From NCBI GenBank assembly GCA_006384855.1, contig VCJN01003132.1, positions 86,591 to 150,590 of the forward strand: a DNA stretch of 64,000 nt, written 5' to 3'. The position numbers and the translations under genes were made by a program. Each line of letters starts with the position of its first letter. Position 1 is the stretch's first letter. The notes under the pieces were generated by a model. It was given only the letters and a program-made list of their open reading frames with translations. It was not told the DNA's origin and made no database searches. This DNA is from Tetraselmis striata. Its lineage: Eukaryota > Chlorophyta > Chlorodendrophyceae > Chlorodendrales > Chlorodendraceae. Below, piece by piece: positions 1-64,000 of this stretch.

Positions 1-446
1 GTCCAGGTCAGACCGCGTGTGCCTTGCGCGTCAGCGCCGCCTTGCGCCACGAGGGACGCCTTGTCGAGGGCTGCCTGCATTTGCTCTACCTGCTTTGACT
101 TGCTGCCGAGAGCCGCACTCAAAATTGTCACTCGGGCCTGCGAGCTCGACAGCTCAGCCTGAATTTTCTTCATTTCGGCCGCTGAAGCAGCCAGCTGCTC
201 TCGGAGCTCCAGTACCTCATCGCGAAGCGCCGCCTGCTCTAGGTCTGCCTCGCTTTTCTGCGTGGCTTCGGGTGCGGGAGGGAACGACTGCTGCCGGCTG
301 GCGCCATCTTCTACGGCGTCATCACGTGGCGGCACCATATCAGACAGCTGGTGTATTATTGTCTCGACGTTAGACAGCGCAAACTCGGGGTTCAAGCCAG
401 GGTGGAGGCGCAAACTGCAGTCTCCAGTCCCGGACCCGGCACCCAT
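1..446 (-). CDS. N-terminal part of a coiled-coil protein, cut by the window edge
   Basis: A reading frame on the minus strand opens at an ATG at 446 in a reasonable context (CAACCCATGGGTG) and stays open for 148 codons to the window edge. The product starts MGAGSGTGDCSLRLHPGLN. After a Pro/Asp-rich linker, roughly residues 75-140 are a charged heptad-like stretch rich in Glu, Gln, Leu, Ala and Lys (for example ALRDEVLELREQLAAS), as expected for a coiled coil. I recognise no family. It could be the 5' end of a host gene or the ORF1/Gag-like protein of another mobile element, since the neighbourhood is element-rich. The absence of any stop over 446 bases of GC-rich DNA and the coherent amphipathic pattern are the only support. 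Confidence 0.5.
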   Translation of the reverse strand, partial: MGAGSGTGDCSLRLHPGLNPEFALSNVETIIHQLSDMVPPRDDAVEDGASRQQSFPPAPEATQKSEADLEQAALRDEVLELREQLAASAAEMKKIQAELSSSQARVTILSAALGSKSKQVEQMQAALDKASLVAQGGADAQGTRGLTW

Positions 447-724
447 GGGTTGTTGACGGGCTTTTAGGTGCGCCATCGATCGAGTGTGAAATGTCTTGGC
501 TATCTGGTGGCCCTGTTACTGCCTGTAGGTCGAGTGCAGGAGAGCTTCCTGCTCGGAGAGGGGACAGGCGTTAATGCTATCGGGTAGGTAATGTTCAGCT
601 ACATTTCATTTTCGGCCGTAACCGCAAATAGTCGTAATGGTACCCGGTACGAATTGATTATTACAGCTGCGGCTCGCGAGTAGCCGAGTAGTCGTAATCG
701 CCTGACACAAGGTACAGGTACATA
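447..724. other. Intergenic, no gene seen
   Basis: No coding signal is visible. A stretch at about 593-650 (containing TTTCATTTTCGG) is weakly similar, inverted, to about 7950-8020, which suggests relics of another dispersed repeat. Confidence 0.3.
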
Positions 725-972
725 TCCCTTGTCCGCTCGGTTGCGCGGTCGTCTCGTACACGAGAGGTCCGTGTGCCGAATCCTGGCCGATGCATTTTCG
801 GCAATTTCGTCCCGGCGTGTCCTGGGTTTCCCCGATGCATTAGCCCTTCGGGGTTCGGATGTGGCAATGGTCTACGGGCTATGCCAGACCTACGACTGCA
901 GTTGGCACAAGAGGTCAAGTGCTGGCGCGGCTTCGGCCGACGTCCCGGGGCGAACTTTACTTTCACTGAGTT
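725..972 (+). repeat. tRNA-derived SINE, copy 1
   Basis: About 245 bp that recur inverted at 8112-8382. The head resembles a tRNA: a GTCCGCTCGGTTG segment in the A-box position, an anticodon-arm-like GTCTCGTACACGAGAG, and a degraded B-box region. The body contains GGGCTATGCCAGACCTAC. The 3' end GGGGCGAACTTTACTTT is shared by both copies. The better-preserved copy at 8.1-8.4 kb has the clearer B box. The 14-bp target duplication of the next non-LTR element starts directly after the SINE, so the SINE was there first. Confidence 0.55.
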
Positions 973-987
973 GTATTATGGAGCCGT

Positions 988-3240
988 TCGTCACCCCGGC
1001 GACAGCGAGTCCGAATTGCGGACAGTACGGGAGAAGTTGGCCCCGGGAGGATTTCGGACCCCGGCCCATGATCCTGTCCAGGATGGCGCCGTGTACCTGG
1101 GTGCTCCTATTAGCCATTACCCCGAGTGGATGACCGGCGCGTTGGGGCGGCGCCGGGAGGCCCACGCCACACTGTTGGAGCGCATCGCCTCCTTTGGCAC
1201 GTCGGGATACGGCTGCCACCATGGGGCCATGCGGTTGCTGGTCGTATGCGCGGTGCGGCAGACTGGCTTCCTCAGCCGCATGATGCCGCCGCCGGAGCTG
1301 GACCCCTTCTTGGCGGCCGTGGACGCCGCCAACATTTCGGCTGCGTTTTCGCTGCTTGGCTTGGACGCTTGCGACCAGTCTACACCGCGCATGGAGGCTG
1401 CAATCGTTCAGATGAGTATGCCCGCGGATTTTGGCGGTCTGAATCTGGCCTTGCTGCAGTCCGAGGCCCCTGCGGCGTTTTATTCCGCGCAATCGGTTGT
1501 CCTGCCAAAGCTGGTACGGGAGTACGGGCCCGCCCTTGGCCCCTTATACGAGGCGGTCCGCGCCGAGGTGTCGTCTGTGGCTACGAGTGCTTTGCCATGG
1601 GCGCGTGAGACGCGCCGCGTGTACGAGACTGTACGGGCCCTAACCACGTTACCGCAAGAAGATGTGCGGCGCGCACGCGCGGCTTATGGGCACGCCCACG
1701 AGATCTTCGAGTTACTTACGGTCAGTAATGCTACGACCACCGCTGCATCGGATCCAGCAGTTGGTACTACGACCCGTACGGGTACGAGCACTAGCGGAGG
1801 AATGCGCGTCACCACATCTCCTTTTACGGCCACTCCTCTTGGAGTTGGTACTGGTGAGGCCGCCTCTGCTGCGCAGCAATTGCTTCCTATCGGTGGTACG
1901 AGTACTGCCAATACCGTTACTACATGCGCTTTTGTAGCTCTGAAGATACCGTCGCCGGGCGAATTAGTGGCGCACCCTCCGTCAGCAGCGACTGTTTCCC
2001 TCCCAGAATCGCTGCCAGGTTCTACTGCTCCGCCCTCGGGTACGGGTTCGGGTGCGACCTCCGATGATCAACCCACGACCATGGTTGTCCAACGCCACCT
2101 CAGCCGTGCGATTCGCTTGCGTGACTTCGTGGCCCTCGATCTCAGCTTCCAACGTACTGGTGCAACGGCCTCGCGACTTGATACCCTGCGCTTGTACAGC
2201 GCGTGCAGGCCGGGCTCCCTATCGCTTTTCCAGTCGGATCACGAGTCCGCCCGCAAGATTCCCCATGCTGCTTATTCGGCCGCCGCTGCGCGGGTACTGG
2301 GCCTTTGCCCGCGCGGAGGTTCCACGCTTGTCACTTGCCCTGGCCCCACGTGTGGTATTGATCCCTTATGGCTTCGCTCTACGGATGGCTCGAACCGGAG
2401 CGCTACGGATTTCATCGTGGATCATCTACCCATATGCCCCGTAGCGAACTACAAGCACCGCATGCATACCGCTTTGAAGAATTTGTGGGCATCTGTGGCA
2501 ATTGATGCGGGGGCGGTGCTTGACCGGGACCGTTCGGGAGCCGGCGACTTGACCCTTGAGACGAGTGGGCTGCGCCCAGCGGACCGTCGGACCTGACGCT
2601 GGCGGGGTGTGGGGGGGGGGGGGGGGGGGGGGGGGGCGGCGTGCGATTACATGATCGACTTCGCGTGCGTGTCCTCCACGACCCCCACTTGGAGCAACGA
2701 CCCCCGCTGGTGCATCCCGGGAATCGCGGCGACCGAGGCGGAGCATGCTAAGTTGGCAGCGGACCGGGCGTCTTCCGCCCCAGTGCAGGGTGTTCACCGG
2801 TACTACCCTCTTGTGGTTGAGGACCGCGGCCGTCTCGGGAAGTCCGCTTTGACGGTGGTCTACATCTTCGCGGTGCTGTTGGCTGTGCGCAACTTCCCTG
2901 GCGGTCCTTCCGCTCCGACCTCTTGCTTTCTTCGTGGTCAATCCGTTCAGGCACTTCGGAACTTTGTCGCCAGCCAACCTGCTGAGTTCCGCCGTCACCT
3001 GTCGCGCACACGGCGGGGGCTGTTGCAGCGGGTCTCGGCTTGCGTGCATGGTACCCTGGGCGGCATTCTCTCTGCCGGTGTGCAGATGGCCAAATCTGAT
3101 GCGTGTATTGTGCTCGTGCCCACTCCACGTCTTCTCATGTTACTGCTTCCACCCCGCAGTCGATGTAGAGGACCTTTATGATTGCCGTTTTCTTTGGTGA
3201 TTTCCGATATCGCCTTCTGATGCTAGCTCATGTAATTATA
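988..3240 (+). mobile_element. 5'-truncated non-LTR retrotransposon, copy 1, with 14-bp target-site duplication
   Basis: The insertion is bounded by a perfect 14-bp direct repeat, TATTATGGAGCCGT, at 974-987 and 3241-3254. The 3' end is a short T-rich UTR finishing in GCTAGCTCATGTAATTATA, without poly(A). The same 3' end occurs at about 10.88 (minus), 39.05, 54.96 and 56.30 kb, so the window holds at least five insertions of one family. Only the C-terminal part of the RT polyprotein is present. A C-terminal zinc motif followed by a restriction-like endonuclease is typical of R2/NeSL and RandI/Dualen-type elements. I infer one of these groups but cannot choose. Confidence 0.75.
989..3167 (+). 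pseudogene. C-terminal RT region plus zinc motif and restriction-like endonuclease of a non-LTR element
   Basis: The frame open from 989 to 2596 begins inside the RT C-terminal region (YLGAPIS, then RLLVVCAVRQTGFLSRMMPP and a GGLNLA block). A Thr/Ser/Pro-rich linker follows, then a Cys/His motif (CPGPTC, then DHLPIC and KHRMHTAL). The PD-(D/E)xK-like nuclease starts with PSDLTL, but the reading frame changes just before a long poly-G run near 2607-2636. It resumes with DYMIDFACV, EAEHAKLAADR and YYPLVVEDRGRLG, the usual arrangement of the restriction-like endonuclease, and ends at a TAG at 3165-3167. The frame change near the homopolymer, together with the missing N-terminal half, makes this a dead copy. 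Confidence 0.7.
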
Positions 3241-3254
3241 TATTATGGAGCCGT

Positions 3255-4300
3255 ATCCGTAAACTGGCGGATTTGCGGCTCGAGGATTTGCGGCTGGCCT
3301 CGCTTGTCGCAAATATGTTTCAAACTTGTTTAATATGGGGTTTCTCCCTTTCCCCAACCGCTTTCGGCTACTACCATGCTGCTCAGTGGTATGGGATACT
3401 GGGCACCTATCGTTGCGCCCTTTTTGGGTGCAGCACGAGTTCCCCTACCGCTTGGGTTGAGCGGAGGAAAAGGAGAGCCGCGTCCAAAATCGCCTGGAAT
3501 ATGAGAGATTCGATACCGGTTACAATACGGTTTTATCACGGATTTTTGGGCGTCCTCCGTCCGTCCTCCGTCCGTCCGTCCTCTGCCATATGCGCTTCGT
3601 GCATGAACCGTCATACGTTCGGTGTTCGCTCGTTTGATTTCACGGTACTGGTACGTGTACGGCAAGGTTCTCAATGGATGCGCGTGTATTCTAGCCCAGG
3701 CACGTCATATATTCGTCTAAAACGCCAAAATAACGCGGTACCGCAGCGCGTTTTTACTGCTGAATCAGCAAGCCAGACTATTCAGCGACTATTTTTGCTG
3801 GCAACCTGTCATAGTTGCTGTCAGTAAAATAGTTGCATCAATAAAATGATGCTGTAAAAAGGGGTCGCCGCGGTGCGGGGGCAGTCCGCCGACCCGGGGC
3901 CCGGCGTCCGTCGACGGACGGGCGACGGTCGAACGACGGCGTCCGGCGTCCGGTGCCGGTACAGGCGGCGGGCATGGCGATTCGCGGCGTGCCCGCCCTG
4001 TAGACCTGACGACCGGCCCGACCTGCGCGGCCTCGTGCGGGATGCGGGCCGCCTGTCGGCGGCTTGTACTGTATTGCTGATCTTGTAGTGCTGCTTTTTT
4101 TCCCCCGGGTAATACAACTTTTAGCGGTGGGTTGGGTACTGGCCTTTTTGTAATGCACACCAGTAGTCAGCGGCCCGCTTTTACGCGGCTTGCAGATTTA
4201 ATCTGTTTTACAAATTAATACGTCTCTTTAATAAAATAAATTACTGACAAATCTTACGCTAAAAGCAGTATTACCCGTTATAGCCGGAAACAACAGTATT
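3255..4300. other. Region without a supported gene
   Basis: It contains short tandem CCGTCCGT repeats near 3555-3580, a very GC-rich block at about 3865-4060, and a GCTGGCAACCTGTCATAGTTG segment near 3800 that has a diverged counterpart near 55145. No reading frame here looks coding. Confidence 0.3.
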
Positions 4301-4428
4301 ACAAGATCAACACTACAAGCCGGCTGAAAGCGGGCCGCATCCCGCACCAGGCTCAACCCAAGAGGAAGGGGCACCTCCACAAATCCCCGGCGCGAAGCGC
4401 CGCTTAGTAGAGATAAAAGCAGCCATAA

Positions 4429-5448
4429 TTGTTGAGCCTGCCATCTTCCAGTTTTGCTGCGTTACACAAACTGGAAGCGAGCAAACTGTTGCGAGCAAGG
4501 TCACCCCTGGTTGTTCAAGACCACACCCGGCTCACCATGTCATATGGAGAAGAACCTGTCGTTGAGCCGACGCTACAAGCAAACGTGAAGGCCCAGTCTA
4601 CATTGTTGCGCAAGCTTGCAACATCGTTGGCTCGTGGCCGTGTTGTTGGTGGAGACGGGGCACATGGCTCCGGTTCCGGGCAGCACATAGCGGGACAACC
4701 GACAAGCAGCGGGGGAGCCGCAGTGCGCCCCGACTTGCTATGGCTAGCCCAGAGCGGCCATATCGGAGCAAAATCCGTGAGTGACGATGCGAGGACGACT
4801 ACCTCGCGGTGCTGGAGCTACTGCATTTGTGACATCCGTCTCGCGTGTCGAGTGGGTGGTGGGGTAGCAACGAGCACAGTCTGGTTACAAGGCCCTTCGA
4901 CCGGCCGGCCGAGTGTCTGGACTCTTCCCCCTAAGCACCGACCTAACGAACGAGTATCTCTAGCAGGATGACCAGCGCGTGCCGGCCCAAGAGGAGTATC
5001 GTTGGATGTCGTGTTTCGGCGCCCACATGGCCGCACTTTTCGTAGCTCTCGACGAGCTGCTACCCCACGTCCCAGCTGCAAATCAAGACTTCACCCCCTA
5101 CCTCACGCGTGCTCGGAATCACGCCGAAGCCATCGACAAGGCGTTTCGCTTTCGGTTGGCCTTCATGCGGAGGCTTAACGAAGTCGGGCGTGTGCACGGT
5201 GGTGATCAAGGCGTTATGGATGTGCTGCGAGCCCAGCATTTTCAGCATGCTTTTGAACATCTAGGTTCTGCGATTTTGGGGGCCCTCATGAAGGACTAAG
5301 AGCGTCGCGTCTTCGAGGCGACAGTTGCCTTCATCGCAAAGGCAACCGCTACTGCTCGAGTGGCGGCAGCGGCTGCAGTCAGCGGGCGTGGACATGGGCG
5401 TGGTGGCGGGCGCGGGCGTGGCCGCGAAGGTGGGCACGAGTGACAGTG
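4429..5448 (+). pseudogene. Gag-like ORF1 of the tyrosine-recombinase element
   Basis: Segments in more than one frame make up a plausible first protein. The first contains VVQDHTRLTMSYGEEPVVE and VKAQSTLLRKLATSLARG. A later one, 4979-5299, contains FTPYLTRARNHAEAIDK and FRFRLAFMRRLNEVG. An in-frame TAA follows at 5297-5299, after which the same frame continues with VFEATVAFIAKATATA and an Arg/Gly-rich tail (GRGHGRGGGRGRGRE) up to a TGA near 5443. Helical content followed by an RGG-type basic tail resembles nucleic-acid-binding Gag-like ORF1 proteins of DIRS-type elements. That assignment is inference from order and composition. Confidence 0.35.
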
Positions 5449-5799
5449 TGGGGCGCCTTTCGTCGGAGCTGCGGGCGGCGCTTTGCGAGGCCACCTTTCG
5501 GTGACCGCCGCAAGGCGAACCCTAGCAGCCCAGCGACGGGATGAGCGCCATGTTTCCGGACCAGCCCCCCCCCCCCCCCCCCTCACCTGACAGACTTTAT
5601 TTAGACCTTCCTCGGTGCGGCGCTTCTTACAGCTACAACCGCGTGCGGCTCAGCCATCATCCGCACACCTGCGCATGGCGGCTCAACAAACCGCCTCGGT
5701 ACTAACTCATCGCTGCGCCAGTCGGTTGTCACACTGCGTGTTACAACTGGTTCGCAACGACCAAGCTTCGCGCGTGTACGTTACCCGCGTGACAAACGC

Positions 5800-7160
5800 T
5801 ACGAGCGCGAAAGGCGCGCGGGGCGGCCCTCCTACCTGAACCTAGCCCCGCAATCCCGTATTGGTGATGTAGCAAACCCGTCCAGCAACTACCGGCCAAC
5901 CGCCGAAAACCTAACCGCTGCCACCGAGTACTTTGCTAACATGAACCGCCCCTTTGTTACTCTGTCGGCGAAGCGCCGCACTTACGTATTAATTGACGAG
6001 CCCAATGTTGTTGCCCCTTGGGCTGCTTCACTCCGGTCTCGGCTGCAGGATGCGTTCGGCTCCGACGAGCTAGAGCAGCGGACCCTCGATCTACTCTAAA
6101 GCTCCCTCATCGCACAGACACTCAAGAGCTACGCCGGCAGATTGTCTCAGTTCGCGGAGTTCTGCCACGACTCCGAGAACATCAGCCCGCTGGAGGCGAC
6201 CATTGCTACTGTCGTCCGGTACGTTGCTTCGATTGGTGAGCGGGGGCACATTGGGGCTAAGTCGTTGCAGCCCTATCTACCTGTCCGCAATCAACACGTT
6301 CTTTTAGCTACGCAACCTCGACCCGATCGCCAAGGACAGCATGCACCTTATTGCGGCTTGTCGTGGCATGATGCTACGGCAACGCTGCTTGGAGGCTGCC
6401 CCTTTGCGAGTCCCTCTGCATGTTGATGTCGCTTACAGCTTCGTCGAGCGGGCCGAGTTGATTGTGTCTGCTCCCATCCCAGAGTACCAATACAACTTCC
6501 GAGCCCTCGTGGCCTCAGTTGTCAGCTTCATGTTCTTTACCAAGGGACTTACTTGCGTGTCCTGCCGAGTGCGGGACGTGCATGTCGACGATTACAACAT
6601 TACCCTGCAGGTGTATCACGAGTAAGGCCGCGCTAGTCGACGGGGTCCCGACAACCTGCGCGTATTGCTCCTTCCAGTGTCGGAGCAACTCCGCATTGCG
6701 CGTCTCCTGCACCACTTCATCGACCACGCACAGTCTGCCCCCCATGCTCCTATTGCCTTGGCCGAAACAAACTTTTGGGCGGTCACCCTGAGCGAGCAGT
6801 CCAAGTCTTGGACCGCCGCTATAATGTCGGACTGGCTCTCTACAACCGTTCGTCTTGTCGGTGCTGCCCCTCCCGCCGGCACTTCTTGGAGCTTACACAG
6901 CCTTCGCAAGGGAGCAGCATCGGCCGCTAACGCCATCGGAACTCCACTGTCCCACATTCGCTACCAAGGCGGCTGGGGCACTAGCTCCGACGTCCTTCCC
7001 GGCTACCAAGGCGGCTACCAAGGCGGTTGGGGACTACATCGACCCCAACGTCCTTCCTTCGCATGGCGCGTGGTTATTCTTCGATCACATCGCGCCCCTC
7101 CGCCACTTCCAAGTCCAACAAGACTCCGCAGCAGTGACCTTCCCGGTGCCCCCTTCATGA
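5800..7160 (+). pseudogene. Tyrosine recombinase, degenerate
   Basis: The N-terminal SAM-like domain reads LIAQTLKSYAGRLSQFAEFC followed by PLEATIATVVRYVASIGERG. The catalytic part continues after frame changes with SMHLIAACRGMMLRQRC and FRALVASVVSFMFFTKGLT. It ends with the signature WSLHSLRKGAASAANAIG, whose H-x-x-R matches the active-site histidine and second arginine. GGW and a YID tyrosine candidate (DYIDPNVLPS, near 7030) complete the R-H-R-W-Y layout. A short duplication of a TACCAAGGCGGCT sequence (about 6962-7027) falls between the W and Y motifs and disrupts spacing. At least one stop (TAA near 6097) and two or more frameshifts make it inactive. Confidence 0.6.
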
Positions 7161-7262
7161 CCCGGCGCTACCCCTTTCTCCGTCAATCCACCGCTTTCTT
7201 TGTTCGCTCATCACTGGCAAAACCAGACTCAACTTTGAAATGTTCTAAACTTGTTATGGTTT

Positions 7263-7292
7263 TTTAAAACCCTATAAAACCCTAAAACCCGC
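7263..7292. repeat. Short degenerate telomere-like run
   Basis: AAAACCCTATAAAACCCTAAAACCC resembles two to three units of the Chlamydomonas-type telomere repeat (TTTTAGGG on the other strand). It is internal and far too short to be a telomere. It directly follows the recombinase element. Confidence 0.35.
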
Positions 7293-7685
7293 AATATTTA
7301 CGACCGCCCTAAATCTGGCTCAGTGAGCCGTACATCGAAGTAATACGTTACGCAGAATGTACATGTTCAGCGCAATGTACATACCGGCCGCAAAGGGTCG
7401 TCGGGGCCCCTGCTTGTTGCTCGGCCCGGCACCAGCCCGGGCGCCATGGTGTGCTGATGCTGGGGCCGTTTGAACGTTTGAACTCACAAGCCTGAGGAGG
7501 TGCGGTCAAACGTCAATGACCTGGCTCCTCTGCCAATCGTCCGCCCGCATCGTGTTGTGTTGGGTGTTCGTGCTACACCACTCCCAAGCGAGTGTTCGCG
7601 ATGGCCACCAACCCCCTCCCCCCCCCCCCCCTCCCCCTCGCCCGCGCCGCCGCGGCCGCAAGCCCCGCTTCTAGGCGCTACGGGC

Positions 7686-7949
7686 ATGGATGACGACGAC
7701 TTCTGGGCGGACGACGAGAATAAAGAGCAAGTTGGGCATGGAGGTGGGTCGGTTGACCGCGCCGTGCGGGGTAACAATGAGGGCACCGAGGACAACGATG
7801 AGAAGCATGAGGATGAGGATGAGAACGAGGACGGCGGCGACGAGAACGAAGGGGATCACGAGGACGAGTCTGCGGTTGCGGCGGATATTGGGATGTCACA
7901 TTTCACGGTGCCGGCCGCAACCGTAAAAATGCCGAATTTGCGGTTCTAA
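7686..7949 (+). CDS. Very acidic hypothetical ORF
   Basis: An open frame with an internal ATG at 7686 gives a protein starting MDDDDFWADDENKEQ, dominated by Asp, Glu, Asn and Gly, ending at a TAA near 7947. The low complexity (EDEDENEDGGDENEGDHEDE) could reflect a repeat-driven open frame rather than a gene. An upstream poly-C run near 7618 interrupts any extension. No family is recognised. Confidence 0.2.
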   Translation: MDDDDFWADDENKEQVGHGGGSVDRAVRGNNEGTEDNDEKHEDEDENEDGGDENEGDHEDESAVAADIGMSHFTVPAATVKMPNLRF

Positions 7950-8111
7950 CGGGAACTTTTGTACCCGTACGAACATTTGCGACTACGGTTATGACCGAAA
8001 ATGAAATAATGTAGCCGTATCAGCCGGGATTACACTACGATCCCAACATCACGGCATGTCTTACCACTCGTACTAAAACCACTCATACGGTACAGCACGA
8101 CCTGCCTTTGC

Positions 8112-8382
8112 TATTGGTAAGTAAAGTAAAGTTCGCCCCGGGACATCGGCCGAAGCCGCCCCATCACCTGACCTCGTGCGCCAACCGTTGCCGTAGGTCT
8201 GGCATAGCCCGTACACCATTGCCTCATTCTAACCCCGAAGGGCTAATGCATCAACCGGGTAAACCCGGGACACGCCGGGCCGATATTGCCGAACTACATC
8301 GGCGAGGAATCGAGCCCGGGTCTCTCGCATACGAGACGACCGCTCAACCGAGCGGACAAGGGATGTACCTTGTAGCTACTAG
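8112..8382 (-). repeat. tRNA-derived SINE, copy 2
   Basis: The inverted counterpart of 725-972. Read on the minus strand the head is tRNA-like: GTCCGCTCGGTTGAGCGG, then TCTCGTATGCGAGAGACC, then GGGCTCGATTCC, which fits an RNA polymerase III B box with one change. The arm can be laid out as an anticodon loop with CGT (a Thr-type anticodon), with one mismatch in the stem. The body and the 3' end GGGGCGAACTTTACTTTAC follow. The length beyond the tRNA part and the second copy argue against a functional tRNA gene. Confidence 0.6.
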
Positions 8383-8699
8383 ATAGTATAACAAACAAAT
8401 CCACCGCTACGGGTTGTTGGATGGGAAATCTATGTACCATGTACGGGAAATCTGCGCCCGTCCCCCTTGCAAAGTATGTTATGGGAAAATCCGCCTTGGC
8501 TACTTATTGATATAAATGATTCGCCTGGCTCACTTGCCTGTGTCCGGGCGACGTAGTTTCATTTTCATGTTTGTTGTCACCAGGCGAAGTGTTTATGGTC
8601 ACATTGAGACCTGGAGGTTTTGCGACCTCCTCCGTCGGGCATAATGTATCAAGCTCATGAATGCCATTGACACGGCCAAGGGCAAGTAGGCAGCAATCC

Positions 8700-10500
8700 A
8701 ACTGATGTCACGGGACGAACCGGCCAGGGACTTGGCGGACCGGCTGTCGGACCACAATATCGAAGAGGATGTCGCATTCAACGTGTCGGAGGGTCAAGCG
8801 GCTGCTCGCCTTACTTGACGCCATCACCGCGTTTCGACCTCGGCGCCCACCTGTTGGCTTCCCCAAAAGTTCCAGGATATGTTTAAAGGTTCTCATCGGC
8901 TCGGTCCTTTGATGGTCTTGATGACCCCTTGCCAGATGGGGGGGCATGAAATCCGCCGATTGCCTCACCCATATACCGGTTCGAGAGGGCATCGCGACAA
9001 CCAACGCCAATATCAAGAGTGAGGCGTACCGCATCAAGTACCATATGCCGGACTTGGTTATCTCCTTCTTCAAAGAGTTTGCTCTTCTGGCATGTGCTCC
9101 CGAGTTTCTCGCGATTTCCGCTCCGATTTGTTTGAGAAGCTGTGGATATCGATGAAGGTAGAATTACGATTTCACCAATGTCTCCTCAAGGTTTTTCGTA
9201 TGTGACGAGTTGCTTTCTTACATCATACCAAAGAACTTTCGTAATTTTCAAGGGCGAAGAGCATGCCGGCGCAGATGATATCATCTATGTGAACTACGGC
9301 GCGGAGGTTTGCAAGACTTACATCGTGGAGGGGGGCAGCAAGGCTCCCGCCACAAAAAAATCGTCGCGGAAGCTTTGTCGAATGTTGGTGCCACCGAAGC
9401 CACGGTGTTCATTACCGACGCGCTTGTCGAAGCTGGTTCGCGCACCTGGGAAGCGAAGGATGATGCTTGGGGCACGGACGACTTTAACGACGTGTTTGCT
9501 TTCGCTAGGCAGAATACCTCCCCCCCCCCTCCCCTCCCCCATTAACCGTGGTGCGTTGATTACCGTGCTTTCACTTATCTGATTTCATATTTCCCCCGGA
9601 GACAGTTGAATATCCCGACTGGATTTTCTGACGTCTACATTGCTCTCGATGGGTGCCATTTCTTCATTCACCTCTCGGACCATCTGCTTGGATCCGCGAT
9701 CACAGATGTTCAAAAACAAGCTGAGGACCTCGTCTATTACGTCATGAACTCCGCCAAAGATTGCAGGATGAGGATGGGCAGTTCTCTGCGCCACGACGCT
9801 GAGTACTACCTCTACGTCATAGCCCCCGCCCAGCATGATAGTTGGCAACATCCGTGAGGATGATCCCCGAAGGTGAGATTTGATTTGGGGAAGTAGCCAA
9901 CTTGTTTTTAGCATCACTCGCTTAGCCGGCTGTGCCTTTCCAAGTTCTTTACATCTATCATGCTCGGCCATTAAAAAGACACCGCGAAGTTGAAGGACGA
10001 GAGCGGACAAACGCTTAGTAAGCACGTACCAAAAGCCCATCACTATCTTCTCCTAGCACCTTAAGATGGCGGCAACAAACGGGACAACAATTGTCGACGT
10101 CACAGCTAGAACCAGGGCAACCGCGGTGCGTTTGGGGTGCAACCCGGGTGGGTGACAGAACAACGCGATCAACATAAAAATTAGCCTCGTGCGGTTTGCC
10201 ACGCCTTCATATCGCTGCGGCCTTCTGTGTGTGGTTGGACGAGATGTCCTTTCGTGCTGACCACACGTTCAAACATAAGAACTATTAGACGGTCCTCGTT
10301 GACAACCAGAAGACGCAAATCGCTAGGATGAAATCCAGGGTGAAGTCATGGTTCAAAGATGAGAAGCCATGGGACGAGACTCAATCAAAGACTACGTCCA
10401 TATGACTACTCCGAGAAGCGGCCCGGTCTACTCCCGCCAATGACCGTGGACGAGGAGCGAAACGAGCGTTTAGCGGCGGAGAAGAGGAGACTCGAGGCGG
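8700..10500 (+). pseudogene. Degraded N6/N4 methyltransferase-like gene of copy A
   Basis: Blocks match the intact exons of copy B. SRDEPARDLADRLSDHNIE and PQKFQDMFKGSHRLGPL correspond to the exon at 15520-16305. ATVFITDALVEAGSRTWEAK corresponds to the degenerate motif IV region. ALDGCHFFIHLSDHLLGSA and SLRHDAEYYLYV correspond to the following exon. IVDVTARTRATAV corresponds to motif I, with its glycines damaged. Stops and frameshifts occur throughout. The exon junction before the LNI block has the same AG|GC-type donor as in copy B. This copy supports the exon structure proposed for copy B. Confidence 0.55.
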
Positions 10501-10539
10501 CAGAGCGCCGAGGGGGTTATGCGGTCGATTAGCACACTT

Positions 10540-10735
10540 CCACAAAATTAGCCGCTCATATATTTTGTCCCAGAGTTTCAGCCCCCGACGGCACAAACTA
10601 CTTGTAGCCTTCACGTTCCCTCGCCCTTATGTTTTGTCCCGGCTTAGACGGGGTTTCAGCCCCCGACGGCACAAACTACTTGTAACTATAACGTTCCGCT
10701 CACTACCCTTATTATTTTTTGTCCCACCTTGAACG
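10540..10735 (+). repeat. Subterminal repeats of TIR element, copy A
   Basis: Two to three imperfect copies of a roughly 75-bp unit contain TTTTGTCCC, GTTTCAGCCCCCGACGGC and ACAAACTACTTGTA. The same units occur inverted at 13965-14135 near the left end of copy B. Confidence 0.6.
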
Positions 10736-10878
10736 GAATTTCTACTTGGAACATATGAACCAACCGGCATTAAGATTACAAGTAGCTATCAATCCCGTTG
10801 CTGACCATAAACCTAGTTTAGACCTAATCACAATGCACAGCGTGCCTCGGTGCAAAATAGGTCGCTTCACTGTTATTT

Positions 10879-12235
10879 ATAGCTACATGAGCTGGCTGCA
10901 AAAGGCGATCAGGAAATCACCCAAAAAGGCAATAGGTCTACTACAACCATTGCGAGGTGGAAGCAACACCAGAAGAGGGTGTGGAATGAGCACGGGCAGA
11001 CGCATCAGACTTGGCCGTATGCATTCCGGTAGGGAGAATGCCGCCCAAGGTACCTTGCACGCAAGCTGAGACTCGCTGCAACAACCCCCGCCGCGTGCGC
11101 AACAGGTGATGGCGGATGGTCGGGCTGGCTAGCGACAAAGTTCCAAAGCGCCTAGGCGGACTGACCACGGCGGAAGCATGAAGTCGGGGCGGAAAGATCG
11201 CCGCCCGGGGAAGTTGCGCACAACAAGCAACACCGCGAAGACGTAGACCACCGTCAAAGCGGAATTCCCGAGGCGGCCGCGGTCCTCAACCACAAAAGGG
11301 TAGTACCGGTGAACACCATGCACTGGGGCGGAAGACACCATGTCCGCCGCCAGCTTGTTGTGCTCCGCCTCGGTCGCCGCGATCCCTGGGGTGCATCAGC
11401 GGGGGTCGTTGTCCCAAGTGGGGGTCGTGGAGGACACGCACGCGAAATCGATCATGTAATCGCACGCCCCCCCCCCCCCCCCCCCCCGGCCGGCGTCAAA
11501 CATGACGGCCGCCAGCATTCCGTTGGGCGCAGCCCACTCATCTCAAGAGTCAAGTCGTTAACTCCCAAGCGGTCCCGGTCGAGCACCGCCCCCGCTTATT
11601 CAATCGCCACGAAAGCCCACATAACTCAAAGTAGCGGTATGCATGCGGTGCTTGAAGTTCGCGACGGGGCAGATGGGCAGATGATCCGCGACGAAATCCG
11701 TAACGTTCCGATTCGAGCCATCCGTAGAGCGAAGCCATAAGGCGGGGTCAATACCACACGTGGGGCGACGGCATGTGACAAGCGCGGAACCCCCGCCGGC
11801 ACGGGCGAAGGCCTAGCACCCGCGCAGCGGCGGCCGAATAAGCAGCAACATGGGGAATCTTGCGGGCTGACTGATCCGATTGGAAAAGCGATAGGGAGCC
11901 CGGCCCGCACGGCATGTACAAACGCAAGGTATCAAGTCGCGAGGCCGCGGCACCCGTACGTTGGAAGTCAAGAGCGAGGGCCACGAAGTCACGCAAGCAA
12001 ATCGCACGGCTGAGGTGGCGTTGGACTATGATCGTGGGTTGATCAGCATCGGAGGCAGCACCCGTACCCGTACACGAGGGCGGAGCTGTAGTACCGCTTG
12101 GCTGCGGTTCTAGTATGGAAGGAGTTGCCGCTGACCGAGGGGGTGCCACTAATTCGCGGGGCGGCGGTATCTTGAGAGCTACGTAAGCGCATGTAGTAAC
12201 GGTATTGGCAGCACTCGTGCCACCGATAGGAAGCG
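10879..12235 (-). mobile_element. 5'-truncated non-LTR retrotransposon, copy 2
   Basis: The insertion is on the minus strand and bounded by ACTGTTATTT at 10869-10878 and 12236-12245, a 10-bp target-site duplication. The 3' end again finishes in AGCTCATGTAG. It landed in the terminal inverted repeat of TIR element copy A. Sequence similarity to copy 1 runs from the point equivalent to about 1890 to the 3' end. Confidence 0.7.
10960..12230 (-). pseudogene. RT C-terminus and restriction-like endonuclease of non-LTR copy 2
   Basis: On the minus strand the Ser/Thr-rich linker is followed by VQRHLSRAICLRDFVALALD, the Cys/His region, then past a poly-C run (poly-G in sense, near 11467-11489) by GVHRYYPFVVEDRGRLGNSA and RTRRGLLQRVSACVQGTL. 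The order and residues parallel copy 1. Frame changes on both sides of the homopolymer show it is inactive. Confidence 0.65.
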
Positions 12236-12245
12236 ACTGTTATTT

Positions 12246-12846
12246 CAAATTGTTTAGGCCTTGAAGATTTTATCCGTCTTTGGTGGTGATTTTGCTCGGA
12301 AAAAGGGGGGAGAAATCTTCCTTTTCCGGGAAAGAACTTGTAGTCTAGTAGTACTTTGAACATTACTCGTCGATGCCCCCGATGTCGTAGGCGACAGCGC
12401 CGGCGCAGATGACTCGATACCGGCACGGTACATTAGCGGCTGATGGGGACACCAACCGCCGCGATGCATCCTCTAAGCTCTGTTTATGGGGTTTCAAGAA
12501 CTAGTAAACTTTCCTAGTGCGACCCGTACAATATGTTTCGGGTTTCAAACAGTTTTTACCGGTACCATGCGGGCTGCCTTATCGCCCGCGAGCCTTGCGC
12601 CGGGCCTGGCCGGGGATGAGCTACTTAGGACAGCCACCAGCATCTCATCTCCCATCTTCCCACTCGTTGCCTTCCATAAATATATCCGATATCCCTCCAC
12701 CCTATCCAACCACCACCAGCACCCGCCGCCCAAACCAGGCAACGCCACTATGTCCCTCCTGGCGTTACATGCGGCGTTCGTCAGCATTTCCGTTGACGGC
12801 AGGACCGCATTGCGGAACGTATGGACAAAGTTAGGCGGCTCGGGAG
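12246..12846. other. No gene seen
   Basis: This is the continuation beyond the truncated non-LTR insertion. The scattered open frames show no recognisable protein features. Confidence 0.25.
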
Positions 12847-13803
12847 TGGGGCGACAAGAACTCTACGGACCAGCTGAATGCGGCAATCGAGGCCCACGCC
12901 CCCGACTACCACCCCCTGCCTGCTGACACCGATATCAAGATGGTGTGCCTGGCCGGCACCCGACACGACCGTGGGCTTTCGCAAGACTGCACAGCGTTCC
13001 TGCTAGAGGCAGTCACATACACCCTGGCGTTCCTTGAGACAAGAACGGTTACGAGTAAGTTCGATGGCCAACGCCCCGCTAGGTCTCGGCCAGCACCGCA
13101 CAACCCGTTCCCAACGATGATGATGGCCAGCGCCGCGCCGAACCCTGAGAGTCATCGCCGCCTCCCTACTCACAAAGTGCATGGCGGCGCCCCGTTGTCT
13201 GCCAAAAACCGGCACTACAACTCCCTGATAAACTGGCTAGAGTTAGAGGACGTCGTGTGGTCGGCGGACATGGCTAAATCGGTCGGCTTCGACTTCGTCT
13301 TCGCCCTCCATCGCGCCGTGTTCCCTCTCAGCTCTCGTTCCAAGACTTGCGTTGTATCTAAGGTATGGGAACAGCTCTGCAAAGGGCCCACCCCACCGGA
13401 CAAACTTTTCGCGTAGTTCTTTGGGAGGAAGCAACTTGGACATAAGGCAGATCGGCCGAACGTTCCGAAGTCGTTGGAGTACCTCATTATGCGTTGTCCG
13501 GCAACGGTAATTGGGTCCAGAAAGGGTAACCGGCCGGGCATCATCGCGTTGCTGAAAGCCCTGGAGCTCTCGCTATTTCGGTATGAGGCGCGGCTCGGCA
13601 AGCAACGCGACTATGGCCTCAAGTCAAAACTGATGGAGGAGCCGGTACGGTCGGCCGAGACGGCGTCGCATGTGGAGACCATCGAGGCGCTGAAAGCGCT
13701 GGCCACCAACCGCGATTTCCCAACCGACATGCGCTCGCTTAGCCACCGACTGCTAGACACCCCCGTCTATGCTGTCGGGTTTATCCTCCTGCATCTATAT
13801 TAA
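12847..13803 (+). pseudogene. Hypothetical protein, one in-frame stop
   Basis: A single frame reads from about 12850 (WGDKNSTDQLNAAIEAHAP) through VCLAGTRHDRGLSQDC, a Pro/Arg-rich stretch, and NRHYNSLINWLELEDVVW. It is interrupted by TAG at 13414-13416 and continues in the same frame with FFGRKQLGHKADRPNVPKS and PGIIALLKALELSLFRYEA up to a TAA at about 13801. No family is recognised. Its position immediately against the left TIR of element B suggests it belongs to an older element that B jumped into. Confidence 0.35.
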
Positions 13804-13868
13804 ATAGTAATGCAACCTATTTTGCCCCGAGGCACGCGGTGCATTGTGGTTAGGTCTAAATTAGGGTT
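13801..13868 (+). repeat. Left terminal inverted repeat of element B
   Basis: The segment ACCTATTTTGCCCCGAGGCA and the following bases to GGTCTAAATTAGGG match, inverted, 10812-10866 at the end of copy A over more than 50 bp. The outermost 30 bp match the right end at 38446-38475. Confidence 0.65.
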
Positions 13869-13964
13869 TGGGGGCAGCAGTGGTATTGAAAGCTAATATG
13901 AATGCCGGTTGGTTCATGTTGTGCCAAGTCGGGGAAACCAATTCCGTCCAAAAGCAGGGACAAA

Positions 13965-14135
13965 TCAAAAGAGTGAAGAAAACGGGATGGTTACAAGAAG
14001 TTTGCGCCACCGGGGGCTGAAACTCTGTCCAAACTGGGACAAAATAGAGCGGGGGCCGTGATGGCTACCAAGTAGTTTGTGCCGTCCGGGGCTGAAACTC
14101 TGTCAAAGCCGGGACAAAACATATGAGCGGCTAAT
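13965..14135 (-). repeat. Subterminal repeats of element B
   Basis: Two imperfect units contain GGGGCTGAAACTCTGTC, GGGACAAAA and CAAGTAGTTTGTGCCG. They are inverted relative to those at 10540-10735, as expected for the same end of an oppositely oriented element. Confidence 0.6.
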
Positions 14136-14149
14136 CTTGCGGAATTGTA

Positions 14150-17100
14150 CTACATATCATCATCTTTGATCACATAATCCCCTCGGTGCTCTGCCGCATG
14201 TTGCCTCTTCTTCTCCGCCGCTGCACGCTCTTCCAGCTCCTCTAACTCGGTCATTGGACGGGGTAGACCCGGCCACTTCTCGAAGTCACTTGGACGCAGT
14301 CTTTGAGTCTCGTCCCATGGCTTCTCTTTGAACCATGAGGTCATCCTGGACTTCATCCCAGCGATTTGCGTCTTCTGGTTGTCAATGAGGATCGTCTTCA
14401 AGTTCCTGTGAGTGAACGAGTAGGTATGATCCATATGGTCCCACCACACGGAAAAGGCCGCAGCGACCTGGAAAAGGCGTGGCAAACCGCACAAGGCGTT
14501 AATTTTTTTTGTTGATCCCATTAAGACACTCACCCGGGTTGCACCCCTCACGCACCGCGGTTGTCCCGGTTCCGGCTGTGACGTCGACGATTGTTGTCCC
14601 GTCTGTTGCCGCCATCTTACGGTGCTTGGCGAAGAGAGCGATAGGCTTTTGGTACTTGTTCACCGTCTGTCTGTTCTCGTCCTTCAATTTCGAACTGTCT
14701 TTGCAGTGACCCAACATGATGGATGTAGAGAACCTGGAAAGGCACAACCGGCTTAGCGAGTAGAATATACAAGCCGGCTATTTTCCACGGATCAAATCTC
14801 ACCTTCGGGGATCATCGAAACGGATGTTGTCAGCTATGATGCTTGGCGGGGGCTTCCTGACGTAGAGGTAGTACTCAGCGTCGTGACGCAGAGAGCCGCC
14901 CATCTTCATCCCGCAATCCTTGGCCCAAGTCAGGACGTGATAGATGAGGTCTTCAGCTTGTTTTTGAACGGCTGTGATTGCGGATCCAAGTTGCAGGTCC
15001 GAGAGGTGAATGAAGAAATGGCACCCATCGAGAGCAGTGTGGACGTCAGAAGATCCAGTCAGGATATTCAACTGCCTGCGCGGGGGCAAATCGGGAATGA
15101 GATAAATGAAAGCACAGTCATCTAGTACGCACCAGGGTTGTGGGGGTTGTCTTGCCTCGCGAAAGCAAACACGTCGTTGAAGTCGTCCGTACCCCACGCA
15201 GCATCATTCGAGTCCCATGTGTGCGAACCAGCTCCGAAAAGCGCGTCGGCAATGAAGACTGTTGCCTTTCTGGCACGAACTGCCGACATGGCGTCCGCGA
15301 CGAAATGTTTTGTCGCGGGAGCCTTGAAGTTCCCCTCCACAATGCGAGTCTTGCAAAGCTCCGTGTTCAACCACACCTTGTCATCCTTGTCGACCTCTTG
15401 GCCCTTGGGCATCACCGGAAGTGCCGAGGCCTGTGTGTATTAGAAAACAGATTCGGGTTAATAGCTCACAACGAAAATTTGATGGAAGAGCATTTGTGGT
15501 TGCACAAGATCTTAGTTACCTTCATCGATATCCACAGCTCATCAGAAACATTCGGAGCGGAAACCGCGATAAGCTCCGGCGCACATGCATGAAGAGCAAA
15601 CTCTGTGAAGAAGGAGATGACCAAGTCCGGCATCTGATTCTTGATGCGATACGCCTCACTCCTGATGGTGGTGTTGGTGGCCGCGATATGCTCTCGAACC
15701 GGTAGTGGTGTGAGACAATCGGCGGATTTCATGTCCCCCCATCTGGCAGGAGGGGTCAGTAAGACCATCAAAGGACCGGAGCGATGAGCACCTTTGAACA
15801 AATCCTGGAACTTTCTGGGGAAGCCTGTTGGGCCGAGGTCATCAACCTTGGCTCGGAACTTGGTGATGGCGTCAAGGCGAGCGGCCGCTTGCTCATCCGA
15901 CACTTTGTCTTGCACATCCCAATCGATGATGTGGTCCGAGAGATATTTCCCCCAATTCCTTGCCGGTTCGTCCGGCGTCCGCAGTTGGATTGTCTCCCTG
16001 CCCTTGGCCGTGTCAATGACATTCATGAGCTTGATGCTTGCTCGACGCAAGAGATCGCGGAACCTCCAGGTCTCAATCATCGCGAGCCACTCCGCGTTGG
16101 TGTGCGTAACAGCCATGGGGCCATTGTCGCCGGCATGCTTTATGTCATCCACCAGCTCGTAGAGGCTCGGGGTCACACTGTGCTCGTCTTGGATGAGCAG
16201 TCCAACCACCATGTACATCTGGCCCACAGGGAGATCCGCGCTGTCGCTCTGCTTGGCAAGAGACGGCTCGTCTAGCCAGGGCGCATGTGGTCCAAAGCCA
16301 ACATCCTGGGTCGAAAAACAAACTTCAGTACGGAGAAAGGAATGATAGTATTCCATGTGATTGACACTGGGGTCGGTCACAACTTACCTCCATGAGGGCG
16401 ACTCGGAAGTGAGCTCCGTCTCTGCCGAAGCCGTACTTCTTATTATCGAGGATTGCATTGATAGGCTTCCGAATTGCTTCGTAAACCTTCCTCACTTCCT
16501 TCTGGGTGAGTTGCCTGCCGCAATTGAGACGCTCGACTCTATCGAGTTCTTGCTGGTAGTAAACAAGTAGGTCTCCGAGTTTGGTGCTGGCTTCGTCCCA
16601 TCCTCGAATCCCGAGGTCTACATGCCGGTAGGCTTCAGAAATCTGCTCAAGGGGCTCAAAAACACTGCGCAAATCATTTGTCAGAATCTAGCAGCATTAA
16701 CAACACGATAAATTTTCATCATGTACGCAGCTTACCGTTGTGGGCGCGAGCAGAGGTCAGTCAAATTTGAGAACTCGCTGCTCTTCTCATCTTTGATGCC
16801 GATCTTCTCAAGTTCAACTTGAAGAACTTCAGACTTCTTGAACTCCTTCACGACTCTGATTTGCGGAAGTGCCCTAAAGCCGGGGCGATTTGCATCCTGC
16901 TCTGCATACCAGCTCTCGAAACATCTGCGAAGGTTATGCAGAAACAATTGCACCGATTTCAAAATTTCGAACGATTGTACCTCGATGACAAACCGTTTCG
17001 TCCCGCTGATGACAGACCGTTTCGTCCCACTGATGACAGAACGTTTCGTCCCACTGATGGCAGAACGTTTCGTCCCACTGATGACAGAACGTTTCGTCCC

Positions 17101-18489
17101 ACTGATGACAGACCGTTTCGTCCTACTGATGACAGAACGTTTCGTCCCACTGATGACAAACCGTTTCGTCCCACTGATGACATACCGTTTTGTCCCGCTG
17201 ATGACAGACCGTTTCGTCCCACTTGATGACAAACCGTTTCGTCCCACTGATGACATACCGTGTCGTCCCACTGCTGACAGACCGTTTCGTCCCACTGACA
17301 CATATTTTTAAACCGCTGACAACAGAACGACTTTTGTCACACTTTACGCCTATTTGCTGCCACGGTCAGCTTAATAATAATGTGGGAGAATCGGTCACTC
17401 ACCAGGAGTTTTTGCATGGACGTGTCTCCCACGACCGTGTGACCCGCCTCGTTGAGCTTCATAGACATGTAGCGGCAGACTTCCGGCGAGAGGCCGATGT
17501 ACATCTTGTCAGATGTGAGGTGGATGCCTTTGTTGGCTTTGTAGATATCCGGATAATTTTTTTTCACCATGCGCTTCGCCTCCCGTTTGTGGCTGCCGTC
17601 GATGTTGGCTTGACGCACGCCGTGGGCGCCCAGAAACTCGATGATTACGTCGAGCTCTGGCTTGTAGGAACTTGAATCAGCCAACCTCGGCTTCTCCATG
17701 CCTTCGTGTGCTGCGACTAGCTCCTTGAAGTTGGCCATGGTCAGAGCGAGTGGCTCATACACTTCGCGGAAATTTGAGGTCATACTCTTGGCAACCACTG
17801 GAAAGGACACTGAGAAATTCTCGGCGGATAGGGAAGGATTTCTCTGAATAACAAATGCAAGAAATGGATGTCAGTGAGTTGCATTGTGTATTGATTTAGA
17901 TTTGTCTACACATATTTGATCCGGATAGGTACAACATGTCGCGATAGGCTTTTACCTTGTAGCTTTGCGCCACCATATTGCAGTCTTGCAGCTTTGGGGA
18001 ACGGAATTCAAATTCTGGCGGCGGTGCGACGAAGTTATCGGATGTAAAGCTGAAAATGTAAGGCAGCCCCGTATCCTTGTCGAGGTTGACTCTGTCGGCG
18101 TATAACATGTTGATGTCGCCACCGTGAGTTGTCTTCACCTCTGGATCAGCAATCTCGACTCTGAGGTGGCCGTAAGAGATCCAGTCGACGGCACCGGTGT
18201 GGTGGAAGCCATTCAAGGCCCGCGGGACGGCCAACGTGTCGACGAATGGAAGCGCGTTCTTAAAATCCTTGTCAATGTTGGCCAAGTCATCGATGTCAAT
18301 CTGACCAGACGCGAAACCTGTCAACGCCTGCGACAGCACATTGCGCTCGACCAAAGTCCATGCGTAGTAAGACTGGAACCGCGGCTGGAAGGAGAGTGGC
18401 GGTTGGATCGCGTGGAGTAGCAACCTCTCAAAGTTGACATCGATCCTGAACTCCTTGTGCACTGTCAAGCGATAAGGTTCAAGAGATAT
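14150..18489 (-). CDS. Transposon-encoded beta-class (N6/N4) DNA methyltransferase, C-terminal exons
   Basis: Nine consecutive exons keep one reading frame: 17956-18489, 17403-17843, 16736-16980, 16388-16664, 15520-16305, 15156-15430, 14803-15075, 14556-14733 and 14150-14467. All use GT-AG except 15156-15430, whose donor is AG|GCAAGA. The last four exons form an N6_N4_Mtase-like domain in the order of the beta class. A motif IV region VFIADALFGAGSHTW is followed by VLTWAKDCG and HDAEYYLYVRKP. Next come VNKYQKPIALF and motif I IVDVTAGTGTTAVAAAF, then NLKTILIDNQKTQIAGMKSR. Motif IV has D-A-L-F instead of D-P-P-[FYW], so activity is doubtful although the SAM site looks intact. The upstream roughly 680 residues match no family I know. 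The preceding exon ends at 30635, beyond the Gypsy insertion. Confidence 0.6.
16981..17310 (+). repeat. 24-bp minisatellite array 1, in an intron of the methyltransferase gene
   Basis: About 13 imperfect units with the core CCGTTTCGTCCCACTGATGA plus ACAR. It occupies the intron between exons 17403-17843 and 16736-16980 and reaches the 3' splice site. Because 24 is a multiple of three, both strands show spurious open frames. Confidence 0.85.
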
Positions 18490-18564
18490 CTGCGGTAACA
18501 AGCATAAGAATATTAATACTTATTGATACACGAAATTGACACGAATTCAGAGACATTATATAAG

Positions 18565-19515
18565 TGCCGCAGCATCCGTCATATCCGCGTGCGCGTGAAG
18601 AACGGGACAGCCAAGCCCTTCCGGGTCGGCTAGGGTTAAATCTAGGGTTCCATACCCGGTTGAGACCACAGGCAGGGCACCTGATTGGTTAGGGTTCCAT
18701 ACCCTGGCCATAGCCCTGAGCGAGGCGCAAGGAGACATACATACCGGAGATCAGAGACCCGACCAAGCACACCTGGGCGGGACTTTTAAGGGAACTCAGA
18801 TAGTACCTCTAATCGGGACCTCTACCAGGGACCCCTAAGGTAGACTACCTGCAGAAGACGAAGTACTGTACTGCTGCTGGTACAAGGCGCAAGACTCACT
18901 GTAGCCGCGGCCGAGTAGTAGTATAGGACTTAATGAGTACAATTAGACAAGGGCAGTGCGTAATGCGTCTGGCGCGCGGTGCGCGCACGGCGCGCGTGCT
19001 AATAGCACTTAGCGTGACGTGCGGCCTCCTTGCCATGGCCGCGATCGCGTGCTTATAGAGGGCCTCCGCCTTCTGGCGGTCCCTCTTCCCCCTTGTCTTG
19101 CCTGTGTGTGCCTGTGTTTGCCTATGACAGGCATAGGCAAGAGCCTGTGTACGGGACGGAGACGGTGTACGAGACGGAGATCGGCTTGAGGAACGAGGGC
19201 CAAAGGTAATCACGGTAGCCTGCGTGCTTGTCGTACGGTCGCACGCGTGCTGCTCGCTGCATCGTGCGCGCGCGCTGGTGGTGGTGCTGGGTTGTCACCA
19301 TTCGACCCGGTACCGACGTAAAGTACTGTAGGAACGGTTGATAGCCGCGACCAGCACTGCATAAAGTACTGCATGGCGTGGCAGTGACCTGTGGTGAGAG
19401 GCTTCATTGCCACTGGCATTCACCCCCCTGAGTACGGGCAAGACCAGCAACGGTGGTCTGAACTAAAGCCCTATAGGCGTCTGAGAGGTGCCTGTAGTGA
19501 CTTAGGTTCGCGTTC
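18565..19515 (+). repeat. Left terminal repeat of the Gypsy element
   Basis: About 950 bp beginning TGCCGCAGCATCCG. It contains an internal inverted pair, CCCTCTTCCCCCTTGTCT at 19081-19098 and AGACAAGGGGGAAGAG at 19516-19531. Bases 18566-19098 recur directly at 29116-29647. The whole block recurs inverted at about 29648-30590. The exact LTR 3' boundary and primer-binding site were not resolved. Confidence 0.65.
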
Positions 19516-19964
19516 AGACAAGGGGGAAGAGCTCTCGTGGGTGAGAGTGAGTGCTAGAGGTGAGGAAAGGTCTAAGGGGTGTTGGAGACAAACCTATACG
19601 GGAACTACTCGTAAGAGTACATAAGACTCGAAGGGTGAGGGGACAAAACCCACTAGAGGGTGGGCCAGGAAGGCCCTCGGACTAGTGAGGTGACGAGGTG
19701 TGGAGTGGTTCGAGTTTCCTTTTGGGTTTGGTGACGAGCGAGAGGCAAAGGGTTTGCCACCTCTGGGGACACTTTGTGTTTGTGCCTGAGCGAGCCGTGA
19801 ACAACGGGGCATTGAGTGGGCGAAGGGCACTAACGCCAAGCTAAGTGTGTTGCTGAGTGGCTCTTTCACCCAGCGCGGCCTCTGAGTGAGAGCCACGGCG
19901 TGCCGACGCTCTTTCACCATCCCGCGGGAGGTGAGAGAGCGGCGTGTTCCTTTGGGTACCAATT

Positions 19965-20040
19965 GGCCTGCTCCGGTTCTTTTGGCCTGCTCCGGTTCTT
20001 TTGGCCTGCTCCAGTTCAACGACCTGCTCCAGTTCAACGG
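19965..20040 (+). repeat. Four tandem 19-bp units in the leader of the Gypsy element
   Basis: GGCCTGCTCCGGTTCTTTT is repeated at 19965, 19984, 20003 and 20022, the last two copies changed to GACCTGCTCCAGTTCAAC-type sequence. It lies between the left terminal repeat and gag. Confidence 0.75.
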
Positions 20041-20405
20041 TTCAACGACGACAGGTGGTAGGAGGGAGGCAGGGCGTGAGCCCGGGAGTGGGAGGGCGCC
20101 GGCTTCACAGTCGTGTGTCAGTGCCGGAGTGCACTTGGAGGGAGCGGCATCGCCGCCTGAGGGCCCGGCGAGGGTGACGGCTGGCGGGTGCGTGGCTCAG
20201 CTCGGTGCCAACTTCTTCGTGGCGGTGGTGTGGATCTGAGGTTCATCGGCACTGAGTTATACCGGAGGTTAGAACTGTTCGTGTATCGGCTTGAGACGGG
20301 TGTGCGCCAACACCGGCGAGGCGACGCGGCAGCGGCCCTCAGATTTAGGCCGCATGGACGCAGCCCCACTTCTGAGCTTGAGGGCCCCGGCGTGGGCGAC
20401 AGCCA

Positions 20406-23400
20406 GTGGACGCGCTGGAAAGCGCAGAGGGCGGCTTTGCCCTGGGCGACCTGTGGGCAGCACTGGACGAGCTGGAGGAAGACCAGCTGATCGAGGAGGT
20501 CGTGGAGGGGCTGCTGAACGACGTAGACGCATCCAACCAGGAGGGTGAGGAGTGCGATCACGAGAACGCGTACGCATACAGCAGCAGCGAAGCAGAGGAC
20601 AGCGGAGACGAGAAGGACGAGCTCTACTTTTCCCCGCTGCCAACACGCAACCCTAGGCGAGACACTTTGTACGGACACGCGTACTTTGTGGACGTCGCAA
20701 TGAGCGACGATGAAATGGAGCCGCGGAGGGGCAAGGGCTCCAGCGGGAGGTTGTGGGCGGGTCACGAGAAGGCGACCTCAGAGCACACGTTTGAGACGTG
20801 GAAAAACTCTACGGACTGTGCCATTTGAGAAGGGGCAACAACAGGCATTTGACCGCAACAGACCGTTCAACGAGATCCACGAGGTTCACGTGCTGCGGAG
20901 CCGCATTCAGCCAAAGTACTTGGAGTCGCTAGAGACTACACTCATCAGCCGGGGCATCAAGTACGAGGACTCGAGGATCGTACGGAGGCTGGAAGGCGCA
21001 GAACGGCTCGACTACTACCGCCGGTTGTTGGACGGCATGTGGGAGGAGCTCGTCAACATCACCAAGCAGATCGAGCTGCATTCGGAGCGGTACAGCAAGT
21101 GCCATCGCTCGCCTGGTGAGACTGTGCGCAATTTCCGCAATCTGTTGCTAACGCACACCAGGGTCAAGAACCTTGTCACCGAGGAGACGACACGCATTGT
21201 GGAGATAACGCGCGTCAACGTTAAGTTCATCGAGCGGGCCTGGGGCAAGACGCGTTTCAGCCCCCGCATCAACTTCGCACAACAACAACTCGTGGACTAC
21301 ACCCAGGTGGACATGACCTGGGAGATGGTTGAGTGGCTCGACAAGCAGGAGCGCGGCAGCATTCACATGCGCGCTCACTCGCGCGTCTAGAGCGGAGGCG
21401 GCAGGCGGGGTTTTGACCACGAGGAGCACAACAGCCGCGGTGGCGGTCGCGGCAGCAACAGCCGTGGTCGTGGAGGCAGCCACGGAGAGGGTGGCAACTA
21501 CCATCGACGTGGAGGTGGAGGAGGTGATCGTGGAGGCGGGCGCACGGAGAGGAGCGCTTACGCCCGTGATGGAGATGATGGTGGGCGAGGCAGCCACGTC
21601 AATGAGGCAGGTTGCTATGGTTGTGGGTCGAAAGATCACTACAAGAGCGACTGCCCTCTGTGGAGCAAGACGTGCTCTGAGTGTGGCAAGAAGGGCCACA
21701 TTGCCAAGCGGTGCTGGAAGGCCAACCCTGATCTCCGTCCGGAGACCGCCATGGCAGGAACCAATCCCAGGGAGCACATCAGAGTGCGCGAGGAGCCCAA
21801 GAAGCCGGACCGCAAATCGTGCATGATGTGTGGCAAGGATGCGGGCCACACAACTGAGGAGTGCGGGAAGCTGCGCAAGTTCGTTGCGAACCTGCATGCG
21901 ACAGACGGCCACGAACCCAAGCACCCGCCGCTCAACGGCTATGCTCAAGTCGTCGGCAGCGAGGAGGGCGAGGTGGTGGGGCTGGCAGCAGCCAACCAGT
22001 TGCGCCCACAACGTAAGAGCACGGAGGCTCAACGCCATGGCGTCAACACGGTGCGCATGGAGGACGGGGAGCGTGAGGCCAGGCAGCGGAGGCTGCCTCG
22101 CAGCTTCACCACCCCATCGATGGAGATGGCGCAGCAAATGCACAGCCGTACAGAGCTGACGGCGAAGCTCACCAGCGCAGCACAGAGCGTCACAGTGCCT
22201 GTGTCGCTGGCCAACGGCGGTGGACAGCCGCGCATGCCACTGATGGAGATCGCCAAGCGGCTGGTCAAGCACGAGCCCGTGGAGGATGGCTGGGAAAAGC
22301 ATGTTGTCATGCGTGCTCTGGAGAGCAAGCGAGTCTCCATCAGCTTGATGGAGGCTTACCAGCTCGAGCGCAGCGGCGGCGGGATGATGGAGAGCGTCAT
22401 GGCAACAGCATGGGGCGGCGGTGCCCTGAGTACCGAGCCGATCAGCAGCCACGCTCACTCAGCCATGACCTCGAGCGGGGAGCGCACCTTCGAGGCAGCG
22501 CTAATGATGGTGGAGGAGGTCGCTGACCAACAAAGCGGCGGCAAGTCTACCGCGGAGGAGAAGACCGCCGGCGGAGAGGCTGAGACTGAACGGTCTTTTG
22601 CCATTTACCGGCCAGGTCAACTCGCGAGACAACGCGAGGAGGAGGAAGATCGCAAGCGTGCAAATGCGCAGCGCAATGCCAGCACGGCGGTTGAGGAGGC
22701 ATCAGTGTGTCGCCGCAGCGGCAAGTGGCAACCCGCCACTGACTATCGACGCAGTGCTACTGAAGCAGACATCAAGGAGCAAGCACTAAGGCTGCCCAAA
22801 GGGTCTGAGACCCGACGCTGCCTGGAGCAGCAGGCGGAAGTCGCCAACAAGGGCATTTTTGCCCTTCAGCCCACGGGGGCTGAGGCGAAGGAGCAGCCGG
22901 AGACGGCTCGGCTTGACACCATCACGTGCGAGTTGCACGCCAACAACACCATGCTGCAGTGCGAGACCATTTCCGACGGCGGCAGCAGCCACACCCGCAT
23001 GAACGCGTCAGCGATGGAACCAAGCGCGGCGGAGGCCGTGGTGAAGGGCGCTGGCGGGTGGGTGGACGTCGACATGGTGGTGGTGCTCGCCAATGGCAAG
23101 CGCTCATGCAAGCGGCAACGACGATTGCGGGATGGCGTGGTCTTCACGCTTCGGGACCCCGTCACCTCAATCATGGCAGCTCATCACGCACCGCGCGTGT
23201 ACGAGAATGGAGGCGAGGCACCGGGCTTGCTGCTCGGTGGACCCACCATCACAGCCCTCGGGCTGCGACCGGACCCGGCGACCAGAATCTGCACTTTCCG
23301 CGCACCCAACCGACCAGCCGGCAGAGTGCTGCTGCTCAGTCAAACGGCGTGGGAGCGGCGGGTCCGCGAGCACCAACCTGTGGTGCGCGTGGAGAGAGCG

Positions 23401-23763
23401 AGCTACTGCCATGGGGTGGAGCTCGGCGATGATGAGATGGGGGAGGAGAGTGGGGGGGGCAGTGACGTGTCTCACAGACACGCCGCCCACGAACCCTCAC
23501 GGCGTGATGTGCAAGAGTCCAACACCTGCGAGCCGGCAGACCTACCGCCTTTGCGGGAGGTGCAGAGCCTGCAGCGTCACGGGCTGGCGAGACTGAGCAC
23601 CCGCGAAGAGGGCATCAGCCTGTACGAGCCATGTGGCGGAGGCTACGTTGCCGTGCTGAATGCCATGCTTGCCAACGGTCAGAAGGTGGCCAGATACCGG
23701 CATTCGGACATCGACCCGGCAGCCCGCAAGGCCGCTGGGCAGCGTGTTCAAGGAGCTCAGTAG
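20406..23763 (+). CDS. gag: Gag-protease (and start of methyltransferase) of the Gypsy element
   Basis: An acidic leader (MDALESAEGGFALGDLWAAL, conventional ATG not certain) runs to about 20804. There a run of five A marks a shift into the main frame, which holds the capsid-like helical region (VLRSRIQPKYLESLETTLIS, YRRLLDGMWEELVNITKQI). A TAG at 21388-21390 interrupts it. A Gly/Arg-rich stretch leads to three zinc knuckles: CYGCGSKDHYKSDC (21614), CSECGKKGHIAKRC (21673) and CMMCGKDAGHTTEEC (21820). The protease region has CETISDGGSSHTRM at about 22960, with DGGS instead of the usual D[ST]G[AS], and LLLGGPTITALGL about 85 residues later, the typical spacing. The frame ends with motif I of the C5-MTase (ISLYEPCGGG, HSDIDPAAR) before TAG at 23761-23763. 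Confidence 0.7.
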
Positions 23764-24560
23764 GAGATATCCGGATCTACTACCAGCTAGCGCGATCAAG
23801 GGGTGGGACTCGTTCCCACAGGACATCACGGCGATCACAGCGGAGGACGTGAGGCGCCTGCCATACATAGACATAGTGGGGTGTGGATGGCCTTGCCCAG
23901 GCATGAGCAGAGCCAATCGCAACGCGCTGGGATTGCGCGACCGGAGGTCACGTTTGCTCTTTCACGTGGCCGCGTTCATCGAGAAGCTCGAGGAGAAGCA
24001 GCCCACCGGCGTGGGGTGGCTGCTGGAGAACGTGGATACGAGCGGAGACGAGAGACTGTACATCAAAGAGTCTGAGAAATACATCACGAAGATCATCGGG
24101 AGAGCGCTCGTGATTGATGAGGCGGGCTGTGGAGCGAATCATCACCGAGTGCGACGATTCTGGACGAACATGGGGGACGTGGAGAGACTGAAGTTGGCGT
24201 GGGAGAGGCGGGCGGACATGCAGCCACGACTGCTGCGAGAGGTGCTGCCACCGCACCTACGGCCGCATGTCAATCTGCCGACACCACCCAACGGAGTTCG
24301 CGTCAACAAACCGGGGCAGCCACGCGCGTTGCCAACGATCTTGGCACGATCGGACTCAGATGCCTACTCCGGCGAGGGGGCCGGCATGTTGTTCAACATC
24401 AACACGGGCGAGTGGGAACGGCCCACTGTCCACCTGAAGGAGGAGCTTTTCGGGTACGAGCCGAACGTAATTCACGGCATATCGCTGCCGGACCATGAGC
24501 GCCTCATAGGCAATGCCATGGGTCTGCACAGCGTAGCGTGGATCGTCGGGCAGCTCTTCG
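23599..24560 (+). other. C5-cytosine DNA methyltransferase domain inside Gypsy pol
   Basis: Conserved C5-MTase motifs occur in order. Motif I is ISLYEPCGGGYVAVLNA with HSDIDP (frame 1). After a +1 frame change near 23725-23735, motif IV is VGCGWPCPGMSRANRNALGL with the catalytic Pro-Cys at 23891-23896. Motif VI is LLENVDTS (ENV at 24025). Motif VIII is HHRVRRFWTNM near 24140-24170. A DNMT3-like block LPTILARSDSDAY and ELFGYEPN follows, and motif X is RLIGNAMGLHSVAWIV near 24500-24540. The short target-recognition region and the C-terminal block resemble the DNMT3/DRM group more than DNMT1/CMT; this is my reading, not an alignment. It lies between protease and RT, so it would be part of the polyprotein. 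Confidence 0.75.
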
Positions 24561-27500
24561 TGGAGCAGCAGCGACTGAGGGACTTGGAGGAGCTGGAGCG
24601 CGCAGCTCGGGCTGCCCAGGCAGCTAAGCGCGCGGAACGAGAGAGACGAGATCAGCGCAGGATGCAGAGATCCTGCGGGAGAGCATGGCAGCAGCTGTGT
24701 CAACAGGCGCTATGCTGCTGGCTGCTGCTCATTTGGTTGGGCGGCACGTCAATGCACTTCAGCGAGGCGAGTCGTCTCGGCAACACCACGGTGTTAGCCA
24801 TGTTCGTGGCAGTAATGGTGCGCGCGAGCGCGCGCTACCGCCGCGAGGTGACGGCGACAAGCAGGGCGGGGCGCCGAGCTTTCGGCGCAAACGCCGTGTC
24901 GGACGGCGGCGGGACTGCGGAACGGAGTCGCGCTGCTGCGTGGGCCAATCGTGGCTACACGCAGGCAAGTATGAATGATCACGTGGAGGATGTTCGCAGC
25001 CTGAAGGATCCTGAGAAACACTGGCGGTGCGGGCGCGAGTGCGAGGCTTCACAGCAACGACAGCTAGTGGAGCTCTGCGACAGCTTTTGGGATGACGTGT
25101 GGGTGTGGTCCGTCAGCGACCTACCGGCCGTCAACCACTGGGAGTTCAGGATACCGACGACCAACACGCAGCCCATCAAGCGACCCAAGTACCGATTGAG
25201 CAAGACTGAGTGGGACTTCGTGGACAGCTGGTGCAAGGAGCTGTTGGCAGCTGGGGCGATCCGCGAGAGCCAATCTCCCTACAGCATCCCAGTAGTGTGT
25301 CCACCGAAGAAGGACGACGACGGCAACTGGACCGGGATCCGGGTGTGTTTGGACGCTCGCCCGTTGAACAGTGTCACTGAGTCGTGGGCGAATTGTATGC
25401 CCAAGACAGACGAGCTACTCAGCAAGGTCGCAGGCGCGCGCATGTACAGCGGGTTTGACGCCAAGTCGGCGTTTCATCAGCTGCCCATCGCAGAGGAGGA
25501 CAGACACAAGACTGCCTTTTGGGGCAGCGACCGGCAGTATGAGTGGTACCGGATGGCGATGGGCTTCAAGAACGCCAGCCAAGCATGGCAGCGTGTCATG
25601 GATGAGGCCCTTGGCGATCTGCCGTTCGTGGCGGTTTACGCCGATGACATCTGTGTCTTTTCAGGCGCAGCCGAGATGAGCGACGCTGAGGTGTTTCAGC
25701 AGCACCTTCAGCATTTGGAGACGGTGTTTCAGAGGCTCGCAAAGGCGGGCATCAGACTGGCGCCCGGCAAGGGGCGCATGGCCGTGAGGCAGATTGCTTT
25801 CTTAGGCCATTGGGTCGACGGCGAAGGCGTGTTCCCGCAGCACTCCAAGGTGGAGGTTGTGGTGAAGATGCCGCCGCCAACTGACGTTGCGGGGCTTCGG
25901 CGCTTCCTCGGCATGGTGGGCTACTACGGCAAGTTCATCGAGCAAGTTGCAGTCAAGCGCAAGCCGCTGACCAAGCTCACCGGCAAGGTGCCGTGGGAGT
26001 GGGGATCGGAGCAGCAACGAACCTTCGAGCAGCTCAAGGCAGACCTGGTTTCAGCTCCCGTGCTGAGAAATCCGGATTGGAGCCGCCCTTTCATCCTGCA
26101 CACCGATTTCAGCGGAGCTGGATTGGGCGCGGTGCTGGCGCAAGAGGACGACGAAGGACAGGAGTATGTGGTGGAGTTTGCGAGCCGCACCTGCCAAGGC
26201 GCGGAGCCAAACTATGCCAGCTATGAGGGTGAGTGTCTTGCCATGTTGTATGGCATGGACAAGTTCAGATACTATCTGTTTGGCAGGCAGTTTGTGGTGG
26301 TGACAGATCATCGGCCTTTGGAATGGCTGATGAACACCGCTTAGCTTCGTGGGAAGTTGGCGCGGTGGGCGATGAGGCTCAGCGAGTACGACTTCGTGAT
26401 TCGCTATCGGAAGGGCGTTCACCACGTCAACGCAGATTGTCTGAGTCGGGGGCCCGTGGAGGGCGACCCAACGGAGCTGGATGGGCGCGGTGAGTTTTCA
26501 CCGGAGGGCACCGTGCGACATGCGGCAGCCTTTTGGTGCGCAACGGCTCAGAGCAGCCGGCAGCCGGAGGGTCGATCAGCTCCGCCATCGACGCCGCGTG
26601 CTGACCCCGTCGATCAGCTCCGCCATCGACGCCGCGTGCTGGACACCGCCCATGAGGGCACGTCCGACGGCGACTTGGTGGCGGTTACCGGCGAGCTGAC
26701 GGCGGGACCGCGGAGAGGCGATCCGTGGATGGACGCGGAGGCGATGGCGGAGCTGCAGGCGGGCAACGTCAACATGCCGCAACCTTATGCCCGCTATACA
26801 TGGAGAAACAACATCTTGTGGTATTTACACAAGGACGGCACGCACCGCGAGGTACCGCCATCCAGTGAGCGAGACACCGTGATTATGGATGTGCATGTCA
26901 AGATGGGCCATTTGGGGCGGGATCGGCTGCGCAGTGTTATCGCCGCTTCATATTTCTGGCCAGGGATGGTGGAGGATGTAGCCCGAGTCAAGAAGGCGTG
27001 TCCGGACTGCGATCGGCTGCAACATCGACCCGGCGGCACCAGCGGTCGCCCAAAGGCAGCCTCACCGCTGGACATGCAGCCGCTGCCGCACTTCGGCATG
27101 TTCTACCGCTAGCACTTGGACTTGGCGGGGCCTTTTGAGGCCACCCGCAGTCGCAACGTCTGGGTGTTGGTGATGGTGGAAGCGGCGAGCAAGTGGGTGG
27201 GGTTGGTGCCGCTGCGCACCAAGGAGGCAGCCAACATACGACAAGCCTTTCAAGAGAGAGTGCTGGCGCGTTTCGCGGCGCCCGGCGAGGTGTGTACCGA
27301 CGGCGGTACCGAGTTCAGCGGCGAGTTCCACGAACTTCTCGTGGAGCATGACATCGATCATCCGAAGCCGCAGCCCAATGGGTTGGCGGAAGGGATGGTG
27401 AAAACAGTCAAGGAGGCACTGATGCGCTATGTAATTCAGCCCGGCAAGCGCGTCGTGTGGGACACTTTTCTGCCTTCCATCGAGCTGGGCTACCGTTGCA

Positions 27501-28987
27501 GCAAGCAAGCCAGCACCATGTACAGCCCATACGAGTTGGTGTACTGCAGGGCGCCCGTGTTTCCCCCGCAGGCGAGAGCACTCTTTGAGGAGAGCGCCGT
27601 GGACTTCAACAGCCCGGAGGGCATGTGGGAGCTGATGACAGTGCGCGCGGAGCGTTTGGCGCTCATGGTGCCGACGGCGATGCACAACGTGGAGGCGGCG
27701 CAGCATCGTGAAGTGATGCGCTATCGCAGGAGGCGCGCGGGGTTGGTGGCGCCCGGAGTGCAGCGCTTCAGCCCCGGCGACTTCGTCTACGTGCAACAGC
27801 GGCAGCAAGACGCGCTCGATCCACGGGTGCGACCGGCTGTTTACAAGGTTTACGAGGTGAACGACAACGGAGTGGTGGTCATCCAAGGAGCTGACGGTGA
27901 CACGGCGCGCGTGCGCGTTGAGGAGCTGGCGCGGTGCGCCGTTCCATACGTGGTGTTGCCGGCAGGATTTGAAGACCCAAATATGGCGTGCGAGGAGTGC
28001 GACGGGCGCGTCAGCACCCAGCGCAACCCGATCATCATTTGCGAAGACTGTGAACGAGGCTGGCACAAGTTGTGTCATCAGCCATCTGTGGCACGTGTGC
28101 CGCGGGGAGCATGGCGGTGTGCGGAGTGCAGCGCTGATGACGCAGCGTTGCCGGCACAGTGGACATCGGTGGCTTTAGCCGCCACAACAATCAGTGACAA
28201 CGACGACAGCGACGACGAGATTCAAGACCATGCCCCGCCTTTGCAGCCGACCAGAGCAGCGGTGGCAGCAAGACTGAACTGGGGCATGCCTGGCGGCTGG
28301 CACCCAGCAACTGTGACAAGAACGATGAACAACCTTCAAGCAGCCAATGACTATCTACCGGCAATCAGTAACCAAGTGAGCGAGTACGCTGCGCTAGCCA
28401 ACGTGATCAGCTGGCGCGGCCGAGTAATCTTTGATCCGTGGGCGGGACATGGCAGCACCGCTGAGGCCTTGCGGTTGTGCGGTGCGACAGTGATCAACAA
28501 CGACTTCAATCCGATGTACCAAACTGAGATGTGCGAGGACGCGCTGGAGTCCTTTGTGTACCAGTGCGCTCGCGATGTAACCGCAACCGTGGCGACGACG
28601 ACGATGACGACAACGATGATGACAACACAGCCGCGGTTAGAGGCCCCTTTCATAGTGGTGACCTCCCCGTGGTTCCAAATACTTGATCTGGCGCTGCCAA
28701 TCATGGCGTCATGCGCGGACATCCTTTTCGTGCAAGTACCGATCTTCTACATCGCGCAGGGACCTTCCCCGCGCATGCAGTGGCTACGGCATCTAGGCGA
28801 CTGTGGGCGGCTCCACATTATTGCCGGCGACATGCAGCGTAACCGCACTACGCGCCGATCAACCCTGTGGCTCGCGGTCTTCCGCGACAACGAGCTGCGA
28901 GAGCGAGAACTGCGAGCTGAGTGGCGTCACTCCGTGGCGTCAATTCACTTCCACACCGAGGCGTGCGCTGGCGACCAGCATCACTGA
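23660..28987 (+). CDS. pol: Gypsy pol: C5-MTase, RT, RNase H, integrase, PHD finger, second MTase-like domain
   Basis: One frame runs to TGA at 28985-28987 with two in-frame TAGs (26342-26344 and 27110-27112). After the C5-MTase, hydrophobic stretches near 24700-24820 precede RT, with GFDAKSAFHQ (about 25450) and YADD (25637). RNase H has HTDFSGAG, YEGECLAM, VVTDHRPLEWL and NADCLSR; the first TAG falls just after the third motif. Integrase has the H2C2 finger (HVKMGHLG, CPDCDR), HLDLAGPF directly after the second TAG, CTDGGTEFSG and NGLAEGMVKTVKEA. A GPY/F-like module (FSPGDFVYVQQ, GVVVIQG) follows. The PHD finger (27989-28132) contains CEDCERGWHKLC and WRCAEC. The last domain has IFDPWAGHGSTAEAL, NNDFNP and VVTSPWFQILDLALP. 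The TAGs could be CAG-to-TAG changes by cytosine deamination, so this copy is probably inactive. Confidence 0.75.
28410..28960 (+). other. Second, Rossmann-type methyltransferase-like domain at the pol C-terminus
   Basis: DPWAGHGSTAEAL (28433) fits the SAM-binding motif I of class I DNA/RNA MTases. NNDFNPMY is an acidic loop after the second strand. VVTSPWF (28655-28675) is at the place of the catalytic [DNS]-P-P-[YFW] motif. It lacks C5-MTase motifs and is separate from the upstream C5-MTase. I have the impression that PHD-plus-TSPWF tails recur in algal Gypsy elements; a database search would be needed to confirm. Function is unknown. Confidence 0.5.
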
Positions 28988-29037
28988 GCGTCAATTGGCG
29001 CCCAGCGGCCGTTCACCCTTCTGGCGACCAACCGTCG

Positions 29038-29055
29038 GGGGGGGGGGGGGGGGAT
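29038..29055 (+). promoter_or_regulatory. Poly-G run in the polypurine-tract position
   Basis: A run of about 17 G followed by ATGGG sits about 60 bp upstream of the right direct terminal repeat and 50 bp after the pol stop. That is where a retrotransposon polypurine tract is expected. The position is suggestive, but the family's own PPT is unknown to me. Confidence 0.35.
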
Positions 29056-29115
29056 GGGCCGCCCATGGAGCTGGTGACAGCGCCCCACGCGGGAATGCGA
29101 GCATGCGACGGCAGC

Positions 29116-29647
29116 TGCCGCAGCATCCGTCATATCCGCGTGCGCGTGAAGAACGGGACAGCCAAGCCCTTCCGGGTCGGCTAGGGTTAAATCTAGGGTT
29201 CCATACCCGGTTGAGACCACAGGCAGGGCATTTGATTGGTTAGGGTTCCATACCCTGGCCATAGCCCTGAGCGAGGCGCAAGGAGACATACATACCGGAC
29301 ATCAGACCCGCCCAAGCACACCTGGGCGGGACTTCTAAGGGAACTCAGATAGTACCTCTAATCGGGACCTCTAACAGGGACCCCTAAGGTAGACTACATG
29401 CAGAAGACGAAGTACTGTACTGCTGCTGGTACAAGGCGCAAGACTCACTGTAGCCGCGGCCGAGTAGTAGTATAGGACTTAATGAGTACAATTAGACAAG
29501 GGCAGTGCGTAATGCGTCTGGCGCGCGGTGCGCGCACGGCGCGCGTGCTATTAGCACTCAGCGTGACGTGCGGCCGCCTTGCCATGGCCGCGATCGCGTG
29601 CTTATAGAGGGCCTCCGCCTTCTGGCGGTCCCTCTTCCCCCTTGTCT
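29116..29647 (+). repeat. Right direct terminal repeat (partial) of the Gypsy element
   Basis: Nearly identical to 18566-19098, with a handful of substitutions (for example CACCTGATTGG to CATTTGATTGG). It stops at the CCCTCTTCCCCCTTGTCT motif, after which the sequence switches to the inverted copy. Confidence 0.75.
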
Positions 29648-30620
29648 GAACGCGAACCTAAGTCACTACAGGCACCTCTCAGACGCCTATAGGGCTTTAG
29701 TTCAGACCAGCGTTGCTGGTCTTGCCCGTACTCAGGAGGTGAATGCCAGTGGCAATGAAGCCTCTCACCACGGGTCACTGCCACGCCGTGCAGTACTTTA
29801 TGCAGTGCTGGTCGCGGCTATCAACCGTTCCTACAGTACTTTACGTCGGTACCGGGTCGAATGGTGACAACCCAGCACCACCACCAGCGCGCGCGCACGA
29901 TGCAGCGAGCAGCACGCGTGCGACCGTACGACAAGCACGCAGGCTACCGTGATTACCTTTGGCCCTCGTTCCTCAAGCCGATCTCCGTCTCTTACACCGT
30001 CTCCGTCCCGTACACAGGCTCTTGCCTGTCATAGGCAAACACAGGCACACACAGGCAAGACAAGGGGGAAGAGGGACCGCCAGAAGGCGGAGGCCCTCTA
30101 TAAGCACGCGATCGCGGCCATGGCAAGGCGGCCGCACGTCACGCTAAGTGCTAATAGCACGCGCGCCGTGCGCGCACCGCGCGCCAGACGCATTACGCAC
30201 TGCCCCTGTCTAATTGTACTCATTAAGTCCTATACTACTACTCGGCCGCGGCTACAGTGAGTCTTGCGCCTTGTACCAGCAGCAGTACAGTACTTCGTCT
30301 TCTGCAGGTAGTCTACCTTAGGGGTCCCTGTTAGAGGTCCCGATTAGAGGTACTATCTGAGTTCCCTTAGAAGTCCCGCCTAGGTGTGCTTGGGCGGGTC
30401 TCTGATCTCCGGTATGTATGTCTCCTTGCGCCTCGCTCAGGGCTATGGCCAGGGTATGAAACCCTAACCAATCAGGTGCCCTGCCTGTGGTCTCAACCGG
30501 GTATGGAACCCTAGCTTTAACCCTAGCCGACCCGGAAGGGCTTGGCTGTCCCGTTCTTCACGCGCACGCGGATATGACGGATGCTGCGGCGGCATGCGGG
30601 AATGCGAGCATGCGACGGCA
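29648..30620 (-). repeat. Right inverted terminal repeat of the Gypsy element
   Basis: The reverse complement of the whole left repeat, first 19515 down to 19099, then 19098 down to 18566, followed by 30 bp (GCGGGAATGCGAGCATGCGA core) not present at the left end. With 29116-29647 it makes a large palindrome with arms of about 530 bp around a 410-bp centre. Confidence 0.75.
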
Positions 30621-30634
30621 TAAGCTTTACTCAC

Positions 30635-31166
30635 CCCGTAGTTTCCGGCCGAGTCCAGCTCGACGTCCTTGATCTTTCCGATACACGCGAGAAGTGGCCC
30701 CTCCGGATCATCGAAAAAGTCCTTGCCAGTCAGCAGGCTCGCCTTGTGCAATTCGATGTACAAATAGATCTGTACCTTAGCACTTGTGTTCTTGAACCAG
30801 TAGATAGTCCAGCTCCGCGAAGTGAAGTCGTTGTAGGAGTCATGTTCTTGGGATCCGTCCCTCTCGTCAAAGAAGTCGTCGTAAAAGGCGACCGTCATCA
30901 GCTTTGTCTTCCTCTCGGGTCAAGGAGTGCCGGTGATGTCGAGAGCTTGCTTACGCTTCTCTGCCGCCCGTTGCCTCTGTTCTTCCTCTGTGCCGAAGAC
31001 CTCTTCATCCGTGCACATACTGAGGAATTCAGGAACCCTTCTCGGAGCCTCGGCAATAGGGGCTCGAGAACCAGAGGCTCCAGAACCGGACGCTTGCCCG
31101 GTAGTCGGCGCGGGAGTCTCGAGCTCGGCCTCTGGCTCCGGGTCAAGCCGAGTGGGCTCGGGCTCG

Positions 31167-31202
<36 letters not shown>

Positions 31203-31906
31203 ATCTGAGTGGGCTCAGTTTCAGGCTCATGCCGAGGCTCTGGCTCGGGCTCTTTGGGCTCTGTTTCAGGCTCCGGCTCGGGCTCCGGCTCCGGCTCAGT
31301 GTGCTCTATTTCAGGTGCTCTATTTCAGGCTCAGGCTCTGTTTCCGGTACTTGAGATGGGCCTTTAGACAAAGAAGAGGCTTGATTCGGGGAACCTGTAA
31401 AGAATGAGTAGAGAGTACTCAACACACCTGCAGTGGGCGTCACGATTAACTACTGAATGGTATCGCCATACACCATCAAAGCCAAGCGTGATTTTTCTTA
31501 CCTGGGGATCCTGATTTACCAGCTGCTTCCGACAAGGTTGCCTGCGCCAATTGACGACCTGTTGGAACGTCAGATAACTCATTGACGAGAAACTAATCGA
31601 AGGGAGTGAGAAGGCAGGGATTGATACTTTCAGTCACAATTACCTGGAGTCACAATCGTCTCTGAAACCTTTTCTTTTCCCTTGGATTCCTTTGAAGCTT
31701 GAGTCGCTTCTGGCTCATTTGCGCGTCCTTTCGAACCTGTCAACACACATGATTTCAAACAATGTAAATATGACACAGTGCACTCTCAAAGGCAGGGATT
31801 GATACTTTCACAATTACCTGGAGTCACAATCGTTTCTGAAACTTTTTCTTTTCCCTTGGATTCCTTTGAAGCTTTAGTCGCTACTGGCTCCTGTGCGCGT
31901 CCTTTC
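30635..31906 (-). pseudogene. 5' exons of the methyltransferase gene, with a 14-bp duplication and an in-frame stop
   Basis: The exon ending at 30635 (ACIGKIKDVELDSAGNYG) has a GTGAGT donor and joins in phase to 18489. Reading upstream in the same frame is FYDDFFDERDGSQEHDSYN, then a TGA at about 30920-30922 where the protein would otherwise run on, then [28 protein letters not shown] and a Glu-Pro repeat region. In the upstream part of that exon a tandem 14-bp duplication (CCTGAAATAGAGCA twice, near 31304-31331) shifts the frame. Farther upstream are small exons: GRQLAQATLSEAAGKSGSPG (about 31508-31560) and two duplicated copies of an exon reading ASKESKGKEKVSETIVTP. The disruptions suggest the gene is now dead in this copy. 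Confidence 0.45.
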
Positions 31907-31985
31907 GAACCTGTCAACACACATGATTTCAACCAATGTCAATATGACACAGTGCACTCACAAAAATCATATGTTTGGAGAGGCA
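31640..31985 (-). repeat. Tandem duplication of an exon-intron unit
   Basis: Two copies of about 170 bp contain the exon GSKGRA[QN]EP..ASKESKG with its acceptor (TGTTGACAG) and donor (GTAATTGTGA). They differ by few substitutions. Both exons keep phase 1 at each side, so both could be included without frame change. Confidence 0.7.
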
Positions 31986-31991
31986 AGGACC

Positions 31992-33179
31992 TTATTGATA
32001 GTAAGCTTGCATGAGCTTTTCGTAATCGATTAGCCTTCGCGCTGTCTGCATTTGAGCATCTGAGAGGACTTGGCCGCTTTCGATTCGGGCCGTCAAAAGA
32101 GCGGCCGCCGATCTTTCTCCTTGCGAGTGCGTGCCGTAAACCGGCACTCTACCCCCTAAAAGGCTAGGTTTCCAGGGGTTACCTGATGCCTCAGCGCCCG
32201 CTCTAGCTGCAGAAGCCGAGGCTGCACGGCTCTTCTTCGCCGCCGGCTGCTCGGGCACAGAAGATGACGCCTTGTGTTTTCTCCCGACTAGCGCTCCGAG
32301 CGTATCGAATTCTTTTGCTTTCTCGGTAGGTTTTGATGTCCGCTTGGACCTTCGCCCTGTAAATATCATATTCTGTCAGATCAAATCGATCATCAGATTG
32401 ATCATCAGATCGTCCCGCTGATGACAAACCGTTTCGTCCCACTGATGACAGACCGTTTCGTCCCACTGATGACAGACCGTTTCGTCCCACTGATGACAGG
32501 CCGTTTCGTCCCACTGATGACATACCGTTTCGTCCCACTGATGACATACCGTTTCGTCCCACTGATGACATACCGTTTCGTCCCACTGATGACATACCGT
32601 TTCGTCCCACTGATGACAAACCTATTCTCAATACATTGTGTACTGCGGTTTAATAACGTAATGTCTTTAAGTACTGCGCTTCACACTAATATTAAACCAC
32701 TCCTTACGGCGGAGTACATGCACAGGTTCCACCTGGCCGCTCTTCACCCCCACCCCCTCCCACCACCAATTAGCATCCTTACTGAACTTGCCGCAGCTGC
32801 CTCGACGGGACGTAATACTACCCTGCAGGACCCTGATGCCGCTCGTCTCGTTGGGGTTTCTATTCCCACTCGTCTGCCTACACCTCGAGCGGTCCTAGAT
32901 TACACCGCTTCTACAGGGAACCCTAACCGAACTCGCTAGATCTGGCCGTATCACGCGTCGAGCATGCAGGCGGCTACTTTACGCTCCCACTCGTCTGCCT
33001 ACACCTCGAGTGGTCCTAGATTACACCGCTTCTACAAGGAACCCTAACCGAACTCGCTAGATCTGGCCGTATCACGCGTCGAGCATGCAGGCGGCTACTC
33101 TACGCGCGCGCAACTCACCTGGGGTGGCGTCGTCCTTGTCTTCCTTGTCCTTGGCAGGCTCGTTCTTCTTCGGCGCCAT
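31992..33179 (-). CDS. Small basic, probably nuclear protein of element B
   Basis: Two exons in phase, 33119-33179 and 31992-32356, give 141 residues starting MAPKKNEPAKDKEDKDDATP and ending KLMQAYYQ at a TAA. The donor is GTGAGT, the acceptor TTTACAG. The protein is rich in Lys, Arg, Ala and Ser, with runs such as RRSKRTSKPTEKAK and AAKKSRAASASAARA that look like nuclear localisation signals. The C-terminal half (ALLTARIESGQVLSDAQMQT) is predicted helical. It could also be the 5' part of the longer downstream methyltransferase gene if the TAA is a later mutation. Its first intron contains minisatellite array 2 and a 121-bp tandem duplication. Confidence 0.5.
32408..32635 (+). repeat. 24-bp minisatellite array 2, in intron 1 of the basic protein gene
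   Basis: About nine units with the core CCGTTTCGTCCCACTGATGA, in the same chromosomal orientation as arrays 1 and 3. These units are the most uniform of the three arrays. Confidence 0.85.
32865..33106. repeat. 121-bp tandem duplication in the same intron
   Basis: The block starting CCCACTCGTCTGCCTACACC is present twice, at 32865 and 32986, with few differences (CGAGCGGTCC versus CGAGTGGTCC). Confidence 0.8.
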
Positions 33180-33727
33180 TCTGGCGGTAGGTAGGTTGAC
33201 GCGGTAGATGAGCGGGTTTCTTGGTGGGAAGCGGTGAGGGAGAGGTGGAAATGACGTGGTTTCTGTCTGCCGCCGCTCTGACCCCTGCTGGACCAACGGC
33301 GCGCGTGCGCACACTATAGTGTACCTCGTCGTCGTCATCAGGTTCATGTATTTTGCACCGCGACGAATATACAGGGCTAACTACTGCGACTATATATTAC
33401 TATTACTGGAAGATAAAATATTCCCTACTCGAGAGTTATAACGGTACGAGAGTACAGTGGCGTGGCAATAATATTCCTTCATGGGATGATATATTCCTTG
33501 GATTGGATTCGGGTGTACTTACTAGTATAGAACTAGTACCGACATACGAAAGAAACACGAAATAATACGGTATATGAGTCATCAGGTTGAATTATTTTGA
33601 CCCGTAGCTGGATATTATACACCCCGGTCAACGGCCCGTCCGAGAACGGTCATCGGCCGTCACTCTTCCTCACCACAGATCACAGTCCTTCCCCCCCCCC
33701 CCCCCCCCACTCGCCCCACGCTGGAGC
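33180..33727. promoter_or_regulatory. Divergent promoter region of element B
   Basis: About 550 bp separate the two divergent start codons at 33179 (minus) and 33728 (plus). The region is AT-richer than its surroundings between 33350 and 33600, with several TATA-like stretches such as ACTATATATTACTATTACT. A poly-C run lies at about 33690-33708. Assignment as a promoter rests on position only. Confidence 0.4.
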
Positions 33728-36700
33728 ATGGCGACGGTCGAAAGCATGGTCTCTTCTCCAGGATCCGGCGCGTCGGACACTACAGCTACATTACCGCCGT
33801 GTTCGTGCCGCAACGGGTACTCGTGTGATTGCGACGCGCGTGCGAGTGATCGTAAGGAGCCTGAGAAAAGGAAGTACACGTGGGGCAAGGGCTCCGATGA
33901 GGTCGCCGAAAGCGATAATGGCAAGGTCTCGTCTCTGATCAGCAAGCGCACCTCTCGCGATTGTATCCGCCTCATGCTCGCCAAGGAGGCTAGCGAGCAG
34001 TCGCCATGCTGTTCGCGCAAGTGCGTGCACATGCTATACACACAGTGCGGAGAGGCCCTCGTTGATGCCGTGTTGGACCGTGCGTTGACCGTATACTCTG
34101 GCAATCAGAACCGCTCCTTTGACCGGCTCGCTCAGGTTCTCAGGGGTGGCTACGAGTCGGCATCCGACAAGTTCGATTACATGTTTGATCACGGTGGCTA
34201 CTTGCGCTCTTTCGACCATCGGGGCCCCATCTACATGTGTGGGCGTGCGTGGGAGGCCTTGCATCAGGTCTCGAAACACAGACGTCTCGTGATCCAGCGG
34301 TCGGTGGTGGATAACGAACCCACGTACATCAGGCAGCGCAAGCAATACGAGAGCAGACAAACCGGACCGAGGGAGCATGTGCGCATGTTTCTCGAGCACT
34401 TCTTCTCGGATGACCTCGGTCACGTCGAGATCATGCCTTTTCATGACGGAAACAGCGAGACCTTCAAGAAGCACCTACCTCCCTGGATGACCAAGATTTG
34501 CGTCTACTACTACTACAAGTCGTGGGCCGAGGACGACAACGCCATTCTCCGTGGTGAGGCCCATTTTGTCCCACTAATGGCATACCGTTTTGTCCCGCTG
34601 ACGACAGACCGTTTCGTCCCGCTGATGACAAACCGTTTCGTCCCACTGAGGACAAACCGTTTTGTCCCGCTGATGACAGACCGTTTTGTCCCGCTGATGA
34701 CAGACCGTTTTGTCCGGCTAATTACATACCGTTTTTGTCCCGCTGATGACAAACCGTTTCGTCCCACTGATGACAGACCGTTTCGTCCCGCTGATGACAA
34801 ACCGTTTCGTCCCACTGATGACAGACCGTTTTGTCCCGCTGATGACAGACCGTTTTGTCCCGCTGATGACAAACCGTTTCGTCCCACTGATGACAAACCG
34901 TTTTATCCCGCTAATTACAGACCGTTTTGTCCCGCTGATGACAGACCGTTTTGTCCCGCTGATGACAAACCGTTTCGTCCCACTGACGACACATCGTTTT
35001 GTCCCGCTGATGACAGACCGTTTCGTCCTTCTATTTACAAACCGTTTCGTCCCGCTATCGCCAGAACGTTTAGACCCACCGACGCCGGACCGATTTCGTC
35101 CCACTGATGACAGAACGTTTCGCACCGCTTATGGCATGCCGTTTCGTCCCACCGACCACAAAAGTATTTGTCCCACATAATTAGCCGATATCGTCCCACT
35201 GCAGAGAGAACGTCTTGTCCCACTGCTGAGAGACGGTTTTGTCCCACTACTGACATACCGTTTCGTCACACTGATGACAGATTGTTTCGCCATGTTGATT
35301 ACAGAATTATTCACCCACTATCGATATAATTATTTCGACCCACTTTAGACCGAACTTTTCTGTCTCGCATTATGAGATCTTATTTGTATACCGACCTATC
35401 ATGCCCCTGCCCCTTTGTAGCTTTGGCTACCGAGAGCGAAGTGAAGCTCGCATCCACACCGGTTCCCCGGGTACTCGCTGAATGAAATCCTCCCGGGGTT
35501 TAAGCTGTGTATAGCGGGGTCACAATCCTGAGATGCAACTACCGAAACGAGAGCGAATAGTGATTAGTATCCGGTTGATACAGTCAAACATAACGTCATT
35601 TGATGAAAACTCAGAGCCCACGTGACCACCCGTCTCGCCAACCCATCCCGCCCCACCGCTGCCAATCGAACACACAGACCGGCACCATCACGCGCATACC
35701 GCTGTAGCAGCGCGCTAACGTAGGCATATGGGGGGGTTCAGGTGCCTCGTCTTGTGTGTCGCGGGCAGGGATGGGGCTGGCGGCGGGATGATGAGGGAGG
35801 AGCGCGAGCGGTCACGTGCTAATATCACGCACGTAGCGCGTGCCACGTAGCCAAAAAGCGTTGCCAGCTACACATCTCGGATTTGAGACCCGTTTACGGT
35901 CTTCAGAAACGAGTACCTACGCGAACCGGTGTGTCGTTCGACACTTTCCGCCAGACTTGGAAGGAAGACTTCCCGGATGTCACCACGCCAAAGGTGAAGC
36001 GATTCAGCCACTGTCCCATATGCGCGGCGGGCAAAGCACTCAGAAACCAAGCTCGCGAGATTTGCACAAAGGACATGACGCAAGAGGAACGTCAAGTGCA
36101 CCGTCAACATCAGCAGCTGGTGAGGCGTCAGGTCAGAGCTGAGCAGAAGGTACACCTCGAGAGAGTGCGCCAGGAACGAAGGGATCTGAACAACGCCGTC
36201 TTCCAGTCGCGCCTTGGCCATGGAAACTTCTTCTTCTTCGAAATTGATAGCATGGACTCCGCGAAGACCCTGCTGCCTCATTGGGTTCGCATCCCCAAGA
36301 CTGTGAAGCCCGACATGCTCCTCAAGTACCACCTCACCTATGTGAAGTACGGCGGATACCGCCCGGACGACATCTACTACTACACCAACACCATCCCCCA
36401 CGATTCGTCCACGACGTGCACTCTAATATGGATCACGATCATAAAGGTGAGCTCGTTAGCCTCCCGATAGGTTCGCTGTGGTTGTCCGGTAGCCATGGAC
36501 TGATGAAATCTGATCTGCGATGCAGGAAATTCAACACCGTGGTAGAAAGATTCCGTACATCAGAATCCAGATGGACAACACCGTCAGGGAGAACAAGAAT
36601 AGGAACGTGGCGCCCCTTTGCAATTGGCTTGTGTCTATCGGCATCTGCGACGTCATTCATTTGGTCTTCTTGCCTGTCGGGCACACTCACGAACGGGTTG

Positions 36701-37989
36701 ACCAGATCTTCAGCCGCATCAGTCTTGCGCTATCTCGCAGCTCCGCCTACAGAATCGAGGCCTTTCTTGACTTGGTGGCGAAGGCACTCTCGCCCACTCC
36801 GGAGATTGCTGAGCTCTCATTCTCCCTCGACTTCTCTGAGTGGTTAAGGCCCCATTTCCAAGACCACATTCAGGACATCAGTAAGCCGCACAAATTCGAG
36901 TTCACCCGTGACGACACCGCCGCGTCTGGCGGCTCGTTGCGCACCGCCTTGTGGTCCAACACACCGCTTTCTGAGCCCGTGCAGATCTTGAAGAGCGCGC
37001 CAACTGGGACGCCCGAGATTCGTGCGGGCCGGCCCCTTTTGTACGCTCTCTGCGACAAAAAGAAGCCCGACGCGGTGCAGGTCCAGAGGTATTGGATGAT
37101 TTCAAGAAGGTCTGGTCGTACATCACGGACCTGGCGGTCCAGTGGCACTTCTCCCCAGTCGAGCGCGAGAGCTGGAAGAATCTGCTCGACGACTTGGATG
37201 AGGTGCAAACTGCTCCTTCGGCAGCTTTCTCCGGGTTCTGGCCGCAACGGAAAGAGGAAGTTGACGACTTCTTGCGCGAGCACGGGCAGACCGCGCCTGC
37301 TGAGGCACGTCACACGATGGCTACCAACGCAGACCTCAACAATGCCGAAGCCGCTCGCGTTGAAGCCGAGGTTCGTGCTCAAGTGCTTCAAGATGACAGC
37401 GCCTTCCGGGGAGTTCACGCCGGCGCCAAGGAGAGGCTTCATGACAACACATCGCCCTGCGATGCAAAGGGCTCGAACCTCGTTGTCATCGACGTCTCCG
37501 ATGTGAGTCCCATTGTTTGTCATTTGTGTCCTTTACGGGACAAAACAATTTGGTTCATATACCTTGCTTGTTATTTTGTCCCAACTTGGAAAAAAATGGC
37601 GTGGTGTCTCGCTCGGGACTAACATAGCTCGCGGTCTTGGTCATCGTTAGGTACATGAGGAAGACAAGTGTCCTGAAACTCTTGGTGATTGGGAGTCGAG
37701 ATTCGTCATCGGGCTTGTGAAGTCGCGCGAGACTACCGAAGACACGTTGACCGTGGCCGCATACGAGCCCTTCCATGCCGATGCAAAGGGCAAACCCCTC
37801 ATGCCCCTATGGTTGTACGCGCAGACAAAAGGAGGGAAGAAGCCAGTTGACACAAGCTGGGAGAAGTGCCTGACGCTTCCTTGGAAGCTTATTGAAGCCG
37901 TCCTCCTATCGTACGCGAAGGCCATCCACGACGCGTCGGGAAGTCGAGAGGTGTTCAACGAGGACGGCACCATGGTCAAAAAGAAGTAG
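33728..37989 (+). CDS. DUF7869-type (RNase-H-like) transposase
   Basis: Four exons: 33728-34553, 35851-36446, 36526-37502 and 37651-37989, all GT-AG. Phases agree except for a one-base frameshift near 37093, where RYLDDFKKVW would be continuous. The N-terminal part has a Cys-rich start (CSCRNGYSCDC) and MCGRAWEALHQVSKHRRLV. Exon 2 has FSHCPICAAGKA, a possible zinc site, then an acidic strand FFFFEIDSMDSAKTLLPHW. Exon 3 has the family signature IRIQMDNTVRENKNRNV and FLPVGHTHERVDQIFSRIS. In DUF7869 proteins these blocks carry the putative catalytic acids and the GHTHxxxD motif. The last exon ends TMVKKK. Intron 1 (34554-35850) is filled with 24-bp repeats. The single frameshift may be real or a sequencing error. 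Confidence 0.65.
34556..35300 (+). repeat. 24-bp minisatellite array 3, in intron 1 of the transposase gene
   Basis: About 30 units. Many carry the variant CCGTTTTGTCCCGCTGATGA. Toward the 3' end the units decay (CTATTTACA, CACCGACGCC). The array starts within a few bases of the 5' splice site. Confidence 0.85.
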
Positions 37990-38077
37990 TACGGTAAAAG
38001 CGTCCAAGTCGTGAAGACATATATATGCGCAAACTGGGTGGCAAATCAGCCAGCCACGAAACAACTGCGTCCACGTC

Positions 38078-38176
38078 ATGTCAACCCCCCCAGCGCAACG
38101 CAAACCCGGCGGAGTCGTCAAGTTTAACGCAGCCACGAAGAAGGACTTGCTTGAGTTGGGGATGCTCAACGAGTAA
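38078..38176 (+). CDS. Small ORF after the transposase gene
   Basis: A 32-residue frame MSTPPAQRKPGGVVKFNAAT then KKDLLELGMLNE. It may be an alternative last exon of the transposase, since a CCCCCCCAG acceptor lies inside it, or chance. It lies between the transposase stop and the right TIR. Confidence 0.2.
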   Translation: MSTPPAQRKPGGVVKFNAATKKDLLELGMLNE

Positions 38177-38445
38177 ACTATCAGCAACGTCTTGTGGCTA
38201 GCTAGCCGCTGGATGTAATCATCATAATAAATGTTGATTTCATTGCCTCATCTGGTCCAATTTGGACAAAGTGCTCCAAAACCAACATTGGATATGCGTC
38301 GCGGCTGGCCTGCATGCTGATGAATGCTGCACTGCACCCAAGCAAGGTCTACAAACCCAAGCTACATCACCAGTGAGTCTTAAGTACTGATAGTAGACCC
38401 GGGAACTAGGGTTTAAACAAACCCTACGGTGCAAAATGAATTCCA

Positions 38446-38475
38446 CGGTGCAAAATAGGTTAAATTACTGTTATT
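38446..38475 (-). repeat. Right terminal inverted repeat of element B
   Basis: CGGTGCAAAATAGGTTAAAT followed by TACTGTTATT, matching the left end inverted. A second GGTGCAAAAT lies 20 bp farther in. Confidence 0.6.
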
Positions 38476-38699
38476 AACGGCATGTTTGCTGCCCCAACCT
38501 TGTCTACAGTACTGCATAAAGTACTCTCACACTCCCCCATTTTTACATCTGAAGGTGGGGGTGCCCAGTACCCATAGAAGTTCATCTGTAACATTTTTTA
38601 GTTGCCCTGGCTGTTCATGCATGCTTACAAGGCACAAACATGATGTTTCCTTGTTATTTGTTTGATGGCGGTACTTTACCAGTACTGCAAAGGAAGGAA

Positions 38700-39055
38700 A
38701 TATTTCCAAAGGGGGGGGGGGGCCAAAAAGGGGGGGGGGGGGGGGGGGCACCAAAGACAACGGATAAAATCTTCCAGGCCTTATACACGCTGCGGGGGTT
38801 GTTGCAGTGAGTCTCAGCTTGCGTGCAAGTTACCGTGGGCGGCATTCTCTCCGCGGCCAGAGTGCAGACGGCCGAGTCTGATGCGTGTGCCCGTGCTCAT
38901 TCCGCACCCTCTTCTGGTGCTGCTTTAACCGCGTGCGCAATTGCTGTAGTGGACGTTTCATACGTCCATTGCCCTTTTTTTACATTGTTTTTTTTTCATT
39001 GCCTTTTTGGGTGGTTTCCTGATCGCTTTTTGCACCTAGCTCATGTAACTATCAT
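38700..39055 (+). mobile_element. Non-LTR retrotransposon 3' fragment, copy 3
   Basis: From about 38790 the sequence matches the 3' coding end and UTR of the family (CTTGCGTGCAAGTTACCGTG, GTCTGATGCGTGTGCCCGTG) and ends in CACCTAGCTCATGTAACTAT. It is preceded by two poly-G runs (about 38709-38749), corresponding in kind to the poly-G inside copies 1 and 2. No target duplication was found. Confidence 0.6.
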
Positions 39056-39369
39056 TTGGTCGCTACTCGTATCGCGACCAGTAGTTATATATATGCGCTA
39101 CACAACTAAGGATTATGTATTGATGCGATTCTTATGGTATGCTTGGACTGGGTGGGCCGGTCCCGCCGGCCCCTGCGCTCCATCACCAAAAAGGATTATC
39201 AATGTTATTGGTGCCGACTGTCGACCCGGCGGTGAATCGCGGTGTTTTTGAAAACAGCGCGGCCGATAACAGCCAGGCTCTAGCAATATGAGGGAAGACT
39301 TCAGTCCTTGTTCCACCCGGGCCCACGGCCCACCACACCTTCCCACGTCCCGCATCTGCCGCGGACAGG

Positions 39370-40489
39370 ATGCTGGGCGGCTCGCGGTGCCCAGTCGGCG
39401 CCCCGACGACAGCCGGGTCCGGCCGTATGCGGAATCCTCTGCAGGCGGACCTCCGCCGGCGGCCCCGTCCCGTGCCGCCCCACACTCACCCCCACCTCCC
39501 GCTCAACCGACCTGATCACCAGCTTCGCCGATCGTCCCGCATATCGACAGCCGGCCAGAATTCAGCCAGCGTGGTGTCGTCGAAGCAGAGATGGCTTGGG
39601 TGGTGGTCCGAGGCCGCGAATCATGCGGCGCTGGAAACGCTCTTGTCGATGCCGCATGCCGACGTGGACGCCACCGTACCACGAGGTGCGTGACGGGGCA
39701 GGTACCGCCCCGGGTGTGTAACCAACTCGTACAGTACTGCTGCCTTGACGCTGTGCGCGCTCATTGTCCCCGTCACCGGCCGTGTCACTTGACCTATCGG
39801 ACGCTCTCAGAGCTTCGGTTTACCTCCGCATGTCTACGCTTGTTACTTTACACTACAGTATACTCCATTCCCATCACTGATCTTAATACCCGCGTGCATG
39901 CACAGGCACCAAGCAGCCAGGCGGTGGAAACAAGACTGCCCTGATGCTGGCGTGCTGGCGTGGGGATGCGGCGTCCGTGCGCGTGCTGGTGGACGCCGGC
40001 GCGGAGCTGGACGACCTTCGGGACACCAACGGCTGCGCGGCCGTGCACTACGCCGCGGCCTTTGGGCGGGTGGCGTGCGTGGAGGCCCTAATCGCAGCGG
40101 GGGCAGACCTGGACGCCGTGGATTGCCAGGGCAGCACGCCCGCGATCTTGGCGGCTTGCGGGAGGCACGGGGGCGCGCTTTCGGCGCTTGTCAGGGCGGG
40201 CTGTGACGTGTCACTGATGGACGAGGGCAACGCGACAGTTGCTGGGCACTGCGCCGTCAACGGGCTCACGCCGCAGCTGGTGGAAGTTCTCGTGGTGGCC
40301 GGGCGAGGGGGCGCGGCCAAGCCGGTGCGGGGGTCCAAGCACTACCGGGCGCTGCGGAAGCAGCTCGAGCGGCAGCTGCAGGCGCTCAGCGTGGAGGAGC
40401 TGCAGCAGGTGGCGGCGGCTTGGCGCGTGAGGTGCAAGCCTGAGTCCACGGGCAAGGAGCTCGTCGCCGCACTGACGGCCGCACACTAA
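39370..40489 (+). CDS. Ankyrin-repeat protein with SAP-like C-terminus
   Basis: Two exons, 39370-39685 and 39906-40489, join in phase (CGAG|GTGCGT donor, GCACAG acceptor) to give about 299 residues. The start at 39370 is the first ATG of the open frame; the Arg/Pro-rich first 70 residues are uncertain and may be intron or a transit-like leader. Ankyrin repeats begin across the junction (AANHAALETLLSMPHADVDA; NKTALMLACWRGDAASVRVL) and continue with GCAAVHYAAAFGRVACVEAL and GSTPAILAACGRHGG, about four repeats. After a basic linker (HYRALRKQLERQLQ), the end LSVEELQQVAAAWRVRC and STGKELVAALTAAH fits a SAP-like helix-extension-helix. Ankyrin proteins mediate protein contacts; a SAP motif suggests nucleic-acid association. 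The specific role is unknown. Confidence 0.6.
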
Positions 40490-40562
40490 GGGCCCGCATC
40501 ACGGTGTTTTGGCCTCTGAAAATCTACCGCCATAATCGAATCGATTCACAGTCGACTACGGG

Positions 40563-40682
40563 TGCCAGCGCGGTAATTAGGCCACTGCGAATAAGAACCT
40601 GCCATGCCTGGCAGAGGTCAAATCTAGGTCAACTGATTGCGGCACCATAGCGGATGTTGTTATAGCTTGCATGTAAGCCCCT
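40563..40682 (-). repeat. MITE-like repeat, single arm
   Basis: Starts CTACGGGTGCCAGCGCGG and contains CACTGCGAATAAGAACCTGC and GGCAGAGGTCAAAT. It matches the arms at 49.5-51.3 kb. Confidence 0.55.
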
Positions 40683-41499
40683 TTCCAGGCTTGCAATACG
40701 GGTTTTCGTAGGCGAGTCAGCACCCGTGAGTGTTCCTGCATCTATAATGTTTCCCCCTTGCGTGCTTTTGGTGCAGTGCAACCGATACCCAGCCTTCCAC
40801 TCGTACCGATGAGTGCAAAGACAGCGGATGCAATCGCCCGGTACATTTATGGCTTCAGGCTACCGCGAAGATTGACACACCGGCAGTGCCCTCATGCATG
40901 ACATGTTTGGCCTTGGACGCACCATGGCGCTGTCCATTACTGGCAATGATGACTCCGGGTATTCATTGCACAATACTACCACCAATGCCCCTGGGAGTGG
41001 ATGCATACACGCTCGTGGCTGATAGTCACTGCCCAAGTAGAAAGCCGCAAGTCCATAGCTTTTCTCTAAGGGCAGCTGGCGGCAACTTCATCGCACGGCA
41101 TAGTAGTGTCCCGAGGCGAGCACCTACCCAGAGCATGGCCGGATACCTGCGGGAAGGATACCCAGGTATTCCTTGGCTGACTGCTTGCGCCAGGCAGCAG
41201 CAGCATGCTACACCACATCCTGACGGCATCGTCGCATAGAGCCCTTCTTTTGTAAGTACCTGCGCGATGGTTGGGCACGGCAGGAGGTGGGCAGCATTCC
41301 GGGAAAGAGAGCCTCCGGGGTAAGGGATGTCGCTCTGTGGAGGCACCGGCACCGGCATTGGCTGTCACCTGCCACCTGCCCATTCTCCTACGTGAGGCAA
41401 CCGGATCTGTGGGCTTGAACTGGCGCATCTAGGGGTGGTACACCCCGCCGACAGTGGCAGCCACATCTATGGGGCCCTCCTTCCGGCGTTCGCGGAAGC
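40683..41499. other. No gene seen
   Basis: The open frames here show no recognisable features and are probably chance. Confidence 0.25.
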
Positions 41500-42630
41500 T
41501 CAAAGCGCCTGGCGAGAGCCGCAGCCAGCCGGCATGCCGCAGCATGACGACATCGGGGAGGCGTTGGACATAGCCACTGCATCGGCCGTGCGGAGGTCCA
41601 CGCATTCCTCTCGGTTGAGCACCTCCTCTGTGTAGATGCCGGCCTGGTTGTAGCAGTTTTCAAAGACGCGCGGGTAGGCGCATGGCAGCACGTTCAGGAC
41701 CTCGGCCATGTCCCAAATCCACCGCCGCGAGGGCCACAGCCAGAGGCCGTGGGTGACCAGAAGGACGTCCGTGCCGATCGAGTTATCTACCTTGTTTAAT
41801 AGCCACGTTTTGCTGACCTTGGTGTAGCTGTTGATCACGATGGCAAGGAAGAAGTTCAGAGGACTCAGAGCGCAGAGTACCACGTACCCCACCACATATG
41901 TTGTCATAAAGACGTCCTCTTTCCGAAGTCGGCCAGATCAGCGGTTGGCAGCACCATCAATTGTCTCGGCAACTGGCGGAGCGTGGAGATCGACTGTGAC
42001 ATCTGCAAGCCAATCCTGTCATTGCAATGACCACCGTCAGCACTCACAAGCGCATTGCGATAGTTGTATACCAAGATTTCGATTGGATGATGTGGTTTTC
42101 GCTGTTGGCGCAGTATCGCTGTTGCCGTACCCGAGTTGCGCCGCGAGTGCCATGAAGACAAAGATTATGCCGAAGTCTGAGAACAGAAAGTTGAGCAGCT
42201 CGGTGCCGAAAACCTCAAAGCTTAGCTTGAGATGGAGGGCAAACAAGGATGGGCATTATTGAACACCGCCAGTCGCACGCCTAGCATGAGTACCGCCACA
42301 ACGCTCGCCATCTTTATATTTCCCTTGATCGTCATCTCAGTTTCTGCACGCTTCACCTTGTCCATGAATAGGCCCATCTCCTCCCCAAATGTGCCGCTTA
42401 GCCCCACTGCTACTGCTCTGAGAGACCTTCAAACGCAGCCGACACGTCGTCCAGCATTGACCTAGCTCCATTACCAGCTCCCCGACAGCAACAGAAGCAC
42501 GATTGCCATGACGATGAATATGACGAGGGTGTCCGGCTGAGTATGATTGTCGGCGATTTAGGACATGGGGTTTGAGAGCTTGAACTTAGGTATATTATTG
42601 ATGATGATAAGGTCCCCGGGGACTGGTCGC
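41500..42630 (-). pseudogene. Polycystin/TRP-like cation channel fragment
   Basis: Read on the minus strand, pieces in several frames give the order of the pore half of a PKD2-type channel. A hydrophobic helix (TLVIFIVMAIVLLLLSGSW) is followed by MDKVKRAETEMTIKGNIKMA and VVAVLMLGVRLAVFNNAHP. Next come FGTELLNFLFSDFGIIFVFM and ALAAQLGYGNSD, then a pore-proximal MSQSISTLRQLPRQLM. The last helix is YVVGYVVLCALSPLNFFLAI followed by VINSYTKVSKTW. The C-terminal part ends at a TGA near 41500. Stops and frame changes separate the pieces, and short introns explain only some. In Chlamydomonas-type algae PKD2-like channels act in flagella and membranes. This copy looks broken or is a poorly resolved multi-exon gene. 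Confidence 0.45.
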
Positions 42631-42939
42631 CACGGGCGCCATCTTGGTCACCATGTAGATGTGCGTGAACACTATTCAACTTGCGCAAAGTGCTACTGGA
42701 CTTGTTTTCCTGCAAGCTAGTAAGCCATTAGCCATGTTGGCCGTAACCGCCATTAGCACTGTTAGCGCGGGTTGATCAACGATAAGCGCGCAAGGTTCTA
42801 CGGGTCCCAATGCACCTAGAAGAAACCGCATTCTTTGTAAGCTATGAGCATCAACTTGGGCTTGCAGCATGCAACCTAATACAAGAGAACTTGCTAGTTT
42901 TCCGAGCTAATTTTCGTTACTTCACATTACTTTTATGAC

Positions 42940-43047
42940 AGCAGTTTTGTCTGCATTTTCCGCTATGGCAGGCAGGGTATATTTTAGGTTCTTATTCTCG
43001 TCTGCTGCAACAATGGTCTTATTGGTACCGCGTCGGCACCCGTGCAG
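42940..43047 (+). repeat. MITE-like repeat, single arm
   Basis: Contains CAGTTTTGTCTGCATTTTCC, GGTTCTTATTCTCGTCTGC and the end CGCGTCGGCACCCGTGCAG. It is a diverged member of the family seen in the CFAP36 introns. Confidence 0.4.
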
Positions 43048-44015
43048 TTGTACAAAAACATCCGAAGTAGCAAGCAGCAGTGGCAGGTGGCACCATATCA
43101 GACTTAATGCTTGCGGGGGAGTGTCTGGCTTTGGCGCGTTGCAACCCCAATTATATTTGAGTTATATTTTTTCTCGGACGCCGGAGTGGCTCGATGGCCG
43201 GAGGCAGAGCCAGCTCCAGAGCCCCTCGCCTCCACCATGCGGCGGTACACCCGGCGAGTGCTCAGGGTCAGCTGATACTGTGTTCCCGACCGTAGTTATG
43301 CACTCATGCTGCTGGGGCGCCGCACGCTGATGGGCGACACACGGCGGGTACGTCGCCATCGAGGCGGTAGTTGACGTCCGGAGCTTCGCCTACCCATGGC
43401 TTTCCGTATCTGGATTGCGCTGTAAACAGTTCGTCGTTGAAAGGCCGTGGGAGAGACTCAGCAAAGGTTTCACTATTCCTGGTGGGCAAACCCTGTCCCG
43501 CCTCGCGCGGGGGCGGGAAAATGGCGGGACCACGTCAGGCGGGGTTTGGTCACAGTAAGAGTTTCCAGTAAAGTACGCATTAATATTGTAGGGTAAAAAC
43601 ACCCTACAGCATATGACTGCGGGCGGAGTACCCTGTACTATTGTTCGACCGTGATCAACACGATATATGAGATATTTTAGACTCGATATACTCATCAGGG
43701 CTGTCCCGTACACCCAGGCTGAGCAGGACGCGCCCCATATAGCGCATACCCTACGGCGCATTCCTCCTCCGCTCGCATACTGGTTTGAATTACAAAAGCG
43801 TAAGCAACAAGAGCCTACTGCGTAGTACAACGTCACGGGCAACTTCAATAAAGCTGCCTTAAGCCCACGCGAGAATGAGCACTGCCTCCGTCTTCATGTC
43901 TTGAGTCTTGCTCCGCTCGCATACTGGTACAGGTACCTGTCGCCCCCAGACCAGGTGCACGGCGACCCGCGACCCGCAGTGGCTGCCGGCCCCTCGCGCG
44001 GCGCTACAGCACACG
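43048..44015. other. Intergenic upstream of the LRR gene
   Basis: No supported gene. A CTCCGCTCGCATACTGGT segment occurs twice (43769 and 43911). The 5' leader of the LRR gene probably starts in the last 150 bases. Confidence 0.25.
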
Positions 44016-44852
44016 ATGGGCAACACCTGCTGCGGCGGCGACCGGCGCGGCGGTGAAGGCGGCGTGAACCGGTTATCGCGGCAGTTGGAGCAGCGCAAGG
44101 CCAACTACGCGGCGACGGGCATCGTTCCGCTGCGCGACGCGCGGCTGGAGGCGCTGCCGCCCTTCGTGGCGGAGCTGGGTGAGCGCGTGAAGACGCTGGA
44201 CGTCACCAACAACCGGCTGACGGAGCTGCCGGGCAGCATCGAGGCCAACGCCGCGCTGGTGCGCCTGGTGGTGGCGCGCAACCTGCTGGCCAGCCTGCCG
44301 CTGGAGCTGTACGGCCTGGCGGGCCTGAAGGTTCTCAACCTGGAGGGCAACCGCCTGGCGTCACTGCCGCCCGGAATCAGCGGTCTGCAGCGCCTGGACA
44401 CGCTCAACGTGAGCAGCAACGTGCTGCGCTCGCTGCCGGAGGAGCTGGGCCAGCTGGGCGCCCTCAAAATCCTGCATTGCGCGGCGAATCGGCTGGAGGC
44501 GCTGCCCGCCGCACTGGGCAGCTGTGCCAGCCTGGAGGAGCTGCACGCAGGGGACAACTTCCTGAGCGATATCCCGCCGGAGCTGGGCGCGCTGAGCCGC
44601 CTGAAGCTGGCGGTGCTGGACAGCAACCGCATCGAGGGCGTGCCGCCGGCAGTGCTGCAGCGCTGCGTGGCACTGCAAACACTGTCGCTGCACGGCAACC
44701 CCATCACGCCCGCGGCGCTGGAGGCCACGGAAGGCTTCGCGGACTTTGAGGAGCGGCGGCGCACCAAGTTCGATAAGCAGCTGGCGCACGGGGTGCTCCT
44801 GGGTAAGGCGGGGCTGGACGAGGGAGTGGACCGCGCCACCACGCGGCAATAG
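44016..44852 (+). CDS. N-myristoylated leucine-rich-repeat protein, LRRC57-like
   Basis: A single exon of 278 residues. I chose the internal ATG at 44016 because it gives MGNTCCGG, a strong N-myristoylation signal with adjacent palmitoylatable cysteines, as in plant and animal LRRC57-like proteins. The ATG 108 bases upstream adds a leader without features. Residues 25-45 read ANYAATGIVPLRDARLEALP. About eight short LRRs of 23 residues follow (LKVLNLEGNRLASLPPGISG, LDTLNVSSNVLRSLPEELG). The end, LSLHGNPITPAALEATEGF with FEERRRTKFDKQLAHGV and GLDEGVD, closely follows the plant form. A membrane-attached scaffold role is likely; the partner is unknown. A poly-C run of about 20 lies in the 3' flank. 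There is no sign of disruption. Confidence 0.85.
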   Translation: MGNTCCGGDRRGGEGGVNRLSRQLEQRKANYAATGIVPLRDARLEALPPFVAELGERVKTLDVTNNRLTELPGSIEANAALVRLVVARNLLASLPLELYGLAGLKVLNLEGNRLASLPPGISGLQRLDTLNVSSNVLRSLPEELGQLGALKILHCAANRLEALPAALGSCASLEELHAGDNFLSDIPPELGALSRLKLAVLDSNRIEGVPPAVLQRCVALQTLSLHGNPITPAALEATEGFADFEERRRTKFDKQLAHGVLLGKAGLDEGVDRATTRQ

Positions 44853-45051
44853 CCCCCCCTCTCCCCCCCCCCCCCCCCCCCCCCTTGCTGCCCACAACAA
44901 CATCGCTGCGCCTCCCGCCACCCTCCGCCTCGGCATGGCGCCTGCAAATCGCTGGCACCAACAGCAACGGGCAATGCCATGCCCCCCTCCCCTCCCCCCG
45001 GGTCGGCTCCATGCCGGGTTTCTCAACTTCTTGATTTGCCAAATGTCAACT

Positions 45052-45190
45052 ACTTATGCAAGCGCGTTCATGGGGCTGCCGCCACATACCCAATCGGGAC
45101 AGAGTGATGTCTCCTCAGCCACCTGTGTGCCCCCGTGGCTGCATGCAAAGTTACTCCCCCCCCCCTCTCTCTCTCTCGATGCGCTGCCTT
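45052..45190 (+). repeat. Dispersed repeat, copy 1
   Basis: GGGGCTGCCGCCACATACCC through to the CTCTCTCTCT run is repeated at 45706-45866 with small differences and an inserted C-rich tract. Confidence 0.65.
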
Positions 45191-45705
45191 TCATAGTTGC
45201 CACTTGCCACTTGTCGCCACAACTGGCAATATTTACGTCGGCAATATTTGGACAAATTAACATTTGATATACACTAAGTCGCTGCCTTCGCGCAATCACA
45301 TTAAATGATGTAATTGTCACTTTCTGATTCCACCTCACCGCACCACTCGCAACAAAGAGCTTGGCAATATGGCACCGTTTCAGCGATAGCATTCGTGTGC
45401 ATAACTCATGGTTACATCGTCTGTCGCTGTCATGGCATTCGCGGTCGATCAGCCAAGTAGTCGTATACAACCGAGAGATATGCCTGCAAGTGCGAGAGTT
45501 GCATGTGGTTGCATGCAGTCTATTCTAAGTCTTGTGTGTCAAGCCTGGTGTGCGGCTCTCTATTCAATCTCCGTTGTATCAGTTTAGGACCACTGCATCT
45601 CCCAGGTGCTCATGTCCTGTGGGCCAGTCAATGGCAGTCCCCCTGCCTGACGGTGGTGCCGTGCTTCGCAACTTAAAACCTTGGCCACGCACTTCTGTCA
45701 CCCAG

Positions 45706-45866
45706 TTATGCGGGCACGCTCACGGGGCTGCCGCCACATGCCCAATCGGGGCGGGATGATGATGTCCCCTCAGCCACTTCATGCTCTCTGAACCCCCCCC
45801 CCCACCCCCCCGCAACTGCCTGCATTTTGGGTTACTCTGCCCTCTCTCTCTCTCTAGACGTTCGCT
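45706..45866 (+). repeat. Dispersed repeat, copy 2
   Basis: GGGGCTGCCGCCACATGCCC and the following CAATCGGG, GATGTCCCCTCAGCCAC and CTCTCTCTCT match 45052-45190. Confidence 0.65.
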
Positions 45867-46117
45867 TTCACATTCATCGCCCCGTAAAACATCACACCAT
45901 GGACTCGCCCTGACCTGATTGGGCTATGAACCTGCATTTATTGGGCGGCCCTCGGTGGTCATGCCATCCAGCCACGGTGTCGCGGCGTGGTGCATACGGG
46001 ATCAGCTCCGAAACCATCGCCCCGAAATCGGAGGTTTCGAACAATCGGAACATATGCCTGCAGGCAAGGCGGCCCCTGCGGCCCGCGGAACCGATTCGCT
46101 GCGCATCCCACTGCTGT

Positions 46118-46181
46118 CGTGGCATGTCGCCTGCGAATCATTGCGCCATCGTGGCATGCCTCCTGCGAATCATTGCGCCAT
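46118..46181 (+). repeat. 32-bp tandem duplication
   Basis: CGTGGCATG followed by CCTGCGAATCATTGCGCCAT is present twice in tandem. Related GGCATG..GCGCCTGCG words recur at about 46637 and 48335. Confidence 0.7.
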
Positions 46182-47689
46182 CTGGAAGAGGAGCGAGGTC
46201 AGCATGGTGGCCCTCGAGTGGCCGAGTGGCGTCCTGCCGCGTTGCGTCACAATGCATATATCGATTGGCCCTCTGTCAGTAGTTCATTTCGTAGCTAGGC
46301 GTGCACCATTGTTGCTGTAGAAGCCCAGTCGCAGCTATGGCATGTATTCTACTTACGGCACTTCTTGTCTGATTGACAAACTGACGTGACATTTCGGACA
46401 TGCATTGAACGAGCCCCCTCCCCACCCCATTCATCCGTCCCCACCATGGCGTTGTGCCGCGAAGGAAACGTCTTCGAACCATCGCTCATGTTTTTGGGGT
46501 TTTATGCCGAGCAGTCAGAACACACCATAACTAGCCCCCCCCCCCCCCCCCCCCCTCTTCCTCCCACTACCCACCCACCGCCCACGTTGCTTCTTGAATT
46601 CATAGCCGCCGCGCAGCATACCCCAATGCGGCCACGGCATGCTGGCGCCTGCGACGCAAATTCATTGCGTCATCAGTAGCAAGACGTGCAATGGCATCAC
46701 CCGCCCCCTCCCCAATTCACTCCCCGTGCTGAATGGTGATCCCCTGTCCTACACCTAAACGATGTGATAACTGTAGTTCGCCTTCTTTACTCAGCCCACT
46801 TTGCTGCAGCCAGTACCGACGCACCTGTGGGAAGCTGCTTGCAGTTGGCCGCCCATCGCCGCGGCAATATGCATACCAGTGAACATAAATATTTCAACAT
46901 AGATATTAAACCTGCGGGTTGATTCGCCTTATTGGCGCCCGTCAACAGCCCAAACAATGAAGCAATGGGCCAATGACGGTTTGTGGCTATGGGGTGTTGC
47001 AATTTGCATTCTAAAGTGTGTAAGCCCTCCACGCCAAGGAGTCGTACGCGGACATAAGCTCTTCCGATTACCCCAATACTTCATTACATATATGTTTTCT
47101 GTGTGGCATCAATATACCGAGCGCGCGGAACGCTATCAATTCCCTACAAATTGTCTAGCGTATAAAAACGGGAGACACAACACCGTCACCGTCAATGTAC
47201 GCCATACGCTCAACTTACGTTGAATAATGTTGTCCGCCTGTCGCAGAATGTGTCCACTTTATCAGAAGTACATTCTGGCTTGTCATGGTTGCAGCAATAA
47301 CGGCGCGTAGATCATTATTACATGAGTGGGTTTGTTGATGAATGGTAGAAATAGTGAGGCCCGAGCACTAGGAAACACACCGCCCAGCATCAGCAATAGT
47401 AATGAATATGCAGCCACTTTTGTGGAGAACTGCACACGACGTGCGGCCAGTGTATATGTTGGCCTGTTCGAACAACTATATAAAAGCTTTTCATCTATAC
47501 TGACAGCATAGACGCTCTCTCACGTTCTATTCACACAATGATGGTTTTTTAGCGATGTATGCGACTTGAAGGCGGGAGAGGATCCGAAACCATTGCCCAA
47601 ATTGGGAGGAGTTGGGGAGGAGTTGGAAGGACTGCCGCAGCGCCTGCATGTCCGCAGGCGCACGACGACCGACCAGAACAGTTCATAAC

Positions 47690-48270
47690 CTAACGGACGT
47701 CAAGGGTTTCATACCCTGGTTTCAACCCAAGATAGGGCAATGGTAGGCTAGGCTTTCATATCTTAGTCACCGCCACAGGCAGGGCACGAGGAGACCTACA
47801 GCCAGGCCCTTCCTGAATTATCTTGTGGCAAAGTGTAGGCCTTATTGGCGAAGTGTATAGCTGTTTCCCTTTGGGCGGCTGGACGTTGTGGCAAAGTGTA
47901 CGGCTGCTATTTGGGCGCAGCGCGCTGGAATCCGTGGACAAGTGTACCTTTACCGGCTAGGTGTACCCACGGTGCCCGCCCTAGGCGGCGGGACCCCACA
48001 GTATCCCTTACCCGGACCCAGAAGTGGGGCCTCTAACAGGGACCCCTAGGGGAACCACCTACAGGTGATGCTATACGACTCCTACTTAGCTGCAGCTATA
48101 CAATGATGGGTCGCCCGTTGAGCTGTGACCGCGCCCCGCGGGAATACAAAGATGCGATCGCAGGACAGCAATGTCGGAATGCCTCTAGTATGACTGTCGT
48201 ATTATAAGTATTCCGATATTGCAGTGCTGCCATCGCATCTTCGTTTTCCCACGGGGCGCTGTCATTATGA
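47690..48270. mobile_element. Relic related to the Gypsy terminal repeats, with a 54-bp hairpin
   Basis: The order of words matches the Gypsy terminal region: GGGTTTCATACCCTGG, CAGGCAGGGCA, CCTCTAACAGGGACCCCTA, GATGGGTCGCCCGTTGAGCT and CGCGCCCCGCGGGAAT. The last part forms an inverted repeat, 48127-48180 with 48210-48263, loop about 29 bases. Confidence 0.45.
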
Positions 48271-49098
48271 CAAGGCAAAGCCGTCGACCCTGTCACCCCT
48301 GTAGTATAACTACTGCGCATCCCGTCATCGCTACGGCATGGCGCCTGCGGGCCATTTCGCCAACGAGATGCGTGAGGCCACCAGCAGAGAGAACGATTCA
48401 ACCGTTCATTTGCGCGCAGCGAAAGCGTAGAGTACACCCAGGACACAGGAAAAATATAGGATTCCTCGTGCATCATGGCTTGGAACTCAGAGGTCGGTTT
48501 GGCGCGATCTCGGGGTTTGCGCGCCCATACTGATGCCACACAAATGAGTCCTCGTAGCAGTGAAGTGCGGGCCAAAACATATTCACTCTTGGGCCAACAC
48601 TTTGGCGCGTAGTGCGATCTCACCCGTGTTATTCCATCCTGGGGTAACTCTGCATACGCATTGAAGGTGTGCTGACACGCAGCGGCGGCGGCCGTGCCCA
48701 TGCAGGCACCACGGTCGTCGCAAATGTGCCGGCATCATCGCACTGCGGTAGCGCACGGCGGGTGCTTTAACCTTTCCCCCTCTTACCCCCGGCGGGCTCA
48801 CGGTGAGGCAACGAGAGGTTTAACCCCGCAACACCCATCATGCAGCCCGACGTTTGCTGAGGGTTAAACTGAGGCGTACAAATCACTTTATCAGGCGCCA
48901 TGCTTTCACAGTAAAGTGGGGGGGGGGGGGGGGAGGGGGGGGGCACACAGCGGCAACATCTAGCTCGCGGCAGCCGTCCGTGCCTCCCTTGCCCCAGGCG
49001 GGGGGGGCTGCAGGGGCGGGAAGCTGCGCCGGGGTGGATGCGCAGAGGGCAGGCGCGAGGGCGGCTTGGGCCCACACGCACGCACGCATGCGCGCGCC
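48271..49098. other. No gene seen; downstream flank of CFAP36
   Basis: It holds a poly-G run at about 48918-48946. No recognisable coding segment occurs. Confidence 0.3.
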
Positions 49099-52000
49099 TC
49101 AGCCGGCGCCCTGCTGTTTGGCGATCATCTGCTGCTTGATCTGCTGCGCCAGGCTGTGGCGCAGCTCCGCGCGCTTGGCGTCCTGGATCTCGTCCCGGGT
49201 CTGGGGCGCCGCGGCTGCGGGCTTGGGTTGCTGCGGTTGGTGGGGCGCGCAGGCAGGCAGGGGGAGGGGGGGAGGGGGGTCAGCGGATAGATGCTACGCA
49301 TGATAAGGAAGCGGCGGCTGCCTTTTACGGCTGTCCGCCCGGGGTGCGGGTGGGAGGGCGCCTGCCAGAGCGGAGGGCCGGCAGCATGGGGGCGCCGGCC
49401 GCTGCCCCAAAACGAATTCATTGAGCACCCCAAAGCGAGGTGTCGCAGAATCACGACGGAAGGAGAGCGGTGTGTGGGCGTGGTGCCACGTCTCCACCAG
49501 GGGGTCCAAAAAAGAATGACACACAGCCAACCTTGAGCATCCGGGCGCCGACGCGGTACTGACAACCCTGCAAGTATTAACCTGCCCTGCCTGGCAGAGG
49601 TCAAATGCGGAAGAAACGATAGCAAGCGTTCCTCTACGTGTGCTGACACACCTTCGAGATCCCCTTTTATAGGCCTCAATTGGGCCCTGCATGCAACCCG
49701 TAGGAACATCCGCCATAGTTCCGCTGCAGTTTTGTCCACATTTTGACCTCTGGCAGGTTCCTATTCGCACTGTTCCTATAACTGCGCCGGCACCCGTAGC
49801 TATGGTGCGGTGTACCGACTCAACACGGGGCAAAACGAGGGCGTGGCGTGCCCCGGTTGGCAGCGGCGGGGGTTTTTAGGGTTTGCGGGGGCTTTGCGGG
49901 GGCTTTACGGGGGCGGCGGGGGCGGGCGCGCCTTCTTCTGGTCGTGCAGGTACTCCTCCAGCTCCAGCTCCCGCTTCTGCTTCTGCACCGCCAGCAGGTG
50001 CTCGCGCTGCTGCTTCAGGTACGCCTCGCGCCGCTGCCGCTCCAGCTCGCTCACCTGCGCCGCCGCCGCAGTGTGGCGTGAGACACCGCCGGGGCGGGCG
50101 AAGAGGGGACCGCCCAACGCCGCAGGCTCAGCCCACTTTGCCGTGCCTCGCTGGAGAGGGCCGCATTCACACCCCCACACCCACAAATGCGGGCGCAGAC
50201 GAACCTTCAAGAGCCCTGACTACAAGAGCCCTTGGTTTAGGCCCTGCATGCCACCCCATAGGCACACTCGCTACAATTCCGCTATGGTTTGGTCTACAAT
50301 TCCCCTCTGCCAGGCTGGGCAGCCTCCAATTCGCAGTACCCTCAGTACCGTTCCAGTCCGTAGCATTTGCAGTGCGCCCGTAAATATACATACATACATA
50401 CATACATACATGCATAAAATAGTAGTTTATGTATGTGCATGTATGTAAGTAGGTATAAATTATCACTATTTGTATTTGAGTACATGGTGACGACGCAACT
50501 ATAAGCACCCGCAGTGTGAGCAGCCTCAAACTGGGCTTGCATGTCACCCAAAGAAGCATTAGTATATTTTCTGACCTGTGACAGACAGGACAGCTTCTCA
50601 CATACATATACATATATGCATACATACATTATACATACATATAAATGTCTACGAGTGTATGTAGGTCCATAGGTGCATGTAAGTATGTAGGTGTAGGTGT
50701 AGGTATGCATGCATGCATGCATGCGTGAGAGGCGCGAGGGCTCACCTGCCCAGTGCTTTGCGCCATCTCGTCTGACTTCTTTTGCAGGACGCTCTTCCGG
50801 TTGAGCAGCATCTCCTGCACGCCGCAGGGGAGGTCGAGACGAAGGAGGGGCGGGGGGGGGGGGGGGGGGGGCTCGCTCTGAGAGGAGGCGCGGGACGAGA
50901 GTGCTGTGTGCATGCATGGGGAGGGGGGCGAGACAACGAGGTGACTCTACAGGCGCCGGCGCGGGAATGGGGACACTGCGAGTGAGAACCTGCCCCACCG
51001 GCCAGAGGTAAAATTTAAACGAATCCGTAGCGAATGTTGCTATGGGCTGCCTGCAGGGCCCAACATGAGGCCTACAACAAGGGTTCCTATACGGGTAACG
51101 ATGCACCTAAAGGAGCCCCTATTACAAGCCTTAATCTGGACTTGCATGCAACCCGGATGACCATCCGCTTTAGTTCCACAAATGTTTTGTCTACATCTGA
51201 CCTCGGGCAGGTAGAGCAGTGTCCTATTCGTTATAAACATTATACAAATACATATCATATATAATGTAATACACATACATTCCTATTTGCAGTGCTCCCA
51301 TTGCCGCACCGGCACCTGTAGGCGGGCTAACAGAGCAGTGGCAGAGGTGGATACTGCCGAGGTGAGGTAACATTGGGAGGAGGGAAGGAGGGGGGGGAGA
51401 GGAGGGCTGCGTTGGCCGCTGCGCAACCGCGGCTCCGCACCTTCTGAGCGCGAGCCGCCGCCTCCGCCGCCGCGCGGACGGCGCCGTGGTCGGCCGCGCC
51501 CTTGGCGGCCCCCTGGTAGCCGGCGCCCACGTTGCCGCGCAGCGACTGCACCGCCGGCGCGCCGCCCAACCCCACAGCCGGGAGCTCTTCGGGCGACGGC
51601 AGGCCCAGGCCCCTGCGGCGCCAGGCATGACAGTCCCTGAGTCTACCAGCGCGGGTACACGGCGCCTCACAGCCCCACCGGCCTGCCATGACTGCCCCCA
51701 AGATACAGCACTGCCATGATCCGATGTGGAGCCGAGTGCAGACCGCCGAGGCTTCCCCAGAACCAGACACCCGCACAGGGAAACCACGACAGCGCCAGAA
51801 GCGGATATCCGCCCTGCTCCCTCATCATTACCAAATGACTATATCGCAGACGCTCGGCGGCCCCACATCCACCCGCCTGAACCACTCATTGAAACGATGG
51901 CGTGGTTGCCCAGCTGGGCGTAGGCTCCCGCACTTGGCCAGCTACACTCCCCACCCTCCCTCCGGGATGGCGCGCCGCCGCGCTTGACACAGGGGCCAGC

Positions 52001-54281
52001 ACAAGTGTGGCCGTGGCATTGTCCCGGTGCGGCGCAGCTGTCTGCGCTGTTGGGTGATTGCCGTCCTCAGCAATGCGACAACCCCCCCCCCCCCCCCCCC
52101 CCCAAAGTGCTCGGCGGAACCTGCCGAGCCACCCCATGAGGACACAGGCATTAACCGTCATGATTCCTATGCCCCCCACCGGGCTCCTCTGCGCCCCTGC
52201 ACCGGCCCCCCCTTGCTCAATCCCCATCCTTAGCAGTGCCCTCACGCGCTCAAGTTGCAAGTCGGGGATGGAGGAGGCGGGGAGGTAGACTTGGAGGCCA
52301 CCACCGGCCCCGCCGCTGTTTGGGGGGGGATACCCCTGTGCGTTTGGGCAGAGAAGGGAGGGGGGGGGGGGCAGGTGGGGAGTCGAGGGACGTACGGCTG
52401 GGCGGGTGGAGGGGCGGGGGCGTCCGCCGCCGATGTGGCCGCTCCCGCCGGAGCGGGGGCAGGTTTTGGGGCGGAGCGGACGGGTTCCGGGGCCGCCGGA
52501 GCTGCGGGGGCTGCCACGGGCTTGAGGGGCGCGGGCGCTGGCGGGGCGGCAGCAGCGGCCACTGGTTTGGGGGCGGCTGGCGCTGGCGAGGCGGATGGGG
52601 CCGTGGGGGCGGGCGGCGCTGGCGCGGCAGGCGAGGCGGAGGCGGGGGCAGGCGCGGAGCTGCGGTCGCCGGAGGCCTCCTCCCCCGGCGCGGAGGCGCG
52701 CTGCTTCTGCTCCTCCTGCTCCAGCGCCAGCGAGAGCGCCAACGCCTGCTCCAGCTCCGCCCGCTCCTGCGCAAGCCACCAACCCGCCGCTGGACGGTCA
52801 GCCCTAGACAGGATTCAAATGCCTCTCAAATTACAGGTCCATTCTAGGCTCAACCCAAGCCCCCCAAATGACCGCCGACTGTTAGGGTATACCAATCCCC
52901 ATTCCCATGAACCAGGGTTTCAACCTAGGGTACGGAACAATTTGTTTTATTTATGGTGTTCTCTTATCTTAGCCTGATTGGGATTTCAGGGTTTACTAGG
53001 GCTGAGAGTCCAACACTGCCCAAAGTCAGGCGATGCCTCCTGGCCCCACGGCATTCCAATCCGCAGCGAGCTCAGGCCCAGGCAGTGGGGTAGAGGGAGA
53101 GAGGGGGGGGGGGGGGGGGAAGGGGGTCCCACCAGGTCGACCGCCGCCTGCTCCTTCATCGACATCGCCATCGCCTTGCGGAACTCCTCGCTGAACTCAG
53201 CATCGTCATCGCCGGCGCTCGCCTTGACGGCGGCCGCCACCTCCTGGTCGTAGCCGCCGCCCGGCGGGCCAAACTGCTCCTTCGACAGCCGCAGTGCCTG
53301 GCGGAAAGGGGGAGGGGGGGCGCTCCCAGGGCTCAGCTTGCCATGCAGTAGGTGCGGCAGGTGGTTAAGGGGGGGTGAGGGGATTGCACCTCCTGCAGCA
53401 TGTCGTCGTCCGTCATGCCGTCCAGCTTGCGAATCTCCTCCTCCCAGTTCTTCTGCTTGGCGATGACCTCCTCCAACTGCTGCTCCTCCATCATGGCCAG
53501 CACCTGGTTGGTGAGGTCCAGGTTGCGCTTCACCATCATCGCCTTGAACTGCACAAAGTCCTCCACCGTCAGGATGGAATTGAGCACAAAGCTGTTGAGC
53601 TTCTCGTTGGACACGTTGTCGGCCACCGTGGACGCAAACTGCTCCGCGCTCACGCCGATCTCCTCCAGGAAGCTGGAGATCAGCTCATCCACCACCTCCT
53701 GAAACTCGTGGTGGATCTGCGGACCGCCAGCACACGGGGCAGCCAGCCAGCCCCTCAGCAGCGCCAGTGTGGCCCGCCATCGGCCCACCACGGCACGAGA
53801 AACCAAGCGATTAATTAATATAAATCAACAGAAAGGCTCGGTAAGCGAGCCGCCGCGAGGCGTAGGCGCACCGCTGAGGTCACAGCTAGCTGCCCGGATT
53901 GCGACTGAGTGACTCAGGAAGGCGGGGGCTTGGGGAGGGGGGGGGGGGGGGGGGGGACGTTGGCCTAGAACGGCGCACCTGCGTATACTCCAGCTTGTTC
54001 TCCTCGTCAGTGTCAAACACGGCGCACTTCTCGTCGATGAAGCCCATCAACGGGTTGGTGTAGCATGGCCCCTGCGTCGCGGTCACATAGCTCGCGGGGG
54101 TGAGCGTGCGGTGCCGGATGCCGTGCCCCCCTGCGCTGGCGGGTCGCCAGGTAGGTGGGTGGGCCGCCGGTCGGTTGCCACCCCCCCCCCCCCCCCCCCC
54201 CCACCCCGCCCCCTCCCGGCATGCGCGCACCCGCAGGAACTCGATCACCGACTCCTGCAACCAGGTGTCGTCTTCCGCCAT
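49099..54281 (-). CDS. CFAP36: Cilia- and flagella-associated protein 36 (CFAP36/CCDC104-like, BART domain)
   Basis: Exons: 54231-54281, 53979-54071, 53390-53716, 53133-53297, 52396-52766, 51441-51612, 50746-50814, about 49909-50054, and about 49099-49230. Phases agree for the first seven; the last junction is unresolved by one base next to a proline-coding C-run. The start MAEDDTWLQESVIEFLR matches the family N-terminus. The BART (ARL2-binding) domain follows: NPLMGFIDEKCAVFDTDEEN, IHHEFQEVVDELISSFLEEI and VEDFVQFKAMMVKRN. UIM-like helices (LQEALRLSKEQF, EEFRKAMAMSMKEQ, ELEQALALSLALEQ) and a Pro/Ala-rich linker lead to the conserved MLLNRKSVLQKKSDEMAQ. The coiled-coil end is LERQRREAYLKQQREHL and AKRAELRHSLAQQIKQQM, stop at 49099-49101. 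BART domains bind ARL3/ARL2 GTPases in ciliary cargo traffic. Introns carry MITE-like repeats and long G/C runs. Confidence 0.9.
49545..49802. repeat. MITE-like inverted repeat, between the last CFAP36 exons
   Basis: Two arms of about 100-120 bp face each other. The left arm (49545-49640, minus sense) starts GGGCGCCGACGCGG and includes ACCTGCCCTGCCTGGCAGAG. The right arm (49680-49802) includes GACCTCTGGCAGGTTCCTAT and ends GCGCCGGCACCCGTAG. Confidence 0.55.
50225..50345 (+). repeat. MITE-like repeat, single arm, in a CFAP36 intron
   Basis: Contains GGCCCTGCATGCCACCCC, TTGGTCTACAATTCCCCTC, a CTGCCAGGCTG word and AATTCGCAGTACC. Confidence 0.5.
50380..50730. repeat. CATA/CATG microsatellites in a CFAP36 intron
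   Basis: ATACATACATACATACATAC near 50385-50412, similar runs near 50600-50645, and GCATGCATGCATGCATGC near 50706-50724. Confidence 0.85.
50943..51328. repeat. MITE-like element with long terminal inverted repeats, in a CFAP36 intron
   Basis: The left end CTACAGGCGCCGGCGCGG and right end CCGCACCGGCACCTGTAG are inverted matches. Each continues into an arm of about 120 bp with ACCTGCC / GGCAGGT and AATCCGTAGCGAATG / GACCATCCGC words. The right arm is split by an AT-rich insertion at about 51230-51280. Confidence 0.6.
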
Positions 54282-54631
54282 CGTGCCACTGTCTGTGGCT
54301 TCTAGGATAAGGGTAGGGCGAGGCAGGCAGGTGGGAGTGCAGCGCGGGCCCAGCTTGAGGCTGGCCTGTGCCCTCTGATCACGGCGTCTCAATCCTAGGT
54401 GGGCTGTCGACGTTATTCGAGGCTGTCGCGACTCCCTGTGGTTCACCTCCTGGTGCCTGTACCATGCTGTACCTGTAGTTGTTTTTTTCCGCCCCCGGGA
54501 CAGGACTGGCACCAGTGAAACCCTTGCAGCGTCTCTACGACGGCCTGTAGTGCTGGGTTTGGTCCTGTACTCGGTACGGGCACTGGTAGCTAGGGTTTAT
54601 CGATGCGTAGTTTCCGGTGAATAATACATTC

Positions 54632-54966
54632 CTTCCGCCCCGACCTCATGCTTCCTTCGTGGTCAATCCGTTCAGGCACTTCGGAACTTTGTCGCCAGCC
54701 AACCTGCTCAGTTCCGCCGTCACCTGTCGCGCACACGGCGGGGGCTGTTGCAGCGGGTCTCGGCTTGCGTGCTTGGTACCCTGGGCTGCATTATCTCTGC
54801 CGGTGTGCAGATGGCCAAGTCTGATGCGTGTGCTCGTGCCCATTCTGCGTCTTCTCATGTTACTGCTTCCACCTCGCAGTCGCTGTAGAGGACCTTTCTG
54901 ATTGTCCTTTTTTTGTGATTGATTGTGATTTCTTGATATCGCCTTCTGCTGCTAGCTCATGTAATT
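54632..54966 (+). mobile_element. 5'-truncated non-LTR insertion, copy 4, with 12-bp target-site duplication
   Basis: Flanked by AATAATACATTC at 54620-54631 and 54967-54978. The content is the last 85 codons of the RT-endonuclease protein (SVQALRNFVASQPAQFRRHL, QMAKSDACARAHSASS, stop near 54887) plus the 3' UTR ending GCTAGCTCATGTAATT. Unlike copies 1 and 2 its short frame is still open. It lies about 350 bp upstream of the CFAP36 start codon. Confidence 0.8.
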
Positions 54967-54978
54967 AATAATACATTC

Positions 54979-56221
54979 GTATACACATATTCGGCGGCAC
55001 CTGAAGTCTTTGGGCAATAAAGCGCCCGCCATGTTCGAATAATAACAGTCGAGGAGCGACTTCGTGGTTCCCTTGGCTCCTCCTTGGTTCTTGGCTCCCT
55101 GGCCTCCTGCTCGACCTTGGTTTCAGGCTTATGTCTCTCTTTTGCTGGCAACCTTTCATGGTTGCTGCTAGTTCTGTTTGTAGTGCGCATTTGTGAAAGC
55201 CCTGATGTAGTAATCAAATAATAGTCGCTATAATAAGGGAGACAGACGGAAGGCGGATCGCTAAATACCGGTTCTTCTCCCGTAGTACAGGTACTGCTGC
55301 TACCCATGTTCGACGAATATAGCGCGGCGGAGAAATAAATGGCCAGCATGCGGAGAAATCGCTACTGCTCCAGCGCGGGAGAAAGGTCGGGCCAGATCCG
55401 GCGAAATGGAGGCCTTTAGAGCGGCCTATGGATAAGGGCCCACTACGGGCCTCTGGAGAAGTAGGGGCCTTTGGAGAAGTGCTGTTTCTCCCGCGTGACG
55501 AGAAATAGAGGCCTACTAGTATATCGCGCTTGACTTTCCACGGGCGCGCCGTGCGCATCCCGTCGCCAGTTATCGTCCATCGGCGCGTGGTCGAGGTGCC
55601 GCCAAGCACAACCCGACGCGAGACGATGCAGCTCCACGACCCCACCCTGGCGCGGCGGGTGATGCATAGCCGCCGCAGCCCGCAGCCTCCCCCCCTCCCC
55701 CTAGTCCACCGAACCCGTCGCTTAGCTATATCGTATAGCTAGGCGACGGGTGTTTTCAGGAACTTGTCGAGTCGCTGTCGCCCTCGCCGCGGGTCGTCGC
55801 GACCATTCTCTGCCAGAACCAGCTCGCTTCCACCGCGCGCGGCACCTCTCGCACGCCCCGACTCACCCTGCGCAGCCCTATCCCCCCTGTCAGCGGTTCA
55901 CATGCATAGTCGGACGTGTCTAAACCGGCGTGACAGACTTCAGATGAGCGGGTTGGTTGGGCGGGGCGGGTCGCTCCCATCCCACAGCCAACCCTCTGCT
56001 CCTGCTGGTACTGTCGGACCGCAGCGGCTCCGTTTCTCCCGGGATCCGGGAGAAATCGCGATTTCTAATTCCAATAACAGCATGGGTGCTACTTCTCCGG
56101 TACCTGTACGAATTTCTCCATGAGACAGTATACACCGCAGTACTCCACGCAGGAGAAATGGGTATTTCTCTTCCCCCCCTGCTGGGTCTTCCCCGAACAT
56201 AGTACCGTACAGAACAATAAA
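54979..56221. other. Gene-free region rich in GGAGAAA/TTTCTCC words
   Basis: From 55270 to 56190 the words GGAGAAA(T) and its complement occur at least ten times in both orientations. One is a perfect inverted pair TTTCTCCCGG-GAT-CCGGGAGAAA near 56033-56055. Outer parts (about 55280-55310 and 56080-56115) are weakly inverted relative to each other, hinting at a non-autonomous element. No gene was found. Confidence 0.35.
55713..55751. other. Strong 18-bp hairpin
   Basis: ACCCGTCGCTTAGCTATA, loop TCG, TATAGCTAGGCGACGGGT. The arms pair fully except one T that can wobble with G. Whether it is a terminator-like structure, a target site or a chance palindrome is unknown. Confidence 0.7.
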
Positions 56222-56308
56222 TGACGAGTCCTTTTCCTTTTTCCTTTTTGTCCTTTTTGGGGTGATTTCCTGATATCGCCTTCTGCTCCTAGCTCATGTA
56301 AGTATATA
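56222..56308 (+). mobile_element. Non-LTR retrotransposon 3' UTR fragment, copy 5
   Basis: GGGGTGATTTCCTGATATCG, CCTTCTGCTCCTAGCTCATG and TAAGTATATACA match the family 3' end. It abuts the first unit of the satellite array within about 10 bases. Confidence 0.65.
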
Positions 56309-59300
56309 CACCCCTCCACATAAGTTTGGGGTCCCTTTTCGGCAGTCTCAAGACTTCACAAGTCTAGGGTACCTGAACGTAGGGTATATGAGATGAAACC
56401 CTGGAATCTCAGAGGGCTTTATAAAACCTGCATGACGAGTGGCTCAAACCGAAGCTTAATGACCTTTGACTAGGGAATCACGCTGCACTTGGTGCGTGGA
56501 TGGGCGTCGCCTGCAACTGCACCAAAACCGGGGTCGGTATCACGCACACGCCGACGCGCGTGCATAGGCAACCAAACGGCGGGATGGCCATGAACGCGTG
56601 AGGAAACACATTGGCGAGGGGCTCGGGTGCATTTGGTTGGGGTGCAGCCGTGTGGGCGGCGGCCAGTGCATGTCGCGTTGCGATACTGGCATGGCATCAG
56701 TGTCGGCCACGCGCGGCAACACCCCCTTGGCTTCAAAACGCTGTAACTTTTCAGGGTTTGCTCAGAAAAACTTTTTAAAAATATCACGCCATTTCTCGTT
56801 CAATTCTGCGTCGGGAACACTCTTCCATAATCACAAAATCGATTTTTTGGGTCTCCGAAAAAAATCCCCAAAGATGATCATCCAAGTTGCCCCTCACTGC
56901 CTCATGTGCCCACCCATATCGGGCGCGTGGCTTTGCGCCAAGTGCGTGTCTAAGCCCCATACTCAGTTGCGCGAGAGCGTTATGTATGTGGATGACCACG
57001 GACCACCAACACTTGGCATGTGCCACCTCCTAGCGATACACACATCTACTAGCCAAAATGCCATTTTCCACAGCATTTTTCAAGGAATTTCATATTAATC
57101 AAAATCCACGCCCCTACCGCGCCACCCCGCCCACGAAACGGTGCAACTGGCATTCCACCACGCGCCCCCATAGTAGAGCATTGCCCTACGCCAAGGGGGC
57201 CATCGAGCGCCTCTCCTACGTGCGTTCGCCACAGAAACAGCAGCATTTTCACCCCAAAACTGCTCCCCACAGTGGCCAACTTGACGTTGGGATGTCACGT
57301 CGTGCCTATAGCGACATGCTTTCGGTGGCCTACACGCACGGTGTGTGCAACTTATGCCAAGGGCCGTATCCACCGGGTTTGGTGCGACGAGTGCCGCTAT
57401 TTCCATAGGTTTGGACGGTTGGCGCAACCCACAACTTTCTGGCGCCAACGCACCATGCAATGATTTCGCGTTTTTGAAAGGGCGCCCACAAATGGTCGTG
57501 TTGTCGCGCGGGTGGGTATAAAGCGCACAATAGGCGTTCGCCCGAACTATTCCCACTGTAGTTAGCATGTATGCACATGCAGCCGGCGTTATCCTCGCCC
57601 ATGCATGCGCTTTGCGATCGAAAATGCAAAACCCGGACTTATGTGGAGGGGTGTGCGCCGCGCCAAGCGCGCTCGACGAGGTCGCAATAAGGCGTCTTGG
57701 GACAGTGAGCCCTTTCGAGCCCGTGGCTCGCATGTGGATGCGTCATGGGCATATGCAGCCAGTAGGAGCATTGGGGTGATTCAAACATGCCGCGTCGGCC
57801 GTATATGGCCGAATGACATATGGCCAACACACCCCTCCACATAAGTTTGGGGTCCCTTTTCGGCAGTCTCAAGACTTCACAAGTCTAGGGTACCTGAACG
57901 TAGGGTATATGAGATGAAACCCTGGAATCTCAGAGGGCTTTATAAAACCTGCATGACGAGTGGCTCAAACCGAAGCTTAATGACCTTTGACTAGGGAATC
58001 ACGCTGCACTTGGTGCGTGGATGGGCGTCGCCTGCAACTGCACCAAAACCGGGGTCGGTATCACGCACACGCCGACGCGCGTGCATAGGCAACCAAACGG
58101 CGGGATGGCCATGAACGCGTGAGGAAACACATTGGCGAGGGGCTCGGGTGCATTTGGTTGGGGTGCAGCCGTGTGGGCGGCGGCCAGTGCATGTCGCGTT
58201 GCGATACTGGCATGGCATCAGTGTCGGCCACGCGCGGCAACACCCCCTTGGCTTCAAAACGCTGTAACTTTTCAGGGTTTGCTCAGAAAAACTTTTTAAA
58301 AATATCACGCCATTCCTCGTTCAATTCTGCGTCGGGAACACTCTTCCATAATCACAAAATCGATTTTTTGGGTCTCCGAAAAAAATCCCCAAAGATGATC
58401 ATCCAAGTTGCCCCTCACTGCCTCATGTGCCCACCCATATCGGGCGCGTGGCTTTGCGCCAAGTGCGTGTCTAAGCCCCATACTCAGTTGCGCGAGAGCG
58501 TTATGTATGTGGATGACCACGGACCACCAACACTTGGCATGTGCCACCTCCTAGCGATACACACATCTACTAGCCAAAATGCCATTTTCCACAGCATTTT
58601 TCAAGGAATTTCATATTAATCAAAATCCACGCCCCTACCGCGCCACCCCGCCCACGAAACGGTGCAACTGGCATTCCACCACGCGCCCCCATAGTAGAGC
58701 ATTGCCCTACGCCAAGGGGGCCATCGAGCGCCTCTCCTACGTGCGTTCGCCACAGAAACAGCAGCATTTTCACCCCAAAACTGCTCCCCACAGTGGCCAA
58801 CTTGACGTTGGGATGTCACGTCGTGCCTATAGCGACATGCTTTCGGTGGCCTACACGCACGGTGTGTGCAACTTATGCCAAGGGCCGTATCCACCGGGTT
58901 TGGTGCGACGAGTGCCGCTATTTCCATAGGTTTGGACGGTTGGCGCAACCCACAACTTTCTGGCGCCAACGCACCATGCAATGATTTCGCGTTTTTGAAA
59001 GGGCGCCCACAAATGGTCGTGTTGTCGCGCGGGTGGGTATAAAGCGCACAATAGGCGTTCGCCCGAACTATTCCCACTGTAGTTAGCATGTATGCACATG
59101 CAGCCGGCGTTATCCTCGCCCATGCATGCGCTTTGCGATCGAAAATGCAAAACCCGGACTTATGTGGAGGGGTGTGCGCCGCGCCAAGCGCGCTCGACGA
59201 GGTCGCAATAAGGCGTCTTGGGACAGTGAGCCCTTTCGAGCCCGTGGCTCGCATGTGGATGCGTCATGGGCATATGCAGCCAGTAGGAGCATTGGGGTGA

Positions 59301-62300
59301 TTCAAACATGCCGCGTCGGCCGTATATGGCCGAATGACATATGGCCAACACACCCCTCCACATAAGTTTGGGGTCCCTTTTCGGCAGTCTCAAGACTTCA
59401 CAAGTCTAGGGTACCTGAACGTAGGGTATATGAGATGAAACCCTGGAATCTCAGAGGGCTTTATAAAACCTGCATGACGAGTGGCTCAAACCGAAGCTTA
59501 ATGACCTTTGACTAGGGAATCACGCTGCACTTGGTGCGTGGATGGGCGTCGCCTGCAACTGCACCAAAACCGGGGTCGGTATCACGCACACGCCGACGCG
59601 CGTGCATAGGCAACCAAACGGCGGGATGGCCATGAACGCGTGAGGAAACACATTGGCGAGGGGCTCGGGTGCATTTGGTTGGGGTGCAGCCGTGTGGGCG
59701 GCGGCCAGTGCATGTCGCGTTGCGATACTGGCATGGCATCAGTGTCGGCCACGCGCGGCAACACCCCCTTGGCTTCAAAACGCTGTAACTTTTCAGGGTT
59801 TGCTCAGAAAAACTTTTTAAAAATATCACGCCATTCCTCGTTCAATTCTGCGTCGGGAACACTCTTCCATAATCACAAAATCGATTTTTTGGGTCTCCGA
59901 AAAAAATCCCCAAAGATGATCATCCAAGTTGCCCCTCACTGCCTCATGTGCCCACCCATATCGGGCGCGTGGCTTTGCGCCAAGTGCGTGTCTAAGCCCC
60001 ATACTCAGTTGCGCGAGAGCGTTATGTATGTGGATGACCACGGACCACCAACACTTGGCATGTGCCACCTCCTAGCGATACACACATCTACTAGCCAAAA
60101 TGCCATTTTCCACAGCATTTTTCAAGGAATTTCATATTAATCAAAATCCACGCCCCTACCGCGCCACCCCGCCCACGAAACGGTGCAACTGGCATTCCAC
60201 CACGCGCCCCCATAGTAGAGCATTGCCCTACGCCAAGGGGGCCATCGAGCGCCTCTCCTACGTGCGTTCGCCACAGAAACAGCAGCATTTTCACCCCAAA
60301 ACTGCTCCCCACAGTGGCCAACTTGACGTTGGGATGTCACGTCGTGCCTATAGCGACATGCTTTCGGTGGCCTACACGCACGGTGTGTGCAACTTATGCC
60401 AAGGGCCGTATCCACCGGGTTTGGTGCGACGAGTGCCGCTATTTCCATAGGTTTGGACGGTTGGCGCAACCCACAACTTTCTGGCGCCAACGCACCATGC
60501 AATGATTTCGCGTTTTTGAAAGGGCGCCCACAAATGGTCGTGTTGTCGCGCGGGTGGGTATAAAGCGCACAATAGGCGTTCGCCCGAACTATTCCCACTG
60601 TAGTTAGCATGTATGCACATGCAGCCGGCGTTATCCTCGCCCATGCATGCGCTTTGCGATCGAAAATGCAAAACCCGGACTTATGTGGAGGGGTGTGCGC
60701 CGCACCAAGCGCGCTCGACGAGGTCGCAATAAGGCGTCTTGGGACAGTGAGCCCTTTCGAGCCCGTGGCTCGCATGTGGATGCGTCATGGGCATATGCAG
60801 CCAGTAGGAGCATTGGGGTGATTCAAACATGCCGCGTCGGCCGTATATGGCCGAATGACATATGGCCAACACACCCCTCCACATAAGTTTGGGGTCCCTT
60901 TTCGGCAGTCTCAAGACTTCACAAGTCTAGGGTACCTGAACGTAGGGTATATGAGATGAAACCCTGGAATCTCAGAGGGCTTTATAAAACCTGCATGACG
61001 AGTGGCTCAAACCGAAGCTTAATGACCTTTGACTAGGGAATCACGCTGCACTTGGTGCGTGGATGGGCGTCGCCTGCAACTGCACCAAAACCGGGGTCGG
61101 TATCACGCACACGCCGACGCGCGTGCATAGGCAACCAAACGGCGGGATGGCCATGAACGCGTGAGGAAACACATTGGCGAGGGGCTCGGGTGCATTTGGT
61201 TGGGGTGCAGCCGTGTGGGCGGCGGCCAGTGCATGTCGCGTTGCGATACTGGCATGGCATCAGTGTCGGCCACGCGCGGCAACACCCCCTTGGCTTCAAA
61301 ACGCTGTAACTTTTCAGGGTTTGCTCAGAAAAACCTTTTTAAAAAATATCACGCCATTCCTCGTTCAATTCTGCGTCGGGAACACTCTTCCATAATCACA
61401 AAATCGATTTTTTGGGTCTCCGGAAAAAAATCCCCAAAGATGATCATCCAAGTTGCCCCTCACTGCCTCATGTGCCCACCCATATCGGGCGCGTGGCTTT
61501 GCGCCAAGTGCGTGTCTAAGCCCCATACTCAGTTGCGCGAGAGCGTTATGTATGTGGATGACCACGGACCACCAACACTTGGCATGTGCCACCTCCTAGC
61601 GATACACACATCTACCTGGCCAAAATGCCATTTTCCACAGCATTTTTCAAGGAATTTCATATTAATCAAAATCCACGCCCCTACCGCGCCACCCCGCCCA
61701 CGAAACGGTGCAACTGGCATTCCACCACGCGCCCCCATAGTAGAGCATTGCCCTACGCCAAGGGGGCCATCGAGCGCCTCTCCTACGTGCGTTCGCCACA
61801 GAAACAGCAGCATTTTCACCCCAAAACTGCTCCCCACAGTGGCCAACTTGACGTTGGGAATGTCACGTTCGTGCCTATAGCGACATGCTTTCGGTGGCCT
61901 ACACGCACGGTGTGTGCAACTTATGCCAAGGGCCGTATCCACCGAGTTTGGTGCGACGAGTGCCGCTATTTCCATAGGTTTGGACGGTTGGCGCAACCCA
62001 CAACTTTCTGGCGCCAACGCACCATGCAATGATTTCGCGTTTTTGAAAGGGCGCCCACAAATGGTCGTGTTGTCGCGCGGGTGGGTATAAAGCGCACAAT
62101 AGGCGTTCGCCCGAACTAATTCCCACTGTAGTTAGCATGTATGCACATGCAGCCGGCGTTATCCTCGCCCATGCATGCGCTTTGCGATCGAAAATGCAAA
62201 ACCCGGACTTATGTGGAGGGGTGTGCGCGGCACCAAGCGCGCTCGACGAGGTCGTAATAAGGCGTCTTGGGACAGTGAGCCCTTTCGAGCCCGTGGCTCG

Positions 62301-64000
62301 CATGTGGATGCGTCATGGCAAATGCAGCCAGTACGAGCATTGGGGTGATTCAAACATGCCGCGTCGGCCGTATATGGCCGAATGACATATGGCCAACACC
62401 ACCCCTGCACATAAGTTTGGGGTCCCTTTTCGGCAGTCTACCTCAAGACTTCACAAGTCTAGGGTACCTGAACCGTAGGGTATTATGAGATGAAACCCTG
62501 GAATCTCAGAGGGCTTTATAAAAACCTGCATGACGAGTGGCTCAAACCGAAGCTTAATGACCTTTGACTAGGGAATCACGCTGCACTTGGTGCGTGGATG
62601 GGCGTCGCCTGCAACGGCACCAAAACCGGGGTCGGTATCACGCACACGCCGACGCGCGTGCATAGGGCAACCAAACGACGGGATGGCCATGAACGCGTGA
62701 GGAAACACATTGGCGAGGGGCTCGGGTGCATTTGGTTGGGGTGCAGCCGCGTGGGCGGCGGCCAGTGCATGTCGCGGGTGCGATACTGGCATGGCATCAG
62801 TGTCGGCCACGCACGGCAAACACCCCCTTGCTTCAAAACGCCTATAACTTCTCAGGGTTTGCTCAGAAAAACTTTTCAAAAATATCACGCGATTCCTCGT
62901 TCAATTCTGCGTCGGGAACACCCTTCCATAATCACAAAAATCGATTTTTTGGGTCTCCGGAAAAATCCCCAAAGATGATCATCCAGGTTGCCCCTCACTG
63001 CCTCATGTGCCCACCCATGTCGGGGCGCGTGGCTTTGCGCCAAGTGCGTCTCTAAGCCCCATACTCAGTTGCGCGAGAGCGTTATGTATGTGGGATGACC
63101 ACGGACCACCAACACTTGGCATGTGCCACCTCCTAGCGATACACACATCTACCAGCCAAAACGCCATTTTCCACAGCATTTTTTCAAGGAATTTCATATT
63201 AATCAAAATCCACGCCCCTACCGCTGCCACCCCGCCCACGAAACGGTGCAACTGGCATTCCACCACGCGCCCCCATAGTAGAGCATTGCCATACGCCAAG
63301 GGGGGCCATCGAGCGCCTCTCCCACGTGCGTTCGCCACAGAAACAGCAGCATTTTCACCCCAAAACTGCTCCCCACAGTGGCCAACTTGACGTTGGGGTG
63401 TCACGATCCGTGCCTATAGCGACATGCTTTCAGTGGCCTACACGCACGGTGTGTGCCAACTCTATGCCAAGGGCCGTATCCACCGAGTTTGGTGCGACGA
63501 GTGCCGCTATTTCCATAGGTTTGGACGGTTGGCGCAACCCCAAACTTTCTGGCGCCAACGCACCATGCACATGATTTCCGCGTTTTTGAAAGGGCGCCCA
63601 CAAATGGTCGTGTTGTCGCGCGGGTGGGTATAAAGCGCACAATAGGCGTTCGCCCGAACTATTCCCCCTGTAGTTAGGCATGTATGCCCATGCCAGCCGG
63701 CGTTATCCTCGCCCATGCATGCCCCTTGCGATCGAAAAATGCAAAACCCCGGACTTTGTGGAGGGGTTGCGCCGCACCAAGCAGCGCTCCGACGAGGTCG
63801 TAATAAGGCGTCTTTGGCAGTGGAGCCCTTGTCGAGCCCGTGGCCTTCGCATGTGGATGCGTCATGGGCATATGGCAGCCCAGTACGAGCCATTGGGGTG
63901 ATTCAAACATGCCCGCGTCGGCCGTATATGGCCGAATGACATATGGCCAAAACACACCCCTGCACATAAGTTTGGGGTCCCTTTTCGGCAGTCTCAAGAC
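56309..64000. repeat. 1521-bp satellite array, five units plus a partial sixth
   Basis: The word CCCCTCCACATAAGTTTGGG starts units at about 56311, 57832, 59353 and 60874; the variant CCCCTGCACATAAG starts units at 62402 and 63957. The first three spacings are exactly 1521, then 1528 and 1555. Units 1-3 differ by a few substitutions, unit 4 by a few indels, and unit 5 by many one-base indels. The unit ends in a palindrome-rich stretch (GGCCGTATATGGCC, then CATATGGCC). It contains two TATA-like sites (GCTTTATAAAACC and GGGTATAAAGCGC). The array may be subtelomeric or centromeric; the window alone does not say. Confidence 0.95.
56875..57098 (+). CDS. Possible small Cys-rich ORF within each satellite unit (unit 1 shown)
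   Basis: In each unit a frame containing MIIQVAPHCLMCPPISGAWL and CAKCVSKPHTQLRESVMYVD has two CxxC pairs about 8 residues apart. About 300 bases downstream, two frames together hold VCNLC and VWCDECRYFH, again CxxC pairs, but in different frames. This may be a small zinc-binding gene with introns repeated in tandem, or chance. The frame is conserved in units 1-4 mainly because the units are nearly identical, so conservation is not evidence of selection. Confidence 0.2.

Follow-up and report, generated by a model that had tools for sequence, protein, structure and literature searches.

Transposons that carry DNA-modification genes are already known. Fungal DNA transposons of several groups (KDZ, hAT7, IS3EU, EnSpm, PHISTA, and others) are described as carriers of TET/JBP dioxygenases (PMC12730594), and retrotransposons carrying DNMT or Dam have been reported as well (PMC5890265; PMC6338049). 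The locus analyzed here lies in a 64-kb stretch of the Tetraselmis striata genome (the window). Like the fungal elements, it is a TIR DNA transposon with a DNA-modification-type gene beside a putative transposase, but it belongs to a marine green alga and combines a methyltransferase-like domain, not a dioxygenase, with a DUF7869 protein (PMC12730594). No dioxygenase Pfam match was detected in the leftward protein (1215 aa searched) or in the DUF7869 protein (P0020). The DNMT/Dam elements are selfish elements, some of them algal, that encode DNA methyltransferases; they are retroelements, not TIR transposons, and their enzymes are of other methyltransferase families (PMC5890265; PMC6338049). 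The mariner elements of virus genomes are DNA transposons with a methyltransferase gene, but they have a TA target site duplication (TSD), an endonuclease partner and Methyltransf_26 or C5 enzymes, and they occur as single copies in virus genomes, whereas the element described here is nuclear, belongs to a family of high copy number and has a PF01555 domain.

Three other systems are related to single features of the locus. The bdelloid N4CMT is likewise a PF01555 methyltransferase in a eukaryote, but in that case the gene is described as the host's own, and its product, which has a chromodomain, marks transposons to be silenced, whereas the domain here is transposon-borne (PMC8885841). Arabidopsis VANDAL21 encodes an accessory protein, VANC21, and its introns and further noncoding regions contain tandem motif arrays that share one orientation; VANC21 is presented as a DNA-binding protein that counteracts silencing and not as a methyltransferase, and is likened to our case by array layout, not by sequence (PMC5735166). 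Sola2 transposons share the 4-bp TSD, a likeness in TSD length alone; their TSDs are given as AT-rich, whereas those found here are not AT-restricted (PMC3627910). The pairing of a DUF7869 transposase with an N6/N4 methyltransferase, of which the first-pass annotation knew no description, was not found in the literature searched, and DUF7869 was named in no paper of that literature.

The element and its family in the genome

A TIR DNA transposon lies in the window (Table 1), as one copy of a larger family. Its two terminal 26-mers are identical at 22/26 positions, both genes lie between these matching TIRs, and ATTA flanks both sides as a 4-bp TSD; the ends proposed at first pass, 13801 and 38475, were at most 3 bases off. 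The older second copy of the methyltransferase end, placed by the same annotation at 8.5-10.9 kb, was detected too: exons 9-13 are present again, inverted, at 8603-10528 with 77-88% identity.

Table 1. Coordinates of the features in the 64-kb window
Feature	Position	Strand	Details
TIR DNA transposon, window copy	13803..38472	.	24,670 bp; ~12.6 kb without the nested retroelement
Left TSD, ATTA	13799..13802	.	
Right TSD, ATTA	38473..38476	.	
Left TIR	13803..13829	+	~27 bp
Right TIR	38446..38472	-	~27 bp
Leftward gene	14150..33179	-	13 exons, BLAST-mapped from sister copy C1562
Leftward gene, exons 1-6	33179-33119, 32354-32183, 31910-31818, 31394-30635, 18489-17956, 17843-17403	-	
Leftward gene, exons 7-13	16980-16736, 16664-16388, 16305-15520, 15430-15129, 15075-14803, 14733-14556, 14467-14150	-	
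Methyltransferase-like domain	14150..15430	-	Exons 10-13: motif IV ADALF, then YLYVRK, QKP, motif I DVTAGTGTT
DUF7869 gene	33728..38172	+	4 exons: 33728-34553, ~35923-36446, 36526-37502, 37651-38172
LTR retroelement, nested	18565..30619	+	Inside leftward-gene intron; ATAAG at 18560-18564 and 30620-30624
24-bp repeat array	16984..17298	+	Leftward-gene intron between exons 6 and 7
24-bp repeat array	32410..32622	+	Intron 1 of leftward gene
24-bp repeat array	34564..35289	+	Intron 1 of DUF7869 gene
Older, decayed and truncated copy of methyltransferase end	8603..10874	+	Inverted; same TIR, ending near 10874

About half of the interval is a nested retroelement of ~12 kb that the first-pass annotation did not mention; it doubles the length of the window copy. 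It has LTR repeats plus an extra inverted LTR, and its Pfam matches include RT, RNase H, C5-methylase and PHD above the cut-off, with integrase (29.8 bits) just below 32.6. By domain order we read it as a Ty3-type element, and it does not belong to the transposon proper; the ATAAG insertion site is single and uninterrupted in sister copy C1562. No Rfam family reached the gathering score within the window.

In the 224 Mb of genome searched, nine sister copies could be read from end to end (12.2-13.8 kb), each ending in these TIRs and carrying the two genes, which is what the first-pass annotation had proposed to look for. The TSD of 4 bp is exact in 9/10 copies (8/9 sister copies and the window copy) and its sequence differs from site to site; a tenth fetched locus, C1496, was left out of the copy count, its left TIR not being seen by pattern. 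Genome-wide, 282 left ends and 246 right ends were detected at up to 2 mismatches, against 0 for each reversed-pattern control, and TIR-TIR pairs of 7.3-7.5 kb are also present.

That the interval is no mobile unit but came about by segmental duplication or by integration of a DNA virus is extremely improbable. Algal giant viruses are large and have methyltransferase genes, and the size of the interval and its methyltransferase gene would suit such an origin; against it stand the spliced genes and the TIRs, which at 9/10 sites are flanked by 4-bp TSDs whose sequence varies. The methyltransferase part had no relative among IMG/VR contigs when searched as a single sequence, nor among phage records, and the DUF7869 alignment had no viral relative among IMG/VR contigs, which also speaks against a virus. 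No capsid or replication genes were seen between the TIRs among the ORFs and proteins searched with Pfam.

Among 150 listed DUF7869 matches, 68 have a divergent methyltransferase match within 20 kb (median distance 9.4 kb) and 3 have one in another orientation only; for the other 79, the 123 listed methyltransferase rows used contain no such match. On contigs C1-C1580, a divergent methyltransferase match stands beside 54 of the 85 exact copies of the DUF7869 core, while 29/85 are without a methyltransferase among the matches listed. In an independent annotation, 7 of 19 leftward-protein matches are next to a DUF7869 match by locus tag number (TSEL_018301/018302, for example). Methyltransferase exons away from these TIRs, an observation that the first-pass annotation had set against its own reading, were seldom seen: 27/29 best-scoring methyltransferase loci, the diverged L015 and L016 included, have the left TIR at 0-6 mismatches of 44, typically ~710 bp (637-725) past motif I. 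Taken together, these data support a family of cut-and-paste TIR DNA transposons in which a DUF7869 gene is combined with an N6/N4-type methyltransferase gene, probably a mobile family of hundreds of elements.

The DUF7869 gene and the methyltransferase-like gene

PF25273 (DUF7869) matched window positions 36514-37506 (+) at E 1.1e-34, in agreement with the divergent rightward gene with a GHTHxxxDQxFSR signature noticed at first pass. Small indels and, close to the C-terminus, an in-frame stop were found in the window copy; the frame is open in C1562 (949 aa). Judged from its pN/pS of 0.23 across nine copies, the DUF7869 gene is under selection, unlike the methyltransferase exons, which are without clear constraint. 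Five distant relatives of the protein were found outside Tetraselmis. In alignments of distant relatives, the D, the K and PVGHTHxxxDQxFS are kept in 6/6 aligned sequences, and the first-strand aspartate in the rows covering that strand. The DUF7869 protein is a probable DDE/D transposase, and the element suggests this role for a domain of unknown function.

The AlphaFold model of the DUF7869 protein (P0022, 13 rows) has low confidence (pLDDT 41) and the element order b-b-b-a-b-a-b-a; that of the methyltransferase part (P0077, 8 rows; without 36 residues of the exon 10/11 region) has a mean pLDDT of 34. Both were set aside, their confidence being too low. Foldseek on the DUF7869 model gave no match at E below 0.27; the insignificant matches included many Argonaute proteins and one RuvC (RNase H-like) and were not counted as evidence. 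Against PDB sequences, the DUF7869 profile gave chance-like matches only and the methyltransferase part gave no match.

The leftward gene in C1562 has 13 exons, GT-AG introns and a single ATG-to-stop frame encoding 1474 aa; compared with it, the window copy is interrupted by an in-frame stop and differs by small indels. The earlier nine-exon model was rejected, since 13 exons fit, while the reading as a beta-class methyltransferase spliced in one frame was right in substance, because PF01555 (N6_N4_Mtase) matches the C1562 region and 6/7 aligned variants. In C1562 a 312-aa region matched at E 2.9e-07 (31.1 bits, cut-off 26.7); the window's own exons (252-aa part) reached E 0.0019 and 18.6 bits, below the cut-off. 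The seven variants were four spliced in this analysis and three public gene models; the 6/7 count applies at E up to 1, the best value being 2.3e-07, and over C1562 and variants E was 2.3e-07 to 4.4e-07. Among the public models P0077 passes the cut-off (27.5 bits), and P0078 (23.6) and the fused P0065 (25.7) fail. With the exon-11 stretch included the match covers profile positions 47-199 (31.1 bits) and with it skipped 76-199 (27.5 bits), the two values coming from different copies. P0077 and the public models P0001-P0019 are without an exon-11 stretch considered coding here. The profile search proposed at first pass for 14150-15430, run with the region as spliced from the window, also yielded PHROG_67 'DNA methyltransferase' at E 9.1e-07; a weak CcrM match was obtained too. 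No relatives of the leftward protein were found outside Tetraselmis within the length and word limits of the search. 'N6/N4 DNA methyltransferase' is used here as a homology assignment for a putative enzyme, one that resembles DNA methyltransferases of bacteria.

The canonical catalytic motif IV of beta-class amino-methyltransferases is [DNS]PP[YFW], and their SAM motif I is C-terminal to motif IV. The motifs reported at first pass (a degenerate motif IV, YLYVRK and QKP) are present in 10/10 copies; the motif IV position reads DALF in all ten, and the Pfam match begins after it. Motif I, DVTAGTGTT, follows the motif IV position and is unchanged in 9/10 copies. TPPA in exon 9 was considered as the true motif IV and rejected, being too far from the profile match, and an impression of a BAH domain in exon 4 was dropped, having no Pfam match.

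Purifying selection on the methyltransferase exons is not clear from the sequence comparison. The pN/pS values of exons 10-13 are 1.20, 1.94 (few changes), 0.81 and 0.74, and the codon-position counts of exons 10 and 13 are without a clear third-position excess. The weak constraint across copies (median dN/dS 0.54 for the leftward gene as a whole) would fit a passive cargo, i.e., a captured gene riding along with no use to the element. We consider this decidedly improbable, as even in copies that have diverged, L015 and L016 for example, the gene-TIR distance is about equal, and a passenger would be expected to decay faster than the frame that is open across 13 exons in C1562.

It is possible, though somewhat unlikely, that the same transposon carries a catalytically dead methyltransferase-like domain and that the leftward protein serves as an accessory that binds DNA sequence-specifically, helping transposition or countering silencing as VANC or TnpA do. 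DALF at motif IV and the unclear selection on the methyltransferase exons are in line with this possibility, whereas the retention of the SAM-binding motif, altered only from T to S in one copy, and exons 11 and 12, the least variable of the gene, speak against it.

The 24-bp repeat arrays and the proposed role of the leftward protein

Three intronic arrays of one 24-bp repeat, all in the same orientation, were detected per copy at corresponding places in 10/10 copies, and none was found on the opposite strand in these ten. The repeat has 1806 genomic matches, and 100/100 listed ones have an element landmark no more than 10 kb away. These arrays, an addition to the first-pass annotation, are the best candidates for binding sites of the leftward protein or the transposase, recalling the anti-silencing targets of VANDAL/VANC. 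The same-orientation layout in introns, as described for VANC21 targets (PMC5735166), also fits the accessory protein with a dead domain.

On balance we consider it somewhat more probable than not that the element is a two-gene TIR transposon with a DUF7869 transposase and a methyltransferase-fold accessory protein acting in cis on element DNA. The DUF7869 protein would work on the TIRs as a DDE/D transposase; the long divergent protein would be a DNA-binding accessory with a beta-class amino-methyltransferase fold as its C-terminal domain. It would most likely act by marking (6mA or 4mC) or opening the element's own DNA, and this could lead to escape from silencing or to timing of transposition. 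A stronger form of this proposal, in which the element's own amino-methyltransferase, with its non-canonical motif IV, recognizes the 24-bp arrays and lays a private 6mA/4mC mark on the family copies, is doubtful. If true, the element would evade host silencing or license its transposition, and its enzyme would be the eukaryotic counterpart of a solitary bacterial modification enzyme, here serving a single mobile family. Chlamydomonas, another green alga, is listed among the lineages with robust 6mA in a source whose title ties 6mA to permissive chromatin (PMC12695648), and a transposon that writes amino-methylation would therefore be a plausible anti-silencing route.

The Tetraselmis family is a further, high-copy example of eukaryotic DNA transposons with a DNA-modification-type gene, here from an enzyme class rarely seen in eukaryotes. 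The element may use its methyltransferase-like gene to mark its own DNA, and the questions that this raises, whether the elements mark themselves and whether the 24-bp arrays direct the mark, can be tested by existing long-read technology.

Element ends and linkage of the two genes

We are highly confident that the methyltransferase-like gene and the DUF7869 (PF25273) gene belong to one TIR transposon family, as the first-pass annotation had proposed, and the structure is well established. Pattern search of ten loci in the genome (224 Mb, 2903 contigs; the window is C2529:86591-150590) detected ACCTATTTTGC-type ends at both sides in nine and, at the tenth locus, C1496, the right end alone. The further full-length copies that the annotation had called for were found: nine sister copies with both ends, cut at the common terminal sequence, measure 12,194-13,751 bp. 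Their 4-bp target site duplications are exact in eight (ATAT, AAAT, GTTA, AACT, ACCC, ATGT, ACAT, ACCA), and the four flanking bases differ between sides in the ninth, C1481; with the exact ATTA of the window copy, 9/10 are exact.

Genome-wide, end patterns of 33 and 35 nt (up to 2 mismatches) detected hundreds of ends, 282 left and 246 right, and the reversed-pattern control for both returned 0 matches. Among the ends listed (100 left, 100 right) at least 34 facing pairs lie 5-40 kb apart, 23 of them 12.1-13.4 kb and the remainder 7.3-27.5 kb. Three TIR-to-TIR pairs of 7.3-7.5 kb among them (contigs C48, C200 and C70) could be internally deleted, non-autonomous derivatives. The C48 pair contains 24-bp repeats in both orientations. 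Two inverted repeats adjoining the old methyltransferase copy and the element (Table) may belong to a separate repeat family or mark an insertion site common to both.

A divergent methyltransferase match lies within 20 kb of at least 68 of the 150 DUF7869 matches listed, a lower bound; three have a match in the other orientation only, and 79 have no partner among the 123 methyltransferase rows used. By exact DNA-pattern matches in contigs C1-C1580, divergent methyltransferase evidence accompanies at least 54 of 85 DUF7869-core copies, the other 31 having it in the other orientation (2) or not among the matches listed (29). An exact left TIR was located 665-749 bp from motif I at 56 of the 100 motif-I places listed, and not among the TIRs listed for the remaining 44. 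Methyltransferase exons without TIRs were seldom seen: the left TIR, with 0-6 mismatches of 44, lies 637-725 bp beyond motif I in 27 of 29 best-scoring loci (L009-L038; L025 was left out, having no motif-I match), and none was found at L020 and L024 with mismatches permitted. Over all loci examined, 37 of 40 rows show the left TIR (mismatches permitted); three rows duplicate a place, leaving 34/37 distinct motif-I places with it. The diverged copies L015 and L016 share it, so this linkage goes far back in the history of the family.

Gene models and the nested retroelement

In sister copy C1562, the leftward gene has 13 exons with GT-AG introns, which join into a single complete reading frame of 1474 aa with its ATG and stop codon, and the rightward DUF7869 gene has 4 exons (949 aa). 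Compared with gene models of Tetraselmis striata (jgi/Tetstr1, TSEL tags), the leftward and DUF7869 proteins of the window element show 71-95% and up to 99% identity, respectively, and on this protein identity we assign the host to that chlorodendrophyte green alga (taxid 3165). Window gene coordinates were mapped from the C1562 exons. Both window genes contain an in-frame stop and small indels relative to C1562, suggesting that this copy is probably not autonomous. The leftward gene lacks in-frame stops in 7/10 copies, most such genes having gaps or indels versus C1562, and the DUF7869 gene in 8/10. In the window leftward gene, exon 3 is also duplicated, and there are repeats that encode an acidic stretch of E-P. 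In P0065 (TSEL_005106), a public model of 533 aa, the core of DUF7869 and the C-terminal part of the methyltransferase are joined in one protein, possibly derived from an internally deleted element.

The insertion site of the nested retroelement is single and uninterrupted in C1562. Reverse transcriptase and RNase H were matched, the integrase match is slightly below its cut-off, and from the domain order we call the element Ty3-type. Past the integrase it also has a DPWAGHGS / TSPWF motif pair; this stretch has no Pfam match and looks to us like a second, amino-type methyltransferase. The terminal arrangement is unusual.

Table. Features of the window and of sister copy C1562
Feature	Coordinates	Strand	Remarks
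Inverted repeat	10879-11097		87-94% alike to 38786-39052; adjoins old methyltransferase copy
Inverted repeat	38786-39052		adjoins element's right side
Nested retroelement	18565-30619		in leftward-gene intron; flanking ATAAG repeats
Stretch with C5-cytosine-methylase match	23660-26344	+	upstream of reverse transcriptase; PF00145, E 7.5e-05, slightly above cut-off
Stretch with PHD finger and DPWAGHGS / TSPWF pair	27113-28987	+	past integrase; PHD match E 1.4e-06
Retroelement right side	29116-30619		partial direct LTR, then full-length inverted LTR; apparent short repeat of internal end
E-P repeats and duplicated exon 3	31115-31297 and 31634-31964		leftward gene
C1562 array			leftward-gene intron 1
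C1562 array			leftward-gene intron between exons 6 and 7
C1562 array			DUF7869-gene intron 1

Homology and constraint of the methyltransferase-like domain

The proposed methyltransferase assignment is supported by profile search. For the identity of METHYLTRANSFERASE, PF01555 matched C1562 and variants (E 2.3e-07 to 4.4e-07), PHROG_67 'DNA methyltransferase' matched the region at 9.1e-07, and the NCBIfam CcrM match (E 2.4e-04) is far below the CcrM cut-off. The PF01555 match spans the SAM-binding half and starts past motif IV, whose position reads ADALF in 10/10 copies. A stretch near GCHFFIHLSD, 36 residues in the public model P0077, is absent from the public gene models examined; we retained it in the C1562 model, since its inclusion goes with a PF01555 match of greater length and score (31.1 versus 27.5 bits, with queries from different copies).

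The DUF7869 gene, which probably encodes the transposase, is under constraint, with pN/pS 0.23 between nine copies (window excluded). The whole leftward gene gave a median dN/dS of 0.555, or 0.54 with the window copy. In the nine copies pN/pS of exons 10, 11, 12 and 13 was 1.20, 1.94, 0.81 and 0.74, exons 11 and 12 having almost no variation of either class. Codon positions in 30-31 copies per exon compared with C1562 (three shared with the nine) revealed that changes at third positions are slightly in excess in exons 9 and 12, give a mixed result in exon 11 and show no clear excess in exons 10 and 13. Constraint on the methyltransferase domain is not demonstrated, which is the chief result against an active enzyme and counts toward the close rival of our preferred reading, that the protein is a catalytically dead DNA-binding accessory.

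Repeat arrays, precedents and possible role

We found no mention of DUF7869, and no prior description of its pairing with a methyltransferase, in the literature searched (Repbase and most subscription journals were outside reach), in line with the first-pass annotation. Transposons with DNA-modification genes are already known: TET/JBP-bearing DNA transposons (PMC12730594), Mariner elements with methyltransferases from algal viruses (PMC3627910) and retroelements bearing methyltransferases (PMC5890265).

All ten copies carry three arrays each, built from a 24-bp unit (CGTTTCGTCCCACTGATGACAAAC and variants). The arrays lie on a single strand, and the opposite strand showed none. A 35-nt stretch of the repeat has 1806 exact matches genome-wide (control 0); for all 100 of those listed, a landmark of the element (TIR, methyltransferase or DUF7869) is no more than 10 kb away. 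In VANDAL21, the targets that VANC21 is described as recognising are tandem motifs of uniform orientation, located in introns and in other noncoding stretches (PMC5735166); the 24-bp arrays are likewise intronic, tandem and in the same orientation, and we hypothesize that they parallel the VANC21 targets. Our best guess is that the methyltransferase-like protein would have a cis-acting marking or anti-silencing role.
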